Shown piece by piece: positions 1 to 64,000 of a stretch of 64,000 nucleotides of DNA (its first letter is position 1; every line of letters starts with the position of its first letter). The notes below the pieces were generated by a model. It had not been told where the DNA came from. It did no database searches and was given only the letters and a program-made list of their open reading frames with translations. Source of the stretch: Massospora cicadina (lineage: Eukaryota; Entomophthoromycota; Entomophthoromycetes; Entomophthorales; Entomophthoraceae); NCBI GenBank assembly GCA_022478985.1, contig JAKSZP010009286.1, positions 147,627 through 211,626 of the forward strand, written 5' to 3'. Position numbers and translations under genes: made by a program.

Positions 1-1
1 G

Positions 2-216
2 TATCTGGCTTATGATAACAGTTGGGTCAAGGCTCAGGATTGCGCTAATTGCATGGAACTGGTCAAAGCATTTCATGAGTCCCATCTCAACGCTCACAGT
101 CCCCCCAAAAAAGTTGCAACGGTAATGGCGATCAAACTTCCCAAGGCTCATAAAAATGTGGCCCTTGTGCAGTTTCCCAGTGTTGGTGCCCTTCCTTTGC
201 AAAAAGGAGAGGGTAA
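2..216 (+). pseudogene. Chromodomain end of a Ty3/Gypsy polyprotein, cut by window edge
   Basis: Reading from base 2 gives the last part of an integrase chromodomain: an aromatic/acidic stretch followed by MELVKAFHESHLNAH, the helix typical of the domain end. The same arrangement occurs at 51030-51090 in Gypsy-E, so this is a second copy of that family. A chromodomain at the end of Gypsy integrase is known to direct insertion to marked chromatin. The frame stays open to 418, but that run is inside the LTR and is not protein. The purine-rich stretch at 201-216 is the likely polypurine tract. The rest of the element lies left of the window. Confidence 0.75.
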
Positions 217-1340
217 TGTAAGTTCAGGGGAACGCTCCCTGTGCATAGATCGGTCGCTCTTCCTGTTTCTGAGCAAAAAAGGGACGAAGAGGGCGGCTAC
301 ACCCCTCATCACCCAGGGTGACCTTACCCACATGGTAGATGAGCGCTGGGTAATGGCCTTCCCTCTTTATACCCCTCCCCTGTTACCTTCACTCACCCTG
401 GCCAAACTTGTTAGCTAGATTAAGGAAATCTGTGCCAAGAGTGCCAAAACTAAAGTAGACTGGTCCAAAACCAATGAAAATCAAGCCCAACAATCGGAAT
501 CCACATAGTCAAAAAGGGATGAAGATTGATTTATTGGCCGGAATCACCAACGGTTTTGATTTTCTCAGCAGTGCAATTGTCAAAACTAACCCCACTCGAA
601 ATTGTCAGGGAAGATCCCTGACGTACAGCTCCCATCTGGCAAATTTGGAGTTGTGGCTGATGCAGCGCTTTTTGACTGTACAAATGGCCCAGCGACTGAG
701 CACAGGCAGGTTGGGCATCCTGAACCCATTCCCAACCAATTGGGACCACCCTACGTGGGGTGGCCCTGGGAATTCCCATTGCTCGTCAGGCCAGATGCCG
801 TCATGCCAACCACCTAAAATGCAGTCAGGTCTCAGTTTGGGCGTTCAAGGTTAAACCAACAGTGACTCGGCCTGCCACCAGATCCATTAAATGTTGTTTC
901 CTATTGAGCTTATCTGCCCCCATCCCCAAATAATTCGCTGTTTAGGTCAAACTTGATGGACCCAATTCCTGCTTGTTCCCACATCAATCGACCACTATTT
1001 AATCATTTGCATTGCACTGAGAAAATTGTTGGTCGATTATCTTCCTTTGTTTTCCATTAAAAAATCCTTTCCCCCAGATTTTGTTTTTTTATGTTGAAAA
1101 ATAAACCGCCCTCTCTGACGGCACTCATACACCCCTAGGGGTTAATGGCCATATTCATCTGGAATTTCTTTATGTGCCTGTACAAGATTTTGGCTCATCG
1201 GCAGATATTGGTGAATCTCCTCTCTAGTTTAATATCCATTGTACCAGCAGCAGTGCCTTAGGCATTCTGGTTTGCCATTCAGGCGCTCCGGCACCTAGGC
1301 TGGCAGGCTGGTCTGATTCTAACTTGCTGTTTGCCTGACA
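217..1340 (+). repeat. 3' LTR of a Gypsy-E family element
   Basis: It begins TGTAAG right after a purine tract and ends CCTGACA. Start, middle and end align by eye with the two LTRs of Gypsy-E (from 40066 and 51189): the opening block, the shared end block (TGGCAGGCTGGTCT around 1300 and 52290) and the final CTGACA. Length 1124 bp against about 1145-1150 for the other two. Short frames within it are not genes. Confidence 0.8.
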
Positions 1341-1345
1341 GTGGG

Positions 1346-2083
1346 GACCAAAAACCTTTGCCAAGTCATAAGGATAAAAGAACTTAGATATTACCTCATC
1401 AGGCTGAGCACCTATCTTGTTGCACAGCTGATACGGCAGCTTCTTGTAAAAAGGGTACAAACCCCGCCCCTTGGGCTAAACTGGGGCCTTGAGGTGAGTC
1501 AGCACCTGCTGCGAATCCTAAGAGTCAGTTTGGGGCTCATCCTGCTTCTGCCAATCACCAACCATCACCACAGCATAAATCCCAGTTTGTGCTCAAGCCA
1601 TCTCAAATCTTGATTGACAAAGATACTGGGATGGTGACGGAGTACCCTATGCATGCTATGCCTAGCAACAAGATCCCAGATTTGGTTAACAGCACTCGCT
1701 TTTCATCCATAGCTTGCCACTCAGTGGTGTCCCCAAACACCATTAAATACCCAACTTCAGTTTACAATTCAATGCACGCTCCTGAAAAACCTCATACCTG
1801 TGGGTCAGGTGACTGTCAATGATCATTGCAACCTCTAATTCTAGGGGGATGGCTAACATGTAAATCAGGACAAGAAAAATATAAAATCAAAAACTAATAA
1901 TTATATTGACTTAATTTACTATCCAAAAATTGGGCCCACACCCATCACAAAATGGTTTCTGGTTCAAACAGAGACCCCAAGCATCACCCATGGTCCCTTC
2001 AGATTTAGTGTCAGGCGCTATGTTCAGACCATGTGGCGATCATAGAGCTGAACAAAAATAGTAATTTGGAAATTGTAAAAAAA
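1346..2083 (+). pseudogene. LINE-3, 5' portion: ORF1 tail and start of endonuclease
   Basis: A stop-free, Ser/Pro/Gln-rich frame runs about 1490-1820 and looks like the tail of a LINE ORF1. From about 1960 a degenerate frame (SDHVAIIELNKNSNLEI) aligns with the endonuclease of LINE-2 near 34685. The endonuclease resumes at 21148 beyond Gypsy-A. The join is supported by the 5-bp duplication CACAT on both sides of Gypsy-A. The 5' end of LINE-3 is missing, probably because the LTR ending at 1340 also landed in it. ORF1 identity is inference; the endonuclease assignment is firmer. Confidence 0.5.
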
Positions 2084-2088
2084 CACAT

Positions 2089-2640
2089 TGCTGAGATTCT
2101 GATATGACTGAAGGATAAGCCCTGAAGAGCTATGGTGAAATATTGAGATTCCGCTGACTAGGATGTTTATTTATGAGTATTTGAGCACCTTGAGATGAGG
2201 TGATATTGGTATATAATGGATTATTATTGGATCTCCTACAAGTAAGGTGATAAGGCAATGTTGACATCTGAAAAAAATAATTTAGATTTCCTTGAACTAA
2301 GAAGATAGAGAATTGAAGAATACCATCCAAAAATCAATGAGAATTGGCGGAATAGAATAATCTAAGCTAAGAGAATGGTATCATCTGAAGTCGCTGATAT
2401 ATAAGCGAGAGGGGGGCGATTGAAAGAGTAGTTGTTTATAGTATTGAGAGAGTGGAACAGCAGAGAGTCGCTGTATATATTAAATAGATAAAGTGTCATC
2501 AGGCAATTGCTCCTATTTTAATATATTTTCAATTGTGTTCAGGAGATCAACGATCCCCATATCATCTGTCCATTTTTCAGTGGGTTCAACCTGTGCAAAC
2601 CTTATGGCATATCCCAATGGTATCGCTTAAAATTATAACA
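2089..2640 (+). repeat. 5' LTR of Gypsy-A
   Basis: Starts TGCTGAGATTCTGATATGAC and ends ATTATAACA. It aligns over its whole length with the 3' LTR at 20594-21142, and the copies diverge exactly after the final CA. A TATA-like TATATAAG at 2398-2405 is kept in the other LTR at the same place and may be the promoter. A primer-binding candidate beginning TGGTACTCACTG follows at 2642. Confidence 0.9.
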
Positions 2641-2641
2641 G

Positions 2642-2659
2642 TGGTACTCACTGAAGAGG
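2642..2659 (+). other. Candidate tRNA primer-binding site of Gypsy-A
   Basis: TGGTACTCACTGAAGAGG begins one base after the 5' LTR. Starting with TGG, it could pair with a tRNA 3' end CCA. I did not identify the tRNA. Confidence 0.4.
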
Positions 2660-2701
2660 TCCAGAAATCAACAACTAAATAAAAAGCTCCAGTCACCGGC
2701 C

Positions 2702-4019
2702 ATGTCTCATAAGGCCTGCTTTGCTAAGGAATCTTCACAAAGCACTGAACCAGTTGAATATGAGGAACTTGGACTTGCTTATGATGTAGTGCTCAAAAAA
2801 CAGGAATAACTTCTTCAAGAGAAGAATGTTGTTATTCATCAGCTTGACAGCACATTTAGCCAAATGCAAATTCTGGGACAACAAAACAAGAAGCTCACTA
2901 ATTGATTAGATGACACCACCAAACGACTGCATTGTGTGGAGCAGAAATTGACTGGTACTGATAAGCCCCCTCATTGGGAAGAGGAATAATGACAGGTAGT
3001 GGCTCGCAAAGAATGATATGAGGAGAAATATGACGCCAGAAGGAGTTACTGCACCCAGAAAGGAAGCTCTGGATATGGTTATGAATCAGAAAGCCACTCC
3101 CTCAAGTGATAGTAGTGCTACCACAGAGGGCCATGCTACCTCCAAAGCAGCAGATATCCTGACCTCCACTGGACCAGCTCTTCATTGAGAGACTAGTTAT
3201 GGGTCTCAACCCATACCTCAGTATGCCACAAAAAGTTTCATCTATTAGTGGGAGTAGGAGGTCAATATCAAAAATCTTCCTCCGTTTGATCATAATGGGA
3301 ATATCCATGACTTCTTTAAATGTTTCGAGTTTGCAGCGGAAGGCGCCTCAAATCGGCATAAAGCTAAACTGTTGATATCTTCCTTGGATGTCAGGAGTAC
3401 CAGCCAAGTTACCTGTACCTTCCAAACAGCTCCATTACCTAACAAGAAGTGAAGAATACTGTGCTACAACTGTTTGGGGTACCTCAAAAGTGTAACAGCG
3501 AAAGGCAGAGTTCTTAAAATTGGTCCCATCATAACAAGACCCTCACAGAGTTCGCTGACCAATTTAAAGTGTAAGCTCACATGCTGATTGGGGAAGGCTA
3601 TTTAGTGAAAGCTGATATGTACATTGAAATGACCTCCACGGTAAAGCCATACCGTGAGCTTCACAATGTCATTTCTCCAATTTTGGATGATGACGCTCCC
3701 CTTCTCAAGATTTGCAGTTCTTGCACATATATCTACTAACTTCCCTATTCCCAGTATGGAGCGGAAACATACTGCCACCACTGGATCCTCTTATTTGGGT
3801 GAATACACTTGTCCTTCCCACATTCCGCCTAGCAACCCCTGGCCTTACTATAATTCCATGCCTCACCCTCAGCTGAATTACTCCCAACCGTTAAACTTCC
3901 GCCATGGACCCATTTACAAAAATTGTCAGCAACCCAACTGCTGACCTGGACCTATTTAAGCTGAATGTCAGCAATTGTTGTGGGATCCGCCGTCAGATGC
4001 CACAAATATTTCTCAAAAT
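2702..4019 (+). pseudogene. Gypsy-A gag, first part
   Basis: ATG at 2702 opens a frame with a Gln/Leu-rich coiled-coil-like segment, soon broken by stops (one near 2807). At about 3270-3400 a capsid-like stretch appears: an acidic Pro-Phe start, then NIHDFFKCFEFAAEGAS and AKLLISSLD, the usual look of a Retrotrans_gag domain. Several further stops and frameshifts follow. I do not see a CCHC zinc knuckle. Gag would form the virus-like particle. The region ends where an LTR from another family is inserted. Confidence 0.6.
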
Positions 4020-4623
4020 ATATAAAACTTACTTTAAAATAAAAATAAAAGTAATAATAAACGCCTTTTTTTAAAAGTTTTTTATTCTCTTATTATTTTT
4101 GTGGACAAGCCAGAAAAAGATCCCCTCTTTGATACTAGTATTTCATATTTAAACTAGTTCAAATATTGGGGCCATGGGAATTTAGGGCTATAGTATCAAA
4201 AAGCTTAGTCATCTGAATTAGGAAAGATAGGCTTTGGCCTATCAGAACGAGGGAAAATATTATGAGGCAAAACAAACCCGTGTGGTAGTGATTTGATAAA
4301 TTGCACCCAATCACTGGCAGGTAAAATATTCTCAACTCAGGAACTCTGCCACGCGTAAACAAGGGAGGGGTCCCCACTTAGGAAGTGGTATGGAATGAGA
4401 CGCAGCTGAGGGGGAACTATGTGATGGACACCCCAAATTCGGCTGAGGAGTCAGAGCTATCCAATTATCAGTTTTACCTTAATAAGCTGATTTTGATTAT
4501 AAAACATGTTTTCCCAATGGGTAGGGTTCCACCAAGAATGCACCAGGGTCTTTTGGCCGATGGTACTTATATCCTCATTAACAATAGTATTGTTAGAAGA
4601 TCGGACATGTAATTGGCTGATCA
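4020..4623 (-). repeat. Probable solo LTR of the Gypsy-G family inside Gypsy-A gag
   Basis: Sequence at 4180-4620 aligns piecewise with the Gypsy-G LTR at 62800-63265: a shared TAAATT...CCAATCA...AAAATATT block (4295-4335 against 62945-62985), GGACTCCCC-type blocks, and GGGTTCCAC...CAGGGTCTTTTGG (4525-4557 against 63174-63208). The right end near 4623 (ATGTAATTGGCTGATCA) matches the LTR end. The left boundary is uncertain in an AT-rich tract, and I found no clean 5-bp duplication. Confidence 0.5.
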
Positions 4624-4689
4624 TAGTGTTGGATTTGGGGACATTTTTACCTCCAACATTCTTTTTTGAAAGGTGAGAAGGAGAATGTT

Positions 4690-5190
4690 TGACAATCGTC
4701 AAACTGACCTGGCCATGGTTACGCCAAACGCCAACAAACTATTGACCTGGACCCTCTTATGAAAACCAAGGACGCAGCTCTTAAGGAGTTAATTTTAATG
4801 AGTGTGGTTGCCCTGGCCACCTGGCATGGAGTTGCCCTAGCTGCAATGTCCAGTCTGTGCAACAGGATCAATACTATCAGGGAAGAGATGGAGCAGAGTA
4901 GAGATGGAACTCTCTACCTCTGCTATCCCAACCCCAAAGATTCCTGAATCAATAGTAGCATATCCGCAGAAGTCCCTCAATATGTTGAAGAGATTTTATA
5001 CCAGAAATCAGTTCAAGGAGTGAATGTACTGACACAAGCACAAGCCAAGGACATGGCAAATGAAGGACCTCAGGAATAACTAGAGTCGTACGCCTGCCAA
5101 ATGTTTGATCAAGTTTCCTCAGACAAGATGGATCCAGCCGCAGATGCGCCAACTCAGAAAGGACTAAACGTCGCCCTTCTAGTATACGCC
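4690..5190 (+). pseudogene. Gypsy-A gag C-terminal or gag-protease linker remnant
   Basis: After the solo LTR a frame resumes with charged, Ala-rich sequence (KTKDAALKELILMSVVALA; NVLTQAQAKDMANEG). It lies just upstream of the protease and is broken by stops at about 4945 and 5078. I recognise no domain; position suggests gag C-terminus or a linker. Confidence 0.4.
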
Positions 5191-5191
5191 A

Positions 5192-5640
5192 TTGTTAAAG
5201 AATACCCCAAAGTTGGTAAAGGGATTATTAGTTTTTGAAAAGAGATCCCATAAATGTCATGTATTAAACAAACAATATTCTTCTATATCTGAGTGTACAT
5301 ATTGTGATATTTTTGCAGCAAAAAATAGAGTTCGCACTATAAATTATGCAGGCGCTCCAGTCAACATAGTTTCTACTATGTTGATGGAAAAGTTGACAAT
5401 AAAGCCTGTTGTGGACCATCAAATGGTGTATAATACCTCTGAAGCGGAAATCACGGTCTCTGTAGGATTGTACAGTGAGATACCTTTGCAGTTTGGGTCC
5501 ATTATTGTTGTAGCTCTGGCCTTAGTGCTACCCAACAGTAACTACGACCTGCTAATTAGAACTTTTTTCCTGTGACATTTTGGGGGCTGTTATTGATATG
5601 ACGGAGGAGACCTTTGAAATTTTGGGTAGTGGACCCTATT
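5192..5640 (+). pseudogene. Gypsy-A aspartic protease remnant
   Basis: In a 127-residue open frame, INYAGAPVNIVS stands where retroelement proteases have [Ile]-Asp-Thr-Gly-Ala; the catalytic Asp-Thr is replaced by Asn-Tyr. Further on, NYDLLIRTFFL matches the conserved C-terminal LLIG-type flap of the family. The product would cut the gag-pol polyprotein. Loss of the catalytic Asp means it is inactive. Confidence 0.6.
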
Positions 5641-5689
5641 TACTTTACCTCTAGCGGAGTGCCAAAGGATCTGGTGCACATGGGCCATA

Positions 5690-6075
5690 TCAATCTTGCA
5701 TATAGTGACGGAGTGATTCCAGTCCGCAATCATTGGCTAAAGAGCAAGATTCAGCACCTTTTTCATCAGATATACAAATACTAAGGGCTACCTCTCCGAA
5801 CTGCTGGGCCTATATCTATTCCTTCTGGACACCAAGTCATAGTGAACACAGAGTTAGAGATGGAAGTGCCAGCTGGGCTTTATGGGGAGGTCATTGGGTC
5901 CTATCAGCAAACGTGGCTTGAGCCTCACGTGGCTCCAAGGATTATACTCCCAGGCCATGTAGAGATCAAGGTTTTTTTAGTGAATATCCAGAATGAACCA
6001 ATGCAAATCTGCCAGCACCAAATGGTGGCATATTTACACTTGACCCCAATCAAGAAGGTCCTTCAGGTTCACAAG
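5690..6075 (+). pseudogene. Gypsy-A dUTPase-like domain
   Basis: Between protease and RT, a frame broken once near 5782 reads IPSGHQVIVNTELEMEVPAG, a Tyr-Gly pair, then IKVFLVNIQNEPMQI and HQMVAYLHLTPI. Spacing and pattern follow the trimeric dUTPase fold: Pro-x-Gly strand, Pro-x-Gly-x-Tyr-Gly, a Val-rich strand before Asn, and the final hydrophobic strand before Pro-Ile. dUTPase hydrolyses dUTP and limits uracil in new cDNA. The active-site Arg-Ser-Gly motif is not visible here. Gypsy-B has the same domain in the same place with a clearer motif 3. This is a fold-pattern call. Confidence 0.55.
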
Positions 6076-6229
6076 TTTCAATTCATTGGAAGAATTTGGT
6101 CTAACCATCAAGTCGCAGCTTGGCATAATGACAGTGGTATTGCAGGAGAATTTAATAGGGTTATTGGAAGAACAAACATATCAAGCAATAGCTTTATTTC
6201 AGAAGTATAGGGAATTTTTGCTGTCAATG

Positions 6230-7104
6230 GCCAGATTTTAATGTGCTCAGTGGGTGGTCCCAAAATTGGACACTTGGGATCATCCTCACATCAGGTCTTA
6301 GCCAATCCGCTGATTGAGGGAAGCTGAAGATGTTGTCACCAAGGAAATTGATAAGTTGCTGAAGCAAGGGATGCTCAAACCATCTAAGAGTCTGTGGGAT
6401 TCGCCCAGTTCTGATTGTAAAAAAGAAGGATGGTACCAACAGGGTAGTGATAGACTACTGGAAGCTCAACAGCATTACCAAGAATGATATATATCACTTG
6501 CCTTATATTGACGATTTGTTGGATCAGTTAGGAGGAGTTCGCTACTTCTCAGCAATGGATTTGATATCCAGTTATTAGCAAATTGAGTTGCTCACAGCGG
6601 AACAGGAGAAATGTGCCATAATCACATCCAAAGGCCTTTTCTAATCAACTCATATGCCACAAGGGCTGTGTAATGCCCCAGCTACGTTCCAACGTGCCAT
6701 GAGCACTATCCCTGGAGACCTGAAGCTGTTGTGTGTCCTTGTATGCCTCAATGATATCAAAGTTTTCTTAAAATTTTCCTGAGCACCTTGATCACTAGAA
6801 GCAGTATTCTGTCAGCTCGCTGAGACAAACATCAAGATAAAGCCTCAAAAATTTAACTTCTTCAAGGACTAGTTGGAATACCTGGGTTTTGTGGTAGACT
6901 CTAGGGGATGAAACCACAGCTGGTCAAGGTGGAGACCATCCAAAAACTGACTACACCTAATAGTAAGTGTGACATACAGGTATTTTTAGAAATGGTTAGC
7001 TACTACCGGCGCTTCATCTTTAACTTCAGCTGCATTGGAGGGCCACTATTTGAGTTGTTTAAAAAGGATGTCATGTTTCAGGATTCCAACCTGAATGATC
7101 AATT
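6230..7104 (+). pseudogene. Gypsy-A reverse transcriptase remnant
   Basis: Conserved RT blocks appear in order across several frames: KEIDKLLKQGMLKPS (6340-6385), a KKDGTNRVVIDY block (6420-6455), FSAMDL (about 6548), MPQGLCNAP (about 6654), and LNDIKVF near 6750 where the catalytic Tyr-x-Asp-Asp should be. The first Asp is Asn (CGAT to CAAT, a CpG transition). A SYYRRF connection block follows near 7000. Stops include TAG at about 6577. The domain ends at the Gypsy-B insertion; RNase H continues at 18876. Confidence 0.75.
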
Positions 7105-7533
7105 TGTATGTGTTGGATAACAGGAATCGATCCTGAACCAACAAAAAAGCCCAAACTTCAGTTGGGATTCAAACCCACACGATGAGACAAGCTCAATCAA
7201 ATTGACCAGGATAATTGGGCTATTTTGAATCCCATGATTGGTTTACATGATTAGATCTAGGCTTGAGCGGCTTACATCTGCCCCCAAAACACTTCCCCGC
7301 TTTCCCGTTTATGATTGAGATTATGCAAATAAACTTTACATTTTTTTCTCCCTTTTCACAATTTACAGAAAAATTGTATTTAATTAAAATTTGCCTCACC
7401 AGAATCAAAATTTGGATCAATAAGACTTTTGCCATAATAATCAATTAAGGTAAGTTTCCAACACCCTCAGGCTTTGGGTCAAATGGACCTCAAAACAACA
7501 AAGGATCTGAGATAACAACCTGAGATCCTGACA
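7105..7533 (+). repeat. 5' LTR of Gypsy-B
   Basis: From about 7110 it aligns continuously with 18450-18871: the GGGATTCAAACCCAC block near 7164, the TTTGCCTCACCAGAAT block near 7393, and the closing AACCTGAGATC...ACA. The opening retains TGT but lacks the next ~34 bp present in the 3' LTR. Confidence 0.8.
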
Positions 7534-7537
7534 AATC

Positions 7538-7555
7538 TGGTGCCCCCTGCCAGGC
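7538..7555 (+). other. Candidate tRNA primer-binding site of Gypsy-B
   Basis: TGGTGCCCCCTGCCAGGC starts four bases after the 5' LTR. It has the TGG start and GC-rich form of a tRNA acceptor complement. The priming tRNA was not identified. Confidence 0.5.
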
Positions 7556-7607
7556 TACACCCTGAGTTCTTGGTGAATAACTATAAACATAAACAACAAA
7601 AGCCTAT

Positions 7608-8162
7608 ATGGATAAAAAAGATATGTTTCGAAAAAAATCCTTAGATCATGAAGCCGCCCATCTTAGTGACTGGGCAACCCTATCTGCTTTATTACGTGGG
7701 TTGGAGCAAAGAGTGCTCACCTCCAAAAAACATCAACTTGACCTCCAAACCTCTAATACTGCCTTAAAAATGAAGTATGTTGATTAAACCAACTCATCGC
7801 CATAAAGTGGCTTTCAGTGCTGCTCATGAATGAGTAGATTTAATAGCTGATGATCTTAAAGATCTGCGGCTACAGGTAGATGCGCTTCAACCTCAAGCAT
7901 ATTTCAGAGATAACGCCTCTACATCAGAGGAAAGCGCTGTCCCCATATTAATTCATGTCATTTGTCCTCTAACCACCCAGGTGGTACATTTAAGCCTTCG
8001 TTCAAAGAAAATCATGTCTCTGAGGAGGGAAGTATCTTCTCTTTCTTATAAATCTATGAAAGCTCTATGGAGGAAGCGACTGATCATCAACGACTTAAGC
8101 ATCTGACTAACGGTCTTAGCCATATGGCTCAAGACATTATGGCCCCCCATCTGATGCATTTC
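7608..8162 (+). pseudogene. Gypsy-B gag, first part
   Basis: ATG at 7608 (MDKKDMFRKKSLDHEAAHLS) opens a clean frame of about 59 codons with charged, heptad-like Leu spacing, ending at a stop near 7785. A shifted frame continues with LKDLRLQVDALQPQAYFRD and later KIMSLRREVSSLSY, again coiled-coil in character. It is cut at 8162 by Gypsy-C; gag resumes at 14090 in the capsid region. Confidence 0.6.
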
Positions 8163-9011
8163 TGTTATGTTCAAATGACATCATAGTGGGGACCAACCCT
8201 AAGGATAAAGCTGGGCACCAGGAGGCCCAGAAGGTGAAGCTGCAGGCCCTCCCTGACCTCAGGCATACACTAGACCAACATTGGGTACAGGCTAAATATG
8301 CCCAGGTTGATACTAGCGAGGTAGCAAATGAACAGCCCCTTACGTCGGCCCAGGCATTAAATGGATGGTTTACCAAATAAACGTTGATGGTTCCATTTGG
8401 TTAGTCGAGGAATGGGGTTTCAAAACCTGTGCCATTCACAAAACAATGCATTCAGGTATAATCCAACTTCAATCAATTACTTAAGTGAAGTCAGATTCAG
8501 CATATTTGATCAATTTGGATGGAAGTGTCTGCCTATTGATGGGTCAGTGCTTGGGCCCACTTCAGCATACCCTTTATTCCCCCCATAGTTTAATTATGTT
8601 TCCCATAACCAACACTCCTTGTTGGTCGACTTCCCAATAAAATTTACCCCGTTTTCCCATTTTATTAACATGCTATTCTAAATGATCCTGTGCGTGGACC
8701 CTTTCAAGGAGGTCTTGCACTACCTTAACAACCATATTATATATACAATTAGACTTTCACCTAGTGCACCATTTGTTAGCCTAGGTTCCCTCCAACCTGG
8801 TAAGCTTACCATTTCTTCCTTAGTGCACCGCGTCATTTTTGGTTGGATTCTAACTTTAATAATTGCTCGCTTTTGCTTGAGTTATTATTGTTCCAGCACC
8901 CTCTGCTGGGCAATAGTAACTTTTATTATAACGGCTGTTTTCCTTGCGTTGGCTCTGTGCACCAAGCACCACCATTCTGATAACAGGAGAGATACAGACA
9001 CTCTCCTTACA
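8163..9011 (+). repeat. 5' LTR of Gypsy-C
   Basis: Begins TGTTATGTTCAAATGACATC and ends CTCTCCTTACA. It aligns end to end with 13247-14089. Both LTRs hold an open frame (8682-9071 and 13793-14143) with a Leu/Ile/Phe-rich stretch, but the whole LTR is equally conserved, so this is not evidence for a gene. Many differences between the copies are CG against CA or TG. Confidence 0.92.
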
Positions 9012-9694
9012 TTAGTCGACCAAACTCTTAAATCTATGTTCACAAACTTTTTCCATGTGCAACTTTTCTGAAGTGGAAACAGGGGGCGCTGGCTGTGGGC
9101 TTTGGCTGTTGTTAGCTGCACTGCTGTTTCCTCTTTTTCCCAAGATTGGAGCAACTCGTCATTATTATGGTTGCCTCCAACTGGAAAGTATCCACCATTC
9201 ATGCTCGTACCTGGTAGATATGGATGCTTCAAGGTCTGACAGTCGGGATTCCCCTACTTTCCTCCAAAATTATCAATTCCAAATTAAATAGATGAGTTTT
9301 TTTTACTGCGCGTTCAGCCAATGCTGGCGAATTGGCGCAGATGGGCCTGGGGGTGTTGGCCTTGGATAACATTGGGCATTCCGTTGCTGTTCAAGGGTAG
9401 GGTCATTCACGTCTAAAAATGTATCTTTAATGAAAACCTGGTCTCTACCTCTGAACCCTTTATTAGCTCATATGGCCTGGATGAGGACCCTATTCCGGTA
9501 TATCAGATTACTCTAAAAACCCAAGTTTGACTCCTACCATGATCCGGGGCACTCAGGAAGTGGAAAAGGAACTTTGTCTTAAATATAATCATGTATATGC
9601 ACCTGCAGAAGGTGTTGTAGGATATGTGGCCTCAGTAGTAAGAGTGGCCCCCTATCCCTCCCCATTCTAGGATTCCAAAACATACCCTTATGGT
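9012..9694 (+). other. Gypsy-C leader with no recognisable gag
   Basis: Between the 5' LTR and the protease there are only short, broken frames. I see no capsid motif or zinc knuckle. Either gag was deleted or it has decayed beyond reading. The last 150 bases have a short frame leading toward the protease. Confidence 0.5.
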
Positions 9695-9910
9695 TTGCTC
9701 AAGCCAGAAGAATTTTTTTGTGAGGTGGTGGCGTTGTCTGCTTTTAATAAATCCCATTCTGGATACTTCTTATTGACCGCTATTCTCACATCTCCTTTGA
9801 CGAAGATCAGCACAACTGTTTTAGTGGATACTGGGGCCTCTAATAATTTTATTGAACAATACCTTGCTGACTACCTTGGAGTTGAGTTACTCGCCAGGTG
9901 GTATGGTTAG
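9695..9910 (+). pseudogene. Gypsy-C aspartic protease
   Basis: TVLVDTGASNNFIEQYLADY is a textbook retroelement protease active site (Asp-Thr-Gly-Ala-Ser) in a 71-residue open frame. The frame stops soon after, so the C-terminal half is broken. The enzyme would process the polyprotein. Confidence 0.8.
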
Positions 9911-10239
9911 AGGTAGCTTCTAAGGTATCCCTGCGCTGAACGTCATGGGGTTGGTGGACTACCAGGTGGGCGCCTATCTTCTGTCCGACCATTTTCAAGC
10001 TATCAGGAACCTCTTGTTCCCCAGTTATTTTGGGTGTAGAGTGGTGAAAAAAGTTTGACGTCAGGAATAATTTAAAAAAGAAGACACTCTATCCTTGTCT
10101 TTGTCCAATGGTCACAACTTGATTGTTTCTTTGTCATAGGATAACGTCCAGGGCAAATTACCTCATTGGCCCAATATTACCTCTCATAATCTTGCCCCTT
10201 TGCTGAAGCCCTCTGTGGAGGTTCCCCTACCGTCCTGTT

Positions 10240-11075
10240 TGGAGGGGTTGGAATCTTCTTTTGATGCAGCATCCGCTATCACACTACCCAATTATTCCGA
10301 GTTTGATTGTGAGTTCAAGCTCACTGTGGATCTGGTGCATATATCTTTACCAATTACCCATTGACTGTTATGGAGGAAGAAGCATTATATATGCGGGTTA
10401 GGAGCAGTTAGCCAAAGGTGCGAGTTTTCAGCGTACCTCCCCTGTTTGCTCCACACTTCTCTTTGTTGAGAAGGCTGATGGTACTCTACGCCCCTGCGTA
10501 GACTATGGGAACCTCAATTACGTTACTGTAACAGACCTCCATCCCATAACTTTGTATTTTCATATTGCACGCTATGTTAGAAGGCGAAGGTCTTCTTCAA
10601 GCTGGATTGTCTCAATGCGTTCAATATGATCTGGATTAAAAAGGGACAAGAGTAGTTAACCGCATTCCATACCAGAAAAGGGATCTTCCAGTTTCGGGTT
10701 ATGCCCTTTGGGCTTAAGAATGCCCCTGCTATCTTTCAACGCCGCATTGATGCAGTGTTGGGGGACTTGATGGGGTATGCGCTGTTGCCTATATGGATGA
10801 TATCCTGGTGTTTTCCCCTGATCAGGAGTCCCATACATTAGACCTTCAGCAAGTGAGAAGAGGTTAAGGGCAGTCAGCCTTAAGCTAAAGATTACCAAGT
10901 GTAAATTTTTCAATTCCTAGGTCACTTTTTCTGGGCAACGTCATGTTTGACCAAGGACATATGTTAACTCCAGACAAGGAGAAGTCAATTCTTGAGTGTC
11001 CCGCCCCTACCCCAGTTAAGGAATTGAGGAGCTTTTTGGGGACATGTACGTTCCTCAAGAAGTTCACGCCCAATC
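10240..11075 (+). pseudogene. Gypsy-C reverse transcriptase
   Basis: Blocks in order: an RT lead-in near 10370, FVEKADGTLRPCVDYGNLN (about 10464-10520), DLHPI, MPFGLKNAP (about 10700) and VAYMDDILVF with the catalytic Tyr-Met-Asp-Asp at 10790-10801, intact. A connection segment with LGHFF-type sequence follows near 10918. At least three frame changes break it. It is the only Gypsy copy here that keeps both catalytic Asp codons; that codon (ATGGAT) has no CpG. Confidence 0.8.
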
Positions 11076-11640
11076 TGTCTTAGGTGGCGGCTCCCTTATA
11101 CAAGGGTAGCGGTGCTAAGGTGCTTCAGTGGTCCCTCATTTTGGAGGATGCTTGCCAAGCTTTGAAGTGCACCCTGTTGTCCATGTCAGTTCTTCGCCAT
11201 GTCGACCCTAAAAAGGAGTTCATTGTGTCTACTGATGCATCCAACTTCGCCTATCGGCTGACTTGTTACAAGTAGGCAAAGATGGGATTAAGATCCGGTT
11301 GGATATTTTTCTAAAAATTGTTTTTGACAGAGTTGGATTACGCCGTTTATGACAAGGAGTTACTAGAAGTGGTGGAGGCGTTGACTTATTGGCGTCACCA
11401 CTAGCATGGCTCATCCCAACCTTTCTAGATATGTACAGACCACCATGCCTTACTATACTACCGCGCTCCCTCATGTCTCTTCACCCCACGGCAGACCCGT
11501 TGGAATGAGACCCTTGCCCAATTTACATTACGTTTGAGTTCACCAAGGGTAAGGATAATGGATTGGCGGATGCTTTGAGCCGCAACCCTGCTTTAGCACT
11601 TGATCCCAAGGAGGTAGAAGTTCACAACACACAGGTGATG
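11076..11640 (+). pseudogene. Gypsy-C RNase H and spacer
   Basis: An open frame at 11084-11275 has APLYKGSGAKVLQWS, LKCTLLSMSVLRHVDPKKEF and VSTDASNFAY, where the Asp of TDAS is the first RNase H catalytic residue. After a +1 shift near 11310 a His-Pro-Val-Gly-Tyr-Phe-Ser block follows, then a DKELLE-type block near 11353 and a spacer leading to an ALSRNP-like end near 11575. Confidence 0.7.
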
Positions 11641-11808
11641 ATTCCTACATAAAAAATTCTGTCGCAACTTCCCTCTACCCTGGCCAACGGGCCAGCGCTT
11701 GTAACTCTAGAAAACGCGGAGGAATATGGTATGTTCAGAAATGTTTTCCTTTCTCAGCCGCTGTCAGCTGAATATACTATGGTACTTGCAAAGAGCGCTT
11801 TAAATTAA

Positions 11809-12905
11809 GTGGATCTATCCAGGGGTTATCATGTAAAGGATGAGATGGTGTGGTTTCAGGGGCGCCTTTGGGTACCTGCTGGACCAATGCGCCTGAAATC
11901 ATCTGGGACCATCATGATGGAATCACCATTGGTCATTTTGGGGAAAGCAAAGAGCTTGGAGTTGATACGTCACACCTACAATTGGAAGGGCTTGCCTGCT
12001 CAGGTGGGGCGGTATTGTAAGGAGTGCCTGGTATGCAACAAGATGAAACCCAATCGTCAACCTTTAGCGGGGTTGTTGGTACCAGTCCAAAAGGCTGATG
12101 GGCCCTGGACTTCCCTCTCGGTTGATTTCATTGTGGAACTACCTGTCTCTGATGGGTATGATGCCATCATGGTGGTGGACCGTTTTACAAAAGTTCGCCC
12201 ACTTCATTCCTTACAGAACTATAATAACCGCGGCGGAGATGGATATGCTCTTCTTCATGCATGTGTTTGCGCTCCATGGGGTTCCCCAAGAGATTATCAG
12301 TGACCGGGGACCCCAATTTACCTCCATCTCTTATAAAGAGTTGTGTAAGACTCTTCAGATTCGCCCCTGCCGTTTGACTGCCTATCAACCTTAATTAGAT
12401 GGGCAGACTAAACTAGTGAACCAGTGCTTGGAACAGTTCCTGCGGTGTTACATCGCCGCGGATCATTCAGATTGGGCTTCTCATCTTCCTATGGCCCAAT
12501 TTAGTTACAGCACGTTACATTCCTCTATTGGTTGTTTCCTCTTTTTGCCAGCTATGGCTTTAACTCCGCCTTTAACATGGAGCCCAGCTGTGGTATAAGG
12601 TTGAAGCGGTGGTGGACTTTGCAAAGACAATCAAGAAGGTCCTCCAAGGAGTTTTCACAAGCTTGGAGGCGGCAATGTAAGTTTATAAGGAAAACGCTGA
12701 TGGGAAGCACCAAGTGGGTCCTGCGTACAAGGAAGGGGATCTCGTGATGCTTGATGCCCATAACATCCATATCAAGCAGCCATGCAAGAAGCTGGGACCA
12801 AAGAGGATTGGCCCTTACCGCGTTGTTAAAAAGGTGGGCCATGCCTCCTACCATCTAAATCTTCCCTCTTCATTTCAGATCTTCTCTATCTTCCAAGAAA
12901 ATTGA
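11809..12905 (+). pseudogene. Gypsy-C integrase
   Basis: The N-terminal zinc domain reads RHTYNWKGLPAQVGRYCKEC, then LVCNKM (about 11967-12050), an H2C2 finger. The core shows LSVDFIVELP (first Asp, about 12115), a VVDRFTK block, then after a frameshift near 12190 the SDRGPQFTS block (about 12298) with the second Asp, and NQCLEQFL near 12419. The C-terminal barrel is GDLVMLDAHNIHIKQPCKKL and GPYRVVKKVGHASYHLNLP (12738-12870). It would insert the cDNA. One TAA near 12390 and frameshifts inactivate it. Confidence 0.85.
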
Positions 12906-13246
12906 CATTGTTTGAGTGCCACCCACCAGAGACTCCTGAGGCCTATATTGTGGATGGGGCGCCAGAGTCGGAGGTGGAAGAAATAGTTGCCTCCCGCCAC
13001 ATTAAAAGAAGGCTTGAGTACCTGGTATCCTGAAGGGGTTTAATGCTGCAGAGAACAGTTGGGTTCAAGTGCACAACTGTGTTCATGCCCAAGATCTGAT
13101 CGAAGCCTTCCATGAGTGTTTCCCAGGCTGCTGGATTTCAACCCAAACCAACCGTTGCCTCCATGAAGTTAGCCCCCAACCACCAAGAACCTTTACTTTG
13201 CGCAAGCCCCTGGAGGTGGTTGAGCCCCATCGGGAGGAGAGGGTAA
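12906..13246 (+). pseudogene. Gypsy-C chromodomain and 3' end
   Basis: After the integrase barrel, EVEEIVASRHIKRRLEYLVS (about 12970-13032), a tryptophan-to-stop change, and an HAQDLIEAFHECFPG helix give a chromodomain like those at 50930 and 57900. The gag-pol frame is interrupted by a stop near 13033. A purine tract (GGGAGGAGAGGGTAA) at 13232-13246 directly precedes the 3' LTR. Confidence 0.75.
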
Positions 13247-14089
13247 TGTCATGTTCAAATGACATCATAGTTGGGACCAACCCAAGGATAAGTCTGGGCA
13301 CCAGGAGGCCCAGAAGGTGAAGCTGCAGACCCTCCCTGACCTCAGGCATACACTAGACCAACGTTGGGTACAGGCTAGAAATGCCCAGGTTGGTACTAGT
13401 GAGGTGCCAAATGCCCAGCCCCTTACATCAGCCCAGGATTTAAAATGGATGGTTTATCAAATAAACGTTGATGGTTCCATTTGGTTAGTCGAGGAATGTG
13501 GTTTTAAACCCATTCCATCTACAAAACAATGCATTTGGGTCAGAATCAACTTCTTTAATTACTCAAGTGAAGTCAGTTTCAGCATATTTGACCAATTAGG
13601 ATGGAAGTATCTGCCTATTGGTGCCAGTGCTTGGGACCACTTCAGCATACCCCGTATTCCCCGCCATAGTTTGATTATGTTTCCCATGACCAACACTCCT
13701 TGTGGTCGACTTCCCAATAAAATTTACCTCATTTCTCGTTTACTAACATATTATTCCAAATGATCCTGTGAGCGGACCCTTTTGAGGAGGTCTTGCATCA
13801 CCTTAACAACTATATTATATATACAATTAGGCTTTCACCTAGTGCACCATTTGTTAGCCTAGGTTCCCTCCAACCTGGTAAGCTTACCATTTCTTCCTTA
13901 GTGCACCGCGTCATTTTTGATTGGATTCTAACTTTAATAATTGCTAGCTTTTGCTTGAGTTATTATTGTTCCAGCACCCTCTGCTGGGCAATAGTGACTT
14001 TTATTCTAAAGGCTGTTTTCCTTGCATTAGCTCTGTGCACCGAGCACCACCACTCTGGAAATAGGAGAGTTACAGACACTCTCCTTACA
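13247..14089 (+). repeat. 3' LTR of Gypsy-C
   Basis: Matches 8163-9011 base for base apart from scattered changes; starts TGTCATG and ends CTCCTTACA. Followed at once by ATTTC, the copy of the 5-bp target duplication. Confidence 0.92.
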
Positions 14090-14690
14090 ATTTCCATACT
14101 TGGAATGATGCCAAGACTGCCTTGCTTTGGAATTTGGGAGTGACTTAACCTTAACCAACCAAAAACAGACCTTTATGGGTTTATGCCTTGATCAGGGGGA
14201 AACTAAAAGCGAATTAACTCACCGTTTTTACCTCAAAGCACAAACACTGGCTGCAGAGGGCTATCATACATTAGATGATGCCATCACCGCTGCGTTGTTG
14301 GCATATAAAATATGCCTAATATCTTACTTTTTCTTAAAGCAGTGGAATCTAACTTAACATTCATTCTCCATATTAAAGTGGCTATAATGGAAATTCTGGC
14401 TGATACAATAAAATCCGTTGGGCCACCTCGTTTTAACATTGATAAGCCCCAATCCCAAGTATTGGCCAATACACTCCTCAACTCACCTACACCTGAATTA
14501 TAATGCACTCATTGCAGAATAAACAACCACACTATAGCAGACTGCCGCATCCTTCAACGTAAGTCAGCAAAAGATCAGTCAGTATATGGCAAGAGGCTCC
14601 CTATGCTGACGGAAATCCAGTGCGTCAAGACCCTTGTACCATCTCTAGCTCTATGTCCAGCACTCCAGGTTGTTTTGTGTTAGCTGCTCC
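14090..14690 (+). pseudogene. Gypsy-B gag, capsid end and zinc knuckle
   Basis: The frame resumes after Gypsy-C with a capsid-like segment: TFMGLCLDQGETKSELTHRF and AQTLAAEGYHTLDDAITAAL. At about 14506-14547 CTHCRINNHTIADC is an intact CX2CX4HX4C nucleocapsid zinc knuckle, which packages RNA. The frame then ends in stops. Confidence 0.75.
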
Positions 14691-15300
14691 TGCAGAAGTT
14701 GACATACCCTTTTCTATCCAAGGAATTGAACTTCCTGCTTTTGTACTTTTATGTTGGCCAGTTACCCCAACAACTTTTGATAGTCAACTCTTCTAAGGAA
14801 AGTCAAGCGCTGGAAGACACAACGTCTAAATGAATTGAACAGCCCTGAGCTTTTTCTCAGCAGAATCCTCCACTTGCTTCATTGCAAATCCCTACAACAG
14901 TCTACTAGCTGTTAATTCCCAGTTTAAATCTTCACTGGTTTGAGGCGAGGTAGTCATACATAAGGTTAAAGTCTTTCCAATAATTGATACTGACTCACTG
15001 GTTAACGTTATTTCCTCCCAAGTCATGTAAAAGTTAAAGATAGTTCCAGACTTGATCCACAAGGCTGAATATGGAACATCAGGAAGTCAGTATAATAAGG
15101 CGATTGGAGCAAATTTTGACTTACCCCTTCGATTCAGGAAACTCTTAATTACTGCCCCCGCCATCACATTATAACATATTACTTATGAGTTGCTTATTGG
15201 ATTCCAATTGATGCAGGAGTTTAACTGCATCATCAACCATAAGGAAAAGTACCTATCCCTCCTACAATATCAGATTCCGTTAATATTAAACTCCCGTCAA
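14690..15300 (+). pseudogene. Gypsy-B aspartic protease remnant
   Basis: PIIDTDSLVNVIS near 14975-15015 stands where Asp-Thr-Gly is expected; the Gly is Asp. YELLIGFQLMQEFN near 15186-15227 matches the C-terminal LLIG motif. Several stops occur between the two, so the copy is dead. Confidence 0.6.
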
Positions 15301-15389
15301 AAGTAAAGAAGCCCTAAAAAACGGACATGTCTCATCAAATACCCATCCTCCATTTGCAAAGTTGAATACCGAGTTGTAGGGGGTAAATC

Positions 15390-15720
15390 AAGTTACCCCC
15401 AGAGGCTGTGGATGCCAAAGATGGAATCCCTCTGTATGCCCCCCATCCTATCACAATACCCTCTGGATCACAAGTTATTGTGGATATGGGGATTTGGATT
15501 CTTACCCCTCCTGATCACATCTTGTAGCTTAGGGGACACCCAAACCCTTCTATCAATGAAGCGTTGACCTGCCCTGGGGTTTTGGATCCTGCCTACGGGA
15601 AATATATCTCTATATTACTAGGGAACTTAACAAAATATACCATCCAAGTCCCTTGACATGTCCCTATTGCTTACATAAAACTATGTCCTATTGAGAATAT
15701 TGCCAGTGCGAGTTGTTTTG
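15390..15720 (+). pseudogene. Gypsy-B dUTPase-like domain
   Basis: A frame with three stops reads HPITIPSGSQVIVDMGI, then PGVLDPAYGKYISILLGNLT and YTIQVP ... VPIAYIKLCPI. The Gly-Val-Leu-Asp-Pro-x-Tyr-Gly run matches dUTPase motif 3 (Gly-Val-Ile-Asp-x-x-Tyr-Arg-Gly), which holds the catalytic Asp and the nucleotide-binding Tyr, with the following strand and Asn in register. Placement between protease and RT is the same as in Gypsy-A. Confidence 0.65.
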
Positions 15721-15779
15721 GATCATATAAAATGTAAGATTCGATTCCCCACTGAACATAGCTCTGGTTGGCAGTCTAA

Positions 15780-16700
15780 TTGGGTAAAATATCACCCCTA
15801 ATAAACGCAAAACCGTCAAAGTACTCCATTGAAGAGTATGGCTATATCTATTACTCAGAACCAAGTGACTATGGAAAAATGTCCGGGGTAATTCACAAGA
15901 TTGAGACTGAGGCTCACCCTCCATTCAAATCTCGGCTATACCAAAAATCCAAAGTGGAAGAAGCACAAGTGGCTGTAGAGTTACAGAAACTTCTGGACGC
16001 TGGGTTACTTGGGCCTTCTAAAAGCCCGTGGGCTTCCCCTTCTATTAATTGAGAATAAGGATGGTGGCCAACATCTTGTTATGGATTATTGCCGCCTTAA
16101 TTCAATCACCTGAAAAGGTAGCTACCCATTACCGCGTATAGATTATTCCTTATGCTTGATGTTGGGGTCTCACTATTTCTCAGCAATGGATCTCGCCAGT
16201 GGGTAATGGCAAGTAGATTTATTCACAGAAGACTTTGAAAAATACACTCTCATCACAATTGAAGGACTATTCGAGACCATTCAAATGCCACAGGGGTTGT
16301 GTAACGCCCCTGCTACCTTCTGGCGCGCCATAGATGGACTACTAGGCGATTTAAAACGCTCCTGAATGCTAGTTTATCTCAATGGTATTACTGGATTCTT
16401 GAGAACTTTTACTGAACACCTAGATCACCTAAGGCAAGTATTCCATCAGTTATGGCAATCATCATTACAACTAAAGCCATCAAAATGCTCTTTCTTTCAG
16501 AATGAAATTGATTTCTTTGGCTAAATGTAGGTAAAGCTGAAATATCCCCAATGGACAACAAGGTCCTGGCCATTTCCAACATGTCCTCTTTAAATCCCTA
16601 CGAGATAAACAATTTTTCTTAGGGATAGTAGGATATTATTACCAGTTCATCCCCCCACACTGCCAACACCTCCGAGCCTCTTGTATATTTATTGAAAAAA
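15780..16700 (+). pseudogene. Gypsy-B reverse transcriptase remnant
   Basis: A 90-residue open frame has the RT entry (HPPFKSRLYQKSKVEEAQVA, ELQKLLDAGLLGPSKSPWAS). After a frameshift near 16045, the ENKDGG ... MDYCRLNSIT block, FSAMDLASG, MPQGLCNAP (about 16286) and LVYLNGI (about 16370) follow. Tyr-Leu-Asn-Gly replaces Tyr-Leu-Asp-Asp. A connection block leads to PSKCSFFQNEIDFFG. Stops are frequent. Confidence 0.75.
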
Positions 16701-16739
16701 GGGATATCCTTCTAGTGTAAAGAATAGCAACAGCAGGCC

Positions 16740-17180
16740 TTTGAACTATTACGCGTCTCTCTCTCCCACTCTCCAGTACTTATACATCCATAATTTGATA
16801 GACCATTTCTCCTTTTAACTGATGCTAGTGATATAGCCATTGGAGCCATCCTATTGCAGCTTGACAAAAGCTTGGTAGACCATCCTATCGCCTACTATAG
16901 CAAAACTATAACCAGAGCTGAACGCAAATATAGTAATATGGAATATGAATGCTTAGTGGTATTATTGGCTATAAAGCATTTCTGACCTTTTCTATATGAA
17001 AAACATTTCACTATAACTACTGACCATGCTTCCTTATGATGGCTACAGCAAATGAAGGACCTAATGGGAGGTTATCCCAGAGGGCATTAAAACTTCAAAA
17101 CTACAGCGTTTCCATATTCTATTGACAAGGGCACATACACCAAAATGCAGATTGCCTATCCCAGATGCCCATATTAACTA
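16740..17180 (+). pseudogene. Gypsy-B RNase H remnant
   Basis: A degenerate frame near 16800-17030 contains LTDASDIAIGAILLQ (first catalytic Asp present), HPIAYYSKTIT, ERKYSNMEYECLVVLLAIKH and TDHASL, all RNase H blocks in order. A few in-frame stops interrupt it. Confidence 0.7.
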
Positions 17181-17199
17181 TGACTGTCCCTTAGGAGGA

Positions 17200-18397
17200 T
17201 CGACTTTATGACCTCCTAACACAACTGGACTTATGGAAAGACGAATCCCCTACCTTTCAAAAAGAATTAGCAAATAAAGTCGGTGGGTCTTTTAAGTCAA
17301 AAATGGCCAACTATGAAAACTTGTGTCCCAAAAATGGGTTCCCTATGTATGATCTTCAAAGTGAACTGATGTCGCATTGGAGGGACATCAGCAAGTTGGC
17401 CATGGAGGAGTTTGGAAAACCTACCAGTGGCTCAAGACTCAATGTTGGAAGGAATGATTGTTACAATCTAAGATGTATTGGAGTCCTGCTTGGTATGCTA
17501 AAGTCAAGACAGACCTAATCCCCGGTCCCAACATCCAGTGGTTCCACCCTGTAAACCCTTCCATACCATTAGCATTGATGTTGTGGGACCTCTCCCTCGA
17601 GCCTCTAATGGTCACTGATTCCCTTCTGGCCTAAATCATTTAACTTGGTGTATTGAAGCTGTATCACTACCATCCTCAGTAAAAGCTACCTCCACCTTAT
17701 TATATAATCGGATTATCACCCAGCATGGGTGCCCTCACATAATACTCTACAATAATGGCAAAATTTGTGATAATCACTAGTGATTGATTTAGCCAAGCTG
17801 ATGGGATCCACTCAGGTATTTTTCACTTCCTACCATCCTGACACCAATGTAATGATAGAGCGGGCATATGGTACCCTAACAGCCACCATTTGCAAAATGG
17901 CCTTGACCAACCCTCTGCACTGTCCCCAATATCTGCCTAGTACAAGTCTGGCCTATCAAATAAGCTACCACTAAATTATTAAGATGTCGTCCTTCCAGGC
18001 TTTGTATGGACGAAATCCTCAGTTGCCCTCCAGAGTGCAGGCCATGTTGGATTAAGCTTCTCCTTATGCCCTTGAAGTTACTATGCGAAGCATTGTTAAT
18101 GAAATTATCTAATTTCAGGCTCTATCTTCTAATAACTTATCAGCTACCACCAGTAGAGAAACTAACCAATTTAATGATAAGCACAACCCCCTACACACCT
18201 CCAACCAGGTGAACTCATTCTATTATACCATCACTGGCCTGGAGGTCACAATTACAAACTGGGCACTATTTGGTCAGGGCCTTATTGAGCCATATATAGA
18301 CGGGGCAATGAACACTCAATCATAGAGGTTGTTCAAAGCACAGTTGTAAACTGAGTGCATAGACACTTTCTCTGTCCTTTCTCCCCCTGCACCAAGA
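17200..18397 (+). pseudogene. Gypsy-B integrase remnant
   Basis: After a weak zinc region, SIDVVGPLPRASNG (about 17572-17615) gives the first catalytic Asp, followed by a ... NHLTWCIEA block, an RIITQHGCPHIIL block (about 17708) and FTSYHPDTNVMIER (about 17821), where the Glu is catalytic. Later frames near 17940-18300 resemble the C-terminal barrel. No chromodomain is seen before the purine tract (TTTAGAGGGGGTAT, 18398-18411). Confidence 0.7.
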
Positions 18398-18411
18398 TTT
18401 AGAGGGGGTAT

Positions 18412-18871
18412 TGTCAGTATTCTGACCTGAATGACCGATTCAGATGCGTCAGCTAATGGGAATCAATCCTGAACTGATGAAAAAGCCCATACTTCAGTTG
18501 GGATTCAAACCCACGCGATTAGACAAGCTCAATCAAATTGATCAGAATAATTGGGCTATTTCGAATCCCAATATTGGTTTACATTATTAGATGTAGGCTT
18601 AAGCGGCTTAGATTTGCCCCTAAAACACTTCCCCACTTTCCCATTTATATCTGGGATTACGCAAATAAACCTTAAGTTTTTCCTCCCTTTTCACAATTTT
18701 AAGTAAAAATTGTATTTAATCAAAATTTGCCTCACCAGAATTAATATCTGAATCAACAAGACTTCTTGACCAAGAGAAGCAATTAGAGTAAGTTTCCAGC
18801 ACCCTCAGGCTTTGGGTCAACTGGCCCTCGAAACAACAAAGGATTTGAGGTAACAACCTGAGATCCCAACA
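18412..18871 (+). repeat. 3' LTR of Gypsy-B
   Basis: Begins TGTCAGTATTCTGACC and ends GATCCCAACA. It aligns with 7105-7533 except for about 34 bp near its start that the 5' copy lacks. Gypsy-A coding sequence resumes immediately after. Confidence 0.85.
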
Positions 18872-18875
18872 CCTT

Positions 18876-19400
18876 GTCAAATGGATGGAGTGCCATCAAT
18901 ACGCCTTTTACACACTTTTAACGGCGCTAATTAGTGCATTGGTGCTATGCTATCTGAACTTCAATAAGGAGTTTGTTGTTCAAATGGATGTTTTCCTTTC
19001 TGCTGTTGGGGCGGTCCTTTCCCAGAAAGATGACGAAGTAGAGGAGCATCCCATTGCATACTGCAGTCAAAGCCTGAACTACCTTGAGCGTAATTATACC
19101 ATGACTGAATGGGAGTGCTTAGCGGTGATCTATGCATATAAGCAATTTAGGGTCTACTTGCATGTGGTAAAGTTTAAAGTTCTAACAGATCATGCGCATT
19201 ACGTTGGTTGTAGAACCTCAAGGAGCCTGAAGGGCGTCTAGCCCTATTGGACCTCGAAACTGCAGGCTTATGACTTTGAGATCCTCCACTGACCAGGAAC
19301 AAAACATCATAATGTTGTTTGCTTATCTAGATTTTCAACCATTACAGTTACTGAGAATCTCAGAGATATGATGTATGATAAGATTCTCAGTGGAAAATAA
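18876..19400 (+). pseudogene. Gypsy-A RNase H
   Basis: An open frame of 118 codons (18885-19241) has LTALISALVLCYLNFNKEFV, QMDVFLSAVGAVLSQKDD, HPIAYCSQSLNYLERNYTMT and ECLAVIYAYKQFRVYLH, then a TDHAH block. It continues the RT that ends at 7104; the empty-site junction reads in frame. The TDAS Asp position reads QMDV, so the Asp is kept. A stop at 19241 truncates it. Confidence 0.8.
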
Positions 19401-19439
19401 CGACGAAGAACTGCCCTAAGTATTAAATGCATTAAATGA

Positions 19440-20580
19440 GATGCAAACAAATACTTTCCAACTGAATGGGGAACTGTACAAGCGGATTGACAATTTTGCA
19501 GTGAACTTTACGCGACCCTCAAACCTTACCTAGTATCATTATGAGTGTACATAAGGCAGTCAGACATGGTGGCGTGCGCAAGATAATGGAACTGTTGCAC
19601 CCTCGGTATTACTGAGAAAGCATGAACTTTGACGTGCTTGAAACCATTTCCTGTTGCCACCAGTGTCAAGTGGAAAAGCTGTTCCACACAAAGACCTTGT
19701 ACCAATTATTGAAACCACATTTTGCTTGGCATACAGTTTCCCTTAATGTTGTTGGTCCTCTGCCAACGGGAGACAACTGGTATAAGTACATTCTGGTGGC
19801 CATCAACCACTTGACCAGGTGTGTTGAAGCGCGGGCAATACTGGATTTGGGGGCAGTCAAGGTTAGGTTCATAATGGAATGTGTTATCCATTGACATGGC
19901 TGCCCTCAGTTCATCTTTACCAATAAAAGACCAACTTCACCTCACACATCCTTCCCAAATTGAACAAGATTATGGGAATAAACAGGATTTTGATGACCTC
20001 ATAATAACCTAAGTCCAACGGAAGCATTAAATGGGTTAATGGGATCCTGGTGAACAACCTTAGGATGTTGGTAACCAATAGAACCTCTGATTGGAGTTCC
20101 ATCCTGTCTACCGCCATCTTTGCTTACAATATCAGCTATTATTCCGCCATGGGGTAGAGCCCCTGACAACTATTGTACGGATGACACCCTGCTCTTCCAG
20201 CATTGCTTTATTTATGCATAGAAGATACTGGCGGAATGGATCCCCATTGGTACTTGATGAGTTTAGCCAACACGTTGATTAAGTTACAAACGGAGTTTAC
20301 TCATTCAGATTGGCCAAAAAGATTAAGAATCAGGCTGCCAATCAGGTAAAGCATAGCGGGTTAGCTCAGTTTCAAGAAGGTGAGATGGTTTTGTTCCACA
20401 ACCAGCACGGGTCTGGGCGGAAACACAAGCTGGCTAACATCTGAATTGGTCAATTAAAATAATAAAGAAAATGAGTGTTGATGACTACACCATCAAATAC
20501 CCAGTAAGTGTTAAAATTACTAATCATGTGCATGCGAAGTTTCTCTGAGAATATAAACAATAGAAGACTTATCGTTCAGT
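19440..20580 (+). pseudogene. Gypsy-A integrase with Asp-to-Asn losses
   Basis: H2C2 zinc finger: an RHGGVRKIMELLHPRYY block and SCCHQCQVEK (about 19556-19680). The core has VSLNVVGPLPTGDNWYKYIL, where the catalytic Asp is Asn, VAINHLTRCVEA (Asp to Asn), and FTNKRP where the second catalytic Asp should be (about 19915). The C-terminal region reads GEMVLFHNQHGS-like sequence near 20380 and ends without a chromodomain. Two of these Asn codons follow a C (C-GAT/C-GAC to C-AAT/C-AAC), fitting CpG decay. Confidence 0.75.
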
Positions 20581-20593
20581 AAAAAGGGGGTAA

Positions 20594-21142
20594 TGTCAAG
20601 ATTCTGATATGACTGGACAATAAGACCTGAAGAGCTACAGTGGAATGTCAAGATTTCGCTGACTAGGATGTTTATTTATGAGTATTTGAGCACCTTGAGA
20701 TGAGGTGATGTTGGGATATAATGGATTATTATTGGATCGCCTACAAGTAAGGTGATAAGGCAATGTTGACATTTGACAAATATAATTTAGATTGCTTTGA
20801 ACTAAGGCGATAGAGAATTGAAGAAAACCATCCAAAAACCAATAAGAATTGGCGGAATAGAATAATTTAAGCTAAGAGAATGGTATCATCTGAAGTCGCT
20901 GATATATAAGTGAGATGAAGCGATTGAAAGAGTAGGTTTATATAGTATTAAGAGAGCAGAACAGCAAAGAATCTCTATCTCTTAATATATAAAGTTTCAT
21001 CAGGGTAATTGCTCCTATTTTAATATATTTTCAATTGTGTTCAGGAGATCAACGATCCCCATATCATCTGTCCATTTTTCAGTGGGTGCAACATGTTCAA
21101 ACTTACTGGCATATCCCAACGGCATTGCCCAAAATTATAACA
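20594..21142 (+). repeat. 3' LTR of Gypsy-A
   Basis: Preceded by the purine tract AAAAAGGGGGTAA (20581-20593). Starts TGTCAAGATTCTGATATGAC, ends ATTATAACA, and is followed by CACAT, identical to the five bases before the 5' LTR. Confidence 0.92.
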
Positions 21143-21147
21143 CACAT

Positions 21148-22460
21148 TCTAGAAGAATTGTTTTGTCCATGGTCCATTACAAGCATACTGGTAAAGCTCT
21201 CCGGGTGATTGTGGTATACGCACCACCCAACCTCCAACAAAACTGCCAATTCTAGCAAATCCTCTCAGAAGTGCAAACTGAAGATACAACAGGTATCACA
21301 GGTGGCCTATACTGTTGGATGAATGAAAGCAGGAATACGTTCCTTACCTGCAGGCATCTTTATAATATGGTTTATAATATGATTGCATACCTGGTGGCAT
21401 CAGGGATGTGCCTTATGATTGGTGAAGAGGATGATGTCCCCATTAATCTTAAGATATGTGAGTATAATACCCACGATTAGTCATTACGCGGTTCCTGGCT
21501 GTATTATATTTTAGTCTCATCTGACCTCAGAGCGTTTACTTCAAACAGGAGATCTCTACTATTCCAGAAAGTGACCATATGACATTCCAGGTGGCCATCG
21601 ATTTAGGCAACATCCAACTGTGGCAGGAGTGGAAGATCTCTCCTTCAACATTGAGGGACTTCAACTGGCGCCAAACTGCTGGAAGTGGTTTGATTGGGTG
21701 GTAGAGCACCCAAATCAGCAGCCTGCACATGATCCCCTCACCCAATGGATTAACATTTAGGATAAGCTCATGAATGATAGTGCCAAGTATGATAAAACCA
21801 AGACCTATAAGCGTACAGCTTCTGCACACCAGATGAAGGAGGCTCTGGCGCGACTGAAGTATGGGCGTCAGGACATTAAGGCATGGTGGTGTGAGTATTG
21901 GACAACCCATAAACAGTAACAAGCGCTCCTTTGCAAACAGGACACTGAATGCTAGCAGAATGCAACCTTCCGTCACCAAAGCCTTCTGGGAACAATAACT
22001 AAGAAGAACCTGACCAGTCTCAAATAAATCTGGACCTGGACAAGCTCCTCAGGGTAGAAAGTCCTGATGGCGTTATTTCTAGTGATCCTGTCGCTATCAA
22101 GCATGAAGTGAAGAGGTACTATGGCGATCTCTTCCTCATGGGTGAACTTAAAATAATGGTTATGGAAACCCTTCTGGACATGGCTAAGCCAGTGCTCCAA
22201 GGGTGCTTACCAGTTGACAAGCACGAGCTGTTGGCTGAAATAAACAGAGGCGGATGTGAGCTGAGCTCTTAAAATATGCACCAAAAGGTAAGGCATCCGC
22301 CCTTAAAACATGTGGGTTGAGATGCTGAATGCACTCTGCAAATGAGTAGCACCAGAACTGGCCCAATTGTTTAATCATTGATTGACGCATAAGTGTCAAA
22401 TCCGAGGTGGCCATGAGACTCAAAAATAGTGCTTTTGTAAAGTTAGGTCCTCAGTGGCTT
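21148..22460 (+). pseudogene. LINE-3 endonuclease remainder and endonuclease-RT linker
   Basis: A frame from about 21150 (MVHYKHTGKALRVIVVYAPP) carries the central strand of APE-type LINE endonucleases, where Tyr-Ala-Pro is typical. A GGLYCWMNE block at about 21300 stands where Gly-Asp-Phe-Asn is expected and is degraded. At 21640-21910 a charged linker (DKLMNDSAKYDKTKTYKRTA, ALARLKYGRQDIKAWW) resembles the linker before RT in LINE-1. Frames are broken repeatedly. Confidence 0.6.
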
Positions 22461-24710
22461 CTTTGAAACTGGCACCTGATTGCACTTTCAAACGCTGATT
22501 ATAAGCTCCTTACATACTAATATCAAACTGCCTGATGTGTACTACCTTATGGACTATCCATACATCTCAAAATGGTTTCATCAAGGGGCGCAATATCTTG
22601 GTTAGTATAAGCTCAGTCCAAAATGTTCTGCAGGACATGCGTGGGGAGGAGAATGGCCATCTAATGTTTTTGGACACGGAGAAGGCTTATGATTGGGTAG
22701 CATTCATTCCTATGGGCAGTAATGGATGTCTTTGGGATCCCACCCACTTTTATCACCTGATTCACATGCTGTAAACATGCCTTATGACTAGTATTATTGT
22801 ACCTGATGGTTTAATGAATCCTATTATAATTGGACAGGGTTTCCACCAAGGCGATCCATGCACCCAATTTAATTTTGCATCAAATATCATGTTAGCCATA
22901 GTGGAAGAACAGTTGAAGGGCATAAGTAACCCAGTAAGGCCCCATTTTGGATGAAAGCATTGAAGATGACACAGCGGTGGGGATCAGCTATGAGAATGAC
23001 CTTCAGGGCGTCAAGCAACTCCTTACCTTATACCAACAGGATTTAAACGCAAAAGTTAATACTGACAAAACTGGAATAATATTGGGCTAGCCTCACTTCT
23101 CTCCGCCATATGGTCTCACTCCCTTGCTCCCACCCAAACATTTGGGTATTTGGTTATTCTTTTTTCTAAATCAGGACCAGCAGTGGAAGTGATGGAACAA
23201 GCAGTTCCTTCCACTATGATGTCCTAAATAGTCTATTGAGAAATTTTCGCTTGAACATAGAGGGGAAGGTGTAAGCGCTTAATGTTTTTATACTTTCAAA
23301 ACTCTGGTATGTGGCCCACATTCTCCCACTGAGTCACTTCTTGATAGGTAAAATCTACTTTCTCCTCTTTATTTTCCTGAGGTTTAAAGCCAGTGCAGCT
23401 CCTAACCAATTAAACATTCTGTTCAAACCCAAGCGAGAGTTGGAAATGGGTTTATTTAACTTTGAAGTTCATGAGCACTGGATCTGGGTATTTTTTTAGA
23501 TGTAACAGTCACGCATGTGCTGCTCAGAGCTCATGCGGGGCATTGACTGGGCCCAAATACAAGGGCTCTCAGACCTTATCAAGTCCCACTCTATGGGTGT
23601 GGATGTTGCTTAAACCATGGCTGCGGTCCTGGAATCACAGCCCTTATTATTAGCGCCTATGTAACTGGGCCATGCAGTTGGATGGCTGGTCAGTCGCAAA
23701 GGTGCTGTGGGAGGAAGTGCAAATACAATGGGATTCTAAAGCCCTAAGTTTTAGTTATATACGGCTACAATGTGTGATGAATGGAATCGGTTTAATAATG
23801 ACTTTGCTGAAAGGGCTATCTGTATCCTGTATAGCAGCACCCCAATTGCCGTTGGAAACGGCCCAAATTTACCCCCAAAACCACTGACTTGTCCCCAAAT
23901 CCTCAACGATTTGGCGGTGGAGAACCATGCACTAACTACAATCTCAAAGGGTTAGTTGTGGTTCTCAACTGCAAATTGGTAACCTCCAACCAGCGCTTGA
24001 CCACATGGCGGATTTTACCATGCAATACAAAAAGGCAAATACTGTGACCTAGGGTATCCTTATAAGGAATTCCCAGTGTGTGCCGATCCTGGAGGCAGAT
24101 ATTTCCAAATGCTATTTCAAGTGCATTGTGTTCAACAGGTATTGGTCTATTATAAAGTTAGTTCTATCAGGTGAGCTGCCATAGCTGGACATACATCCAT
24201 CTTAAAAGATATTCTTTGTGAAGAAGCTTAAGAATCAACCGCTCAGGCTCCAGGATTTCCTTTAACATTATTATAAATAGGTTGTACACTTGGCAATTGT
24301 GTCTAAGCAATTGAGCCATGAGAGACCCCATAACATGTTAATTTTAAGGAATAATTTGAATGTTCTCTGACAAGCTTGAGCATATCTTAAAATTTTCCCA
24401 CTTTGTACCCAGATGTTTTGATGCCTAACAATTGGCTTTTACTCCAGGGTCGCTTGTCAAATGTGACGTGGCATCATCTAGACTGAAGATTTGATGGCGT
24501 GTAAGCCGGCCGTTTCTAGAACTGTGACTAGCAATGGCGATTGCTGACCAGAAAAGGTTAGGGGTGCTACCAGCTAGTGTCATCCAATCCCAGTTTTTTG
24601 TTCCACTGGCTAAAGTCCCATTCCTCCACCCCTCTTGCCTTAAATCATTTTTTTAATTAAATTCAATAAAGGTATGAAGGTTTTTTAGAAGGGTTAACCT
24701 TGCAGGGCAA
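22461..24710 (+). pseudogene. LINE-3 reverse transcriptase and C-terminal region
   Basis: RT blocks: SQNGFIKGRNI and HLMFLDTEKAYDWV (22568-22700), FHQGDPCTQFNFA (about 22842) matching Gly-x-x-Gln-Gly-Asp-Pro, and IEDDTAVGI (22959), where Asp-Asp remains but the preceding Ala is Glu. KHLGIWLFF near 23130 is the strand after RT. Degenerate C-terminal segments run to about 24450. The 3' UTR near 24660-24710 (TAAATTCAATAAA...GGGTTAACC) resembles that of LINE-1; no poly(A) tail is visible. Confidence 0.7.
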
Positions 24711-25065
24711 TTCCTGCTTCCACTCTAGTGCAGGTTTTTCTTGATACAGTTTTGAAACCAGTACTGGCTAGAAAAATCGCAGTGTGATAATATGTTTCAA
24801 GGTCAACCTGCCTTGAATACTGTATAATAAGAACATTGGTAAGAGGGATGGCGAAATGGGAATTTCAACCAAATTAAAAACAGCCAGGATTAAATGCCAT
24901 TAATTGTTTAGCATCACAAATCAGGAATTGTGAGGTCTGTGTTTATAACTCACCAAGAAATGACTATTAAAAGGTTAGAAAATCAGTTTTTGTGCGGGGT
25001 CAACGCCTTCAAGTTTATATTAAGCCCAGAATACTTCTATAAGGAGGTAAACCGTGGGGTGATAA
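24711..25065 (+). other. No gene seen; right half is a dispersed repeat
   Basis: I see no coding signal. From about 24970 the sequence matches 56185-56300 (shared CAACRCCTTCA, CAGAATACTT and ATAAGGAGGTAAACC blocks), so it is a repeat that was already present when ORF1-only copy B inserted. Confidence 0.5.
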
Positions 25066-25081
25066 AAGGTATCATATAGTT

Positions 25082-27035
25082 CTATTAAATGAGGTAAGCC
25101 AACCAAGAGGACTGACATTACCAAACTAAAATTAAAACAAAAATTAACTTTACTAATTGAATCAAAAAAACGCCCAAATGAGCGGATTAAATGAAACACA
25201 CCAACCAAACAACCAGCCAGGTGGGGAGCGAATACTGCTATCTCTCCATGGTGGAAGGGGAGGGGGGATCAGGGGGCTTATCTTTGGCAGCAGCTTCCTC
25301 ATCCCAGAGTAGGTATGTGTTAAGGCAGATAGCAAGGGCTTTGGGGAATTGGCGACATGTGGTTTGATATCTCTTAGATGGTACTTATAAGAAATTGTCA
25401 ACTTTGAAAATGGCAGTGATATATTTGGCTAAAGCTTTTTTGGCTTTAATGCAGGCGTCTGGTAGTTTAACAAACGTGGCAGTAATGGTTCAGCTAATCT
25501 TAGCTTTCTGATTCCGTGCTACAGTTACCACGTTCTGGATAGTGTCATTGACAATTTTGTGCAATTGATTAATATCAATCCTACTTTTTTTAGTAAGATT
25601 TACGGGGATAACAGGAGGTAGAATTCCTCCTGTGAGTATCGCCACTAATTTGGTGGCAGCTTTGCGAAGGAGATGACAATCTGATTTGGCAGCTGCTTCT
25701 ACTGCAAGCTGGTGGTTGCTGTAGAATGATTCAGCATTTGGCTGTGGGGCATATAAACAAGGGGGGAATTCTTCATCCCATTCTACACTAAAGAACTGGT
25801 TGACTTGCAGAGATGGCTCTTCAATGTAATTACCTGATTTTTTAATTTCATCCAATAACTCCCATGGGTTCTGGTTGAATTGAATTGGGGAATTGGCTTA
25901 TGGTTGAGGATTGGTTGATTCTTTGGAGGATGCACGGGATCAAACTAGGGCCCCATCCTGTGCTTGATTGGGTGGAGCTTTTGTGGCACTTGGGCGAGGA
26001 GGAGGCTGATTGGTGGCTGCAGGTGCAGCTGCAGCAACAGGCTTTGGGGGAGGGGGAGGTAGGATCGTACCCCATGCCAGAACTGGTGCAGGGTGGGTGG
26101 TAGATTGGGGGTCAGCGGGCGAAAAATCCAATCCGTTGGAAGTAACTATGGAGGAGTACTTGCATTTTGAGTGGTCCAACTCAAAACAGGATGGGCAGAT
26201 CGTCTGTAAACCCTCGACGTGGGCCCAAAATGGATGGTCAGGGGCAGGTGGAATGATGAAGTGAGGGGGAATCAAAGCAGCAATTTTACTAAATTCAGGG
26301 CTGATTGTGGCATATGCCCGAGGCCAGCGAGGCGTGTGGCCCCATTTGGGACCACAAATTGCAAGATGGGGTTGGAGCCATAGGCTGCTAAACTGTCCAT
26401 CAGCTCCTGGTGGAGCACCACAGGGGGGAGGTGGGTGGGCAAACCATAAACTGGACCATCAAAGTGGTGTCTTCTGGGAGCCAAGTCTGAATTGTGGGAA
26501 GAGGGGTATTCTGGAATACCAGGGCACAGTTGCCGCAATGGCGGCGTTGGCTTCACAGGTGAAGCCAAGGTCAAAATACCCCTTTATATGGGCGGAAATC
26601 AGTAAAACTGGTGGGAATTATCACCACCTGTGTCATTTCAATAATGGCTTGGTCATGGTATGGGAAGAGTTTCTATAGTTGACCCTTAAGCTGTAGCACA
26701 TGTTGCTCTGGGGGAGCACCATAGGCAGCGAAGTACTACTTGGATATGAGCAAGGTGGGCATCGAGATCCTTGGGAAGCACAAATCATCCCAGGGGTTTG
26801 GTATGACTGTGCGAGCCAGTCTGAGCACGTTTTCCTGCCAGACAGAAAATGGTGAGGGGTTTTTGCCGCTGCCCCATACTGGAGCAGCCATCAGAGAATC
26901 CGAGGGCATTGGAGTGAAACTACAGCGGGTGATTGAAATTACTTTCTTGTTTTCCATATAAGTTGCTCATAAAGTTACACCGATTGTAAAGAGGTTTTAA
27001 TAGCAATCACACTTGTTTAACAGAGTATAAACGCT
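25082..27035 (-). mobile_element. ORF1-only non-LTR element, copy B
   Basis: Flanked by AAGGTATCATATAGTT (25066-25081) and AAGGTATCATACATTT (27036-27051), a 14/16 match taken as a target duplication. The matching repeat at 56280-56400 shows the flanks joined. On the minus strand the 5' core starts near 26994 (CTCTTTACAATC), the ORF follows, and the 3' end (TTTGGTAATGTC ... TTACCTCA) is at 25090-25125. No RT or endonuclease is present. About 40 extra bases lie beyond the 5' core. Confidence 0.75.
25142..26957 (-). pseudogene. ORF1-like zinc-finger protein of copy B
   Basis: Minus-strand frames share one protein: an N-terminal region with QENVLRLARTVIPNPWD, a FPYHDQAIIEM...RPYKGYFDLGFTCEA domain (about 26560-26690), a HLPPVVLHQELMDSLAAYG block, a C-rich CPSCFELDHSKC (CX2CX4HX2C) near 26185, a Pro/Ala-rich hinge, then FNQNPWELLDEIKKSG and a helix-rich C-terminus (HQLAVEAAAKSDCHLLRKAA). 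The ordering domain, paired LPT strands and zinc knuckle parallels LINE-1 ORF1 (GYFIYVGFTEAAL, FSNLPTTVDPESL). Role inferred as RNA binding. The C-terminal half has no counterpart that I recognise. Confidence 0.65.
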
Positions 27036-27051
27036 AAGGTATCATACATTT

Positions 27052-27180
27052 AGACAAGATACTATTAGTGTTATTACAATAAGGAAGACAACCAACAGAG
27101 AGATTGGTCAAACAAAAATTGCTATTAAGGAATTTGGGGAACTATACAAATTTAAGCCAAATAAATGAAAAACTACCATC
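27052..27180 (+). other. Dispersed repeat, right half
   Basis: Continues the repeat interrupted by copy B: the AACCAACAGAGAGATTGGTC and AAACAAAAATTGCTA blocks match 56341-56372. No coding signal. Confidence 0.5.
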
Positions 27181-27529
27181 AAAGGTAGTCCATACCATGA
27201 GCAGGTAGAAACCTGAGACTTAAAATTGAGATGAATATTACCTGTATTATTAATATGCTATCTTAGAAACAAACAAACGATCATTACTGATAAAATGTAA
27301 TGAACTATCCCCATCTACAACATATAGTGTGATTCTTTATGACATTGATGTAATGGCGCAAACCTCTTCACGTGACTTCTTAGAACCAACCTGGGCCTGC
27401 CAGGTCTGCACCTAGCGTAGATCTAAGGTATAAAAGAGATCAGCAAGGGCAGCCAACTAGTTCCTTTGGCTTTTTCACGTCCTCCCTGTTTCTTCAATTT
27501 ACTCCACAATCAGGTCATGAGTCGTGACA
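27181..27529 (-). repeat. 3' LTR of Gypsy-D (left boundary uncertain)
   Basis: On the minus strand a purine tract (CCAGAGGGTAA) at 27530-27540 is followed by TGTCACGACTCATGACC, an LTR start. I cannot place the far end because no partner LTR was recognised; 27181 is a guess. Confidence 0.45.
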
Positions 27530-27540
27530 TTACCCTCTGG

Positions 27541-29103
27541 ATTTTGAGGAACCTTCCTCCTCCAATGAACTCAGCAAGAAAAAGTTTTATAAGCCAGATG
27601 TAACTTCATGGCAACAATGGTTGGATTATTCTTAGGACCAGAAGCCACAGGGAACTTCCTATGGAATGCGTTAATCAAGTCTTAGGCATGGCTGAAATTG
27701 TGAGCTGGAACACAGCTTTTTTCTGCGCATCAAACCCCTTTCTATGTATCAGGTATTCCAGATTTTTATCTAAACGCCTAGAGGCCACAATACTCTCAAC
27801 TTCTCACCCTGGTTACCCATTCATAAAGTATAACTCTGGGTTTACTAGAAGGGGTCCCTCAAATTGGTCAATTTACTCTCATGGAATGTAGAAAAGATGG
27901 GAACTTTGATGGCAAATCCTCCTAGTAAGAAGCATGACCAACCTTTTTTAAATATGTGATAAGGACCTATTCTCTTTGGCCTCAGTTCCCTTCATTTTTT
28001 ATGGGGCTATTCCTGGAATCAAGAATCGCCAGAACTCCTCCTTACACTCTGGCTCAAACCTTCTCTTACCATCAGCTTTCTCCTTATAAGTCTTCATAGA
28101 TGCTTCCAAATTGGTATTTACCTCTTGATTTTCGAAAGGAACTTAAAAAGCCCACCTCATCTTTTACCTTAAATCCACACCTGGGTTCCAGGTTAAATAT
28201 GGATTATAACCATAATTGGCAAAGAAAGGAGAACACCCAATAGATAGATGTTGGGCGTTGTTATAGCTAAATTCTTCTAAAAGCAGGTGGGAAGCCCAAT
28301 CTGAGTAGTCAGAAGCTTTGTAGCACCTTAAGAACAGTCTAAGGCATTAGTTCAATCATTTTGTTGCTCATCAAATTGAGCATGAAAGGCACTTGAATTG
28401 CAAGGGCTTATCTGGTTAGTCTTTCACAACTCTTCCAAAAATAGAGATATGAACTTGGGTCCACAGTCACTAATAATCTCCTGGGGAACCCCAAGAGCTG
28501 AGAAAGCGTGGGAACAAAATGTTTAGCCATCTGGGCCGCCGTAATTGTGGTATGACATGGGATGAAGTGGCTGAACTTGTTGAAAAGTTCCAAAACCACA
28601 TTAATAGCATCATGTCCCTTAGATAAGTGTAACTCCACAATAACATCCATGATAGGGAAGTCCAGGACCCTTATGCTTTCTGGACAGGTACCAATAAGCA
28701 TTAGGGGCTGACGATCTGGTTTCATCCTGTTGCAAACAAGGCACTCCTTTCCATAATGTGAAACCTATGCAGAAATTCCTTCCAGTTGTATGTACAGCAT
28801 TTAGGCTCTATGTTTTCGCCTTCCCAGAATAGTTATGGTTGTTCCGTCATGACGCTCCTTGATTATCTCCTGGCAAAGAGGTCCAGCGGGAACCCATATG
28901 TGTCTCTGGAACCATACCATATCGATTCTTAAATGTTATCCCTTCATAAAGTCTTCCTGGTTCAAGTTTCCCTTCATAAAAATTGTTATGTATTCTAAAG
29001 ACAAAGACTGACAAAAAGACATGTATGAACGTAATATACTCTTCCAGGTTCTCCAAGGAAGTGAGACCAGCAGCAGCAAGGTTTATAGGTTGCTTATTTG
29101 ACA
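27541..29103 (-). pseudogene. Gypsy-D integrase, chromodomain and upstream spacer
   Basis: On the minus strand: spacer ending near 28850, an H2C2 remnant with MKPDRQPL (28725), core blocks VIVELHLSKGHDAINVVLEL and KFSHFIPCHTTITAAQMAKH (28480-28640), a degraded second-Asp block (LVTVDPSSYLY), barrel fragments, and a chromodomain end DLINAFHRKFPVASG near 27620. The core resembles Gypsy-C integrase closely. Frames shift many times. Part of RNase H between this segment and 30425 is missing. Confidence 0.7.
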
Positions 29104-30440
29104 TAATAGTATATTTTTTGATATACGCTGATCAGGGGATGGACATTACCAATAGTCAATGAGCAAAAGAACCAAACAAATGAATGAACAGAACAAAAAA
29201 TAAAGCAAAATTTCCAACCAGATGGGGAGCGGAATACCACTAACCCAACATGACAGAGGTTGAAGAGGGGTTGGGCGTCTCTTCTACAGGAATATTGTTC
29301 ATGACAGAATCATTATGGTTGTAGAAGCGGACAAAAGCAGAGACAGGGCGTTGAGGCATCAGCATGGTGGGGGTGAATGGCTGTGAAAAATGGGTTTTTT
29401 CTTTAAGATCAGCTTGGAAAACAGCTTCAACTAATTCTGCTAGATTGTGTTCAGCTTGTAGGTGGGTATCGGGGATTTAGTCAACTTGGTTATGTTCTGC
29501 TGTGTGATTTTAGCAGATGGGTCAAAATCTGCTAGTTTCACAACATGCATGACATCATTTTTGGAATCATAAAACAATTTGGTCATTTTTCCCTGTGCTA
29601 CTTCAGGGAAATCAGGGGGAAGATGAGTGTGGTCAGCCTTTTATAAAATTGAGCCATAGATTAGGCCACTGCTTTGCGGAGGACTGAGCAATGGGGTGAG
29701 GCCACCACTGGTAAGGCGAGCTGGTAGTCACTTTCTGTAGGGGACGGCATTGGATTTAGGAGTGAATCTTTTGGGGGATAGGGTTTTGTCAAAATCAGAA
29801 TTGTAAAATTTGGCTATTTATAATCCATCATGTTGAGGGGTTCACTGGGTTTCTTATTCGTGATAAAATTATCTGATTCGTCAACCTTAGCCCATAGGTC
29901 CCAAGGATTCTAGTCACAAGAATAGTGGATGTAGAATTGTGGTGGGTAGTAGTTAAATGGGTTTCTTGGGCGAAAATGGTGGTCTAAGCCTGACTCTGAT
30001 TGGCAGAGTTGAATTTGGGTGGTTTAATGTGGGTGGACGATTTGGTGGGGGCTGATTTATCATTCTGGCCCATTGAGTAAGAATGTTGGGTAATTGACAT
30101 AATCTTAAAATGAAGAATTACCAATTGCATGTTAGGGAGCTCCACATCTTTGGGGTCAGTATCCAATATTGCATTTTGACTTATGGCATCGCCAACCCAT
30201 TCTCCTTGCCTTTTGTAAACTCATAAGAAAACACAAATTTTGCAAGGTTCTCATACCACTGAGCTTGGCGTGGAGTCAGGACATGATGGGCGTGGTATAA
30301 AAACAATGCGCAATGATCTATATGAACATATAATGCTGTGAAGAGCTATGTAAATGATGGCGCTAATAAGGTAATGATCTCACTACTACCAGTAATATCT
30401 TAAATAGAATGTATAGTTTAACTCTAATAGTAACTTTTTT
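29104..30440 (-). mobile_element. ORF1-only element, copy D, 5'-truncated
   Basis: Minus-strand sequence from about 30230 to 29125 matches the C-terminal half of the copy B protein (NPWDLWAKVDESDNF, a YQLALPVVA region, then an APHLVG end) and ends with the family 3' tail (TTGGTAATGTCCATCCCCTG, about 29130-29150). The 5' half is absent. TAATAGTATATTTTTT (29104-29119) and TAATAGTAACTTTTTT (30425-30440) could be a 14/16 duplication, but Gypsy-D coding sequence is missing across the junction, so a deletion accompanied or followed the insertion. Confidence 0.55.
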
Positions 30441-31400
30441 CAGGAGAAATATTTGATGGATGTTACACTGCATCTTTGTACACTTGCAATAGAGCTGCAG
30501 CAATAGTTAAATTGGAGATATCACTGAACCCTATAAGCTACTTGCTTGAGTCCACACGGTGAAGTACAGGGGTAGAAAGCAGCGTTCACTTCACAGCTTT
30601 AAATGCATCTTTCAAAGTGGATGACCACTGAAGGGATTTAGCACCACTGATCTTATACAATGGTGTATCAACCTCTGACAAACTAGGTGTAAACTTATTA
30701 AGATAGTGTATGTTCCAAAAAAACTACATAAAAACTTTTACTGAGGTAGGCGTGAGCCAATTGTAAATAGCTTTCTCCTTGTCTGGAATTATCATATGAC
30801 CCTGGTTAAACACAATTTTACCAGGGAAGGTGACCTAGACTTAATAATTCACATTTTCTGAGCTTCAGCATCAGCCTAGCCGCTCCTAAATGCTCTATTA
30901 CTTGCTGCAAATGAACCTCATGAGATGCTTGATCAGGGTAAATAACAGTATGTCTTACATTAGGTTACAGCGCATACACCCAACTCTTTCAATGCTGCAT
31001 CAATATGACGTTAAAAAGGTGCATTTTTTAGCCCAAAAGGCATAACTGGAAATGGAAAATCCCCTTTTTGGTAAAAGAATACAGTGAGCCATTCCTGAAC
31101 CTTTCTGATGCAAATCTGGTTAAAAGCGTTCAAACAATCCAATTTGGAGAAAACTTTAGCTTTATATACAAAAAATTTGTGCCTCCACCAAAATAGGATG
31201 TAGATCAGGTATGGTGACATTATTCAGGATATTATAATCTACATAAGGTTGTAGATTACCATCTGCTTTTTCCACAACAATAAGTTGTGACCATACAGGA
31301 GAGCTATGCTGAAATATAATCACTTTTATAGCTTCTCTATAATCCAAACATCTAAAGCTGCCTCTTATCATAAAGTCAAAGGGTATATTGGAGAATAAAT
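30441..31400 (-). pseudogene. Gypsy-D reverse transcriptase and RNase H
   Basis: Minus-strand blocks in order from 31400: DYREAIKVIIFQHSSPVWSQ and VVEKADGNLQPYVDYNILNN (31371-31210), VTIPDLHPI, a MPFGLKNAPF block (about 31040-31011), then degraded connection sequence, an LYKISGAKSLQWS block (about 30660), and an RNase H stretch DISNLTIAAALLQ near 30510, where the TDAS Asp is kept. The same lineage as Gypsy-C by the MPFGLKNAP motif. Confidence 0.75.
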
Positions 31401-32181
31401 GTGAACAAGGTCAACTGTGAGTTTAAAATCTCAGTCAAATTTGGAATGATCTAGTAAGACACTTTACAAGCCACATCAAATAACTATCTATCCCTTCCAG
31501 ATAAGAAGACAAGGCACTTCTGAAGTTGGCTTCAGCAGTGTTGCATGACTGAGTTTGTTACATTTTTCCATTGAAAATTTTCTTTGATGGATGACTTCAG
31601 ACAAGAGGATCACAAATACTGCCCACTCTATGAGAACAACTTTCAAATTTTTAAGGTTGACTAAAAATTAACCCAGTTAAAAACCATTAATTTGGGCAAT
31701 TATTATTAAAATAAACCTGGCAATTATTCCTTAATAACCGTGCTCCAAGCTGACATAATCAAAAAATTGTCCTAAGATTGATACTTGAAATTCACTCTGA
31801 AAATCCCATGGTCTTATAACAACTATAAGATTGCCATCATAATATCACAATCAGGTTTCTTTCCTATTGTAAATTTGTATGTCATTTCTCAAAATTGGCA
31901 CAATAGCACTTGCACATGGACAGCCCAGATGGGAATTATAATTGCTATTAAAATTCCTGATGTCATCCAAATTAGGGGTACATCATTTACCTTAAATAGA
32001 TGCCAAATTTCTCAGAAGTCATATTAAGTCAGCTGTATGACAAAAATTAAATTAGGCTGACATGACAATATTGCACATTTGAGTTGCAATTTTAGCACTT
32101 GGAAACCTTCATAATTTTGAAAGTATTTTGCCACCAATACTCTTAGTAAATGGTCATGGTTGTATCAGTTCTTGGGCCAAA
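31401..32181 (+). other. No feature resolved; likely decayed Gypsy-D 5' region
   Basis: By position this should hold the Gypsy-D protease, gag and 5' LTR, but I see only short AT-rich frames with no motif. I could not find a copy of the 27.2-27.5 kb LTR here. Confidence 0.3.
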
Positions 32182-32197
32182 CTGAGGTGAAAAAATA

Positions 32198-32247
32198 GCT
32201 TTTTTAGCACTAGGTGGTCCCAACTTAAAGGGAGGATACACTGATCT
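32198..32247 (-). mobile_element. 50-bp 5'-truncated LINE-1-type 3' end
   Basis: On the minus strand it ends GGGACCACCTAGTGCT followed by A's, matching the LINE-1 3' end (GAGACCATCTAGTACT-A). It is flanked by CTGAGGTGAAAAAATA (32182-32197) and CTGAGGTAAAAATAAT (32248-32263), a target duplication with a one-base indel. Confidence 0.65.
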
Positions 32248-32263
32248 CTGAGGTAAAAATAAT

Positions 32264-32459
32264 ATCAGAAGAAAGTTACTTGCTCAAAGTATGGCCAGTA
32301 GATGCCCTAGAGGCATGGATACCAGCGCCTGACCAAGTAAAATATTACCAAATACTATATTTTAAATATAAGATATTTTCTTAATTTTATTTTGTTTTAT
32401 CAAAGTTTTCCTATCAAGAGTGTCAACAAGCTTTTAGGACAGAAATCATCAGCTTGTAT
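32264..32459 (+). other. Unassigned AT-rich spacer
   Basis: No coding signal or repeat recognised between the truncated LINE end and ORF1-only copy A. Confidence 0.4.
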
Positions 32460-33080
32460 TGTTGCCTGCGTTTGTTTTTTTCTTTAATTGAGGTAAGCCA
32501 ACCAGGGGACAGACATTACCAAACTAGAACTAAAAATATAATAAACTAAAATATTGATTCAAATGAAAACCCCAAAATGGACAGATTTATTGAATTGTAC
32601 ATAACAAAATATCCAACCAGGTGGGCAGCGAATACTGCTATCCCTCCATGGTGGATGAGGAGGGGGGATCGGGGGCTCATCTTTGGCCACATCCATCTCA
32701 TTCCAGAGTAGGGTGCGTGTTAAGGCAGATAGTAAGGGTGTGGGGGCATCGGCGGTATGGGGTTTGATATCCTTGATGACTGGAACTTCCAAATAGTTGC
32801 CAGCCATCATTATACCAGCGATGTATTTGCCCAAAGCGTCTTCAGCTTTGAGGTGGACATCTGGGAATTTAACAAACGTGGCAATGTTGGTTCAGGTTAT
32901 TTTTGCTTTCAGATTCTGTGCTACTGTTACCACGTTCTGGATTGCTTCAGTGAAGTTTTTGTGTAAAGTTTTCATGTTGATCTTAAAACTTTTCTCTCTT
33001 GTTGCAATCACTTTTGCAACTTATTCAATTCAAGTCTTAATCTAGTTTGATAATCTCACAGAGGAGATTAGTCTGCGCCC

Positions 33081-34270
33081 ATGTCAGGGAGCAGTTGGGC
33101 AAGTAAGGTAAGAGGCACAGGTGGTAGGCCCGCGACCTCCAACATTCGAAAATGCCCCAGAGAAACTGGTGGAATAGAAAAAAGTAAAAAACTGGCGGTC
33201 ACTATTTCCCCAGAAATCCTCACTTGGCAGGCGCGATGTAACCAGTACATCAACACGCCACACTCTCAAACACTCTTGTCAGTGGAATATGGAGTCTGGG
33301 TGTTTCTGGATATCCAACAAACAGCTTTATGGGAAAAGTATTTGTGGGGATGTGCACACTATTTCCTGACCGTGGTGTACATCGCACCTCACTTCATGTC
33401 ACGTGGTTGGCTGGACCTTGGTTTCAAAAATAAGGAGGCAGCAGACAAAGCTGCTGTGGTGCGCATAGTGATTGACCTCCCCGAAGGGCAACAGGTCGCT
33501 GAAGCCAAACGCACCAGATGGACAAAATCCAACCAAATTTTCCTCACATTCAACTTTTTGCCCACTACAGTCAAGCGTGCCGCTCTGGAGCAGCACCTGA
33601 AAGATGGTCTCACCATATACAGTGAAATACAATCCTTTGAGATGCAACGCTTTACACTGATGCCACACCTGTGCACCGGCAAAGCCATTGCAGTTCTGAC
33701 TACAACTGAGGAGATCGCAATGGACCTAACCTAAATCCCACACTCCACTTATATCAATATTGAAGGGCATACCACCCACCCTTTCTGGGTAACTGTAGAC
33801 AGCGCACCCCCCCATCTTCACCCACTGTGACGCGTTTGGCCATAAGGCACATGCATGCCCCACCAAGGAGGGCATCACATTCCAAGAGCACCCCTCAGCG
33901 GCCATGGCCAGCGAGAGGTGCACTATGAACCAACCACCAGCACCAAAGAGGCTTTCCCATGGGGAGCACAAGGCTGCTACTCACTAGTAAAGCCTATCTC
34001 CCCTCAAGAGCGAAAGAAGGCCAAACAGGCCTGCAGGGCTATAGCCAAGGAAGCGGCCAATGTCGCCTCTGCTATCCCACACTCAAATGCCAGGAGGACA
34101 TCGAAACCTTTGCTTGGAAGCAACTTGGGAATCCCTCAACCAATCAGATTGGGAAGCCCATGCCAATTGGGCCACCCAGTCTGAGGATCTGATGGGTGAC
34201 TCGATCTCACCTAATCGTTGCACCCAAGCTCCAGTCTAAACTGACTTGGGACCCATCCTACCTTAATAAA
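33081..34270 (+). pseudogene. LINE-2 ORF1
   Basis: ATG at 33081 gives a 217-codon frame to 33734 with GWLDLGFKNKEAADKAAVVR, IVIDLPEGQQV and FLTFNFLPTTVKRAALEQHL: the same paired-strand domain as in LINE-1 ORF1 and the ORF1-only proteins. After a stop, a shifted frame at about 33820-33865 has HCDAFGHKAHACP, a CCHC knuckle whose first Cys is lost. The protein would coat element RNA. The frame decays after 34200; the family length is about 620 residues or more in LINE-1. Confidence 0.7.
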
Positions 34271-34499
34271 AAAATTTTGACCCAAACGTTGGTGCACTGA
34301 ACTCATCTGCACCACAAAAAATTCGTTCAACGTTAGGGAAACAAAAAAGTGAAGGCAAAAGCCAACGTGAACCTGTCTGCTAAAATTAACAAAAATACCA
34401 ATAGCATTGCTGCAAACACCTGTGCTGCCATGAAGGCCCGTGGGGATCCAGAGAAGGCTGGTGGGCCCAGGTGCCCACCCCCTTGCACCTAAGGTGTGG

Positions 34500-35410
34500 A
34501 GGGGAAGCCTTCACTTTAGGGATGTTAAATATCTCCAGACTCAAGGCCTTGCCGTCCTGGGCTAGGAAACTAAGTTTTTTACAAAAAATTTACCTGTGGA
34601 CATCCTGGCCATCCAGGAGTCTCACTGTCTGAGAGGTTCTGAGGACACTTGGAAAACCATGCTCCTCCCTTCCCTATCCTTCTGGTCTGAGCACTGTGGG
34701 GTGCTTGTTCAGAAAAACAATTTTCTTAAATTTTTATCATCTGAATCCTTCCTTAATAACTGAGTCCTTGTTGTCACATTTTTGTGGGCCGACGTGGTGC
34801 ACGCTATCATCAACATTTATGCCCCAACCTGTGCATTAGAGCGTCAGGAATTTTTTTCAGCAGTCAAATCCATTACATTACCCCCTGACCCCTTCATAGT
34901 TGGCAAAATGAACTGTTGGCTAAACTCACCCATGGACCGTTGGCCTTCCTCATCCCACGCCCCCCAGGGTCATGTAGAACTTCGCGTTCTAAAGGCCACC
35001 CTTGGGTTATTAGACGCGCTGCCACAGCAAGCCCCACTGCTCAAAAACATGATGTGCCCCCACATCCACAACGCCAATTAAGGTCCATGACCCGCATCAA
35101 CCTTATCCTCACACCAGCAAAATTTCAATCTCAAATTTCCCACTTCCAAACAACAAAAATCAAATTCTACAACCACCGGCTGGTCTTAATAACCTACCAC
35201 TTACCTGTCACAGTGGCTAAGGCCCCGCATTGGTGCAAACTCCACCCACCCAAACTTGCGTCTCCAGGATTTTCCTTTTGGGTGGAATCAGCGACTTTGG
35301 TAAAAGAGTTTATTACACCATTTTTTGTGGACCCATTTTCCACATGGTCAGCCTTCAAAGAGGATACCATCCGCCACACTCGCCACCTCTCCTCCCAACG
35401 CTCATGAGCT
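34500..35410 (+). pseudogene. LINE-2 APE-type endonuclease
   Basis: VDILAIQESHCLRG (about 34595-34636) has the catalytic Glu of the QES/QET motif; an EHCGVLVQKNNFLKF block, VVHAIINIYAPT and a VGKMNCWLN block follow, the last in place of Gly-Asp-Phe-Asn, so Asp is lost. At about 34760 a TGA stands where Arg is expected (CGA to TGA). The expected Ser-Asp-His end near 35150 is not readable. The domain nicks target DNA in target-primed reverse transcription. Confidence 0.7.
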
Positions 35411-35651
35411 ACATCAGCTGTCATCTTGCGCGCTCTGGCAGAGTTGGCACACCTGGAGTCCAACATCCCAGCCACAGGCTACAGCCCTGCTTGGGGCCAG
35501 AAGTGGGCAGAAGCAGCTGCCCACCTCAACGCGCTCAAAAGGCAACACAAACATCAGGTTTATGTTCAGTACAGGGCCAAACATATTACAGAGGGCGGCA
35601 CGTACACTGCATATTTTTTAAAAAATTCTTCGCACCACGCCAGAGCATGAC

Positions 35652-37300
35652 CTGCACACAGGTGCAGAGATCGGATGAATCTGTTGCGGATATGCTGGCC
35701 AAAGTGGCAATCAATATACAAAAGTATTACTCCAAGTTGTACCAATCTGATCCAATTCAGCCAGCCAAAGTGGTGAAATTTCTCGACAGCACTCACATCT
35801 GCACCGTTTCCCAATACCCAGAATTAATGGATTTGATTACTCTTAAGGAACTCTGGTCAGCCATCCACGGTGCACCAAATCGGAAATTCCTAGGCCCAGA
35901 TGGCATTCCAAATGAATTCTATATTAAGCACTTCAAATATATATCCTCACTGCTGCTTGCCTCCCTTAACCAGAGCCTTCTGGAAACGCGCCTTCTTAAG
36001 GAGGGCAAGAGGCCTTCACCATCAAAGTCTTCAAGAAAGGGGATAAGCTAGACCTAGCCAACTGGTGCCCCATTCTTTAACTAACACGGATACAAAATTT
36101 TTTTTCTAAAATCATGGCTAACCGTTTAGCAGTTGTATCATCTGCCACCATCTCCCCAGAACAATTCAGTTTCATACCCAGAAGGTCGATTGGGGACAAC
36201 GTGCACTCTGTGGCTAATGCATGCCAGTCCACAGCCTCTGGGGCACTTGTATTTTTGGACCAACAGAAGGCCTATGATAGAGCAAACTGGAAATACCTCA
36301 GGGCCTGCCCCATGAGTTCCAATTGCCCCCTTGCTTCATCAACTGGGTAATGCTGCTCAGGGAATCTGCAACAATGGCAGTGCGTGGCCCTGGCTTCCTA
36401 ACGGAAGTAGTCCGCCCTCAAAGGGGTCTACGCCGAGGGGACCCCCTCAGCCCACTCTTATACAACTTCAGCCTTGACCCACTACTTCGAAACGTGAATG
36501 CCCACCTAATTGGGGTACATGTACCAGGCCAAGCCCCAGTCAATATGATGGCGTTTGCAGATGACTGTGTGGTTGGGGTGTCTAATAATCAAGATGCACG
36601 CGCTCTTAAAGCTCTCATCCAGGAGTATTCCTGGGTAAGTAATGTTGCACTGAACGCTTCAAAAACCGAAATCACCCTCCTTGGTCGGTATCAAACCTGC
36701 TGGGCCCCAGCGACCAATGCCCAGCCTGGCCCATCTTCTCACACATGTGCTCGCCTTCCCTGCTCACCCCACACCGCCCCACTGGTGCTCCCCTTCGTGC
36801 CACGCCCTACCATAGGGCCTGTCCGCCATCTGGGCGTGTGGGTGGAGGCAGGCGGGTATACCTCAGCAGTAATGGAAAGTCATATTCTCTATAATGTTAC
36901 GAATCATATCGCCTCCCTCAGAGCCCACCCTACTTCCCTTACTGGCAGGGTTTTTTTAGCCAACTCTATGCTCCTCTCCAAAGTCTGGTTTGGAGTCCAC
37001 GCCATCCCCTTCTTGCCAAGCTTCTTCAAATCCTTGTATGCTCTACGGCAAGGATGGCTTTGGTCAGGCCGCCCTCCACCAGTACGTCTAGAGGTCATGT
37101 TTGGCTTTCATCATCATGGTGGCATGGGTCTGCTCGACTTCAGAGCCCATGCTGCCAAGATCTTGGGTACCTGGATTGCGGCTGTCACTGCCCCTACGCT
37201 CCCCTCCCAACACTGGTCCCGCTCGGCCTGCTCCAACTTCATCTGCGCCTTATGCCTCAACAATCCATTGAACCCTCACTCCCTGATGAAGTACCTGGCT
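35652..37300 (+). pseudogene. LINE-2 reverse transcriptase
   Basis: A 35652-36051 segment has FLGPDGIPNEFYIKHFKYIS, the entry motif. After stops, 36114-36310 shows SPEQFSFIPRRSIGDNVHSV and VFLDQQKAYDRANWKYL. A frameshift leads into the 440-codon open frame 36323-37645 with RGLRRGDPLSPLLYNFSLDP and MAFADDCVVGV (Phe-Ala-Asp-Asp at 36554-36565, intact), then a RHLGVWVEAGG thumb region and FGFHHHGGMGLLDF. Confidence 0.88.
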
Positions 37301-38180
37301 TCACACCCATCGGCCACAGGTCCTCACGGGACTAAAGCCCACTACAAACGAATCCTCCTCTCCATTCGGAGTGCTGAGTGGAGAATTCGTATTAGCAGAC
37401 ACACAGCCCAGAGAGGCCGCCCCTCTCCTCAGTTCACACAGGAGGTACAGGGGTTACCCATTCAAGATGGCGTGATCCCCACACGGCCCCATGTCCTATC
37501 CAGGGTGGACTACCTGGACATGATGGACATCCCTTATTCCATTGAGACAGAAGACTATTTGAAATTATGCACACCATCCTCTGTTGCAGCCTCAAATCCG
37601 CTCCCATGTGTGGCGCTGCCTGAGGCGGGTGTACCGTATGGCTGAGCGCTCTAATGCTTTACACTCATCCTGTGTCGTGTGTGGCCAGTATGGAACGCTG
37701 TTCCACCGCCTGGAGAAGAGCCCCACCTCTAAAGTGATATGGCGCGAAGTCCAACGTCTGCTTGGCCAGGATCAAACACATCCCTTCATCCTGTCAAGAG
37801 ATATGTTTGCTTTATCAATGGCCTCCCCCTTTTAACCTCCCTCCGTGCTCTGGTGGTTGCAATCGCCATGTGGACCATCCACACGATTGTCTTAGATGCC
37901 ATCTCAGGCTCCACCCCCACCCTCCCAGAAGCTGTCCAAAGATTCCAGTCTCAATTGGTGGACCACTTTCAGGCGTGGATGTTTGGGTACCTCCCACCAC
38001 GTCACCGTCAGCTGGTCTCCTCCTGGTTCCCAGTCTGGTTCATCAAATCAGACCCCTTCCTCCACACTGTTCAATTGTGGCTATGGCCCCTTCACACGTT
38101 CCCTCCCCCTCCTCATAAGTGGCGTTCCCGCTGGCAACAAGATATCATCGCTTCTCTGGGGTGCCTTCCCTGTTACTAAG
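37301..38180 (+). pseudogene. LINE-2 ORF2 C-terminal zinc-binding region
   Basis: A frame from about 37584 (SHVWRCLRRVYRMAERSNAL, SSCVVCGQYGTLFHRLEKSP) has a Cys-x-x-Cys ... His cluster as in the RT-associated zinc-binding (zf-RVT) domain. A shifted frame has LRALVVAIAMWTIHTIVLDA, parallel to LRVLAYATAIWTIHNSFLRA in LINE-1. It ends at a stop near 38180, followed by the 3' UTR. Confidence 0.7.
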
Positions 38181-39696
38181 TTTCATTTCTTTCAGGTCAT
38201 CATTTGGAAGTGTCCGTCCCCTAGTCGGCCTTCCTCACAATAAATTAAATTTCATGTTGATCTTACTTTGTGGAGTAAGATTTATGGGGATGACGAGAGG
38301 TGGAATTCCTCCTGAAAGCGCAGCAACAGATTTTGTGGCAGCTTTGTGAATCGGACAGCAATCTGGTGTGGTGGCTGCTTCTAAAGCAAGCTGGTGGTCG
38401 CTATAGAATGGTTTGGCGTTAAGTTGTGGGACATATCTTTGAGGTGGGAATTTTGCATCCCATCTGCATTTCAGAGCCGCTTGAGTTGCAGCATCAGTTC
38501 TTTAATGACGTTACCTGATTTGTCAATTTTATCCAAAAAATTCCCATGGATTTTGGTTGAATTGGATTGGGGAATCAGCGTACAGTTGAGGTTTGTTCAA
38601 TTCGTTTGTGGATGCATGGTATCAAACTGGGATCCAATCTGATGTTTGGTTGGATGAATTATTTGTGGCATTGGGGCAAGGTGGATGCTGATTGGTGGCT
38701 GCAGGTGCATCTGCAGCATCAGGCATTGGAGGAGGGGAAGGTAGGATCATACCCCACATCAGAGTTGGTGTGGGGTGGGTGGCAGATTGGTGGGTGTCAG
38801 GCAAACTTTCAGCGTCACAGAAGTTTCTGAGTATGGGCACCTACATTTTGAGTGGTCTAACTCATAAACAGGATGGACAAATAGTCCATCTGTCCTCAAC
38901 GCGGGCCCAGAACAGATGGTTGGGGGCAGATGGGATGGTGGCATGAGGGGTAATTGCTAAAGAAATTTTCTTAATTTCAGGGCTGATCATGGTATATGCC
39001 TGAGGCCCAGCGAGGCGTGTGGCCCCATTTGGGCCCACAAATTGCAAGATGGGGTTGGCGCCGTAGGCTGCCAAACCTTCCATCAGCTCCTGGTGGAGCA
39101 CTTTGGGGGGAGATGGGTGGGCAAACCAGCGAACTGGACCAACAAGGTGGTGTCTATTAGGAGCTGGGTCTGAGTTGTTGGGAGGGAAATATTATTAAAA
39201 ATTAATGGCACTATTGCTGCAGTGGCTGCATCAGCTTCACAGGGGATGCCAAGATCAAAGTACCCCTTATAGGGGCGGAATTTTATGAAATAGGCTGTTG
39301 TCATCACCGCCTGAGCCATTTTAATAATGGCTTGGCCATTGTAGGGGAAGAATTTCCCATATTTGACCCTAAGCCAAAATGCATGTTGCTCCGGGGGAAC
39401 ACCAGGGGGCAGCGGGGTACCGCTTGGGTTTGGGCAATATGGGCATTGAGATCCTTGGGAGGCATGAATTGCCCCAAGGGTTTGGAATGACTGGGCGAGC
39501 CAGTCCAAGCGCGTTTTCCTGTCAGATGGAAAATGAAGGGGGAGTTTCGCCACTTTCCCTAAGCTAGGACAGTTGGCGGGGGATCCACCAACATTGGAGC
39601 AAGACTTTGGTGTGCAATTAAGTGTTTGCTTTTAATTTACTGATATTAATTTGCTCGGAAAGTTATAACAAGCAGAGAGCTGTTGCCTGCGTTTGT

Positions 39697-40060
39697 AGAA
39701 ATTCCAAATTTGTAGGAAAAAATGAGCCCAAATTGACCATAAGAGTCATATTATTTTGAAATAGCTTAGTGAGCCTCTAAACAGTTTATATACTGTAAGA
39801 CAAAGGCGAAAAATTTGTAAATTTTTAGCCAAACTTCTTGTCAATTTAATATGCAAGATTTTAATAAACAAGCAAGCAATCCTCAACCTTAACAATAATG
39901 TCAGGGTATTGGCCTTCAATTAATTTGATATCAAATCTTTGCCAACACTCTACTCTTAAGATAATTGGGTACAGGAGGTTTTTCCCTGGCAAGAAGCTAT
40001 GAGCCAAATGGTAGTTGCTTACTTGATAATAAAACAACCGCTGAACCTTCAGTGTAAGGA
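39697..40060 (+). other. Unassigned AT-rich sequence
   Basis: It continues the pre-insertion locus after ORF1-only copy A up to the Gypsy-E target duplication TACCC (40061-40065). I see no gene or repeat. Confidence 0.4.
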
Positions 40061-41018
40061 TACCCTGTAAGTCTGGAGGAGCATCACCTCCATTTGGACC
40101 AGGTGGTGTTCCCATTTTCATCAAAAAGGGTCCAAAAAGGCCAGCTGCCCCTCTCGCACACAGGGCAACCTTGCCCATGTGGTGGACAAGTGATGGGTAA
40201 CAGCCTACCTTTAAGGATTTTACCACCAATCCCCATATTAACTTCAAATGAATTAATCATTAAATCAAGGGGATTTGTGCCAAGCTTTTGGATAATCAGC
40301 ATTACTTAGGATGAAGGGTTTGAAGAAAATCGAGGGCAATGAGCCTTCAGAATCATAGCCTGAGAGCCTCAAACCCACAGCAACAAAGCCCAACGGGATC
40401 GCAATTGCAAATAATAAAATACCAAGTGTAGAATTGTCAGCAAAACTCGATATCATTGTGCCATTGGGAAATGCAGCTCACAGTTTGAAACCCATCATAG
40501 ACACCAATATCCTTGCCTAATAATTCTTTCTTGGCCAAATGGATGTCAGTGCATCCAGGTGCAGGTAGGTTGGGTATTCTGAACATGTTCCTGACCTCAT
40601 GGGACTTCTTGTATGTGGGATGGCCTTAGAAGGTTCATGTGGTCCATTAGGCAAGATGCCATCAATCCAGTTATCAAAAGTAAAGAAAGTTGGCAACTTG
40701 GGCATCCAAGGTCAAACTGATTGTGACTCAGCCCACCGGTGACAATTTTGAAGTTGGTCCAAATTAAATTTGGTTTCCCCCTCACTCAAAAGTTTGCCAG
40801 TTTAGGCAAATCCTCAAAAGCTCCAATCCTAAGTTTTGCTAAGCTATTCCCCAAATCAATCTTCTATTTAAGCAGTAGTAACACACTGAGAAAATTGACA
40901 TCTAATTTTATTTAAAATTTCCAATTAAACCCTTTATTACAATTTTATTTTTTGTCCATGAAGAAATATAAACCCCTTATCCAATCTCCTTCTTTTTGAC
41001 ACCAAAACCCATGGGCCC

Positions 41019-41065
41019 ACATCGATGAATCTCCCCCTCGGGTTGGGACCATCTAGTACTAAAAA
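41019..41065 (+). mobile_element. 47-bp 5'-truncated LINE-1-type 3' end
   Basis: ACATCGATGAATCTCCCCC ... GGGACCATCTAGTACT-A matches the extreme 3' end of LINE-1 (minus strand at 41181-41230). A perfect 15-bp duplication AAAACCCATGGGCCC lies at 41004-41018 and 41066-41080. The 3' LTR at 52126-52135 shows the uninterrupted site (ACCCACGGGCCC). Confidence 0.85.
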
Positions 41066-41180
41066 AAAACCCATGGGCCCTGGGACTGTGATAGCCTGAT
41101 TTGTTGCTGGGTACCTATTTACATTTAAGGCCTATTGGTGCTCATTGATAAAATATCTTCCAGCTCAATTTAACTTTGTT

Positions 41181-42474
41181 TTTTTAGTACTAGATGGTCT
41201 CAACCCAAAGGGGGATTCATCGATGTTTATTGAATTTACGCCTGGGCTCCTAAGAGCCTGAGTCGAGGAAGGGGAGGGAGGAGGCATCGAGAAAGGGAGG
41301 GGGTTTGCGCGCCAGAGCCGTGCTGCAGTGACAACTGAGAGGGGGAGGGTTGGCGACATAGTGCAGACCTTCAGGGCCGTCTTAAAGTGTACATGAAAGT
41401 GGGTGAACATGTGTGGAAGGGTCCACACCTGCTGGTCAAAGGCAGCACGAAGGAAGGAGTTATGGATGGTCCAGATGGCTGTGGCATAGGCGAGGACACG
41501 GAGGGGTCGGTGGCAACCAGACAATGTCTGCTTGAACATGAGGTCTTGCACAGGGTGTCCAGACTAGGGCTGAGCATGAAGGAGCGCGCGGGCCTTTGGC
41601 CAAATGCGGCGACACCTGGACAGGTGAAAAAATGATGGAGGTGGGAGTCAATAGGCTCCACACAGCGGGGGCAGCTTCGGTGCTGGAAGGTAGGGCCAGT
41701 CCGGTCCCCTGTCCTGTATGAACAGTGGAGCACCCTCCATAAGGTGTTGGACACCTTTGCTGACAGGATGGGGTGATAAGCGTCCTTCCACAATTCCTTA
41801 AGGTCAAATCTCACAGAGGGAGGGAGGAGCTCAAGGAGTCTTGGGCGGATGGGAGGACAATCTTGGGGGTTGAGGCAAGTTGTGACAACTTGTCCATTGT
41901 GCACAATTGCATGGCGACGGGGCTGAGGCCAGGGCCTTCCCTTCTATATGGGAAGGCATGGTGGATCCGCGTGCCTACTCGTTTCAGGGCAAGGAGAGCC
42001 TGGTTCCAGTAAGGGGGATGAGGATGGTTTCAGGCGATGGCCTGGGTGGTTTGTGAGCCACTCCCTAATGAGGTCAGAGATGATCTAGGAAGACCCAGAG
42101 CTGCTGAAACTGACTGGCGGAAGGCGAGCGCCCATTGGGGCATGGGGGTCGCATCCCAGAAGACAATCGGCCATAGGAACTTCAGGAAGATTGTGGTGGC
42201 GTGGGATCGCGTGTCCAGAAGCCCTAGGCCCCCTTCATTGCAGGGTCGGGCAATGGTTGAGAGGGCCATTGGTGGATGGTTTGAGCCCCAGATCCAACAG
42301 CGGAGGAGTACATTGAGTCGCGTATAAAAGACATCTGTGAATGGGCAGACGTGCGCTAGGAACCAGACTTTGGAGAGGAGGAACACATTGGCCATCAGAG
42401 CTCGACCCTGGGGGGTGATGTGCCGCTGGTTCCAGCTGGCAATCCTGGAGTTAACTGCTGTGAGGAGCAAGTCC
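41181..42474 (-). pseudogene. LINE-1 ORF2 C-terminal region and 3' UTR
   Basis: Frame 42470-42030 has LLTAVNSRIASWNQRHITPQ, GRALMANVFLLSKVWFLAHV and CNEGGLGLLDTRSHATT (thumb-like). Frame 41904-41371 has SVRFDLKELWKDAYHPILSA and CPRCVEPIDSHLHHFFTCP, a Cys-x-x-Cys ... His ... Cys zinc motif of zf-RVT type. Frame 41551-41165 has LRVLAYATAIWTIHNSF and ends in the 3' UTR. Two frameshifts join the three. Confidence 0.8.
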
Positions 42475-43945
42475 TCATTGTCTTTTAGCGCAACTCCTTA
42501 TTTGGTTGGTGAGAACGCTTAGGTGACGGAAGGTACCGCGCACAGGTTCAATACCAAATGGTGGAGGGAAGGTGGGGGAGCCAACCTGTACAACTGTTGT
42601 CTTGGAGGTGTTGGCCATGGCGTTGGACGCCTTGGTGTACCTCTCAATGGTCACAGCAGCGAGGGCAACATCCCCAGTGCAGCCAAATGCAATGGCAGTG
42701 TCATCTGCAAATGCCATAATGCGTGTGGGGGCTTTTCCTGGGACCAGAATCCCTGTTAGCTTGTCCTGTAAGGAGGCCAAGAGGGGGTTAAGGGTGATGT
42801 TAAAAAGGATAGGGCTCAGGGGGTCCCCTTGCCAGAGACCTTGTCCAACTGGTACTGCCACTGTAAAACCCATTGGCGCCAGGACTCTGGTGTGGAGCTG
42901 GTCATAGAGCGCTGATATCCAGCGCCTAGCTGCGGGGGGGAGATGGAAGCAGGCCAGGGAAGCATCAATATACTTCCAGGCTACCCGATCATATGCTTTC
43001 TCCATATCCAGGAGAGCCACAAATCCATTCACCTTACAAGAGTTAGCAGTCAAAGTCACGTGAAGGTCATTATAGTTGTCCCATAACGACCTCCCCGGAA
43101 TAAAACCATGCTGGAATGGGGAGAGGCGAGGTGACACCCATTTGGTGATGCGGTTGTCCAGAAGCTTCGTGAAGAGCTTGTGGTCTGTGTTGATCAACGC
43201 TATGGGGCGCCAGTTCGCCAGGTTCTCACGGTCTGACTTCTTGTGAATGAGGGTCGTGATTGAGCCTCTGGAGTCAGGGAGGACCTCGCCATTCACCAAT
43301 AGTGCAGCGAATAGGTCGCGGAGGGTTCTGGCTATCACTGCAGGTTCCAGAAGGTACACCTTGAAGGATATTCCGTCTGGGCCTGGGGCTTTAAGCTGTG
43401 GGGATTTCAGAAGGGTTTCCATCACTTCCTGGATGAAAATAGGCGCCAGTAGAGCCTCATCAGCCCGTGGGTCAATGGGCGGCTCTGGAGCCCGCCACAG
43501 GAAGACTTGGATGTCCGATGGGTCCACCTGGGTGGCATGGAAGAGGCTGAAGTAGAAGCGGTGTAGTTCCTGCGTGATTTCCTCCTTATCCGAAGTGGTT
43601 ATAGTGCCAATCTTCAGTGCAGTAATATCCTGCGCTGTTGACCGGGCTTTCTGTTTCTGAAAGAAGAAGCGGGTGGGGCGTTCCCATTGAGCATAGTAAC
43701 GAGATGTTGTAAAGTTTGCTTCCCGTTCTTCCTGCAGTGTGAGCTCCAAACGGAGTGCTTCCTGCGCCGCTTCCCAGTCTTCCAACCATCTGGGAGAGGG
43801 CGAAGGCTGGCAGTTTCGCTCCAGATGTCTGATTCTGGCTTCCGCCCTTTTGATTTTGGCGCGAGCTGCAGTCATCTGGGCTTTGGCACAGTTGTAAGCA
43901 ACGCAGGTGATGCCCTCCTTGGTCACCGCCCATCTAGCCTTGTGG
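42475..43945 (-). pseudogene. LINE-1 reverse transcriptase
   Basis: A 483-codon open frame (43926-42475). Linker with KAQMTAARAKIKRAEARIRH coiled coil, then LKAPGPDGISFKVYLLEP, NLANWRPIALINTDHKLFTK, LSPFQHGFIPGRSLWDNYND, VALLDMEKAYDRVAWKYIDA, GLWQGDPLSPILFNITLNPL and MAFADDTAIAFG (Phe-Ala-Asp-Asp at 42700-42711). All seven RT blocks are intact. It is joined to the endonuclease by a one-base shift in a C-rich run near 43945, and to the C-terminus by one extra A in AAAA near 42487. Confidence 0.93.
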
Positions 43946-44777
43946 TCAAGCAGGTGGGGTGGGGGAGGTGAGAGTCTCCCGGATGGTCATAGACAGCTTC
44001 TCCTTAGTGAAGGGGTTGTTGAGAAGAGCTGGGGCAACCCTAGGCCAGAACCTACGCGATAGTCTAAGTGTGGTGGTGAGGACAACGGTGAGTGACCTGT
44101 GATCACTCAGATGGTTGTCACGAGAGATGGGAGAGGAGACGCGGCCAATTAGCAGGGGGCCAATCAGTGCCATATCTATGCGCGACGCTGACTGGAAAGC
44201 TCCTCCATGATACTGGATCCTAGTCATGCAACCTAGGCCAGACGCAGAGGGTGGAAGCGCATCTATAAAGCCACTCAGGCGAAGGAAATCCTGGAGGCGA
44301 CTTGATCCAGGGCTTTCCTTTGCTGCAGGGGGTAAGAGTCACGGACGCGACTTATGTTGTGTTGAAATCTCCTAAGAGGACTGTATTCCGTGGGAGATTG
44401 AGTTGGACGAGCTCTTCCAAGAGCCGATTTTGCTCCTGACCTGCATTAGGCAGGTAGATGCTTGCAGCGAAGAAGGAGAAGTCAGGAGTGGTGAGTTTGG
44501 CCAGTATGAGGTGGCCACCTAGATATTGTGAAAAAGAATGGGTTTCAACCTGGGGATTCAAAACAATAAGGGCGGCATGGTTTGTCCAGAAGGAGTTGCC
44601 TCCAAACTGTTCATTCCATGCAGATTGTTCGTGGGGGAGGATATGGGACTCCTGGACAGCAGCGATGTCAATTTGTGCTGACCTGAAGTTGCGGAGGAGG
44701 CGGGCTCTCCGCTTAAAGTCCCGCAACCCATTTACATTGATGGATTGCAGGGCCAGGGTGCTGCCATGGGGACTCAT
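43946..44777 (-). pseudogene. LINE-1 APE-type endonuclease (start of ORF2)
   Basis: ATG at 44777: LALQSINVNGLRDFKRRARL (Asn-Val-Asn-Gly-Leu motif), DIAAVQESHILPH (catalytic Glu), an ASIYLPNAG strand and VLLGDFNTT (Asp, Asn) before a stop at 44352. After about two frameshifts, RLQDFLRLSGFIDALP and, in 44227-43946, MTRIQYHGGAFQSASRIDMA and HLSDHRSLTVVL (catalytic Asp-His) follow. All catalytic motifs are present, spread over three frames. It would nick the target; the 16-bp duplications here are its signature. Confidence 0.85.
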
Positions 44778-44814
44778 AGATGTTCCCCTCCATGTCCTGG
44801 GGGGTTGCCAGCGC

Positions 44815-47158
44815 TTAAACCTGCTGCTGTGAGGCGGCTAGTTTTGAGTCCTTTAGCTTGACTATTAGCTGCAATCCGTGAGGAGCATCGAGGGTTCTGA
44901 GGGGAAGGAGAGGATGGGGGGCGAAGGACCCAGTAAGCCAGCCTAGGATACTGCCCCCACTCCGTTGCAGGGGAAGGACCTGAGGGTGCTCAATGGTGAC
45001 CTCCGCGGTGTCCCCATTTGATGAGTCTGAGTCCATATTCACTTCCTCCAACACTGCAAAGGATCTGCGTGAAATGGACTGTGGGGTTGGGGTAGGACTC
45101 TTTGAGGTGGCACTTATACCGCAGGCCGCGGGTTGCCAGTTCATGCTGGTGGGCATAGCTCCATTGAGAGCTAAGGGTTGATGTGATAAATCGCTGGTGG
45201 AGGTTGGTGGGGTGCCGCGGAGCCCTGAGTGGGGGTGGCTGACGAGGGGCACCCTGTGGGAGATGCCTTACGCTTGGTGAGAGAGGGAGTTGACTCTGGG
45301 AGATTGGAGGGGGTGCCCACTGGAAGGGGGGCATGAGCGTGAAGGTATCTCATACCAATAGTGGGGTACGCTGTTTCAACTGCTAGGTGTAAGGCCTCAG
45401 GGGACAGGTCTTGAACGGGAACCCATTGTATGGGTTGTGAAATTGCTGCTGCGGCCACGTGGGATCGTTTTTGGCCTGGTTTAGGCCCCTGGGTGGTGGC
45501 TAAGAGGGCTTGTTTTCGAGCTGTGCAGCCACTATACAAGTGTCCAAGGGTGTTACACCATGAACACCGGGGGCGCACCTGATCAGGGTCGACAAAAAAG
45601 ATCTCAGGGCATGCCCCAACTACCGCCACATGTGGAATAACCTCAATGTTGCGGGATACAGTGGGGGAGGGGATTAACGACGCCCTAGCAGTGTGAGCTC
45701 TTTGAGTGGGAGCATAGTAAGAGGGGACGCTAAAGTCCACTGAAAGAAAAGACCTGAACTCCATTAAACCACGATGGAGCGCCAGTTTAAGAGACTCAGG
45801 ATCAACAGTCGTTGGTAGGTTGGAAAATGTAACCCATGAAATTTTCTCCAGGTGAGAGCGTGTGCGGGAGATGTGAAGAGATCCACGCGGAATAATGACC
45901 TGGAGGGTGGCAGCATGGTCAGCAAGGGCAGCTTCGGTGAAGCCCACATAGATGAAGTAGCCCTCCACTGATTCATAGATGGTGGTGTTAATTGGGAATG
46001 TCTCCGCAATCGCTGCAAAGTATGAGAAGTAATCCTCCGTATAGAATTCAACAGGATTATGCTCATAATAAAGGCAAATTGCGTGGGAGAGGGTTGAGCA
46101 AGGTAGAGCTTTTTGCGCTCTAGTTTCAGCCCATTTCTTCTTAACATCAGCAATAAGCGCCACTTCACGGGGATCAGCTTTGGGTAGCGTTGGTGCCAGA
46201 GGTTTTTGCCACGCCCCAGTGGCTCCTTTGGTACGTTTGTGTTTGCTTTGGGCTGCAATTGTGGGTTGAGTGTGAGCTGATGTTTTGGACAAGTTTGCGG
46301 ATTTCCCTTGTTGCTGGAATGTTACAGCAGTTGCTGGCATCATATTAAATTGAGGGGCGGATTTTTGGGCCTTGCTAAATTGGGGAGGCCTATCCAGATT
46401 GGAATTAACTCCAGCCAATTGGGAGGAGGGTGATGCTTCATCACCATCCCAATCTATTTGGGTAAATTCAGCCCGAGTATTTGCTGTGATTTCGTGGGAA
46501 AAACTCATTGGCTGATTGGTGAATTGGTCATTTTCAGCATATGGAGAAAAAGTGCCGACTTGAGAAGTGCCATTTACGGGGTTTAAATGGGACGGGTGAG
46601 ATTGGAACTGGTGTGAAGTTCCGAAATCCGAACCATTTGAATCCTCATTGGGAAGAGTAGATTGTCCCAATTTGGTGCTTAGTGAACCAGAATGTGCGGC
46701 TAATCCAACCTTACATCTGAGGGTTTGGGGGCCAGGTAGCTGGGTATCGCCCCTCATGGAGGGAGCCAGAAACATGGCGTCAGCAATTATAGATGGGGCT
46801 GAATTAGCTGACACAATGGGGGAGGTGAATGCCTGGATGGTCTGAGTTGCATTCAACTGAGCAGACGCCATTAAAACAGCGTGGGTGATGGCCTCCTTGG
46901 TTGGAGTGAGCCCAGCGGGTTGGTGGGAGGCAGCGCACACAGAGCTGTTAGGCGTGCAGGTTGCAGAAGTGCGATCAGGTGAACTGGCGCTAGTTGAAGT
47001 AGCTCCAGGATGGGGGGCGGTGCCTGCTTTCATGGCCGCTGCTTGTGAGTGGGTGATTCTGGTTGACCCTGAGGTGGGTAACCGAGAATTGCTTCGTTTG
47101 TGGTGGTGCTGGCTCGTTTGGCAGAGCCTGCGGGTTCTTTTGCGGGGTTTCCCTCCAT
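44815..47158 (-). pseudogene. LINE-1 ORF1 (zinc-knuckle RNA-binding protein)
   Basis: The open frame is 47033-45171 (620 codons). An earlier ATG at 47158 (MEGNPAKEPAGSAKRAST) runs 43 codons and ends at a TGA overlapping the ATG at 47033, so a single shift may separate the true start. The N-terminal 300 residues are Ser/Thr/Gln-rich; then EGYFIYVGFTEAALADHAAT, LHISRTRSHLEKISWVTFSN and LPTTVDPESLKLAL form the conserved domain, and CSWCNTLGHLYSGC (about 45560) is an intact CX2CX4HX4C knuckle. After 45171 a shifted frame to 44815 with an acidic VLEEVNMDSDSSNGD tract is probably the C-terminus. Function inferred: RNA coat of the element particle. Confidence 0.8.
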
Positions 47159-47362
47159 ATTTGCTAATAGTTTTCGTAAATCTCTTTAGTGGAGCTAAAT
47201 TTCAGGCTGAATTGATTTTCGAAAAGTGATGCTTAGCAGAAAGAGAGAGTCAATTTAACTTTGTTCAAGTATCAGTGCCTCTGGCATTTGGGCTTGCCAT
47301 ATGGGTTTTTGGGCATCCTGACTGGAAAGTTGGTCTAAATTTAACTCGCCGCTTCTCTGAAA

Positions 47363-47779
47363 TAATCAACCGTCCAATTATTTTCAGCAATTTCCACCCT
47401 TTTCGTTGAGATGGGCGCCACAGTGGTTACCATCTTCCTTATGAGTATTCATTCAGTAGTCTGCCTTTGGTGGATTGTTTGGTTAATTGCCAATTTTATA
47501 AGCTGTTCTCAGATGGCTTTGGAGGAATTGATTCATGGTCAACTTCCTCCATTACCCTATACTTCTTACTCTACCCCTCAAAATGGGATTATATTGAGTA
47601 ATTTGCCAACTTATCCTTAGTTTCTGTTCCTGATGTTGAATTAGTATCCATATTAGACCCAGGTCAGACGCTGCCCATGCAGCTGAGCCAATGTGCTTAG
47701 GTTCACCTTTCTTTGCAATCTCTTTAGTGTCTGCAGAAATGACTGCATTCGCTAAAAAACAAAACTCCACCTACTTTTA
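47363..47779 (+). other. Gypsy-E leader, gag missing
   Basis: Only about 420 bp separate the 5' LTR from the protease, too short for a gag gene, and no capsid or zinc-knuckle motif is seen. An internal deletion or a gag-less non-autonomous form would explain it. Confidence 0.55.
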
Positions 47780-48360
47780 TTGCCAATGAAAATTAGTATT
47801 GGAACACATCAGGTTTCCTTTGAGGTCTTGGTGACACTGGAGAGGCAGGTAACTTTATGAGTCTAGAGTTGGCCGACCAGCTCAATATTGACCTGGACGT
47901 GGGTCCTGCGGTGATGGTCACTTCGTTGGCCTTCCATCCATCATACAAAGTACAGCGCCTAGTACCCTTTTTTAGGTTCACCGGTTTAGTTTTTGTGATT
48001 GTTTCTCAGTGATGCCTAACCTGTTCCCAGTAATTTTGGATGTGGGATGGTGGCATTGGCAGCATGTAAGTATTCACCTTGAGTCTAATATGCTATCGTT
48101 TTCCAATGGCCATATGGAGGGCGAGTTTCACTTACTGGATGCCTTTAAAAACTCAAGGTCATGGATTGGTTACTTCTTTTGTTTCTCCAGTGGGACTTCC
48201 ACCAGATTTTCCAGAAGCATTGATGGGATATCAAATTATTTTTGATTCCGAGAAGGTGGACTGTCTTCCCCCACATATGGAATTTGACTTGGGTTTCTGG
48301 ACCACGGTGCAGGTGGTGAACATAAACTGCATACCGTACCTGCACACAGTGGAGTAGGAG
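47780..48360 (+). pseudogene. Gypsy-E aspartic protease remnant
   Basis: At about 47815-47870 a frame reads HQVSFEVLV and, after a shift, DTGEAGNFMSLELADQLNI, giving Asp-Thr-Gly followed by the Asn-Phe typical of this family. Downstream frames to 48360 (MPLKTQGHGLVTSFVSPVGL, FPEALMGYQIIFDSEKVDCL) form the protease-RT linker. Stops and shifts are frequent. Confidence 0.6.
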
Positions 48361-49120
48361 GCTGCCCTCGATGCATGGTTAGATGACATGTTCAAGAACG
48401 ATTGGTTGTTCCAAGAGACTTCTCTGGTTGCCTCTCCCATTGTCTTCGCCAAGAAGGCAGATGGTTACCTTCATCCTTGCATAGATTACGGACACCTTAA
48501 TAAGATAATGGTTCATGATCCTTACCCACTGCCTTTGTAACAGACAATTGGCCAAGCGATTGCCAAGTCACATGTGTTTTGAAAACTTGATCTGGTTAAT
48601 GCCTTTAATCAAATTTGGGTGAATGAAAGTCAGGAAGGGCTTACCAGTATCCAGATAAAATGAGGTATATTCCAATTTTGAGTGATTCCTTTTGGCTTAA
48701 GAATGCACCTGCAACATTTCAAAGGCTGATTAACAATGTGATGGGCGATCTCTGGTTCACCTGTGCGGTTGCATATATCAATGATCTCTTGGTACACTCC
48801 CTACTCCTGAACAACATGCAAAGGACTTGGAGGCAGTAATGGCTGCTCTTCATATGTCATGTCTGTTTGTCAAGCCATCAAAAGTGTGGGTTTTTTTTTG
48901 AAAAGAGGTCGCCTTTTTGTTTAATTTTATCTTGAAAAATGGCTACTCTATCCCACCCAGCAAGTTTAGATGCCATCTGAGAGGGTTTCTCCAATGACGC
49001 AAAAACAATTGAGAAGCTTCTTGGGCACCATCATATTCTTGAAACGATTTTTCCAACCCTATCCCAGTTAACTGCCCCAATTCATCCTCTCACAAGTAAG
49101 AATGTCCCCTTTTGCTGGAA
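48361..49120 (+). pseudogene. Gypsy-E reverse transcriptase
   Basis: Blocks: WLFQETSLVASPIVFAKKAD and GYLHPCIDYGHLNKIMVHDP (48400-48520), a KLDLVNAFNQIWVNE block (48587), an IPFGLR-type block near 48687 and VAYINDLLV (about 48768), where the first catalytic Asp is Asn (ATCGAT to ATCAAT). KQLRSFLGTIIFLKRF near 49002 is the connection motif. Frames shift several times. Confidence 0.75.
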
Positions 49121-49139
49121 GTCCAGATGACAGCAGGCA

Positions 49140-49521
49140 TTCAATTAAGTAAGGAGGTGTTTTTATCGCCACCATCCTTAAGTACACGGACCTTTCTAAG
49201 CCCTATATTGTGGCATGCGAAGAGTCTTCAGCTGTAGTAGGGGCTGTCTTGCTTCAAGAGCACGATGGGTTGGAACACCCGGTTGCTTATTTCTCCCACA
49301 AGTTCTCATCCACTGAGCAATCCTGGGCCATCTATGACAAGGAGCTGGCAACTGTGGTGTGGGACTTGACCTACTGGCGATATCTCCTGCAGGGTGCTCA
49401 ACATGAGTTGACTGTGCGAACCAAAAAGCTCCTTTACTTCTTTATGCTACAAAAGCTGGCACACCGCCAGGCCCATACTTACCAGATTTGTGCAGCTTTA
49501 ACCTCAAATAAGAGTTTATGA
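49140..49521 (+). pseudogene. Gypsy-E RNase H
   Basis: Open frame 49210-49521: KPYIVACEESSAVVGAVLLQ, GLEHPVAYFSHKFSSTEQSW and AIYDKELATVVWDLTYWRYL, then a tail. The first catalytic Asp (TDAS) reads CEES, so it is lost; the Glu-containing YDKEL block is kept. Confidence 0.75.
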
Positions 49522-49639
49522 AAGGAGCGTTAAATGTCCTCCCTGATTTCTAATCCATAACCCCGCACATTGCCCAGCAGACTCAGATGAGGTGAATCTT
49601 ATCACAGTCATTCTCCTAACAAAATCTTGTCCATTTTAC

Positions 49640-50860
49640 CTCCCGTGGTTTCAGCAGTAGACTTAGCTCCAGATGTGACCCTGATTTTGCGGGTCCTAGC
49701 AGCGCAGACAGCCTATGCAGAAGGGGTGGACTTTTGGATCGGTTGTCCCTCACAGCTTCTAAAAACTTCCTGTACTCTCTTGCTAAAGGTCTCAATAACT
49801 TTCAGTTGTAGTTTTGGGCCCTCATCTCCTCCATGCTGAAGGATTCAGGCTCATTACAATCCTCCTGCAGTTGGACATCCCAGAAATAATAAATGTATTG
49901 ACTTAGTCAAACGTACTTACAACAGGCTGGCTTGTCAAAGGATGTTCTGGCATGGATTTCAGACTATGTAACTTGCACAAAGCCCAAGTCAGACTGGTCT
50001 GGCAGGAATAGTCTCTTACGTCTCCTACAGAAGGCAGAGGGTACATAGACATTGGTGTCTGTGGATTTTATTGCTGAGCAACCCAGGTCAAATAGGTTTA
50101 CAGCAGTTATAGTGGTCATAGACCGCTTCACTAAATTTTCCCTGTTTATCCCATGCTCCTCTGCCATTACTTCTGAGAAAACTGCCTGTTTCTTTGTGTG
50201 CCATGCGTTCTCTATGTTAGGCCTTCCTCAGGAGATTGTCAATGACCGTGGGCCCCAGTTCATGGCACAGTTCTGGAATGTGCTTTTATCAATCTTGAAG
50301 ATCATGCCTTGATGCTTAACTGCATACCATCCACAGCCATATGGAAAAACTGAACTAGTCAACCAGATAATGAAACAGTACTTGCAGTGCTATGCTGCAG
50401 CTGCTCAGGATACCCTGGCAGACGACTTCCCCTTGCTCAGTTCGCATATAACAATGGAACCCATGTAACCACGGGTTTTTTCTCACATGAGCTGCCTTGG
50501 GGTAAAACCCCACATTCTCAGTCAGACCATGCTTCAACCCAGAGGTACCAGCTGCCGCCAAACATGCCCAGCACCTTCTGGGCCACACAGTCCTTGGTTT
50601 GAGAGCACTTAAATAAGGCCATAAGTGACTACAATTGGCTCACAGATTAGAAGCAGCTCCCAGTTCATGAAATAAAGCTGGGTCTTTTGTCATGCTTGAC
50701 ACATGCCACTTGTGGATGCAGGTCCTTTTGCACAAGCTTGCTAGTAAGCACTTCAGTCCCCAACTGGTGGAAGAGGACCTGGGAAATGGCACTTCCCATT
50801 TAAAATTGCCACCCCACTGGAAGCAACCCAGTCTTCCATGTGTCCCAGTTGCCACCATTT
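49640..50860 (+). pseudogene. Gypsy-E integrase
   Basis: H2C2 sequence is degraded (49870-49990). The core reads VSVDFIAEQPRSNRFTAVIV, VIDRFTKFSLFIPCSSAITS and QEIVNDRGPQFMAQFWN (50052-50290), giving both Asp residues, then a stop near 50312 and a YHPQPYGKTELVNQIMKQYL block containing the Glu. The C-terminal barrel near 50680-50860 is broken. Confidence 0.8.
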
Positions 50861-50869
50861 AGAAGGGCA

Positions 50870-51188
50870 ATCCTCTCAGACCCAAAGCCTATTGTGATCA
50901 AAAATATGGAGGAGTCCAAAGTTGAGGGCATCCTGGCTTCCCGCAGATCCCACCGGTCAGTCCAATATCTTGTTGCATGGAAGGGCTATCTGGTTTATGA
51001 AAACATCTGGATCAGTATGGGATTGTGCAACTGCTTGGAGCTCATTGAGGCCTTCCATGGCACCCATCCAAATGCTCCCCATCCTCCTCAAAATTTTGCT
51101 ACCCTAATTGCAATAAAGTTGCCTAAGGACAATAATGTGGCCCTCACTCGATTCCCTGGAGTGGTGCTCCCCCTGGCAAAATAAAGGG
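50870..51188 (+). pseudogene. Gypsy-E chromodomain and 3' end of pol
   Basis: ESKVEGILASRRSHRSVQYL, VAWKGYLVYENIWIS and LELIEAFHGTHPNAPH (50910-51075) form a nearly complete chromodomain with its aromatic cage positions. Purine-rich AAAATAAAGGG precedes the LTR. Frame 50840-51184 is open for 114 codons. Confidence 0.85.
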
Positions 51189-52333
51189 TGTTGAAGTCTG
51201 GAGGAGCGTCCCCTCCATTTGGAGCAGGTGGCCTTCCCGTTTCCATCAAAAAGGTTTTTTAAGGCCAGCTTCCCTCTCGTAACTCAGGGTGACCTTGCCC
51301 ATATGGTGGATAAGCAATGGGTAACAGCTTGCCCTTTAAGGATCCCGCCACCAGTCACCATATTAACTTCAAATAAATTAATACAACAAATCAAGTGTAT
51401 ATGTGCCAAGCTTTTAGATAGTCGGCATTATCTTGGGATGAAGGATTAAACAAAATTGAGGGCAACAAGCCTTCAGCATCAAAGCCTGAGAGCCCCAGAC
51501 CCACTGAAAAAAAGACCAATGGGCGTGCAGAACAAATAATGAAGTTACCAAATGTCGAATTGTTGACAAAACTCGATGGCATCAGGCCATTATGAATTTC
51601 AGCTCACAGTTCAGAGCGTGCCTCAGACACACCAAAATCATTACCTAATAATTTTTCTTGGCCAAATGGATGTCAGAGCAACCAAGTGTGGGCGGGTTGG
51701 GTATCCTAAACCCATTCCCAACCTTGTGGGATCACCTATATGGGGTGGCCATGGGAGGTTCCCATGGCCCAATGGCCAAGATGCCATTGATCCAGTCATC
51801 TAAATCAAAGAAAATTTGCAATTTGGGCATCTGAGGTCAAACTGACTGCGACTCAGCCTGACACCAACAATTTCAAAGTTGGTCAATTTACTTGGTTACC
51901 GTCTAAATCAATTTTCGTCATGTTAGGAATATTCTTGAAAGCACCAATCCCAAGTTTTGCTAATCTATTCACCAAATTCAATCGTCTATTTAAGCCTTCA
52001 TAGCACACTGAGAAAATTGACAGTTGATTTTCTATTTTACATTCCAATAAAATGTTATGTTCCAATTTTTTTCCAATAATAGAATTCAAACCCCCATTTC
52101 AATCTCCTTCTTTTTGACACCAAAACCCACGGGCCCTGGACCTGTAATAGCCTGGTTTGTTGCTGGGTACCTATTTACATTTATGACTTATTAGCGCTCA
52201 CTGGTGGAATCTCTTCCAGCTCAATTTAACGTTATTCAAGCATCAGTTCCTCTGGCATTTGGGCTTGCCATCTGGGTGTTTGGGCATCCAGACTGGCAGG
52301 CTGGTCTAAACTTAGCTTGCCACTTCCCTGACA
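51189..52333 (+). repeat. 3' LTR of Gypsy-E
   Basis: Begins TGTTGAAGTCTGGAGGAG, ends CTTCCCTGACA, followed by TACCC. It shows the uninterrupted sites of both LINE insertions that split the 5' LTR. Confidence 0.9.
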
Positions 52334-52338
52334 TACCC

Positions 52339-52611
52339 TAGGAGGCATCTGCACTAACCATACCACCAGGTAAGTGGTTTAACTTAAAGTAGCCAATTAA
52401 GTCCTAGTCAATAAAATTAAAAAAAAGTCCCATTATCCATCAAAATAGTTGCTATGAATTTCCCCAAAGGGGAGGAAAGAGTAGCAGAAAGTATAAAAAG
52501 CTAGAATAATCTATATTGATAACAGATAGAGCCAACAGCTCACCAATAGCTTTCTCCTTAGACTTAACATGCCCCAGGATAGGGTTTCCCATCAAAGAAT
52601 GGTAAAGGTAT
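52339..52611 (+). other. Unassigned sequence
   Basis: AT-rich, no coding signal; lies between Gypsy-E and ORF1-only copy C. Confidence 0.4.
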
Positions 52612-54530
52612 CTTTTCCACTTGGCGTAACTTTACAAGCAAATCTTATGGAAAAAAGAATTAAATCTCAATTGCCCACCGTAGTCTCACTCTAATGTCCT
52701 CAGATTCCCCGCCGTCTGCCTAGTGTGTGGCAGCAGCAGTGAAACTCCCCTACTGTTTTCCATCCAACAAGAAAACGTGCTCAGACTGGCTCGCCCAGTT
52801 ATACCAAACACTGGGATGATATATTCCTCTCAAGGATCTTGACTCCCACCTTGCTCATACCCAAGTGGTGCCTCGTTGCTCACTGGTGTACCCCCAGAGC
52901 AACATGTGTTTTGGCTTAGGGGAGAATATGGTAAACTTTTCTCTTACCATGACCAAGCCATTATCAAAATGGCTCAGGCAGTGATGACTTTCGCCAGTTT
53001 TATTGACTTCCTCCCCTATAAGGAGTATTTTGATCTTATCTTCACCTGTGAAGCTGACATCGCCACTGCAGCAACTGTGCCCCTGGTTTTCCATGGTACC
53101 CCTATCCCCCACAATTTAGACCCAGCTCGCAGAAGATACCACTTTGGTGATTCAGTTCTCTGGTTTGTCCACCCACCTTCCCCTGAGGTGCTCCACCAGG
53201 AGCTGTTGGATGCTTTGGCAGCCTATGGCTCCAACCCCATCATATAATTTGTTGTCCCAAATGGGGCCACATGCCTCGATGGGCCTTGGGCATAAGCCAC
53301 AATAATCACTTAATTTAATAAAATTGCCTTGTCAATTCCCCCTCACAACGTCATCACCTCTGCCCCTGACCATCTTTTTTGGGCCCGCTTCAAGGGCGGG
53401 CGGAAGATCTTCTCATCCAGTTTCAAGTTGGATCACTCAAAATGTAAGTGCCCATCCTTAGCTGCTTCTGGCGGATCTGATTTTTCGTCCACTGGCTTCC
53501 AATCCGCCGCCCACCCCAAGTCAGCTTTGGTATGAAGTACGATCCTACCTTCCCCTCCCCAAAATCATGTTGCTGCAGCTGCGCCCACAAAAGCCAACCC
53601 GCCTCCTCCTCGACCCAGTGCCACAAAAGCTTCACCCAATCAAGCACCAGATTGAACTCAAGTTCACCCCCATGCGTCCTCTAACAAACCAACCAAACCT
53701 CAGGCATATGCCAACTCCCCAATTCAATTCAACCAAAATCCTTGGGATCTATTGGCTGAAATTGATGAGTCCAGAAATATTGTTGAAGACTGAACTATCC
53801 AACTTAAGCAGTTTGTGTATGCTAACCATGACGCTGTGCTACCCCCTCATTTATAAGCCCCCAGCAAAATGCTAAAATGTTCTGCGGTGACCACTAGTTG
53901 GCTGTTAAAGCAATGGCTAAGCCAGATTGTCATCCCCTCCGCAAAGCTGCCGCCAAATCTGTGGTGATGCTTGCAGAAGGAATCCCTCATCCCGTTATCC
54001 CTCCACCACCCATACGCTCCAAAAAATATGTTGATTGAATCTCACAAAGCTGCCAATGAAGCCATCCAGCATGTGGCAGTGGTAGCATGAAATCCCAAAT
54101 ACAAGTTTACCCGCACCAATATTGCTATGTTTGTAAAGCTCCATGGTGCACGCATGAAAGCCAAAACAGCTTTGCTAATTATATTAGCTCTCTTATATTC
54201 AACCGCTGTCTTTCTGCCTCTCAATCATTGGAAATTTCTCTCCACATCCCACTGATGTCCCAACGCCCCTGCTCTTTGCCATAGTCTGTGCTCTGCTTTG
54301 GGGTGAAGCAGAGGCCGAGGATGAGCCCCCTGATCCCCCCTCCCCTTCCGCCATGATGAGGGGTAAGTGGTTCCCACTGTCCAACCTGGTTGTTTGTGGT
54401 CGCGTTTTGTGTGTCTCGCTGCTCCTTTTAAGTGGTTCGTTTGTTTTGTTTGGTGATAATTTATTTGTTAGCTTTTCAAGTTTTGGTAATTTCCATCACC
54501 TGGTATGCTTACCTCAGTTAAATAAATAAA
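52612..54530 (+). mobile_element. ORF1-only non-LTR element, copy C
   Basis: Starts near CTTTTCCACTTGGCGTAAC and ends with the family tail (TTTTGGTAATTTCCATCACC ... TTACCTCA, 54480-54517) plus TTAAATAAATAAA. Length 1919 bp, matching copy A. The longest frame (52876-53247) gives PPEQHVFWLRGEYGKLFSYH, DQAIIKMAQAVMTF and VLHQELLDALAAYGSNPII. A zinc region near 53420 (SSSFKLDHSKC) has lost its first Cys residues. Later frames match the copy B C-terminus. AATGGTAAAGGTAT (52599-52612) and AATAGTGAAAGTAG (54533-54546) may be a decayed duplication. Confidence 0.75.
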
Positions 54531-54924
54531 ATAATAGTGAAAGTAGCTTGCCATTTCTATCAGTGAGGGTACATATCTCACGGTATCCTCTGAAGCAGCA
54601 TACTTACCAGCAATTTTGTAATAATTAACTCTTCTTTGACCTCCTGTGTGACGATTCAATTTGGAGGACAAGTGTGGGTTCTCAATGGTGATGTGACACA
54701 AGGGAATTGTTTCCAGGATGGACCTGCAAGAGCTTCTGAATGGCTTCTTTTGTATCTATGAAGTTGACATTAAAACAGCGTTTTGGGTCCCAATGGTAGG
54801 ATCCCCAAACTTCTTGATGGCTGAACATAGCCATCCTTTATCATAAAGGCCAGGATCTCTCTAGATGATCGTGTGCTAAGTTTTGGCGTAAGGGACTCCT
54901 AGAGCAAAACTTACATCAGATAAA
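54531..54924 (+). other. Unassigned sequence
   Basis: No coding signal. The last part may be a fourth, more decayed unit of the tandem repeat that follows. Confidence 0.35.
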
Positions 54925-55430
54925 ATTTTACTTAATGCACTGGGGCTAGACCCTTTCCTAACCTCTGATTCCACCAAAAATAATGGTAGGTCAGCATAGG
55001 ATGCCTCCAACTTCAAGTGAGAGGTGCTGTTTTTTGGATGGTATTTGTAGGGTTTCCCACAAGTAAACCTTTTTGGCCAAATTAAAGGTATCATTTATTT
55101 AAAATCTAGTACTAGACCCCTGCCATCCCTCTAAATTCACAAAAAAACAATGAAGGGTCAGTGTAGCACTCCTCCATCTTAAAGGTGAAGTGCTGGTTTT
55201 GTGGCTGGTAGTATAGAAGTACCAACAAGTCAACCCATCTCAAACAAATTAAATGTATGTTTAATTAAAAAACTGGGGTAAGACCCATGCTGACTTCAAG
55301 ATTTACCAAAACAAATAGGGTCAGAGTAGCACCCCTCAATTCTCAAAGGAGAGGCACTAGTTCTGGGGCTAATATTTATAGGGGTCCCATAAGTTAAATT
55401 TCAAAGGCTAAAATCAATAAATCCTCCGTC
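54925..55430 (+). repeat. Three-unit tandem repeat, about 170 bp per unit
   Basis: Units at about 54925-55090, 55091-55260 and 55261-55430 share the same order: an ATTTA/AATTAA start, ACTGGGGCTAGACCC-like, ACCAAAAATAATG-like, GGTCAGCATAGGATGCC-like, a GGTGCTG/AAGTGCTG/GGCACTAG block, GTA(TTTGTA) and a CCCACAAGTAAA-like end. Divergence is high, so it is old. Function unknown. Confidence 0.6.
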
Positions 55431-56179
55431 ATCTGGGGCGGGTAAATCCACAAGGAGATTGTCAATCACATGATCATTGTTGGCAGGTGGAGCCCACCTT
55501 ACCTGGTTATTCAATGGAAAAACGTTTAAAATTCATAGAATTGACTGTTTTATGACGTCAGACCAAGGTAGGGCCTGGAACTGATCATAAAATTGATATA
55601 TTTAGGTCACTTGAGGACTTTTTGCTCGACTTGATGCATAGAGCTCATAGAAGGGCTGTAAAATGGATGAAGCGGGTTGCAAGCTTTCAGAAGAAACTCT
55701 GAACCTTCTATCAACTTTAAAAATTTCAGTCTTTTTCCTAGAAACTATAAATACTCAGTTAACTGTAATAGGTGAAAGGTGACGCAGCAAGTTACTGGTG
55801 TAAGAGGGCAAACAAGGGCGGATTATATAAAAAATGATAAAAATTTAAGAAGACATAGAAGCTAGCACCCACTTTTATAATAATAATTTTGGATTTGGGT
55901 CTTAAAAATTACAGCAGGGCCTATAAGGTTCCAAACCATGAGGGGCATATATAAAAGTCATGAGCCCATTCTCAATGGTAAAAAAAGAAACGCCAAGCTG
56001 TGAATTACCCAAAACGAATGATAGAGCTGTGGTGAGAAACACAGAGAACGTGACAACCAGCTAATGCATCCCCTTAACGCTAAGGGAAAGTTCTGCATGT
56101 AAAAAATCCTTGCAAGTTTGATAAAAGGGTTGGTTTTATACAGTGAGAAAAATGTCTATGACTCTCCATGTAACAACAT
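55431..56179 (+). other. Unassigned AT-rich sequence
   Basis: No open frame of note, no motif and no internal repeat recognised. Confidence 0.4.
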
Positions 56180-56400
56180 TAAAAAGAATTAAAGAAATCA
56201 GCACTTGTGCAGGTTCAACACCTTCATATTTTATATATTTAAACCAGAATACTTTCATAAGGAGGTAAACCAAAAGAGCAACAAAAAGTATCATATAGTT
56301 GAAAAAAGTAATAAAAGTTATATGAAAATAGGGAAAACGACCAACAAAAATTGGTCAAACAAACATAGCTACAAATTGTCAGACATCCAATGAGCTAAGG
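56180..56400 (+). repeat. Dispersed repeat shared with 24970-25081 and 27036-27140
   Basis: The sequence from ATTAAAAAGAATTAAAG through GGTTCAACACCTTCA, CAGAATACTTTCATAAGG and AAAATTGGTCAAACAAAC matches the two flanks of ORF1-only copy B in order. It is the empty-site form of that locus. A short open frame (56205-56393) is Lys/Asn-rich and not convincing. Confidence 0.6.
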
Positions 56401-56909
56401 AAAGACTTAGCTTCCATTGGGATACTCCAATACCCATGATAGTATTCATAGTCCACACAGAATTGCTGATCTTATTATTCTTTAGTAGGATCTGCAGGGG
56501 GATAGGTGCAGGAAATACTGATCAAAAAGCATCAGTCTCATTACAACCACTAAACTGGGTGCAGAAAATAATCTAGACCATGCTTCTTGCACTTAGGGGA
56601 GGATGGTTGGGTTGAATGGAGGCAGATGGTTAGACCATTTAGGGTTTATTTTAAAATTATGGCCAGGATATTCCTGGGCTTGAACTTGGTAGTTGATGAG
56701 ATGCAACTATGTTGTTGGTTTCGGATTTGTTGGCATTTTCAATAATACAATCCGCTAAATTTTTTGCTACTTTCATATTGATTATAACATATTGAATTAT
56801 ACAATTAAGTGTTTATTTCAGGGCGATTATAAATGTATAAGTTTTCTTCAACAAATAGTACTTGTAAAACTTCCTGGGGTTAATTCCAGGGACTTTTTCT
56901 GATAAGGTA
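56401..56909 (+). other. Unassigned sequence
   Basis: No coding signal or repeat recognised before the Gypsy-F LTR. Confidence 0.35.
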
Positions 56910-57667
56910 TGTTAATGCAGAAAACACCAGAGAGGCGTCCACTGCAATTAAAGAGATCAATGAGCGCAGAACCTCCAGAGGTTTTGGTGGCTTCTTTGGA
57001 GAGACCAGAATCTTTAAAGGTTTTTAATATTTTAAAAAAATCTGTAGTGGAATCAACTCTTTATTACAGATAAAACAATATACCGCAGCGCACTACTACC
57101 AACAGAGTGCTGGGCTTTTATACTTTCAGGGAAATGAAGAGAGGATCCAGAGAACATTTATGACAACTGGATGAGCGCATGGTCTTAATAACGCTAATAC
57201 TTTGTGAAAGAGAGTGGCTTGGAAATTGTTGAAAAGGCTTTTTTGCAGATTATTCAGGCATTTTTTGTCAGTCAATACTGGCGCCAGCATCTAGCGTTGT
57301 CCTTAGCATTTTTGTTGTTTACAAAAAGATTTAATTAGGCATTCAAAGATTTCTCCAATTTCAAATTCAATAATTTTATCCCTCCCAGGGATTCACTTTT
57401 GATATTCTAATTCTCATGCGGATTTATTTACAAACATTTTTTAAATTCCTTCAAATACACTTTTTATAATCAAAAATATTAAATAAATTGGTTTTTCAAT
57501 TTGGGGTTAGGTAAAACTTAATCTGTAGGAGTGGTGAACTCAAAGCCTTCATCTGGAGTGTGACCTAAGTTCATTGTCTTTACCAGTTATTCGTGGGGCC
57601 CTTTTTTCCCTTAATCAGAAAATTTATTTCCTGGTCCAATTTAATGGCCACGGTGGGGACCCTTACA
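56910..57667 (-). repeat. 3' LTR of Gypsy-F
   Basis: On the minus strand GGAAAGGGTAA (57668-57678) is the purine tract, followed by TGTAAGGGTCCCC, the LTR start; an end ...GCATTAACA fits at 56910. A TATA-like GTATAAAAG lies at about 57116-57124 on the same strand. No partner LTR is in the window, so boundaries rest on TG...CA and context. Confidence 0.6.
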
Positions 57668-57680
57668 TTACCCTTTCCTA

Positions 57681-58990
57681 GATAGAAAGGGTCTAATCCC
57701 ATTTTAAGCGCTTTTAACAAAGCGTGGTTCTAGTGCAGCAATGGAAGTTTATACCTGCAATAATTATGAGATTGACATTGGAAGGCGCAGTTTTGTCATA
57801 TTTTTTAAAATGGAAATCCTCAATCAATTTTTGGCATTTGGTACAGTCTCAGACAGTGATCAAACTGTTCTCATAGGCAGATACCCTTTCCATGCCACCA
57901 GGTATTGGATTCCTAACCTAACTCTCCAGAAGTTTAAGACCTCTTCAACCTCAAATTCTGGATCTCCTTTATCAGTACTGGTTCAGCCTCAACTATCATT
58001 TCCCTTTTGAAGGAGACAGCATTGATGCGTGGAAGGTCATGTGGGTTTTCTAATGAGGGGGGAGCTCAATGTGGAAGTATCCACAAGGCAGAAACTTCTG
58101 ATGGATAATGGTCTATCTCTTTTGCACGCTTACTTTCAGCATGGTACTTTGAGTTGGAGATATTTCATATACACCATCATGAGGTTGCCAACCTAATAGT
58201 TTGGGGCTGCACGGGGTTTTAGTCAGCAAATCGCTTGGCAGCCTTGGCGGCTTTCACCAGCTGCTTCTGCATTTGCTGGTGTATCTTTTTGGATGTGCGC
58301 CGTGAAGCTGTCTGCATTTGTGAAGTTGGAGAATGTCTGAGGGCCAATCATAATTGTGGGGTTATATTCCAAGTTAGTGTACATCAGTGACATCCCGTTG
58401 ATGCATAGAGGGAGTTATTATATGCAATCTGGGCTAGTAAGAGGTCATCTGCGCAAATTTCCTGGGAGGCGGTATCTTAGAAGTGATTCAGCATTTAATT
58501 GACTGGTTGGTCCTCTCCATTTGTCCATTGGATTGTGGATGGTATGCAGACAACCTGCACGGTTTGATTAAACAACTCACATAGGGCGTCCAATAACTGA
58601 GAGGTGAACTGGGAACCTCTGTCACTTTCACTTCTTGTAGCACTACAATCGTTGTAGAATTATGGGACACAAACAGCTGATCCATGTCCTCAGCCGTGGT
58701 TGTCTTCAGACATGTGGGAAATATGACAAATTTCATAGATTGATCTACAACTACCATAATCATGTCAAAACCCTGAAAGAATAGTGGTCTATTTTGAAGT
58801 TAACCAATACCAACGTCCTGGGCCCTGCCGCATCTTTAATTGGGCGCAAGAGTCCTTTCCTGACTGTCCTGTCCAGTTTTGATTGCGCACAGACAAGGCA
58901 GCATTCTACCCAAACAGGCACATCCTTCATTAGCCCGTTCAAATCATATGCTTGTTTTACCAAGTCAATGCATTTTATATACTGGAGTTC
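57681..58990 (-). pseudogene. Gypsy-F integrase and chromodomain
   Basis: Minus strand: zinc region KDVPVWVECCLVCAQSKLDR (about 58920-58870), a KDAAGPRTLVLVNFKIDHYS block (first Asp lost), DQSMKFVIFPTCLKTTTAED (58745), then after a shift a second-Asp block and CRLSAYHPQSNGQMERTNQS with catalytic Glu (58565-58505). IN C-terminal pieces lie at 58150-58400, and a chromodomain EFEVEEVLNFWRVRLGIQYL, VAWKGYLPM near 57960-57870. Sequence upstream (RT) is absent to the right. Confidence 0.75.
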
Positions 58991-59035
58991 TAACGGTCAG
59001 AAGGTTGTGCCTGTTTGGGTAGAATGCTCCCTTAT
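58892..59035. repeat. Short inverted repeat made of integrase zinc-finger sequence
   Basis: 58892-58922 and 59005-59035 are inverted copies (core CATTCTACCCAAACAGGCAC against GTGCCTGTTTGGGTAGAATG) about 85 bp apart. The first is Gypsy-F minus-strand coding; the second is the same piece on the plus strand, abutting the 59036 element. Confidence 0.75.
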
Positions 59036-59706
59036 TGTAACAATCGAAAACATCCCAGTTTTTGATCACCATCTTGCCTTGGCGATGGGCGCCAAATGTT
59101 TATCTAATATGAGGTTCCCTCGAGGTAAGTGCTTTGATTCGTCATATTTGCCAATTCAACATTGGATTTTAGAAATTTAAGAAACAAGAAAAGATGACAC
59201 AGGTAAGCGAGGATCTGACCCCAAAATTAGCCTTGTTTTATTTACAATCAAAAATTAACTCAAGGGCAAATTCAATCCTGATGACTTAGAGCACCACAAA
59301 CGAGATATAAAAAACCTGGGTATTTGGCAGAATCTAGGTTCTTGATGCTAAATCCCATTATTTTGTTATGGATACAAATATTTATCTCTTCGCGGGATAC
59401 CAGGTAAGACAAGGCAAGGGCAGCTCCAAGGCCACTAGAGAACCCCATGCGAGAGCAGGAAATGAGGAAAAATTCTGAACTGAGTTCAGAATCTCGCGGG
59501 CTCAACCTTTTAAGGTCACCCTTCCAGGGAGCCCCTCCTGCACTGTTCTTTAGGCCCCTAAGAGCCTAAGAATAGTGCGGGAGGGGCACAGCCCAGTGCT
59601 GGACCCCGCATAAACCTCAAAAAACCTCAAAAAGTGTTTTGACTTGAGATTTGGAAATCTGAATCTCAAGTCAAAATTTAATGATCGGTTTAACCTGACC
59701 ATTACA
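59036..59706 (-). repeat. Terminal repeat, left copy
   Basis: Aligns with 60109-60780 throughout (AACATCCCAGTTTT, GTGCTGGACCCCGCATAAAC and other long blocks). Contains a strong hairpin at 59531-59587 and a second at 59639-59675. Confidence 0.85.
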
Positions 59707-60108
59707 TCACCCCCTAAGAAGGAGCCCCCCACAAGAGGGTGCCCCATAGCAGGAGGCAGCCACCATGAGGGCTTCCTCAGTAACGTGGAGCCCAAACTGG
59801 ACTGCAAAACCAGTCCACCCAGAGAGGAAACCCGCCCAACGCGTGGCTGGGCAGTTATCCCCCAAAGTGGGCTGACTGTGGGGTTTGGGCCCTGCTGAGC
59901 CAGGTCCCTCGGTGCCAGCCAGATCCCTGGTGAGAAGGAAGCCCCACCAGGATTTTGGACTAACAATCGCTTCAGGTCCAGGGTTGGCCATCAGTCACTG
60001 GCTCCCCCAGTGCTGGTTACTCAACAACTGGGACCTAATGCAACCACTTAGGTTGGGCCAAACTGGGGATCTGGTGGCGTGCTGATCAGCACAGAGAGTT
60101 CAGAATAA

Positions 60109-60780
60109 TGTAATGATTGAAAACATCCCAGTTTTGAATCACCATCTTGCCTTAGCAATGGGTGCCAAATGTTTATCTAATATGAGGTTCCCTCAGGGTA
60201 AGAACTTTGATTCATCATATCTGCCATATCAACATTGGATTTTTGGAAAATTTGAAAATCGAGAAAAGATGACCCAGGTAAGCAAGGATTTGACCCCAAA
60301 ATTAACCTTGTTTTATTTGTTATTGAAAATAAACTCATGGGCAAATTCAATCCCGATGACTTAGAGCACCACAAACAAGACATATAAAACCAGGGTATTT
60401 GGCAGAATCTAGGTTCTTAACACCAAATCCCATTATTTTGTTTAGGATACAAATATTTATCTCTTCGCGGAATACCAGGTAAGACAAGGCAAGGGCAGTT
60501 CCAAGGCCACCAGAGAACCCCATGCGAGAGCAAGAAATGAGGAAAAATTCTGAAGTGAGTTCAGAATCACATGGGCTTGACCTTTTAAGGTCGCCCTTCT
60601 GGGGAGCCCCTCCTGCACTGTTCTTTAGGCCCCTAAGAGCCTAAGGATAGTGTGGGAGGGGCACAGCCCTGTGCTGGACCCCGCATAAACCTCAAAAACC
60701 TCAAAAATTGTTTCAACTCGAGATTCAGATTTCCAAATCTTGAGTCAAAATGTAATAATCAGTTTATCCTGACTGTTACA
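60109..60780 (-). repeat. Terminal repeat, right copy
   Basis: Partner of 59036-59706. Its large hairpin is at 60606-60662; the small one at 60713-60750 carries its loop in the opposite orientation. Confidence 0.85.
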
Positions 60781-61879
60781 GCACCAGGGTATACTTCACT
60801 GGGGTGGTATGAGGTAAGGAGCTGTGCTCCTTTGTAGCTTCAGCAGATTTAGGTCATGGTAATATTACTTTTGATTTTTAGCAAAGGATTATGAGGATCT
60901 GACAAAATTTAAATCAGATTCTGAAGCAACTGTAACGTGATCAGGGCATGAACTGACAATGGGATCAATTGAGGTGAGTGAATTCTGTCAGGATAAATTG
61001 CCAATTTTTAGCACTCAAGATACTAATGTTCAAGAGAACCTGGCTAGCAATACTAAGCTCAGGATGATTGAGTCCCTGATTATGAGAATGGGTGGCAGGA
61101 ATCCCTGCAGTAGCCAAGGGTTTTGGCAGGCCTGAAGGGAGCATATTCCCAGTGCCGGGGGCCTTTCCTGAGACAGAAGTTTTTTGGAGGAGGGTTTGTC
61201 CACCAGTACCTTAGCTTTGCCAAGGACTTTCCAGTTGGTGGGAAACACAGATTCCACTGGAGCAGCCGCCTGACGCACCTGTGGCATAGATACCACTATG
61301 TGGTCATGAGCCCCCACATTTACATTTGAATAAGTCTGCATGCAGACTTATTCAAAGATAGTCGCCAAGTTAGTAGGTTGCTCTTGGGCATCATCACCAA
61401 CATTTTTACTAAAAAAGCGGTGGATACACCCCCGCCAGTTGGTTGAACCATATGGCGGAGTAGGTATTTTATAAATAATACTAGGCACTGTATGCTGACA
61501 ATTCTATGAGCTTAGCTCAGTTGGGGTGGGATTCCCAGTTGTAAGTGGTGCTGCTGAAAGTCGTGAGGATTGCATCACTAAGGGCAATATGCACAAACTA
61601 ATTTTGCTTACTAACCTACTTACTTACCAGGTCACTTTCTTTGAAAATGAGGTTAACTTGTGAGAGAAGTATCCCCTGATAGGCTAACCACCCTTAATAA
61701 CTTTAAAAGATGAAGCAGTAGCAGGACCCACCCCTCATGACCACACAATTCTTTCTTTTTCAACTCCATATCATTAGTTAAATAATGATATGAGGGGATG
61801 GAAGAAATTATGTTCATCCTAGCTAAAACAAGTTTTGAACCTGTTATGACATTTTTACCCCAACTTAGTCTAATCACCT
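60781..61879 (+). other. Unassigned sequence
   Basis: One minus-strand frame (61341-61030, 103 codons, no recognised motif) and a plus-strand shadow of it. No Gypsy or LINE block. A perfect palindrome is inside (listed separately). Confidence 0.35.
61325..61356. repeat. Perfect 32-bp palindrome
   Basis: TTTGAATAAGTCTGCA (61325-61340) is followed with no spacer by its exact reverse complement (61341-61356). It lies 5' of nothing recognised. Confidence 0.95.
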
Positions 61880-61998
61880 TTAACCCTTTTAGTGCTGAGT
61901 GAAAAACGGGTGCCTATGCGAAGATAACTGGACGAATTTGATAATTTATGAAGGTTTAGGAAAAAGCTCATAAAAACCAAACTAAGAATGATGTTTAA

Positions 61999-62088
61999 TC
62001 CTTTTAGTGCTGGATGACAATATATCATCATTGGCACTTCTCACAAGTGTAGCAAATGACAATATATTATTGTCTGGCACTAAAAGGT
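61999..62088. mobile_element. 90-bp foldback element with TTAA duplications (piggyBac-type MITE candidate)
   Basis: TTAA at 61995-61998 and 62089-62092 flank a 90-bp sequence whose ends are inverted repeats (TCCTTTTAGTGCTGGA left; reverse complement of right ACCTTTTAGTGCCAGA). TTAA target duplication with CCYTTT-type ends is the piggyBac pattern. A third similar end, TTAA then CCCTTTTAGTGCTGAG, lies at 61880-61899, so a larger or neighbouring element may be involved. Confidence 0.6.
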
Positions 62089-62092
62089 TTAA

Positions 62093-62551
62093 CATTCACA
62101 TTTAGTTTTTAATAAATTTTAAAAAAGGTATGTTTTTAACAATAAAAAATAAACCCCATATTGAAGCATAGACTTGGAAGATTATATATAGATCTATATG
62201 TATAGGTTGTCACATATGAACATCTGTATTATTACTGATATATTTTTAACTTATTTAAATAAAACATTAGTTACAGTGATAAAGTAAATTAAAAGTGGAT
62301 GCAATGGGCTGATAAACAAAAGTTATAATGAAATCAAACATGTTAAACAACAATCAATCAGAAAAGAAATTTTCTATTATGTCTTAAATCTCCTCATAAT
62401 TTAAGGATTTTAAAGCAACTATTTAAAGTTGAATTATCTGTTCCAATATTTAGTTTGATTATGGATCACTTTTATAAGAGGGTTAACTAGTTTAAAAATA
62501 TATTTAAGTAATGCTGTCATGAAGGCTCAGGAATCATGAGTTGATTATGAC
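62093..62551 (+). other. Unassigned AT-rich sequence
   Basis: No coding signal; lies between the foldback element and the Gypsy-G LTR. Confidence 0.4.
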
Positions 62552-63270
62552 TGTTGGAATTTAGGCTTTTGTTTATGCTTGCAGGTGCGTTTTTTCACCT
62601 AAATCCAACAATTGATTTCAGGATAAGTTGGTTCTTAACTGCGGGATAAAAAATAGGGGATTAATGACCACTTTATTTATTAAAAATATAAAAACCTCAA
62701 CTAAGATAAAAGATTATTTTTATAGGTTTTAATAGTTTCAATAAGAGGGTCAAGAAGTTAACCCTCATAATAAGTTGATGCTAATATTTAAGTGTCAAGG
62801 CTTGAAGTTCAGATTGCTTAGTAACGTCCAAATTAGGGAATATTGGGATTTGACCTATAAGATTTGTCAAGGCTTGCCTCACTTCAGTGAGGGCAGATGG
62901 GTAAGTGACAGTCAAGAAGATGAACCTGTGAGGCAGGGATTTTATAAATTAGACCAATCAGAAGACTGGAAAATATTTTCAACTTGCTGAACCCCTTCTG
63001 ACCCTATAAAAGGAGCCAGTCTCTGCGAGGTAGATTGTACTAAATTAGATGTGGCCTGGGGAGAAGCCTACAATGGACTCCCCTGAATTCGCTGCGTAGT
63101 CAGCATAATTTAACTACTAAAACTCGTGGTATTTGCCCAAGAAGTACTAGTAAAAGTGCTACCCCAATTAGAGGGGTTCCACTAGGAATTAACCAGGGTC
63201 TTTTGGTCAATCTTTTCATTTGCCTTCAAACCACTTTTTTATATATTGGACTTGTAATTGTCCAACTTCA
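62552..63270 (-). repeat. 3' LTR of Gypsy-G
   Basis: On the minus strand CTTTTGAAGGGGG (63271-63283) is the purine tract, followed by TGAAGTTGGACAATTAC; the end ...AATTCCAACA is at 62552. Related to the fragment at 4020-4623. A TATAAAAGG on the plus strand near 63005 is antisense to this orientation. Confidence 0.6.
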
Positions 63271-64000
63271 CCCCCTTCAAAAGTGTTTGGGGAGAATAAG
63301 ACCACAAGAATTAGCCATGAACTCATTTAATAATAACTCCTTTAGCAAGAGATTTGCGGGGTACTCCTCCCCTCGCTTGTAAGTGACTACAAAAGGTCCA
63401 TCCCAAATAGACCTGAGTTTCTCCCTTCTAGATGTGATACAGCTGTGGTATTAAAGCACCAAGTCAGATACTTGGAAGGAAGAGGGGGCCAGTGCTTATA
63501 AGTGGCTTGACCCTCTTTTGTGACAGTTTTGGCAAATTAGTCATAACATCTGATTGTAACTGAATGATATGCCGGGAAAATTCTTCATGGCTTGCTCAGG
63601 GTCAGTCCTATCAGTGAAAATGTCTTTGGCTAATAATGCTGGAACCTCAGTTTCCCATCCATACAACAAGCGGAATGGAAACATTTTAAGGATCTTGTGG
63701 TAACTGATATGATATGCCATTTGGGCACTTGGTAAGTACTGATCCCAGTGAAGGGGGTCTGAAGTGGCCAATATTTTGTAATATAGAGACCAGGGTCCCA
63801 TTTTAATTTTCCACAGTACCATTGGTTGAGAGGTTTTAGGGGGCAGAAAAGAGCTTTTGCATGCCCATAAAAGTAGCTAGGATCCTCAACACTCAGGAGG
63901 TGAAGTTTTACCATTATCATAGAGCAAAACTTGGGGGAAACCATGTTGAGCGAAGATATACTGATGGAAGAAAGTGACAGTTGCTTTGGCCGTCTGAGTG
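63271..64000 (-). pseudogene. Gypsy-G integrase, C-terminal half, cut by window edge
   Basis: Minus-strand frames show LHWDQYLPSAQMAYHISYHK and MFPFRLLYGWETEVPALLAK (63760-63620), the region after the catalytic Glu in Gypsy integrases; the upstream frame 63944-63630 holds a decayed VSPKFCSMIMVKLHLLS block where the second Asp region should be. Downstream to 63284 is the C-terminal barrel with no chromodomain recognised. The rest is right of the window. Confidence 0.65.

Follow-up and report, generated by a model that had tools for sequence, protein, structure and literature searches.

The genome of Massospora cicadina (1.47 Gb) contains a large dispersed family of non-LTR elements of ~1.92 kb whose progenitors coded for a single ORF1-type protein. 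These ORF1-coding, non-autonomous retroposons are probably mobilized in trans by a LINE which ends in the same 3' tail, and they are best read as a variant of the kind represented by HAL1 and HeT-A. What is new is that the stem-loop forming the 3' tail is borne by LINEs as well, giving a protein-coding hitch-hiker a likely helper that can be named. The family accounts for one component of a fungal genome which has been reported to consist of 92% transposable elements (PMC9584336).

Four members lie in the window, the stretch of 64,000 nucleotides that was analyzed. Copy A (32476-39680, minus strand) is interrupted by LINE-2, an autonomous-type LINE with ORF1, endonuclease (EN) and reverse transcriptase (RT) (32986-38249, plus strand), which sits between 16-bp duplications (38250-38265 within the 5' part of A). 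The 3' part of copy A (32476-32985, minus) holds the C-terminal region, 3'UTR and tail, and the 5' part (38250-39680, minus) holds the 5'UTR, the ORF1-like region and the knuckle. A perfect 16-bp target duplication flanks the whole (32460-32475 and 39681-39696). Copy B (25082-27035, minus) is full length, with a 5' end that extends ~38 nt beyond the majority sequence of its subfamily (26998-27035, minus), and its target duplication (25066-25081 and 27036-27051) matches at 14 of 16 positions. An unfilled paralogous target site matching both B flanks is present at 56215-56371 (plus). The ORF1-like frame of B (25241-26890, minus) is degenerate and contains stops, and near 26.4-26.6 kb the homologous reading shifts to another frame. 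Its CCHC knuckle (26156-26197, minus) reads CPSCFELDHSKCKY, in which the last Cys is lost; the majority reads CPSCFELDHSKCKC. Copy C (52612-54530, plus) is full length and no clear target duplication was found around it, while copy D (~29103-29914, minus) is 5'-truncated and much diverged. Copies A, B and C align at 72-77% mutual identity over most of their length, and the four copies and two duplications described in the earlier note were all confirmed. A separate LINE, LINE-1 (41181-47250, minus), carries ORF1 (45171-47201, minus), EN (44352-44837, minus) and RT (42475-43986, minus).

A search of the genome's contigs, a check which the earlier note had proposed, showed that the family to which A, B and C belong is large and dispersed. 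By-eye counts among the best 40 scored genome places, window copy included, gave matches of at least 1.8 kb in 35 for the B query and 37 for the C query; the query from the 5' part of A (1.42 kb) was covered over 1.3 kb or more in all 40 of its best scored places. Both ends could be placed in 58 of 60 fetched copies (L024 and L032 were left out of the length and duplication counts), and in these 58 the span from 5' start to tail is 1,876-1,948 bp (median 1,917 bp, IQR 1,911-1,921), which is too short for an ORF2 between the ORF1-like gene and the tail. Target duplications of 11-27 bp, called at a score of 11 or more, were found around 42 of the 58 copies compared with 6 of 464 mismatched flank pairs, so the copies do not stem from one duplication event. 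The element is therefore supported as a propagating ORF1-only unit, as had been claimed, and not as a product of chance truncation.

Queries with the LINE-1 RT and EN gave no match below E 0.4 in the three subfamily majorities, whereas the same queries detected both domains in LINE-2 as a positive control. The claimed absence of endonuclease and RT thus holds for the majorities, which lack the two domains of an autonomous LINE. The LINE-like 5' starts were recovered weakly: the first 120 nt exceeded the best of 200 shuffles in four of six comparisons (A and C with LINE-1, A and B with LINE-2) but not in the other two (B with LINE-1, C with LINE-2).

The three majorities have in common a single frame of ~560 codons, which runs from an ORF1p-type region through a CCHC knuckle and a Pro/Ala-rich linker to a C-terminal region of ~230 residues. 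The suggested dN/dS comparison gave 0.28-0.34 between subfamily majorities over about 555 codons, against 0.95-1.37 for the two remaining forward frames; reverse frame 2 gave 0.36-0.46 but contains 22-25 stops. Stop codons number 4-5 among 557-560 in the coding frame versus 19-51 in the other five frames. Moreover, third positions show an excess relative to copy-versus-majority changes (p 7e-4, 1e-3 and 6e-6). Copy-versus-majority pN/pS is 0.52-0.67 and not 1, so mutation spectrum and subfamily structure may give part of the between-subfamily signal. This pattern of coding conservation points to long-term constraint on the frame. None of the 63 aligned copies is intact, the longest open sense stretch being 339 codons; the statement that the elements encode an ORF1-like protein therefore applies to the progenitors and not to the aligned copies. 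Of five stop sites across the majorities, three are former CGA codons (copies show TGA, CAA and some CGA) and one, in the B majority, is a column-vote product over TGG and CAG copies (a former CGG). The stop at 1759 in the C majority is fixed near the end and is probably the true stop of the frame. On these grounds a frame broken in every progenitor was rejected for B and C. C-run lengths also vary among copies at two more sites, in A around position 147 of the B majority (short in 14 copies, long in 7) and in C around 1259 (13 and 8 copies), and neither was taken as fixed.

The 3' tail of the element is a stem-loop (GGUAA...UUACC) which is also found near the 3' end of LINE-3, a young autonomous-type LINE with the order ORF1-ORF2-tail. 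A 32-nt pattern of the element-type tail occurs 3,676 times in the genome and its reversed control not at all. Among the first 12 of the 3,676 exact matches listed, seven belong to LINE-3, three to the element and one to a distant element lineage, and one was not assigned. Since most sampled tails are those of LINE-3, 3,676 was rejected as the element copy number, and the sample leans to young copies because the exact match is present in just 11 of the 60 element copies fetched. For the same reason, its absence from all 20 LINE-2 loci is a weak test. Element and LINE-2 tails have the lower stem in common with two compensatory pair changes, and the kept LINE-2 tails show the other stem pairs in 20 of 20; the hairpin comparison left out 16 of 84 tails which gave no good ungapped 29-nt match. 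In the best fold of the C majority the upper stem is paired differently. The common tail noted earlier is not private to the element, as LINE-3 has the same tail and LINE-2 a covarying version. By its tail the element resembles a SINE, which has its 3' end in common with a LINE.

LINE-3 is known from short pieces (seven of 231 nt and one of 341 nt). In at least 8 contigs, picked out by eye in two lists of 150 matches, its ORF1 and ORF2 matches share a strand and begin 4,057-4,074 nt from each other. We infer from the tail that LINE-3 is the likely helper of the element. LINE-2, whose tail aligns, was initially read as the sole helper, and this was given up when the tail census assigned the element-type tail to LINE-3 itself. 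LINE-1 was rejected as well, its 3' end giving no convincing match (scores of 28-30, where the highest among 200 shuffles were 27-29). A tail common with LINE-3 and covarying in LINE-2 would supply the mobilization mechanism that was missing from the earlier reading.

All 21 examined copies of subfamily A, the youngest of the three, carry a 1-nt frameshift which is absent from the B and C majorities. It is located in a C-run, in an assembly built from Nanopore R9/Illumina reads (PMC9584336). The same run is also short in B and C, in 7 of 21 copies each. With 21 of 21 A copies frameshifted, recent copies have perhaps spread without a full-length protein of their own. Alternatively, subfamily A could be functionally unshifted if ribosomes moved back by a single base at C CCC CC(G/A) and so made the full protein. 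The site formally fits the rule for a -1 slippery heptamer, it is kept in 13 of 21 A copies, and the frame downstream is conserved; however, the heptamer is lost in 8 of 21 and the B and C majorities have no shift, which makes slippage very unlikely. The shift in 21 of 21 copies of the youngest subfamily and the lack of an intact copy among those examined would also suit a SINE-like element that moves by its tail alone, with the ORF as a relic and the protein inactive. This is unlikely in view of the between-subfamily dN/dS, the low stop density in the frame, and the C-terminal part beyond the shift, where A and B compare at a dN/dS of 0.19.

A further alternative concerns the origin of the ORF1. 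The predicted ORF1-type domain with a zinc knuckle and an unfamiliar C-terminus was borne out: in the proposed profile comparison the element matched the ORF1s of LINE-2 (E 5e-8, 150 columns, 23% identity, through the knuckle) and LINE-1 (E 1e-6), which places the region with its CX2CX4HX4C knuckle in the LINE ORF1 family. No Pfam model reached its cut-off on element pieces, no convincing match came from searching solved structures and Pfam with the ORF1-type part and the C-terminal part (best E 0.36 and 0.056), and no relatives of the C-terminal region were detected. In one short shared block, the ORF1s of LINE-1, LINE-2 and LINE-3 (one sequence) are each ~22-29% identical to four element sequences (25-29% for LINE-3), and LINE-3 and LINE-2 are 40-45% identical to each other; P0004 and P0005, which cover no more than 60 residues of the block, were left out of the ORF1 tree. 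A deletion derivative of LINE-2 or LINE-3 is therefore not supported. It is possible, though doubtful, that the element is another LINE minus its ORF2, and that this LINE has the same ORF1 and C-terminal region. HAL1s are reported to have arisen several times from L1 in mammals (PMC5753468). Moreover, the comparison covered three LINE families, one of the 12 sampled tails was not assigned, and copies were scored from the best rows of long candidate lists. Against this stand the low ORF1 identities, the uniform length of 58 of 60 copies, and four further places with long open frames (L081-L084) in which no RT or EN match was found within 3.9-4.1 kb (L081 is complete; L082-L084 lack the 5' end in the fetched span, and L083 and L084 are also interrupted). 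Random truncations or a single duplicated block can be regarded as refuted by the same two ends in 58 copies and the duplications in 42 of them, although L001 and L006 do have flank and duplication sequence in common.

Under mobilization in trans by the tail-sharing LINE, progenitor transcripts would carry the ~560-codon frame for a single protein and would end in the stem-loop found near the LINE-3 3' end. The LINE-3 ORF2 protein would recognize this stem-loop and prime reverse transcription at a nicked target, so that full-length copies arise between duplications of 11-27 bp. The protein of the element may coat its RNA or carry it to the LINE particle, a role that would account for the long selection on the frame, and part of the pool, subfamily A, would spread with a frameshifted gene by relying on the proteins of others. 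More tentatively, and as a reading we would not yet favor, an old ORF1-only lineage with its own C-terminal region, apart from the ORF1s of the three LINEs, may have persisted as several subfamilies by keeping the tail of a LINE from which it does not descend. Parasite and helper would then form a stable system of two parts, the former still supplying a nucleic-acid-binding-type protein and the latter the enzyme, with frameshifted A members exploiting both. The family offers many copies, a named candidate helper and a putative recognition hairpin at the 3' end that can be mapped and that covaries naturally; with coding and frameshifted subfamilies at hand, the need for an own ORF1 protein in cis becomes testable.

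To our knowledge, few non-LTR elements are ORF1-only, namely HAL1 and HeT-A. HAL1 (half-L1) of mammals is described as a non-autonomous element coding for ORF1p only (PMC5753468), and the element's progenitors, judged from the majorities, likewise coded for ORF1 without EN or RT. However, HAL1 is an L1 derivative, whereas the element's ORF1 is unlike those of LINE-1, LINE-2 and LINE-3, and the element has its own C-terminal region and a specific 3' stem-loop. Coming from a fungus, it is also not expected to fall within the mammalian L1 clade. As its ORF1 is not that of the tail-sharing LINE, the parallel drawn earlier is functional rather than genealogical so far. HeT-A of Drosophila is reported to code only for a Gag/ORF1-like protein, with RT coded by TART and TAHRE (PMC3776773). 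The element's progenitors also coded for such a protein without RT, the putative helper being named from the tail; in contrast to HeT-A, which attaches to chromosome ends in head-to-tail arrays, the element is dispersed with target duplications. In UnaL2/ZfL2-type LINEs, including those of zebrafish, the LINE ORF2 protein is described as recognizing a specific 3'-terminal stem-loop, and SINEs as depending on the LINE with the same tail (PMC4176376). The stem-loop common with LINE-3 is similar, but the element, at 1.9 kb and with a protein apparently under long-term constraint, is unlike SINE partners, which are non-coding and well under 1 kb. In Blumeria, LINE ORF1 is reported to have given rise to EKA, a fungal gene family of very large size; its genes are described as degenerate LINE copies that were recruited as effectors, with a truncated ORF1 lacking the nucleic-acid-binding motif (PMC4641428). 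The element differs in keeping the knuckle and in its fixed ends and duplications.

Lineage L090 was considered as the source of P0004-type N-termini and set aside, since by eye the matches are not co-located. Copy D shows protein-level matches to A, B and C and also to L090.

The ~1.92-kb element is a genuine, mobile family of non-autonomous retroposons that code for ORF1. Copies were sought in the 1,469,884,898-base assembly containing the window; the published Massospora cicadina genome is given as 1.488 Gb with 92% transposable elements, from Nanopore R9 and Illumina data (PMC9584336), and a LINE expansion has been reported for this fungus (PMC11105155). With copy B as query, 35 of the best 40 scored places from 12,741 first-look candidates were at least 1.8 kb long, as were 37 of the best 40 from 12,702 candidates with copy C, and the 5' part of copy A found at least 1.3 of its 1.42 kb in 40/40 of the best places from 10,182 candidates (counted by eye, window copies included). 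Twenty copies were fetched for each query (60 in total, L001-L060, biased to close relatives of the query copies), giving subfamilies A, B, and C. Both ends were located in 58 of the 60, with a median length of 1,917 bp (IQR 1,911-1,921, range 1,876-1,948), which bears out the near-constant unit length claimed in the earlier note. Target duplications with a score of at least 11 (11-27 bp) were found in 42 of these 58 copies vs 6 of 464 control pairs built from flanks of different copies. Thus a single shared duplication event, named earlier as the alternative, was not seen; the copies are insertions of one unit, each with its own duplication, except L001 and L006. These two, from separate contigs, share both their flanking and their duplication sequence, a likeness due to a duplicated locus or a repeated target. 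At another locus (L081:4051-4107), 57 nt of the 3' end of LINE-2, the LINE nested in copy A (32986-38249, + strand), adjoin an element copy at its 5' end (element start near 4037-4055), as a nested insertion or a template jump.

In the window, copies A and B (sense strand -) and copy C (sense strand +) have pairwise identities of 72-77%, and copy D is, as claimed, truncated, and also diverged. The 16-bp target duplication of copy A proved perfect and that of copy B 14/16, as first described, and an unfilled paralogous site at 56215-56371 matches both flanks of copy B; no clear target duplication was found for copy C. At 26998-27035, ~38 extra nt separate the usual 5' start of copy B from its target duplication, possibly an upstream start or a template jump. 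The LINE-like 5' starts had a mixed outcome, their weak resemblance to LINE-1 (41181-47250, - strand) and LINE-2 exceeding the best of 200 shuffles in four of six comparisons and failing to do so in the other two.

For the intact ORF1 frame and its dN/dS, the majority sequences of the subfamilies share one frame, which opens with an ATG (B-majority position 91) and extends to about 1780. Among the individual copies examined none was intact, the longest open sense stretch being 339 codons. Between majorities dN/dS is 0.28 (A-B), 0.34 (A-C), and 0.29 (B-C) over 553-556 codons, with 0.95-1.37 for the remaining forward frames; the reverse frames give 0.36-1.50, and the low-scoring one has the same wobble position as the coding frame and contains 22-25 stops. 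Of the differences between subfamilies, 48-54% lie at third codon positions, vs 38-41% when copies are compared with their own majority (p 7e-4, 1e-3, 6e-6). Since pN/pS of copies against their majority is itself 0.52-0.67, selection is read from the contrast and not from the absolute value. In the transposons of this fungus, CpG-type decay is strong on both strands; it is seen in L001-L060 as TGA/CAA where CGA codons once stood and as TGG/CAG in place of a former CGG. In-frame stops fall at 1063 and 1513 in the A majority, at 214, 520, 1063, and 1513 in B, and at 214 and 1759 in C. Positions 214, 1063, and 1513 show TGA, CAA, and some CGA among copies, the mark of decayed CGA; at B 520 most copies have TGG or CAG, which likewise marks a decayed CGG, and column-by-column voting produced the stop. 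The nearly fixed C stop at 1759 probably marks the frame's true end. On these grounds, an open frame is the best reading for the B and C progenitors.

Subfamily A is the youngest of the three, having the lowest divergence from its own majority at non-CpG-type sites (4.8%, vs 9.1% for B and 9.6% for C; LINE-2, 5.0%). In all 21 A sequences, the C-run after ...GLPTHLPP is one base shorter than in the majorities of B and C, so that the reading frame is lost from the knuckle onwards. In this assembly, homopolymer error is a genuine concern, as the same run is short in 7/21 B and 7/21 C copies, but 21/21 is far from one third, and eight A copies whose run was already interrupted by decay are also short, which counts against such error and makes a real frameshift probable. 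A is still conserved downstream of the shift (A-B dN/dS 0.19 beyond position 1060; 0.55 for 581-1060), so the shift would be recent, or bypassed by -1 slippage, or younger than the selection signal. A possible -1 slippage site, C CCC CC(G/A), is kept in 13/21 A copies.

The ORF1-type domain with a zinc knuckle was recovered: profiles built from natural open stretches hit LINE-2 ORF1 with E 5e-8 and 23% identity over 150 columns that extend through the knuckle, LINE-1 ORF1 is matched by the same type of profile (E 1e-6), and the majority knuckle CPSCFELDHSKCKC fits CX2CX4HX4C. The ORF1-type region is presumably an RRM, as in general LINE ORF1 biology. The long C-terminus is as unfamiliar as the earlier note held, its ~230 residues after the knuckle having no convincing match in LINE ORF1 beyond the knuckle, in Pfam (best E 0.099) or in solved structures (best E 0.36). 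Searching ~5.8 billion proteins with the element profile gave six proteins, all named M. cicadina (best 7,998 candidates scored, shared words required); for LINE-1 ORF1, the sole database relative found was an M. cicadina protein that covers 57% of the query at 80% identity (7,993 candidates scored). The predicted M. cicadina protein P0002 (L0F63_007425), in which N-terminal sequence of the element is fused to ORF1 sequence of LINE type, is probably a gene model spanning nested insertions. As claimed, enzyme domains are absent: LINE-1 and LINE-2 RT queries and a LINE-1 EN query had no match in the three majorities (best E 0.42), and the LINE-1 queries did detect both RT (E 5e-64) and EN (E 5e-13) when run on the majority of LINE-2. 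Four places picked for long open frames from 150 scored (L081-L084) also had no RT or EN match.

All three majorities end in TTTGGTAATGTCC.TCCCCTGGTC.GCTTACCTCAGTTAAATAAA. The LINE-2 3' end is related to this tail (alignment scores 54-59 vs maxima of 34-37 in 200 shuffles); the LINE-1 3' end scores 28-30 vs shuffle maxima of 27-29. The LINE-2 tail forms a hairpin almost identical to that of the A and B majority tails, with one extra loop pair closed in LINE-2, and the C majority tail pairs its upper stem differently. Two lower-stem pairs covary between element and LINE-2 (U-A to A-U and A-U to G-C) and are formable in 45/48 and 47/48 element tails and in 20/20 LINE-2 tails. Genome-wide, there are 3,676 matches to the element-type tail pattern and 9,084 to that of LINE-2 type, with none for the reversed controls. 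For the first 12 of the 3,676 listed, 231 nt were read some 400-600 nt upstream: seven held the ORF2 C-terminal region of another LINE, LINE-3, three the element (subfamily A), and one L090, a lineage distantly related to the element's C-terminal region, with one other.

The LINE-3 ORF2 C-terminal region has 50-59% amino-acid identity to LINE-2, and the seven fragments are 88-96% alike. LINE-3 looks young, given 0-5.9% divergence of these fragments from their majority at non-CpG-type sites and the best 150 ORF2 matches, a top-of-list sample 96-100% identical to the reference fragment L086 over 73 residues, 146 of them without stops there. LINE-3 ORF1 was obtained from a 341-nt piece at the expected place. 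In eight contigs (C45, C7269, C11570, C6876, C8246, C1363, C8513, C7320; by eye), its ORF1 and ORF2 matches share a strand and their starts are separated by 4,057-4,074 nt, the distance being 5,975 in C5035; an element-type tail follows ~380 nt past the ORF2 match at C1:638411, C82:11630, and C106:170815. LINE-3 thus has the order ORF1-ORF2-tail, the tail being that of the element. LINE-3 ORF1 has 40-45% identity to LINE-2 ORF1 vs 25-29% to the four element sequences covering the block, and an unrooted tree (11 sequences, ~110 residues, one LINE-3 sequence) splits LINE-2 and LINE-3 from the element and LINE-1 with 93% ultrafast bootstrap. Within the sequences examined, the protein and the tail of the element therefore have different nearest relatives. 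That its ORF1 lineage is independent of the putative helper LINE would be a stronger claim, resting on few LINE-3 letters.

L090 has 31% identity to the C-terminal region over 72 residues of L041 and 26% over 73 of copy B. L090-type copies (at least 150 scored matches, 67-100%) are a separate repeat family; in the one whose tail was seen, part of the C-terminal region lies ~380 nt from the tail, leaving no space for an ORF2 between them. P0004-type sequences (at least 150 scored matches, 63-99%), some within B-type copies (C7084), may be another branch.

Among known systems, HAL1 is described as an L1 derivative coding for ORF1p alone (PMC5753468), and in fish, LINE ORF2 is reported to recognize a 3' stem-loop, with LINE/SINE pairs having a common tail (PMC4176376). 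Accounts from Blumeria describe the EKA genes as a huge ORF1-derived family without the nucleic-acid-binding motif (PMC4641428) and a peptide-coding non-autonomous retrotransposon (PMC6022598). No earlier account of the element was found in the open-access literature on Massospora transposable elements and retrotransposons or on ORF1-only and gag-only elements (best 15 of 418), weak evidence of absence with subscription journals mostly outside.

LINE-1 has an unfilled paralogous target site within 51194-52335, where the overlap of the repeat pieces 41066-41180 and 47250-47364 falls at 52221-52236, which makes both the insertion and the duplication of LINE-1 directly readable. A second LINE-1 3' tail (47 nt, 91%) stands beside it at 41019-41065, and another lone tail of 35 nt occurs at L082; these are very short LINE-1 insertions or tail-only pieces. 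Finally, the open frame at 11809-12303 (+) may be a piece of an LTR-retrotransposon integrase, which it resembles.
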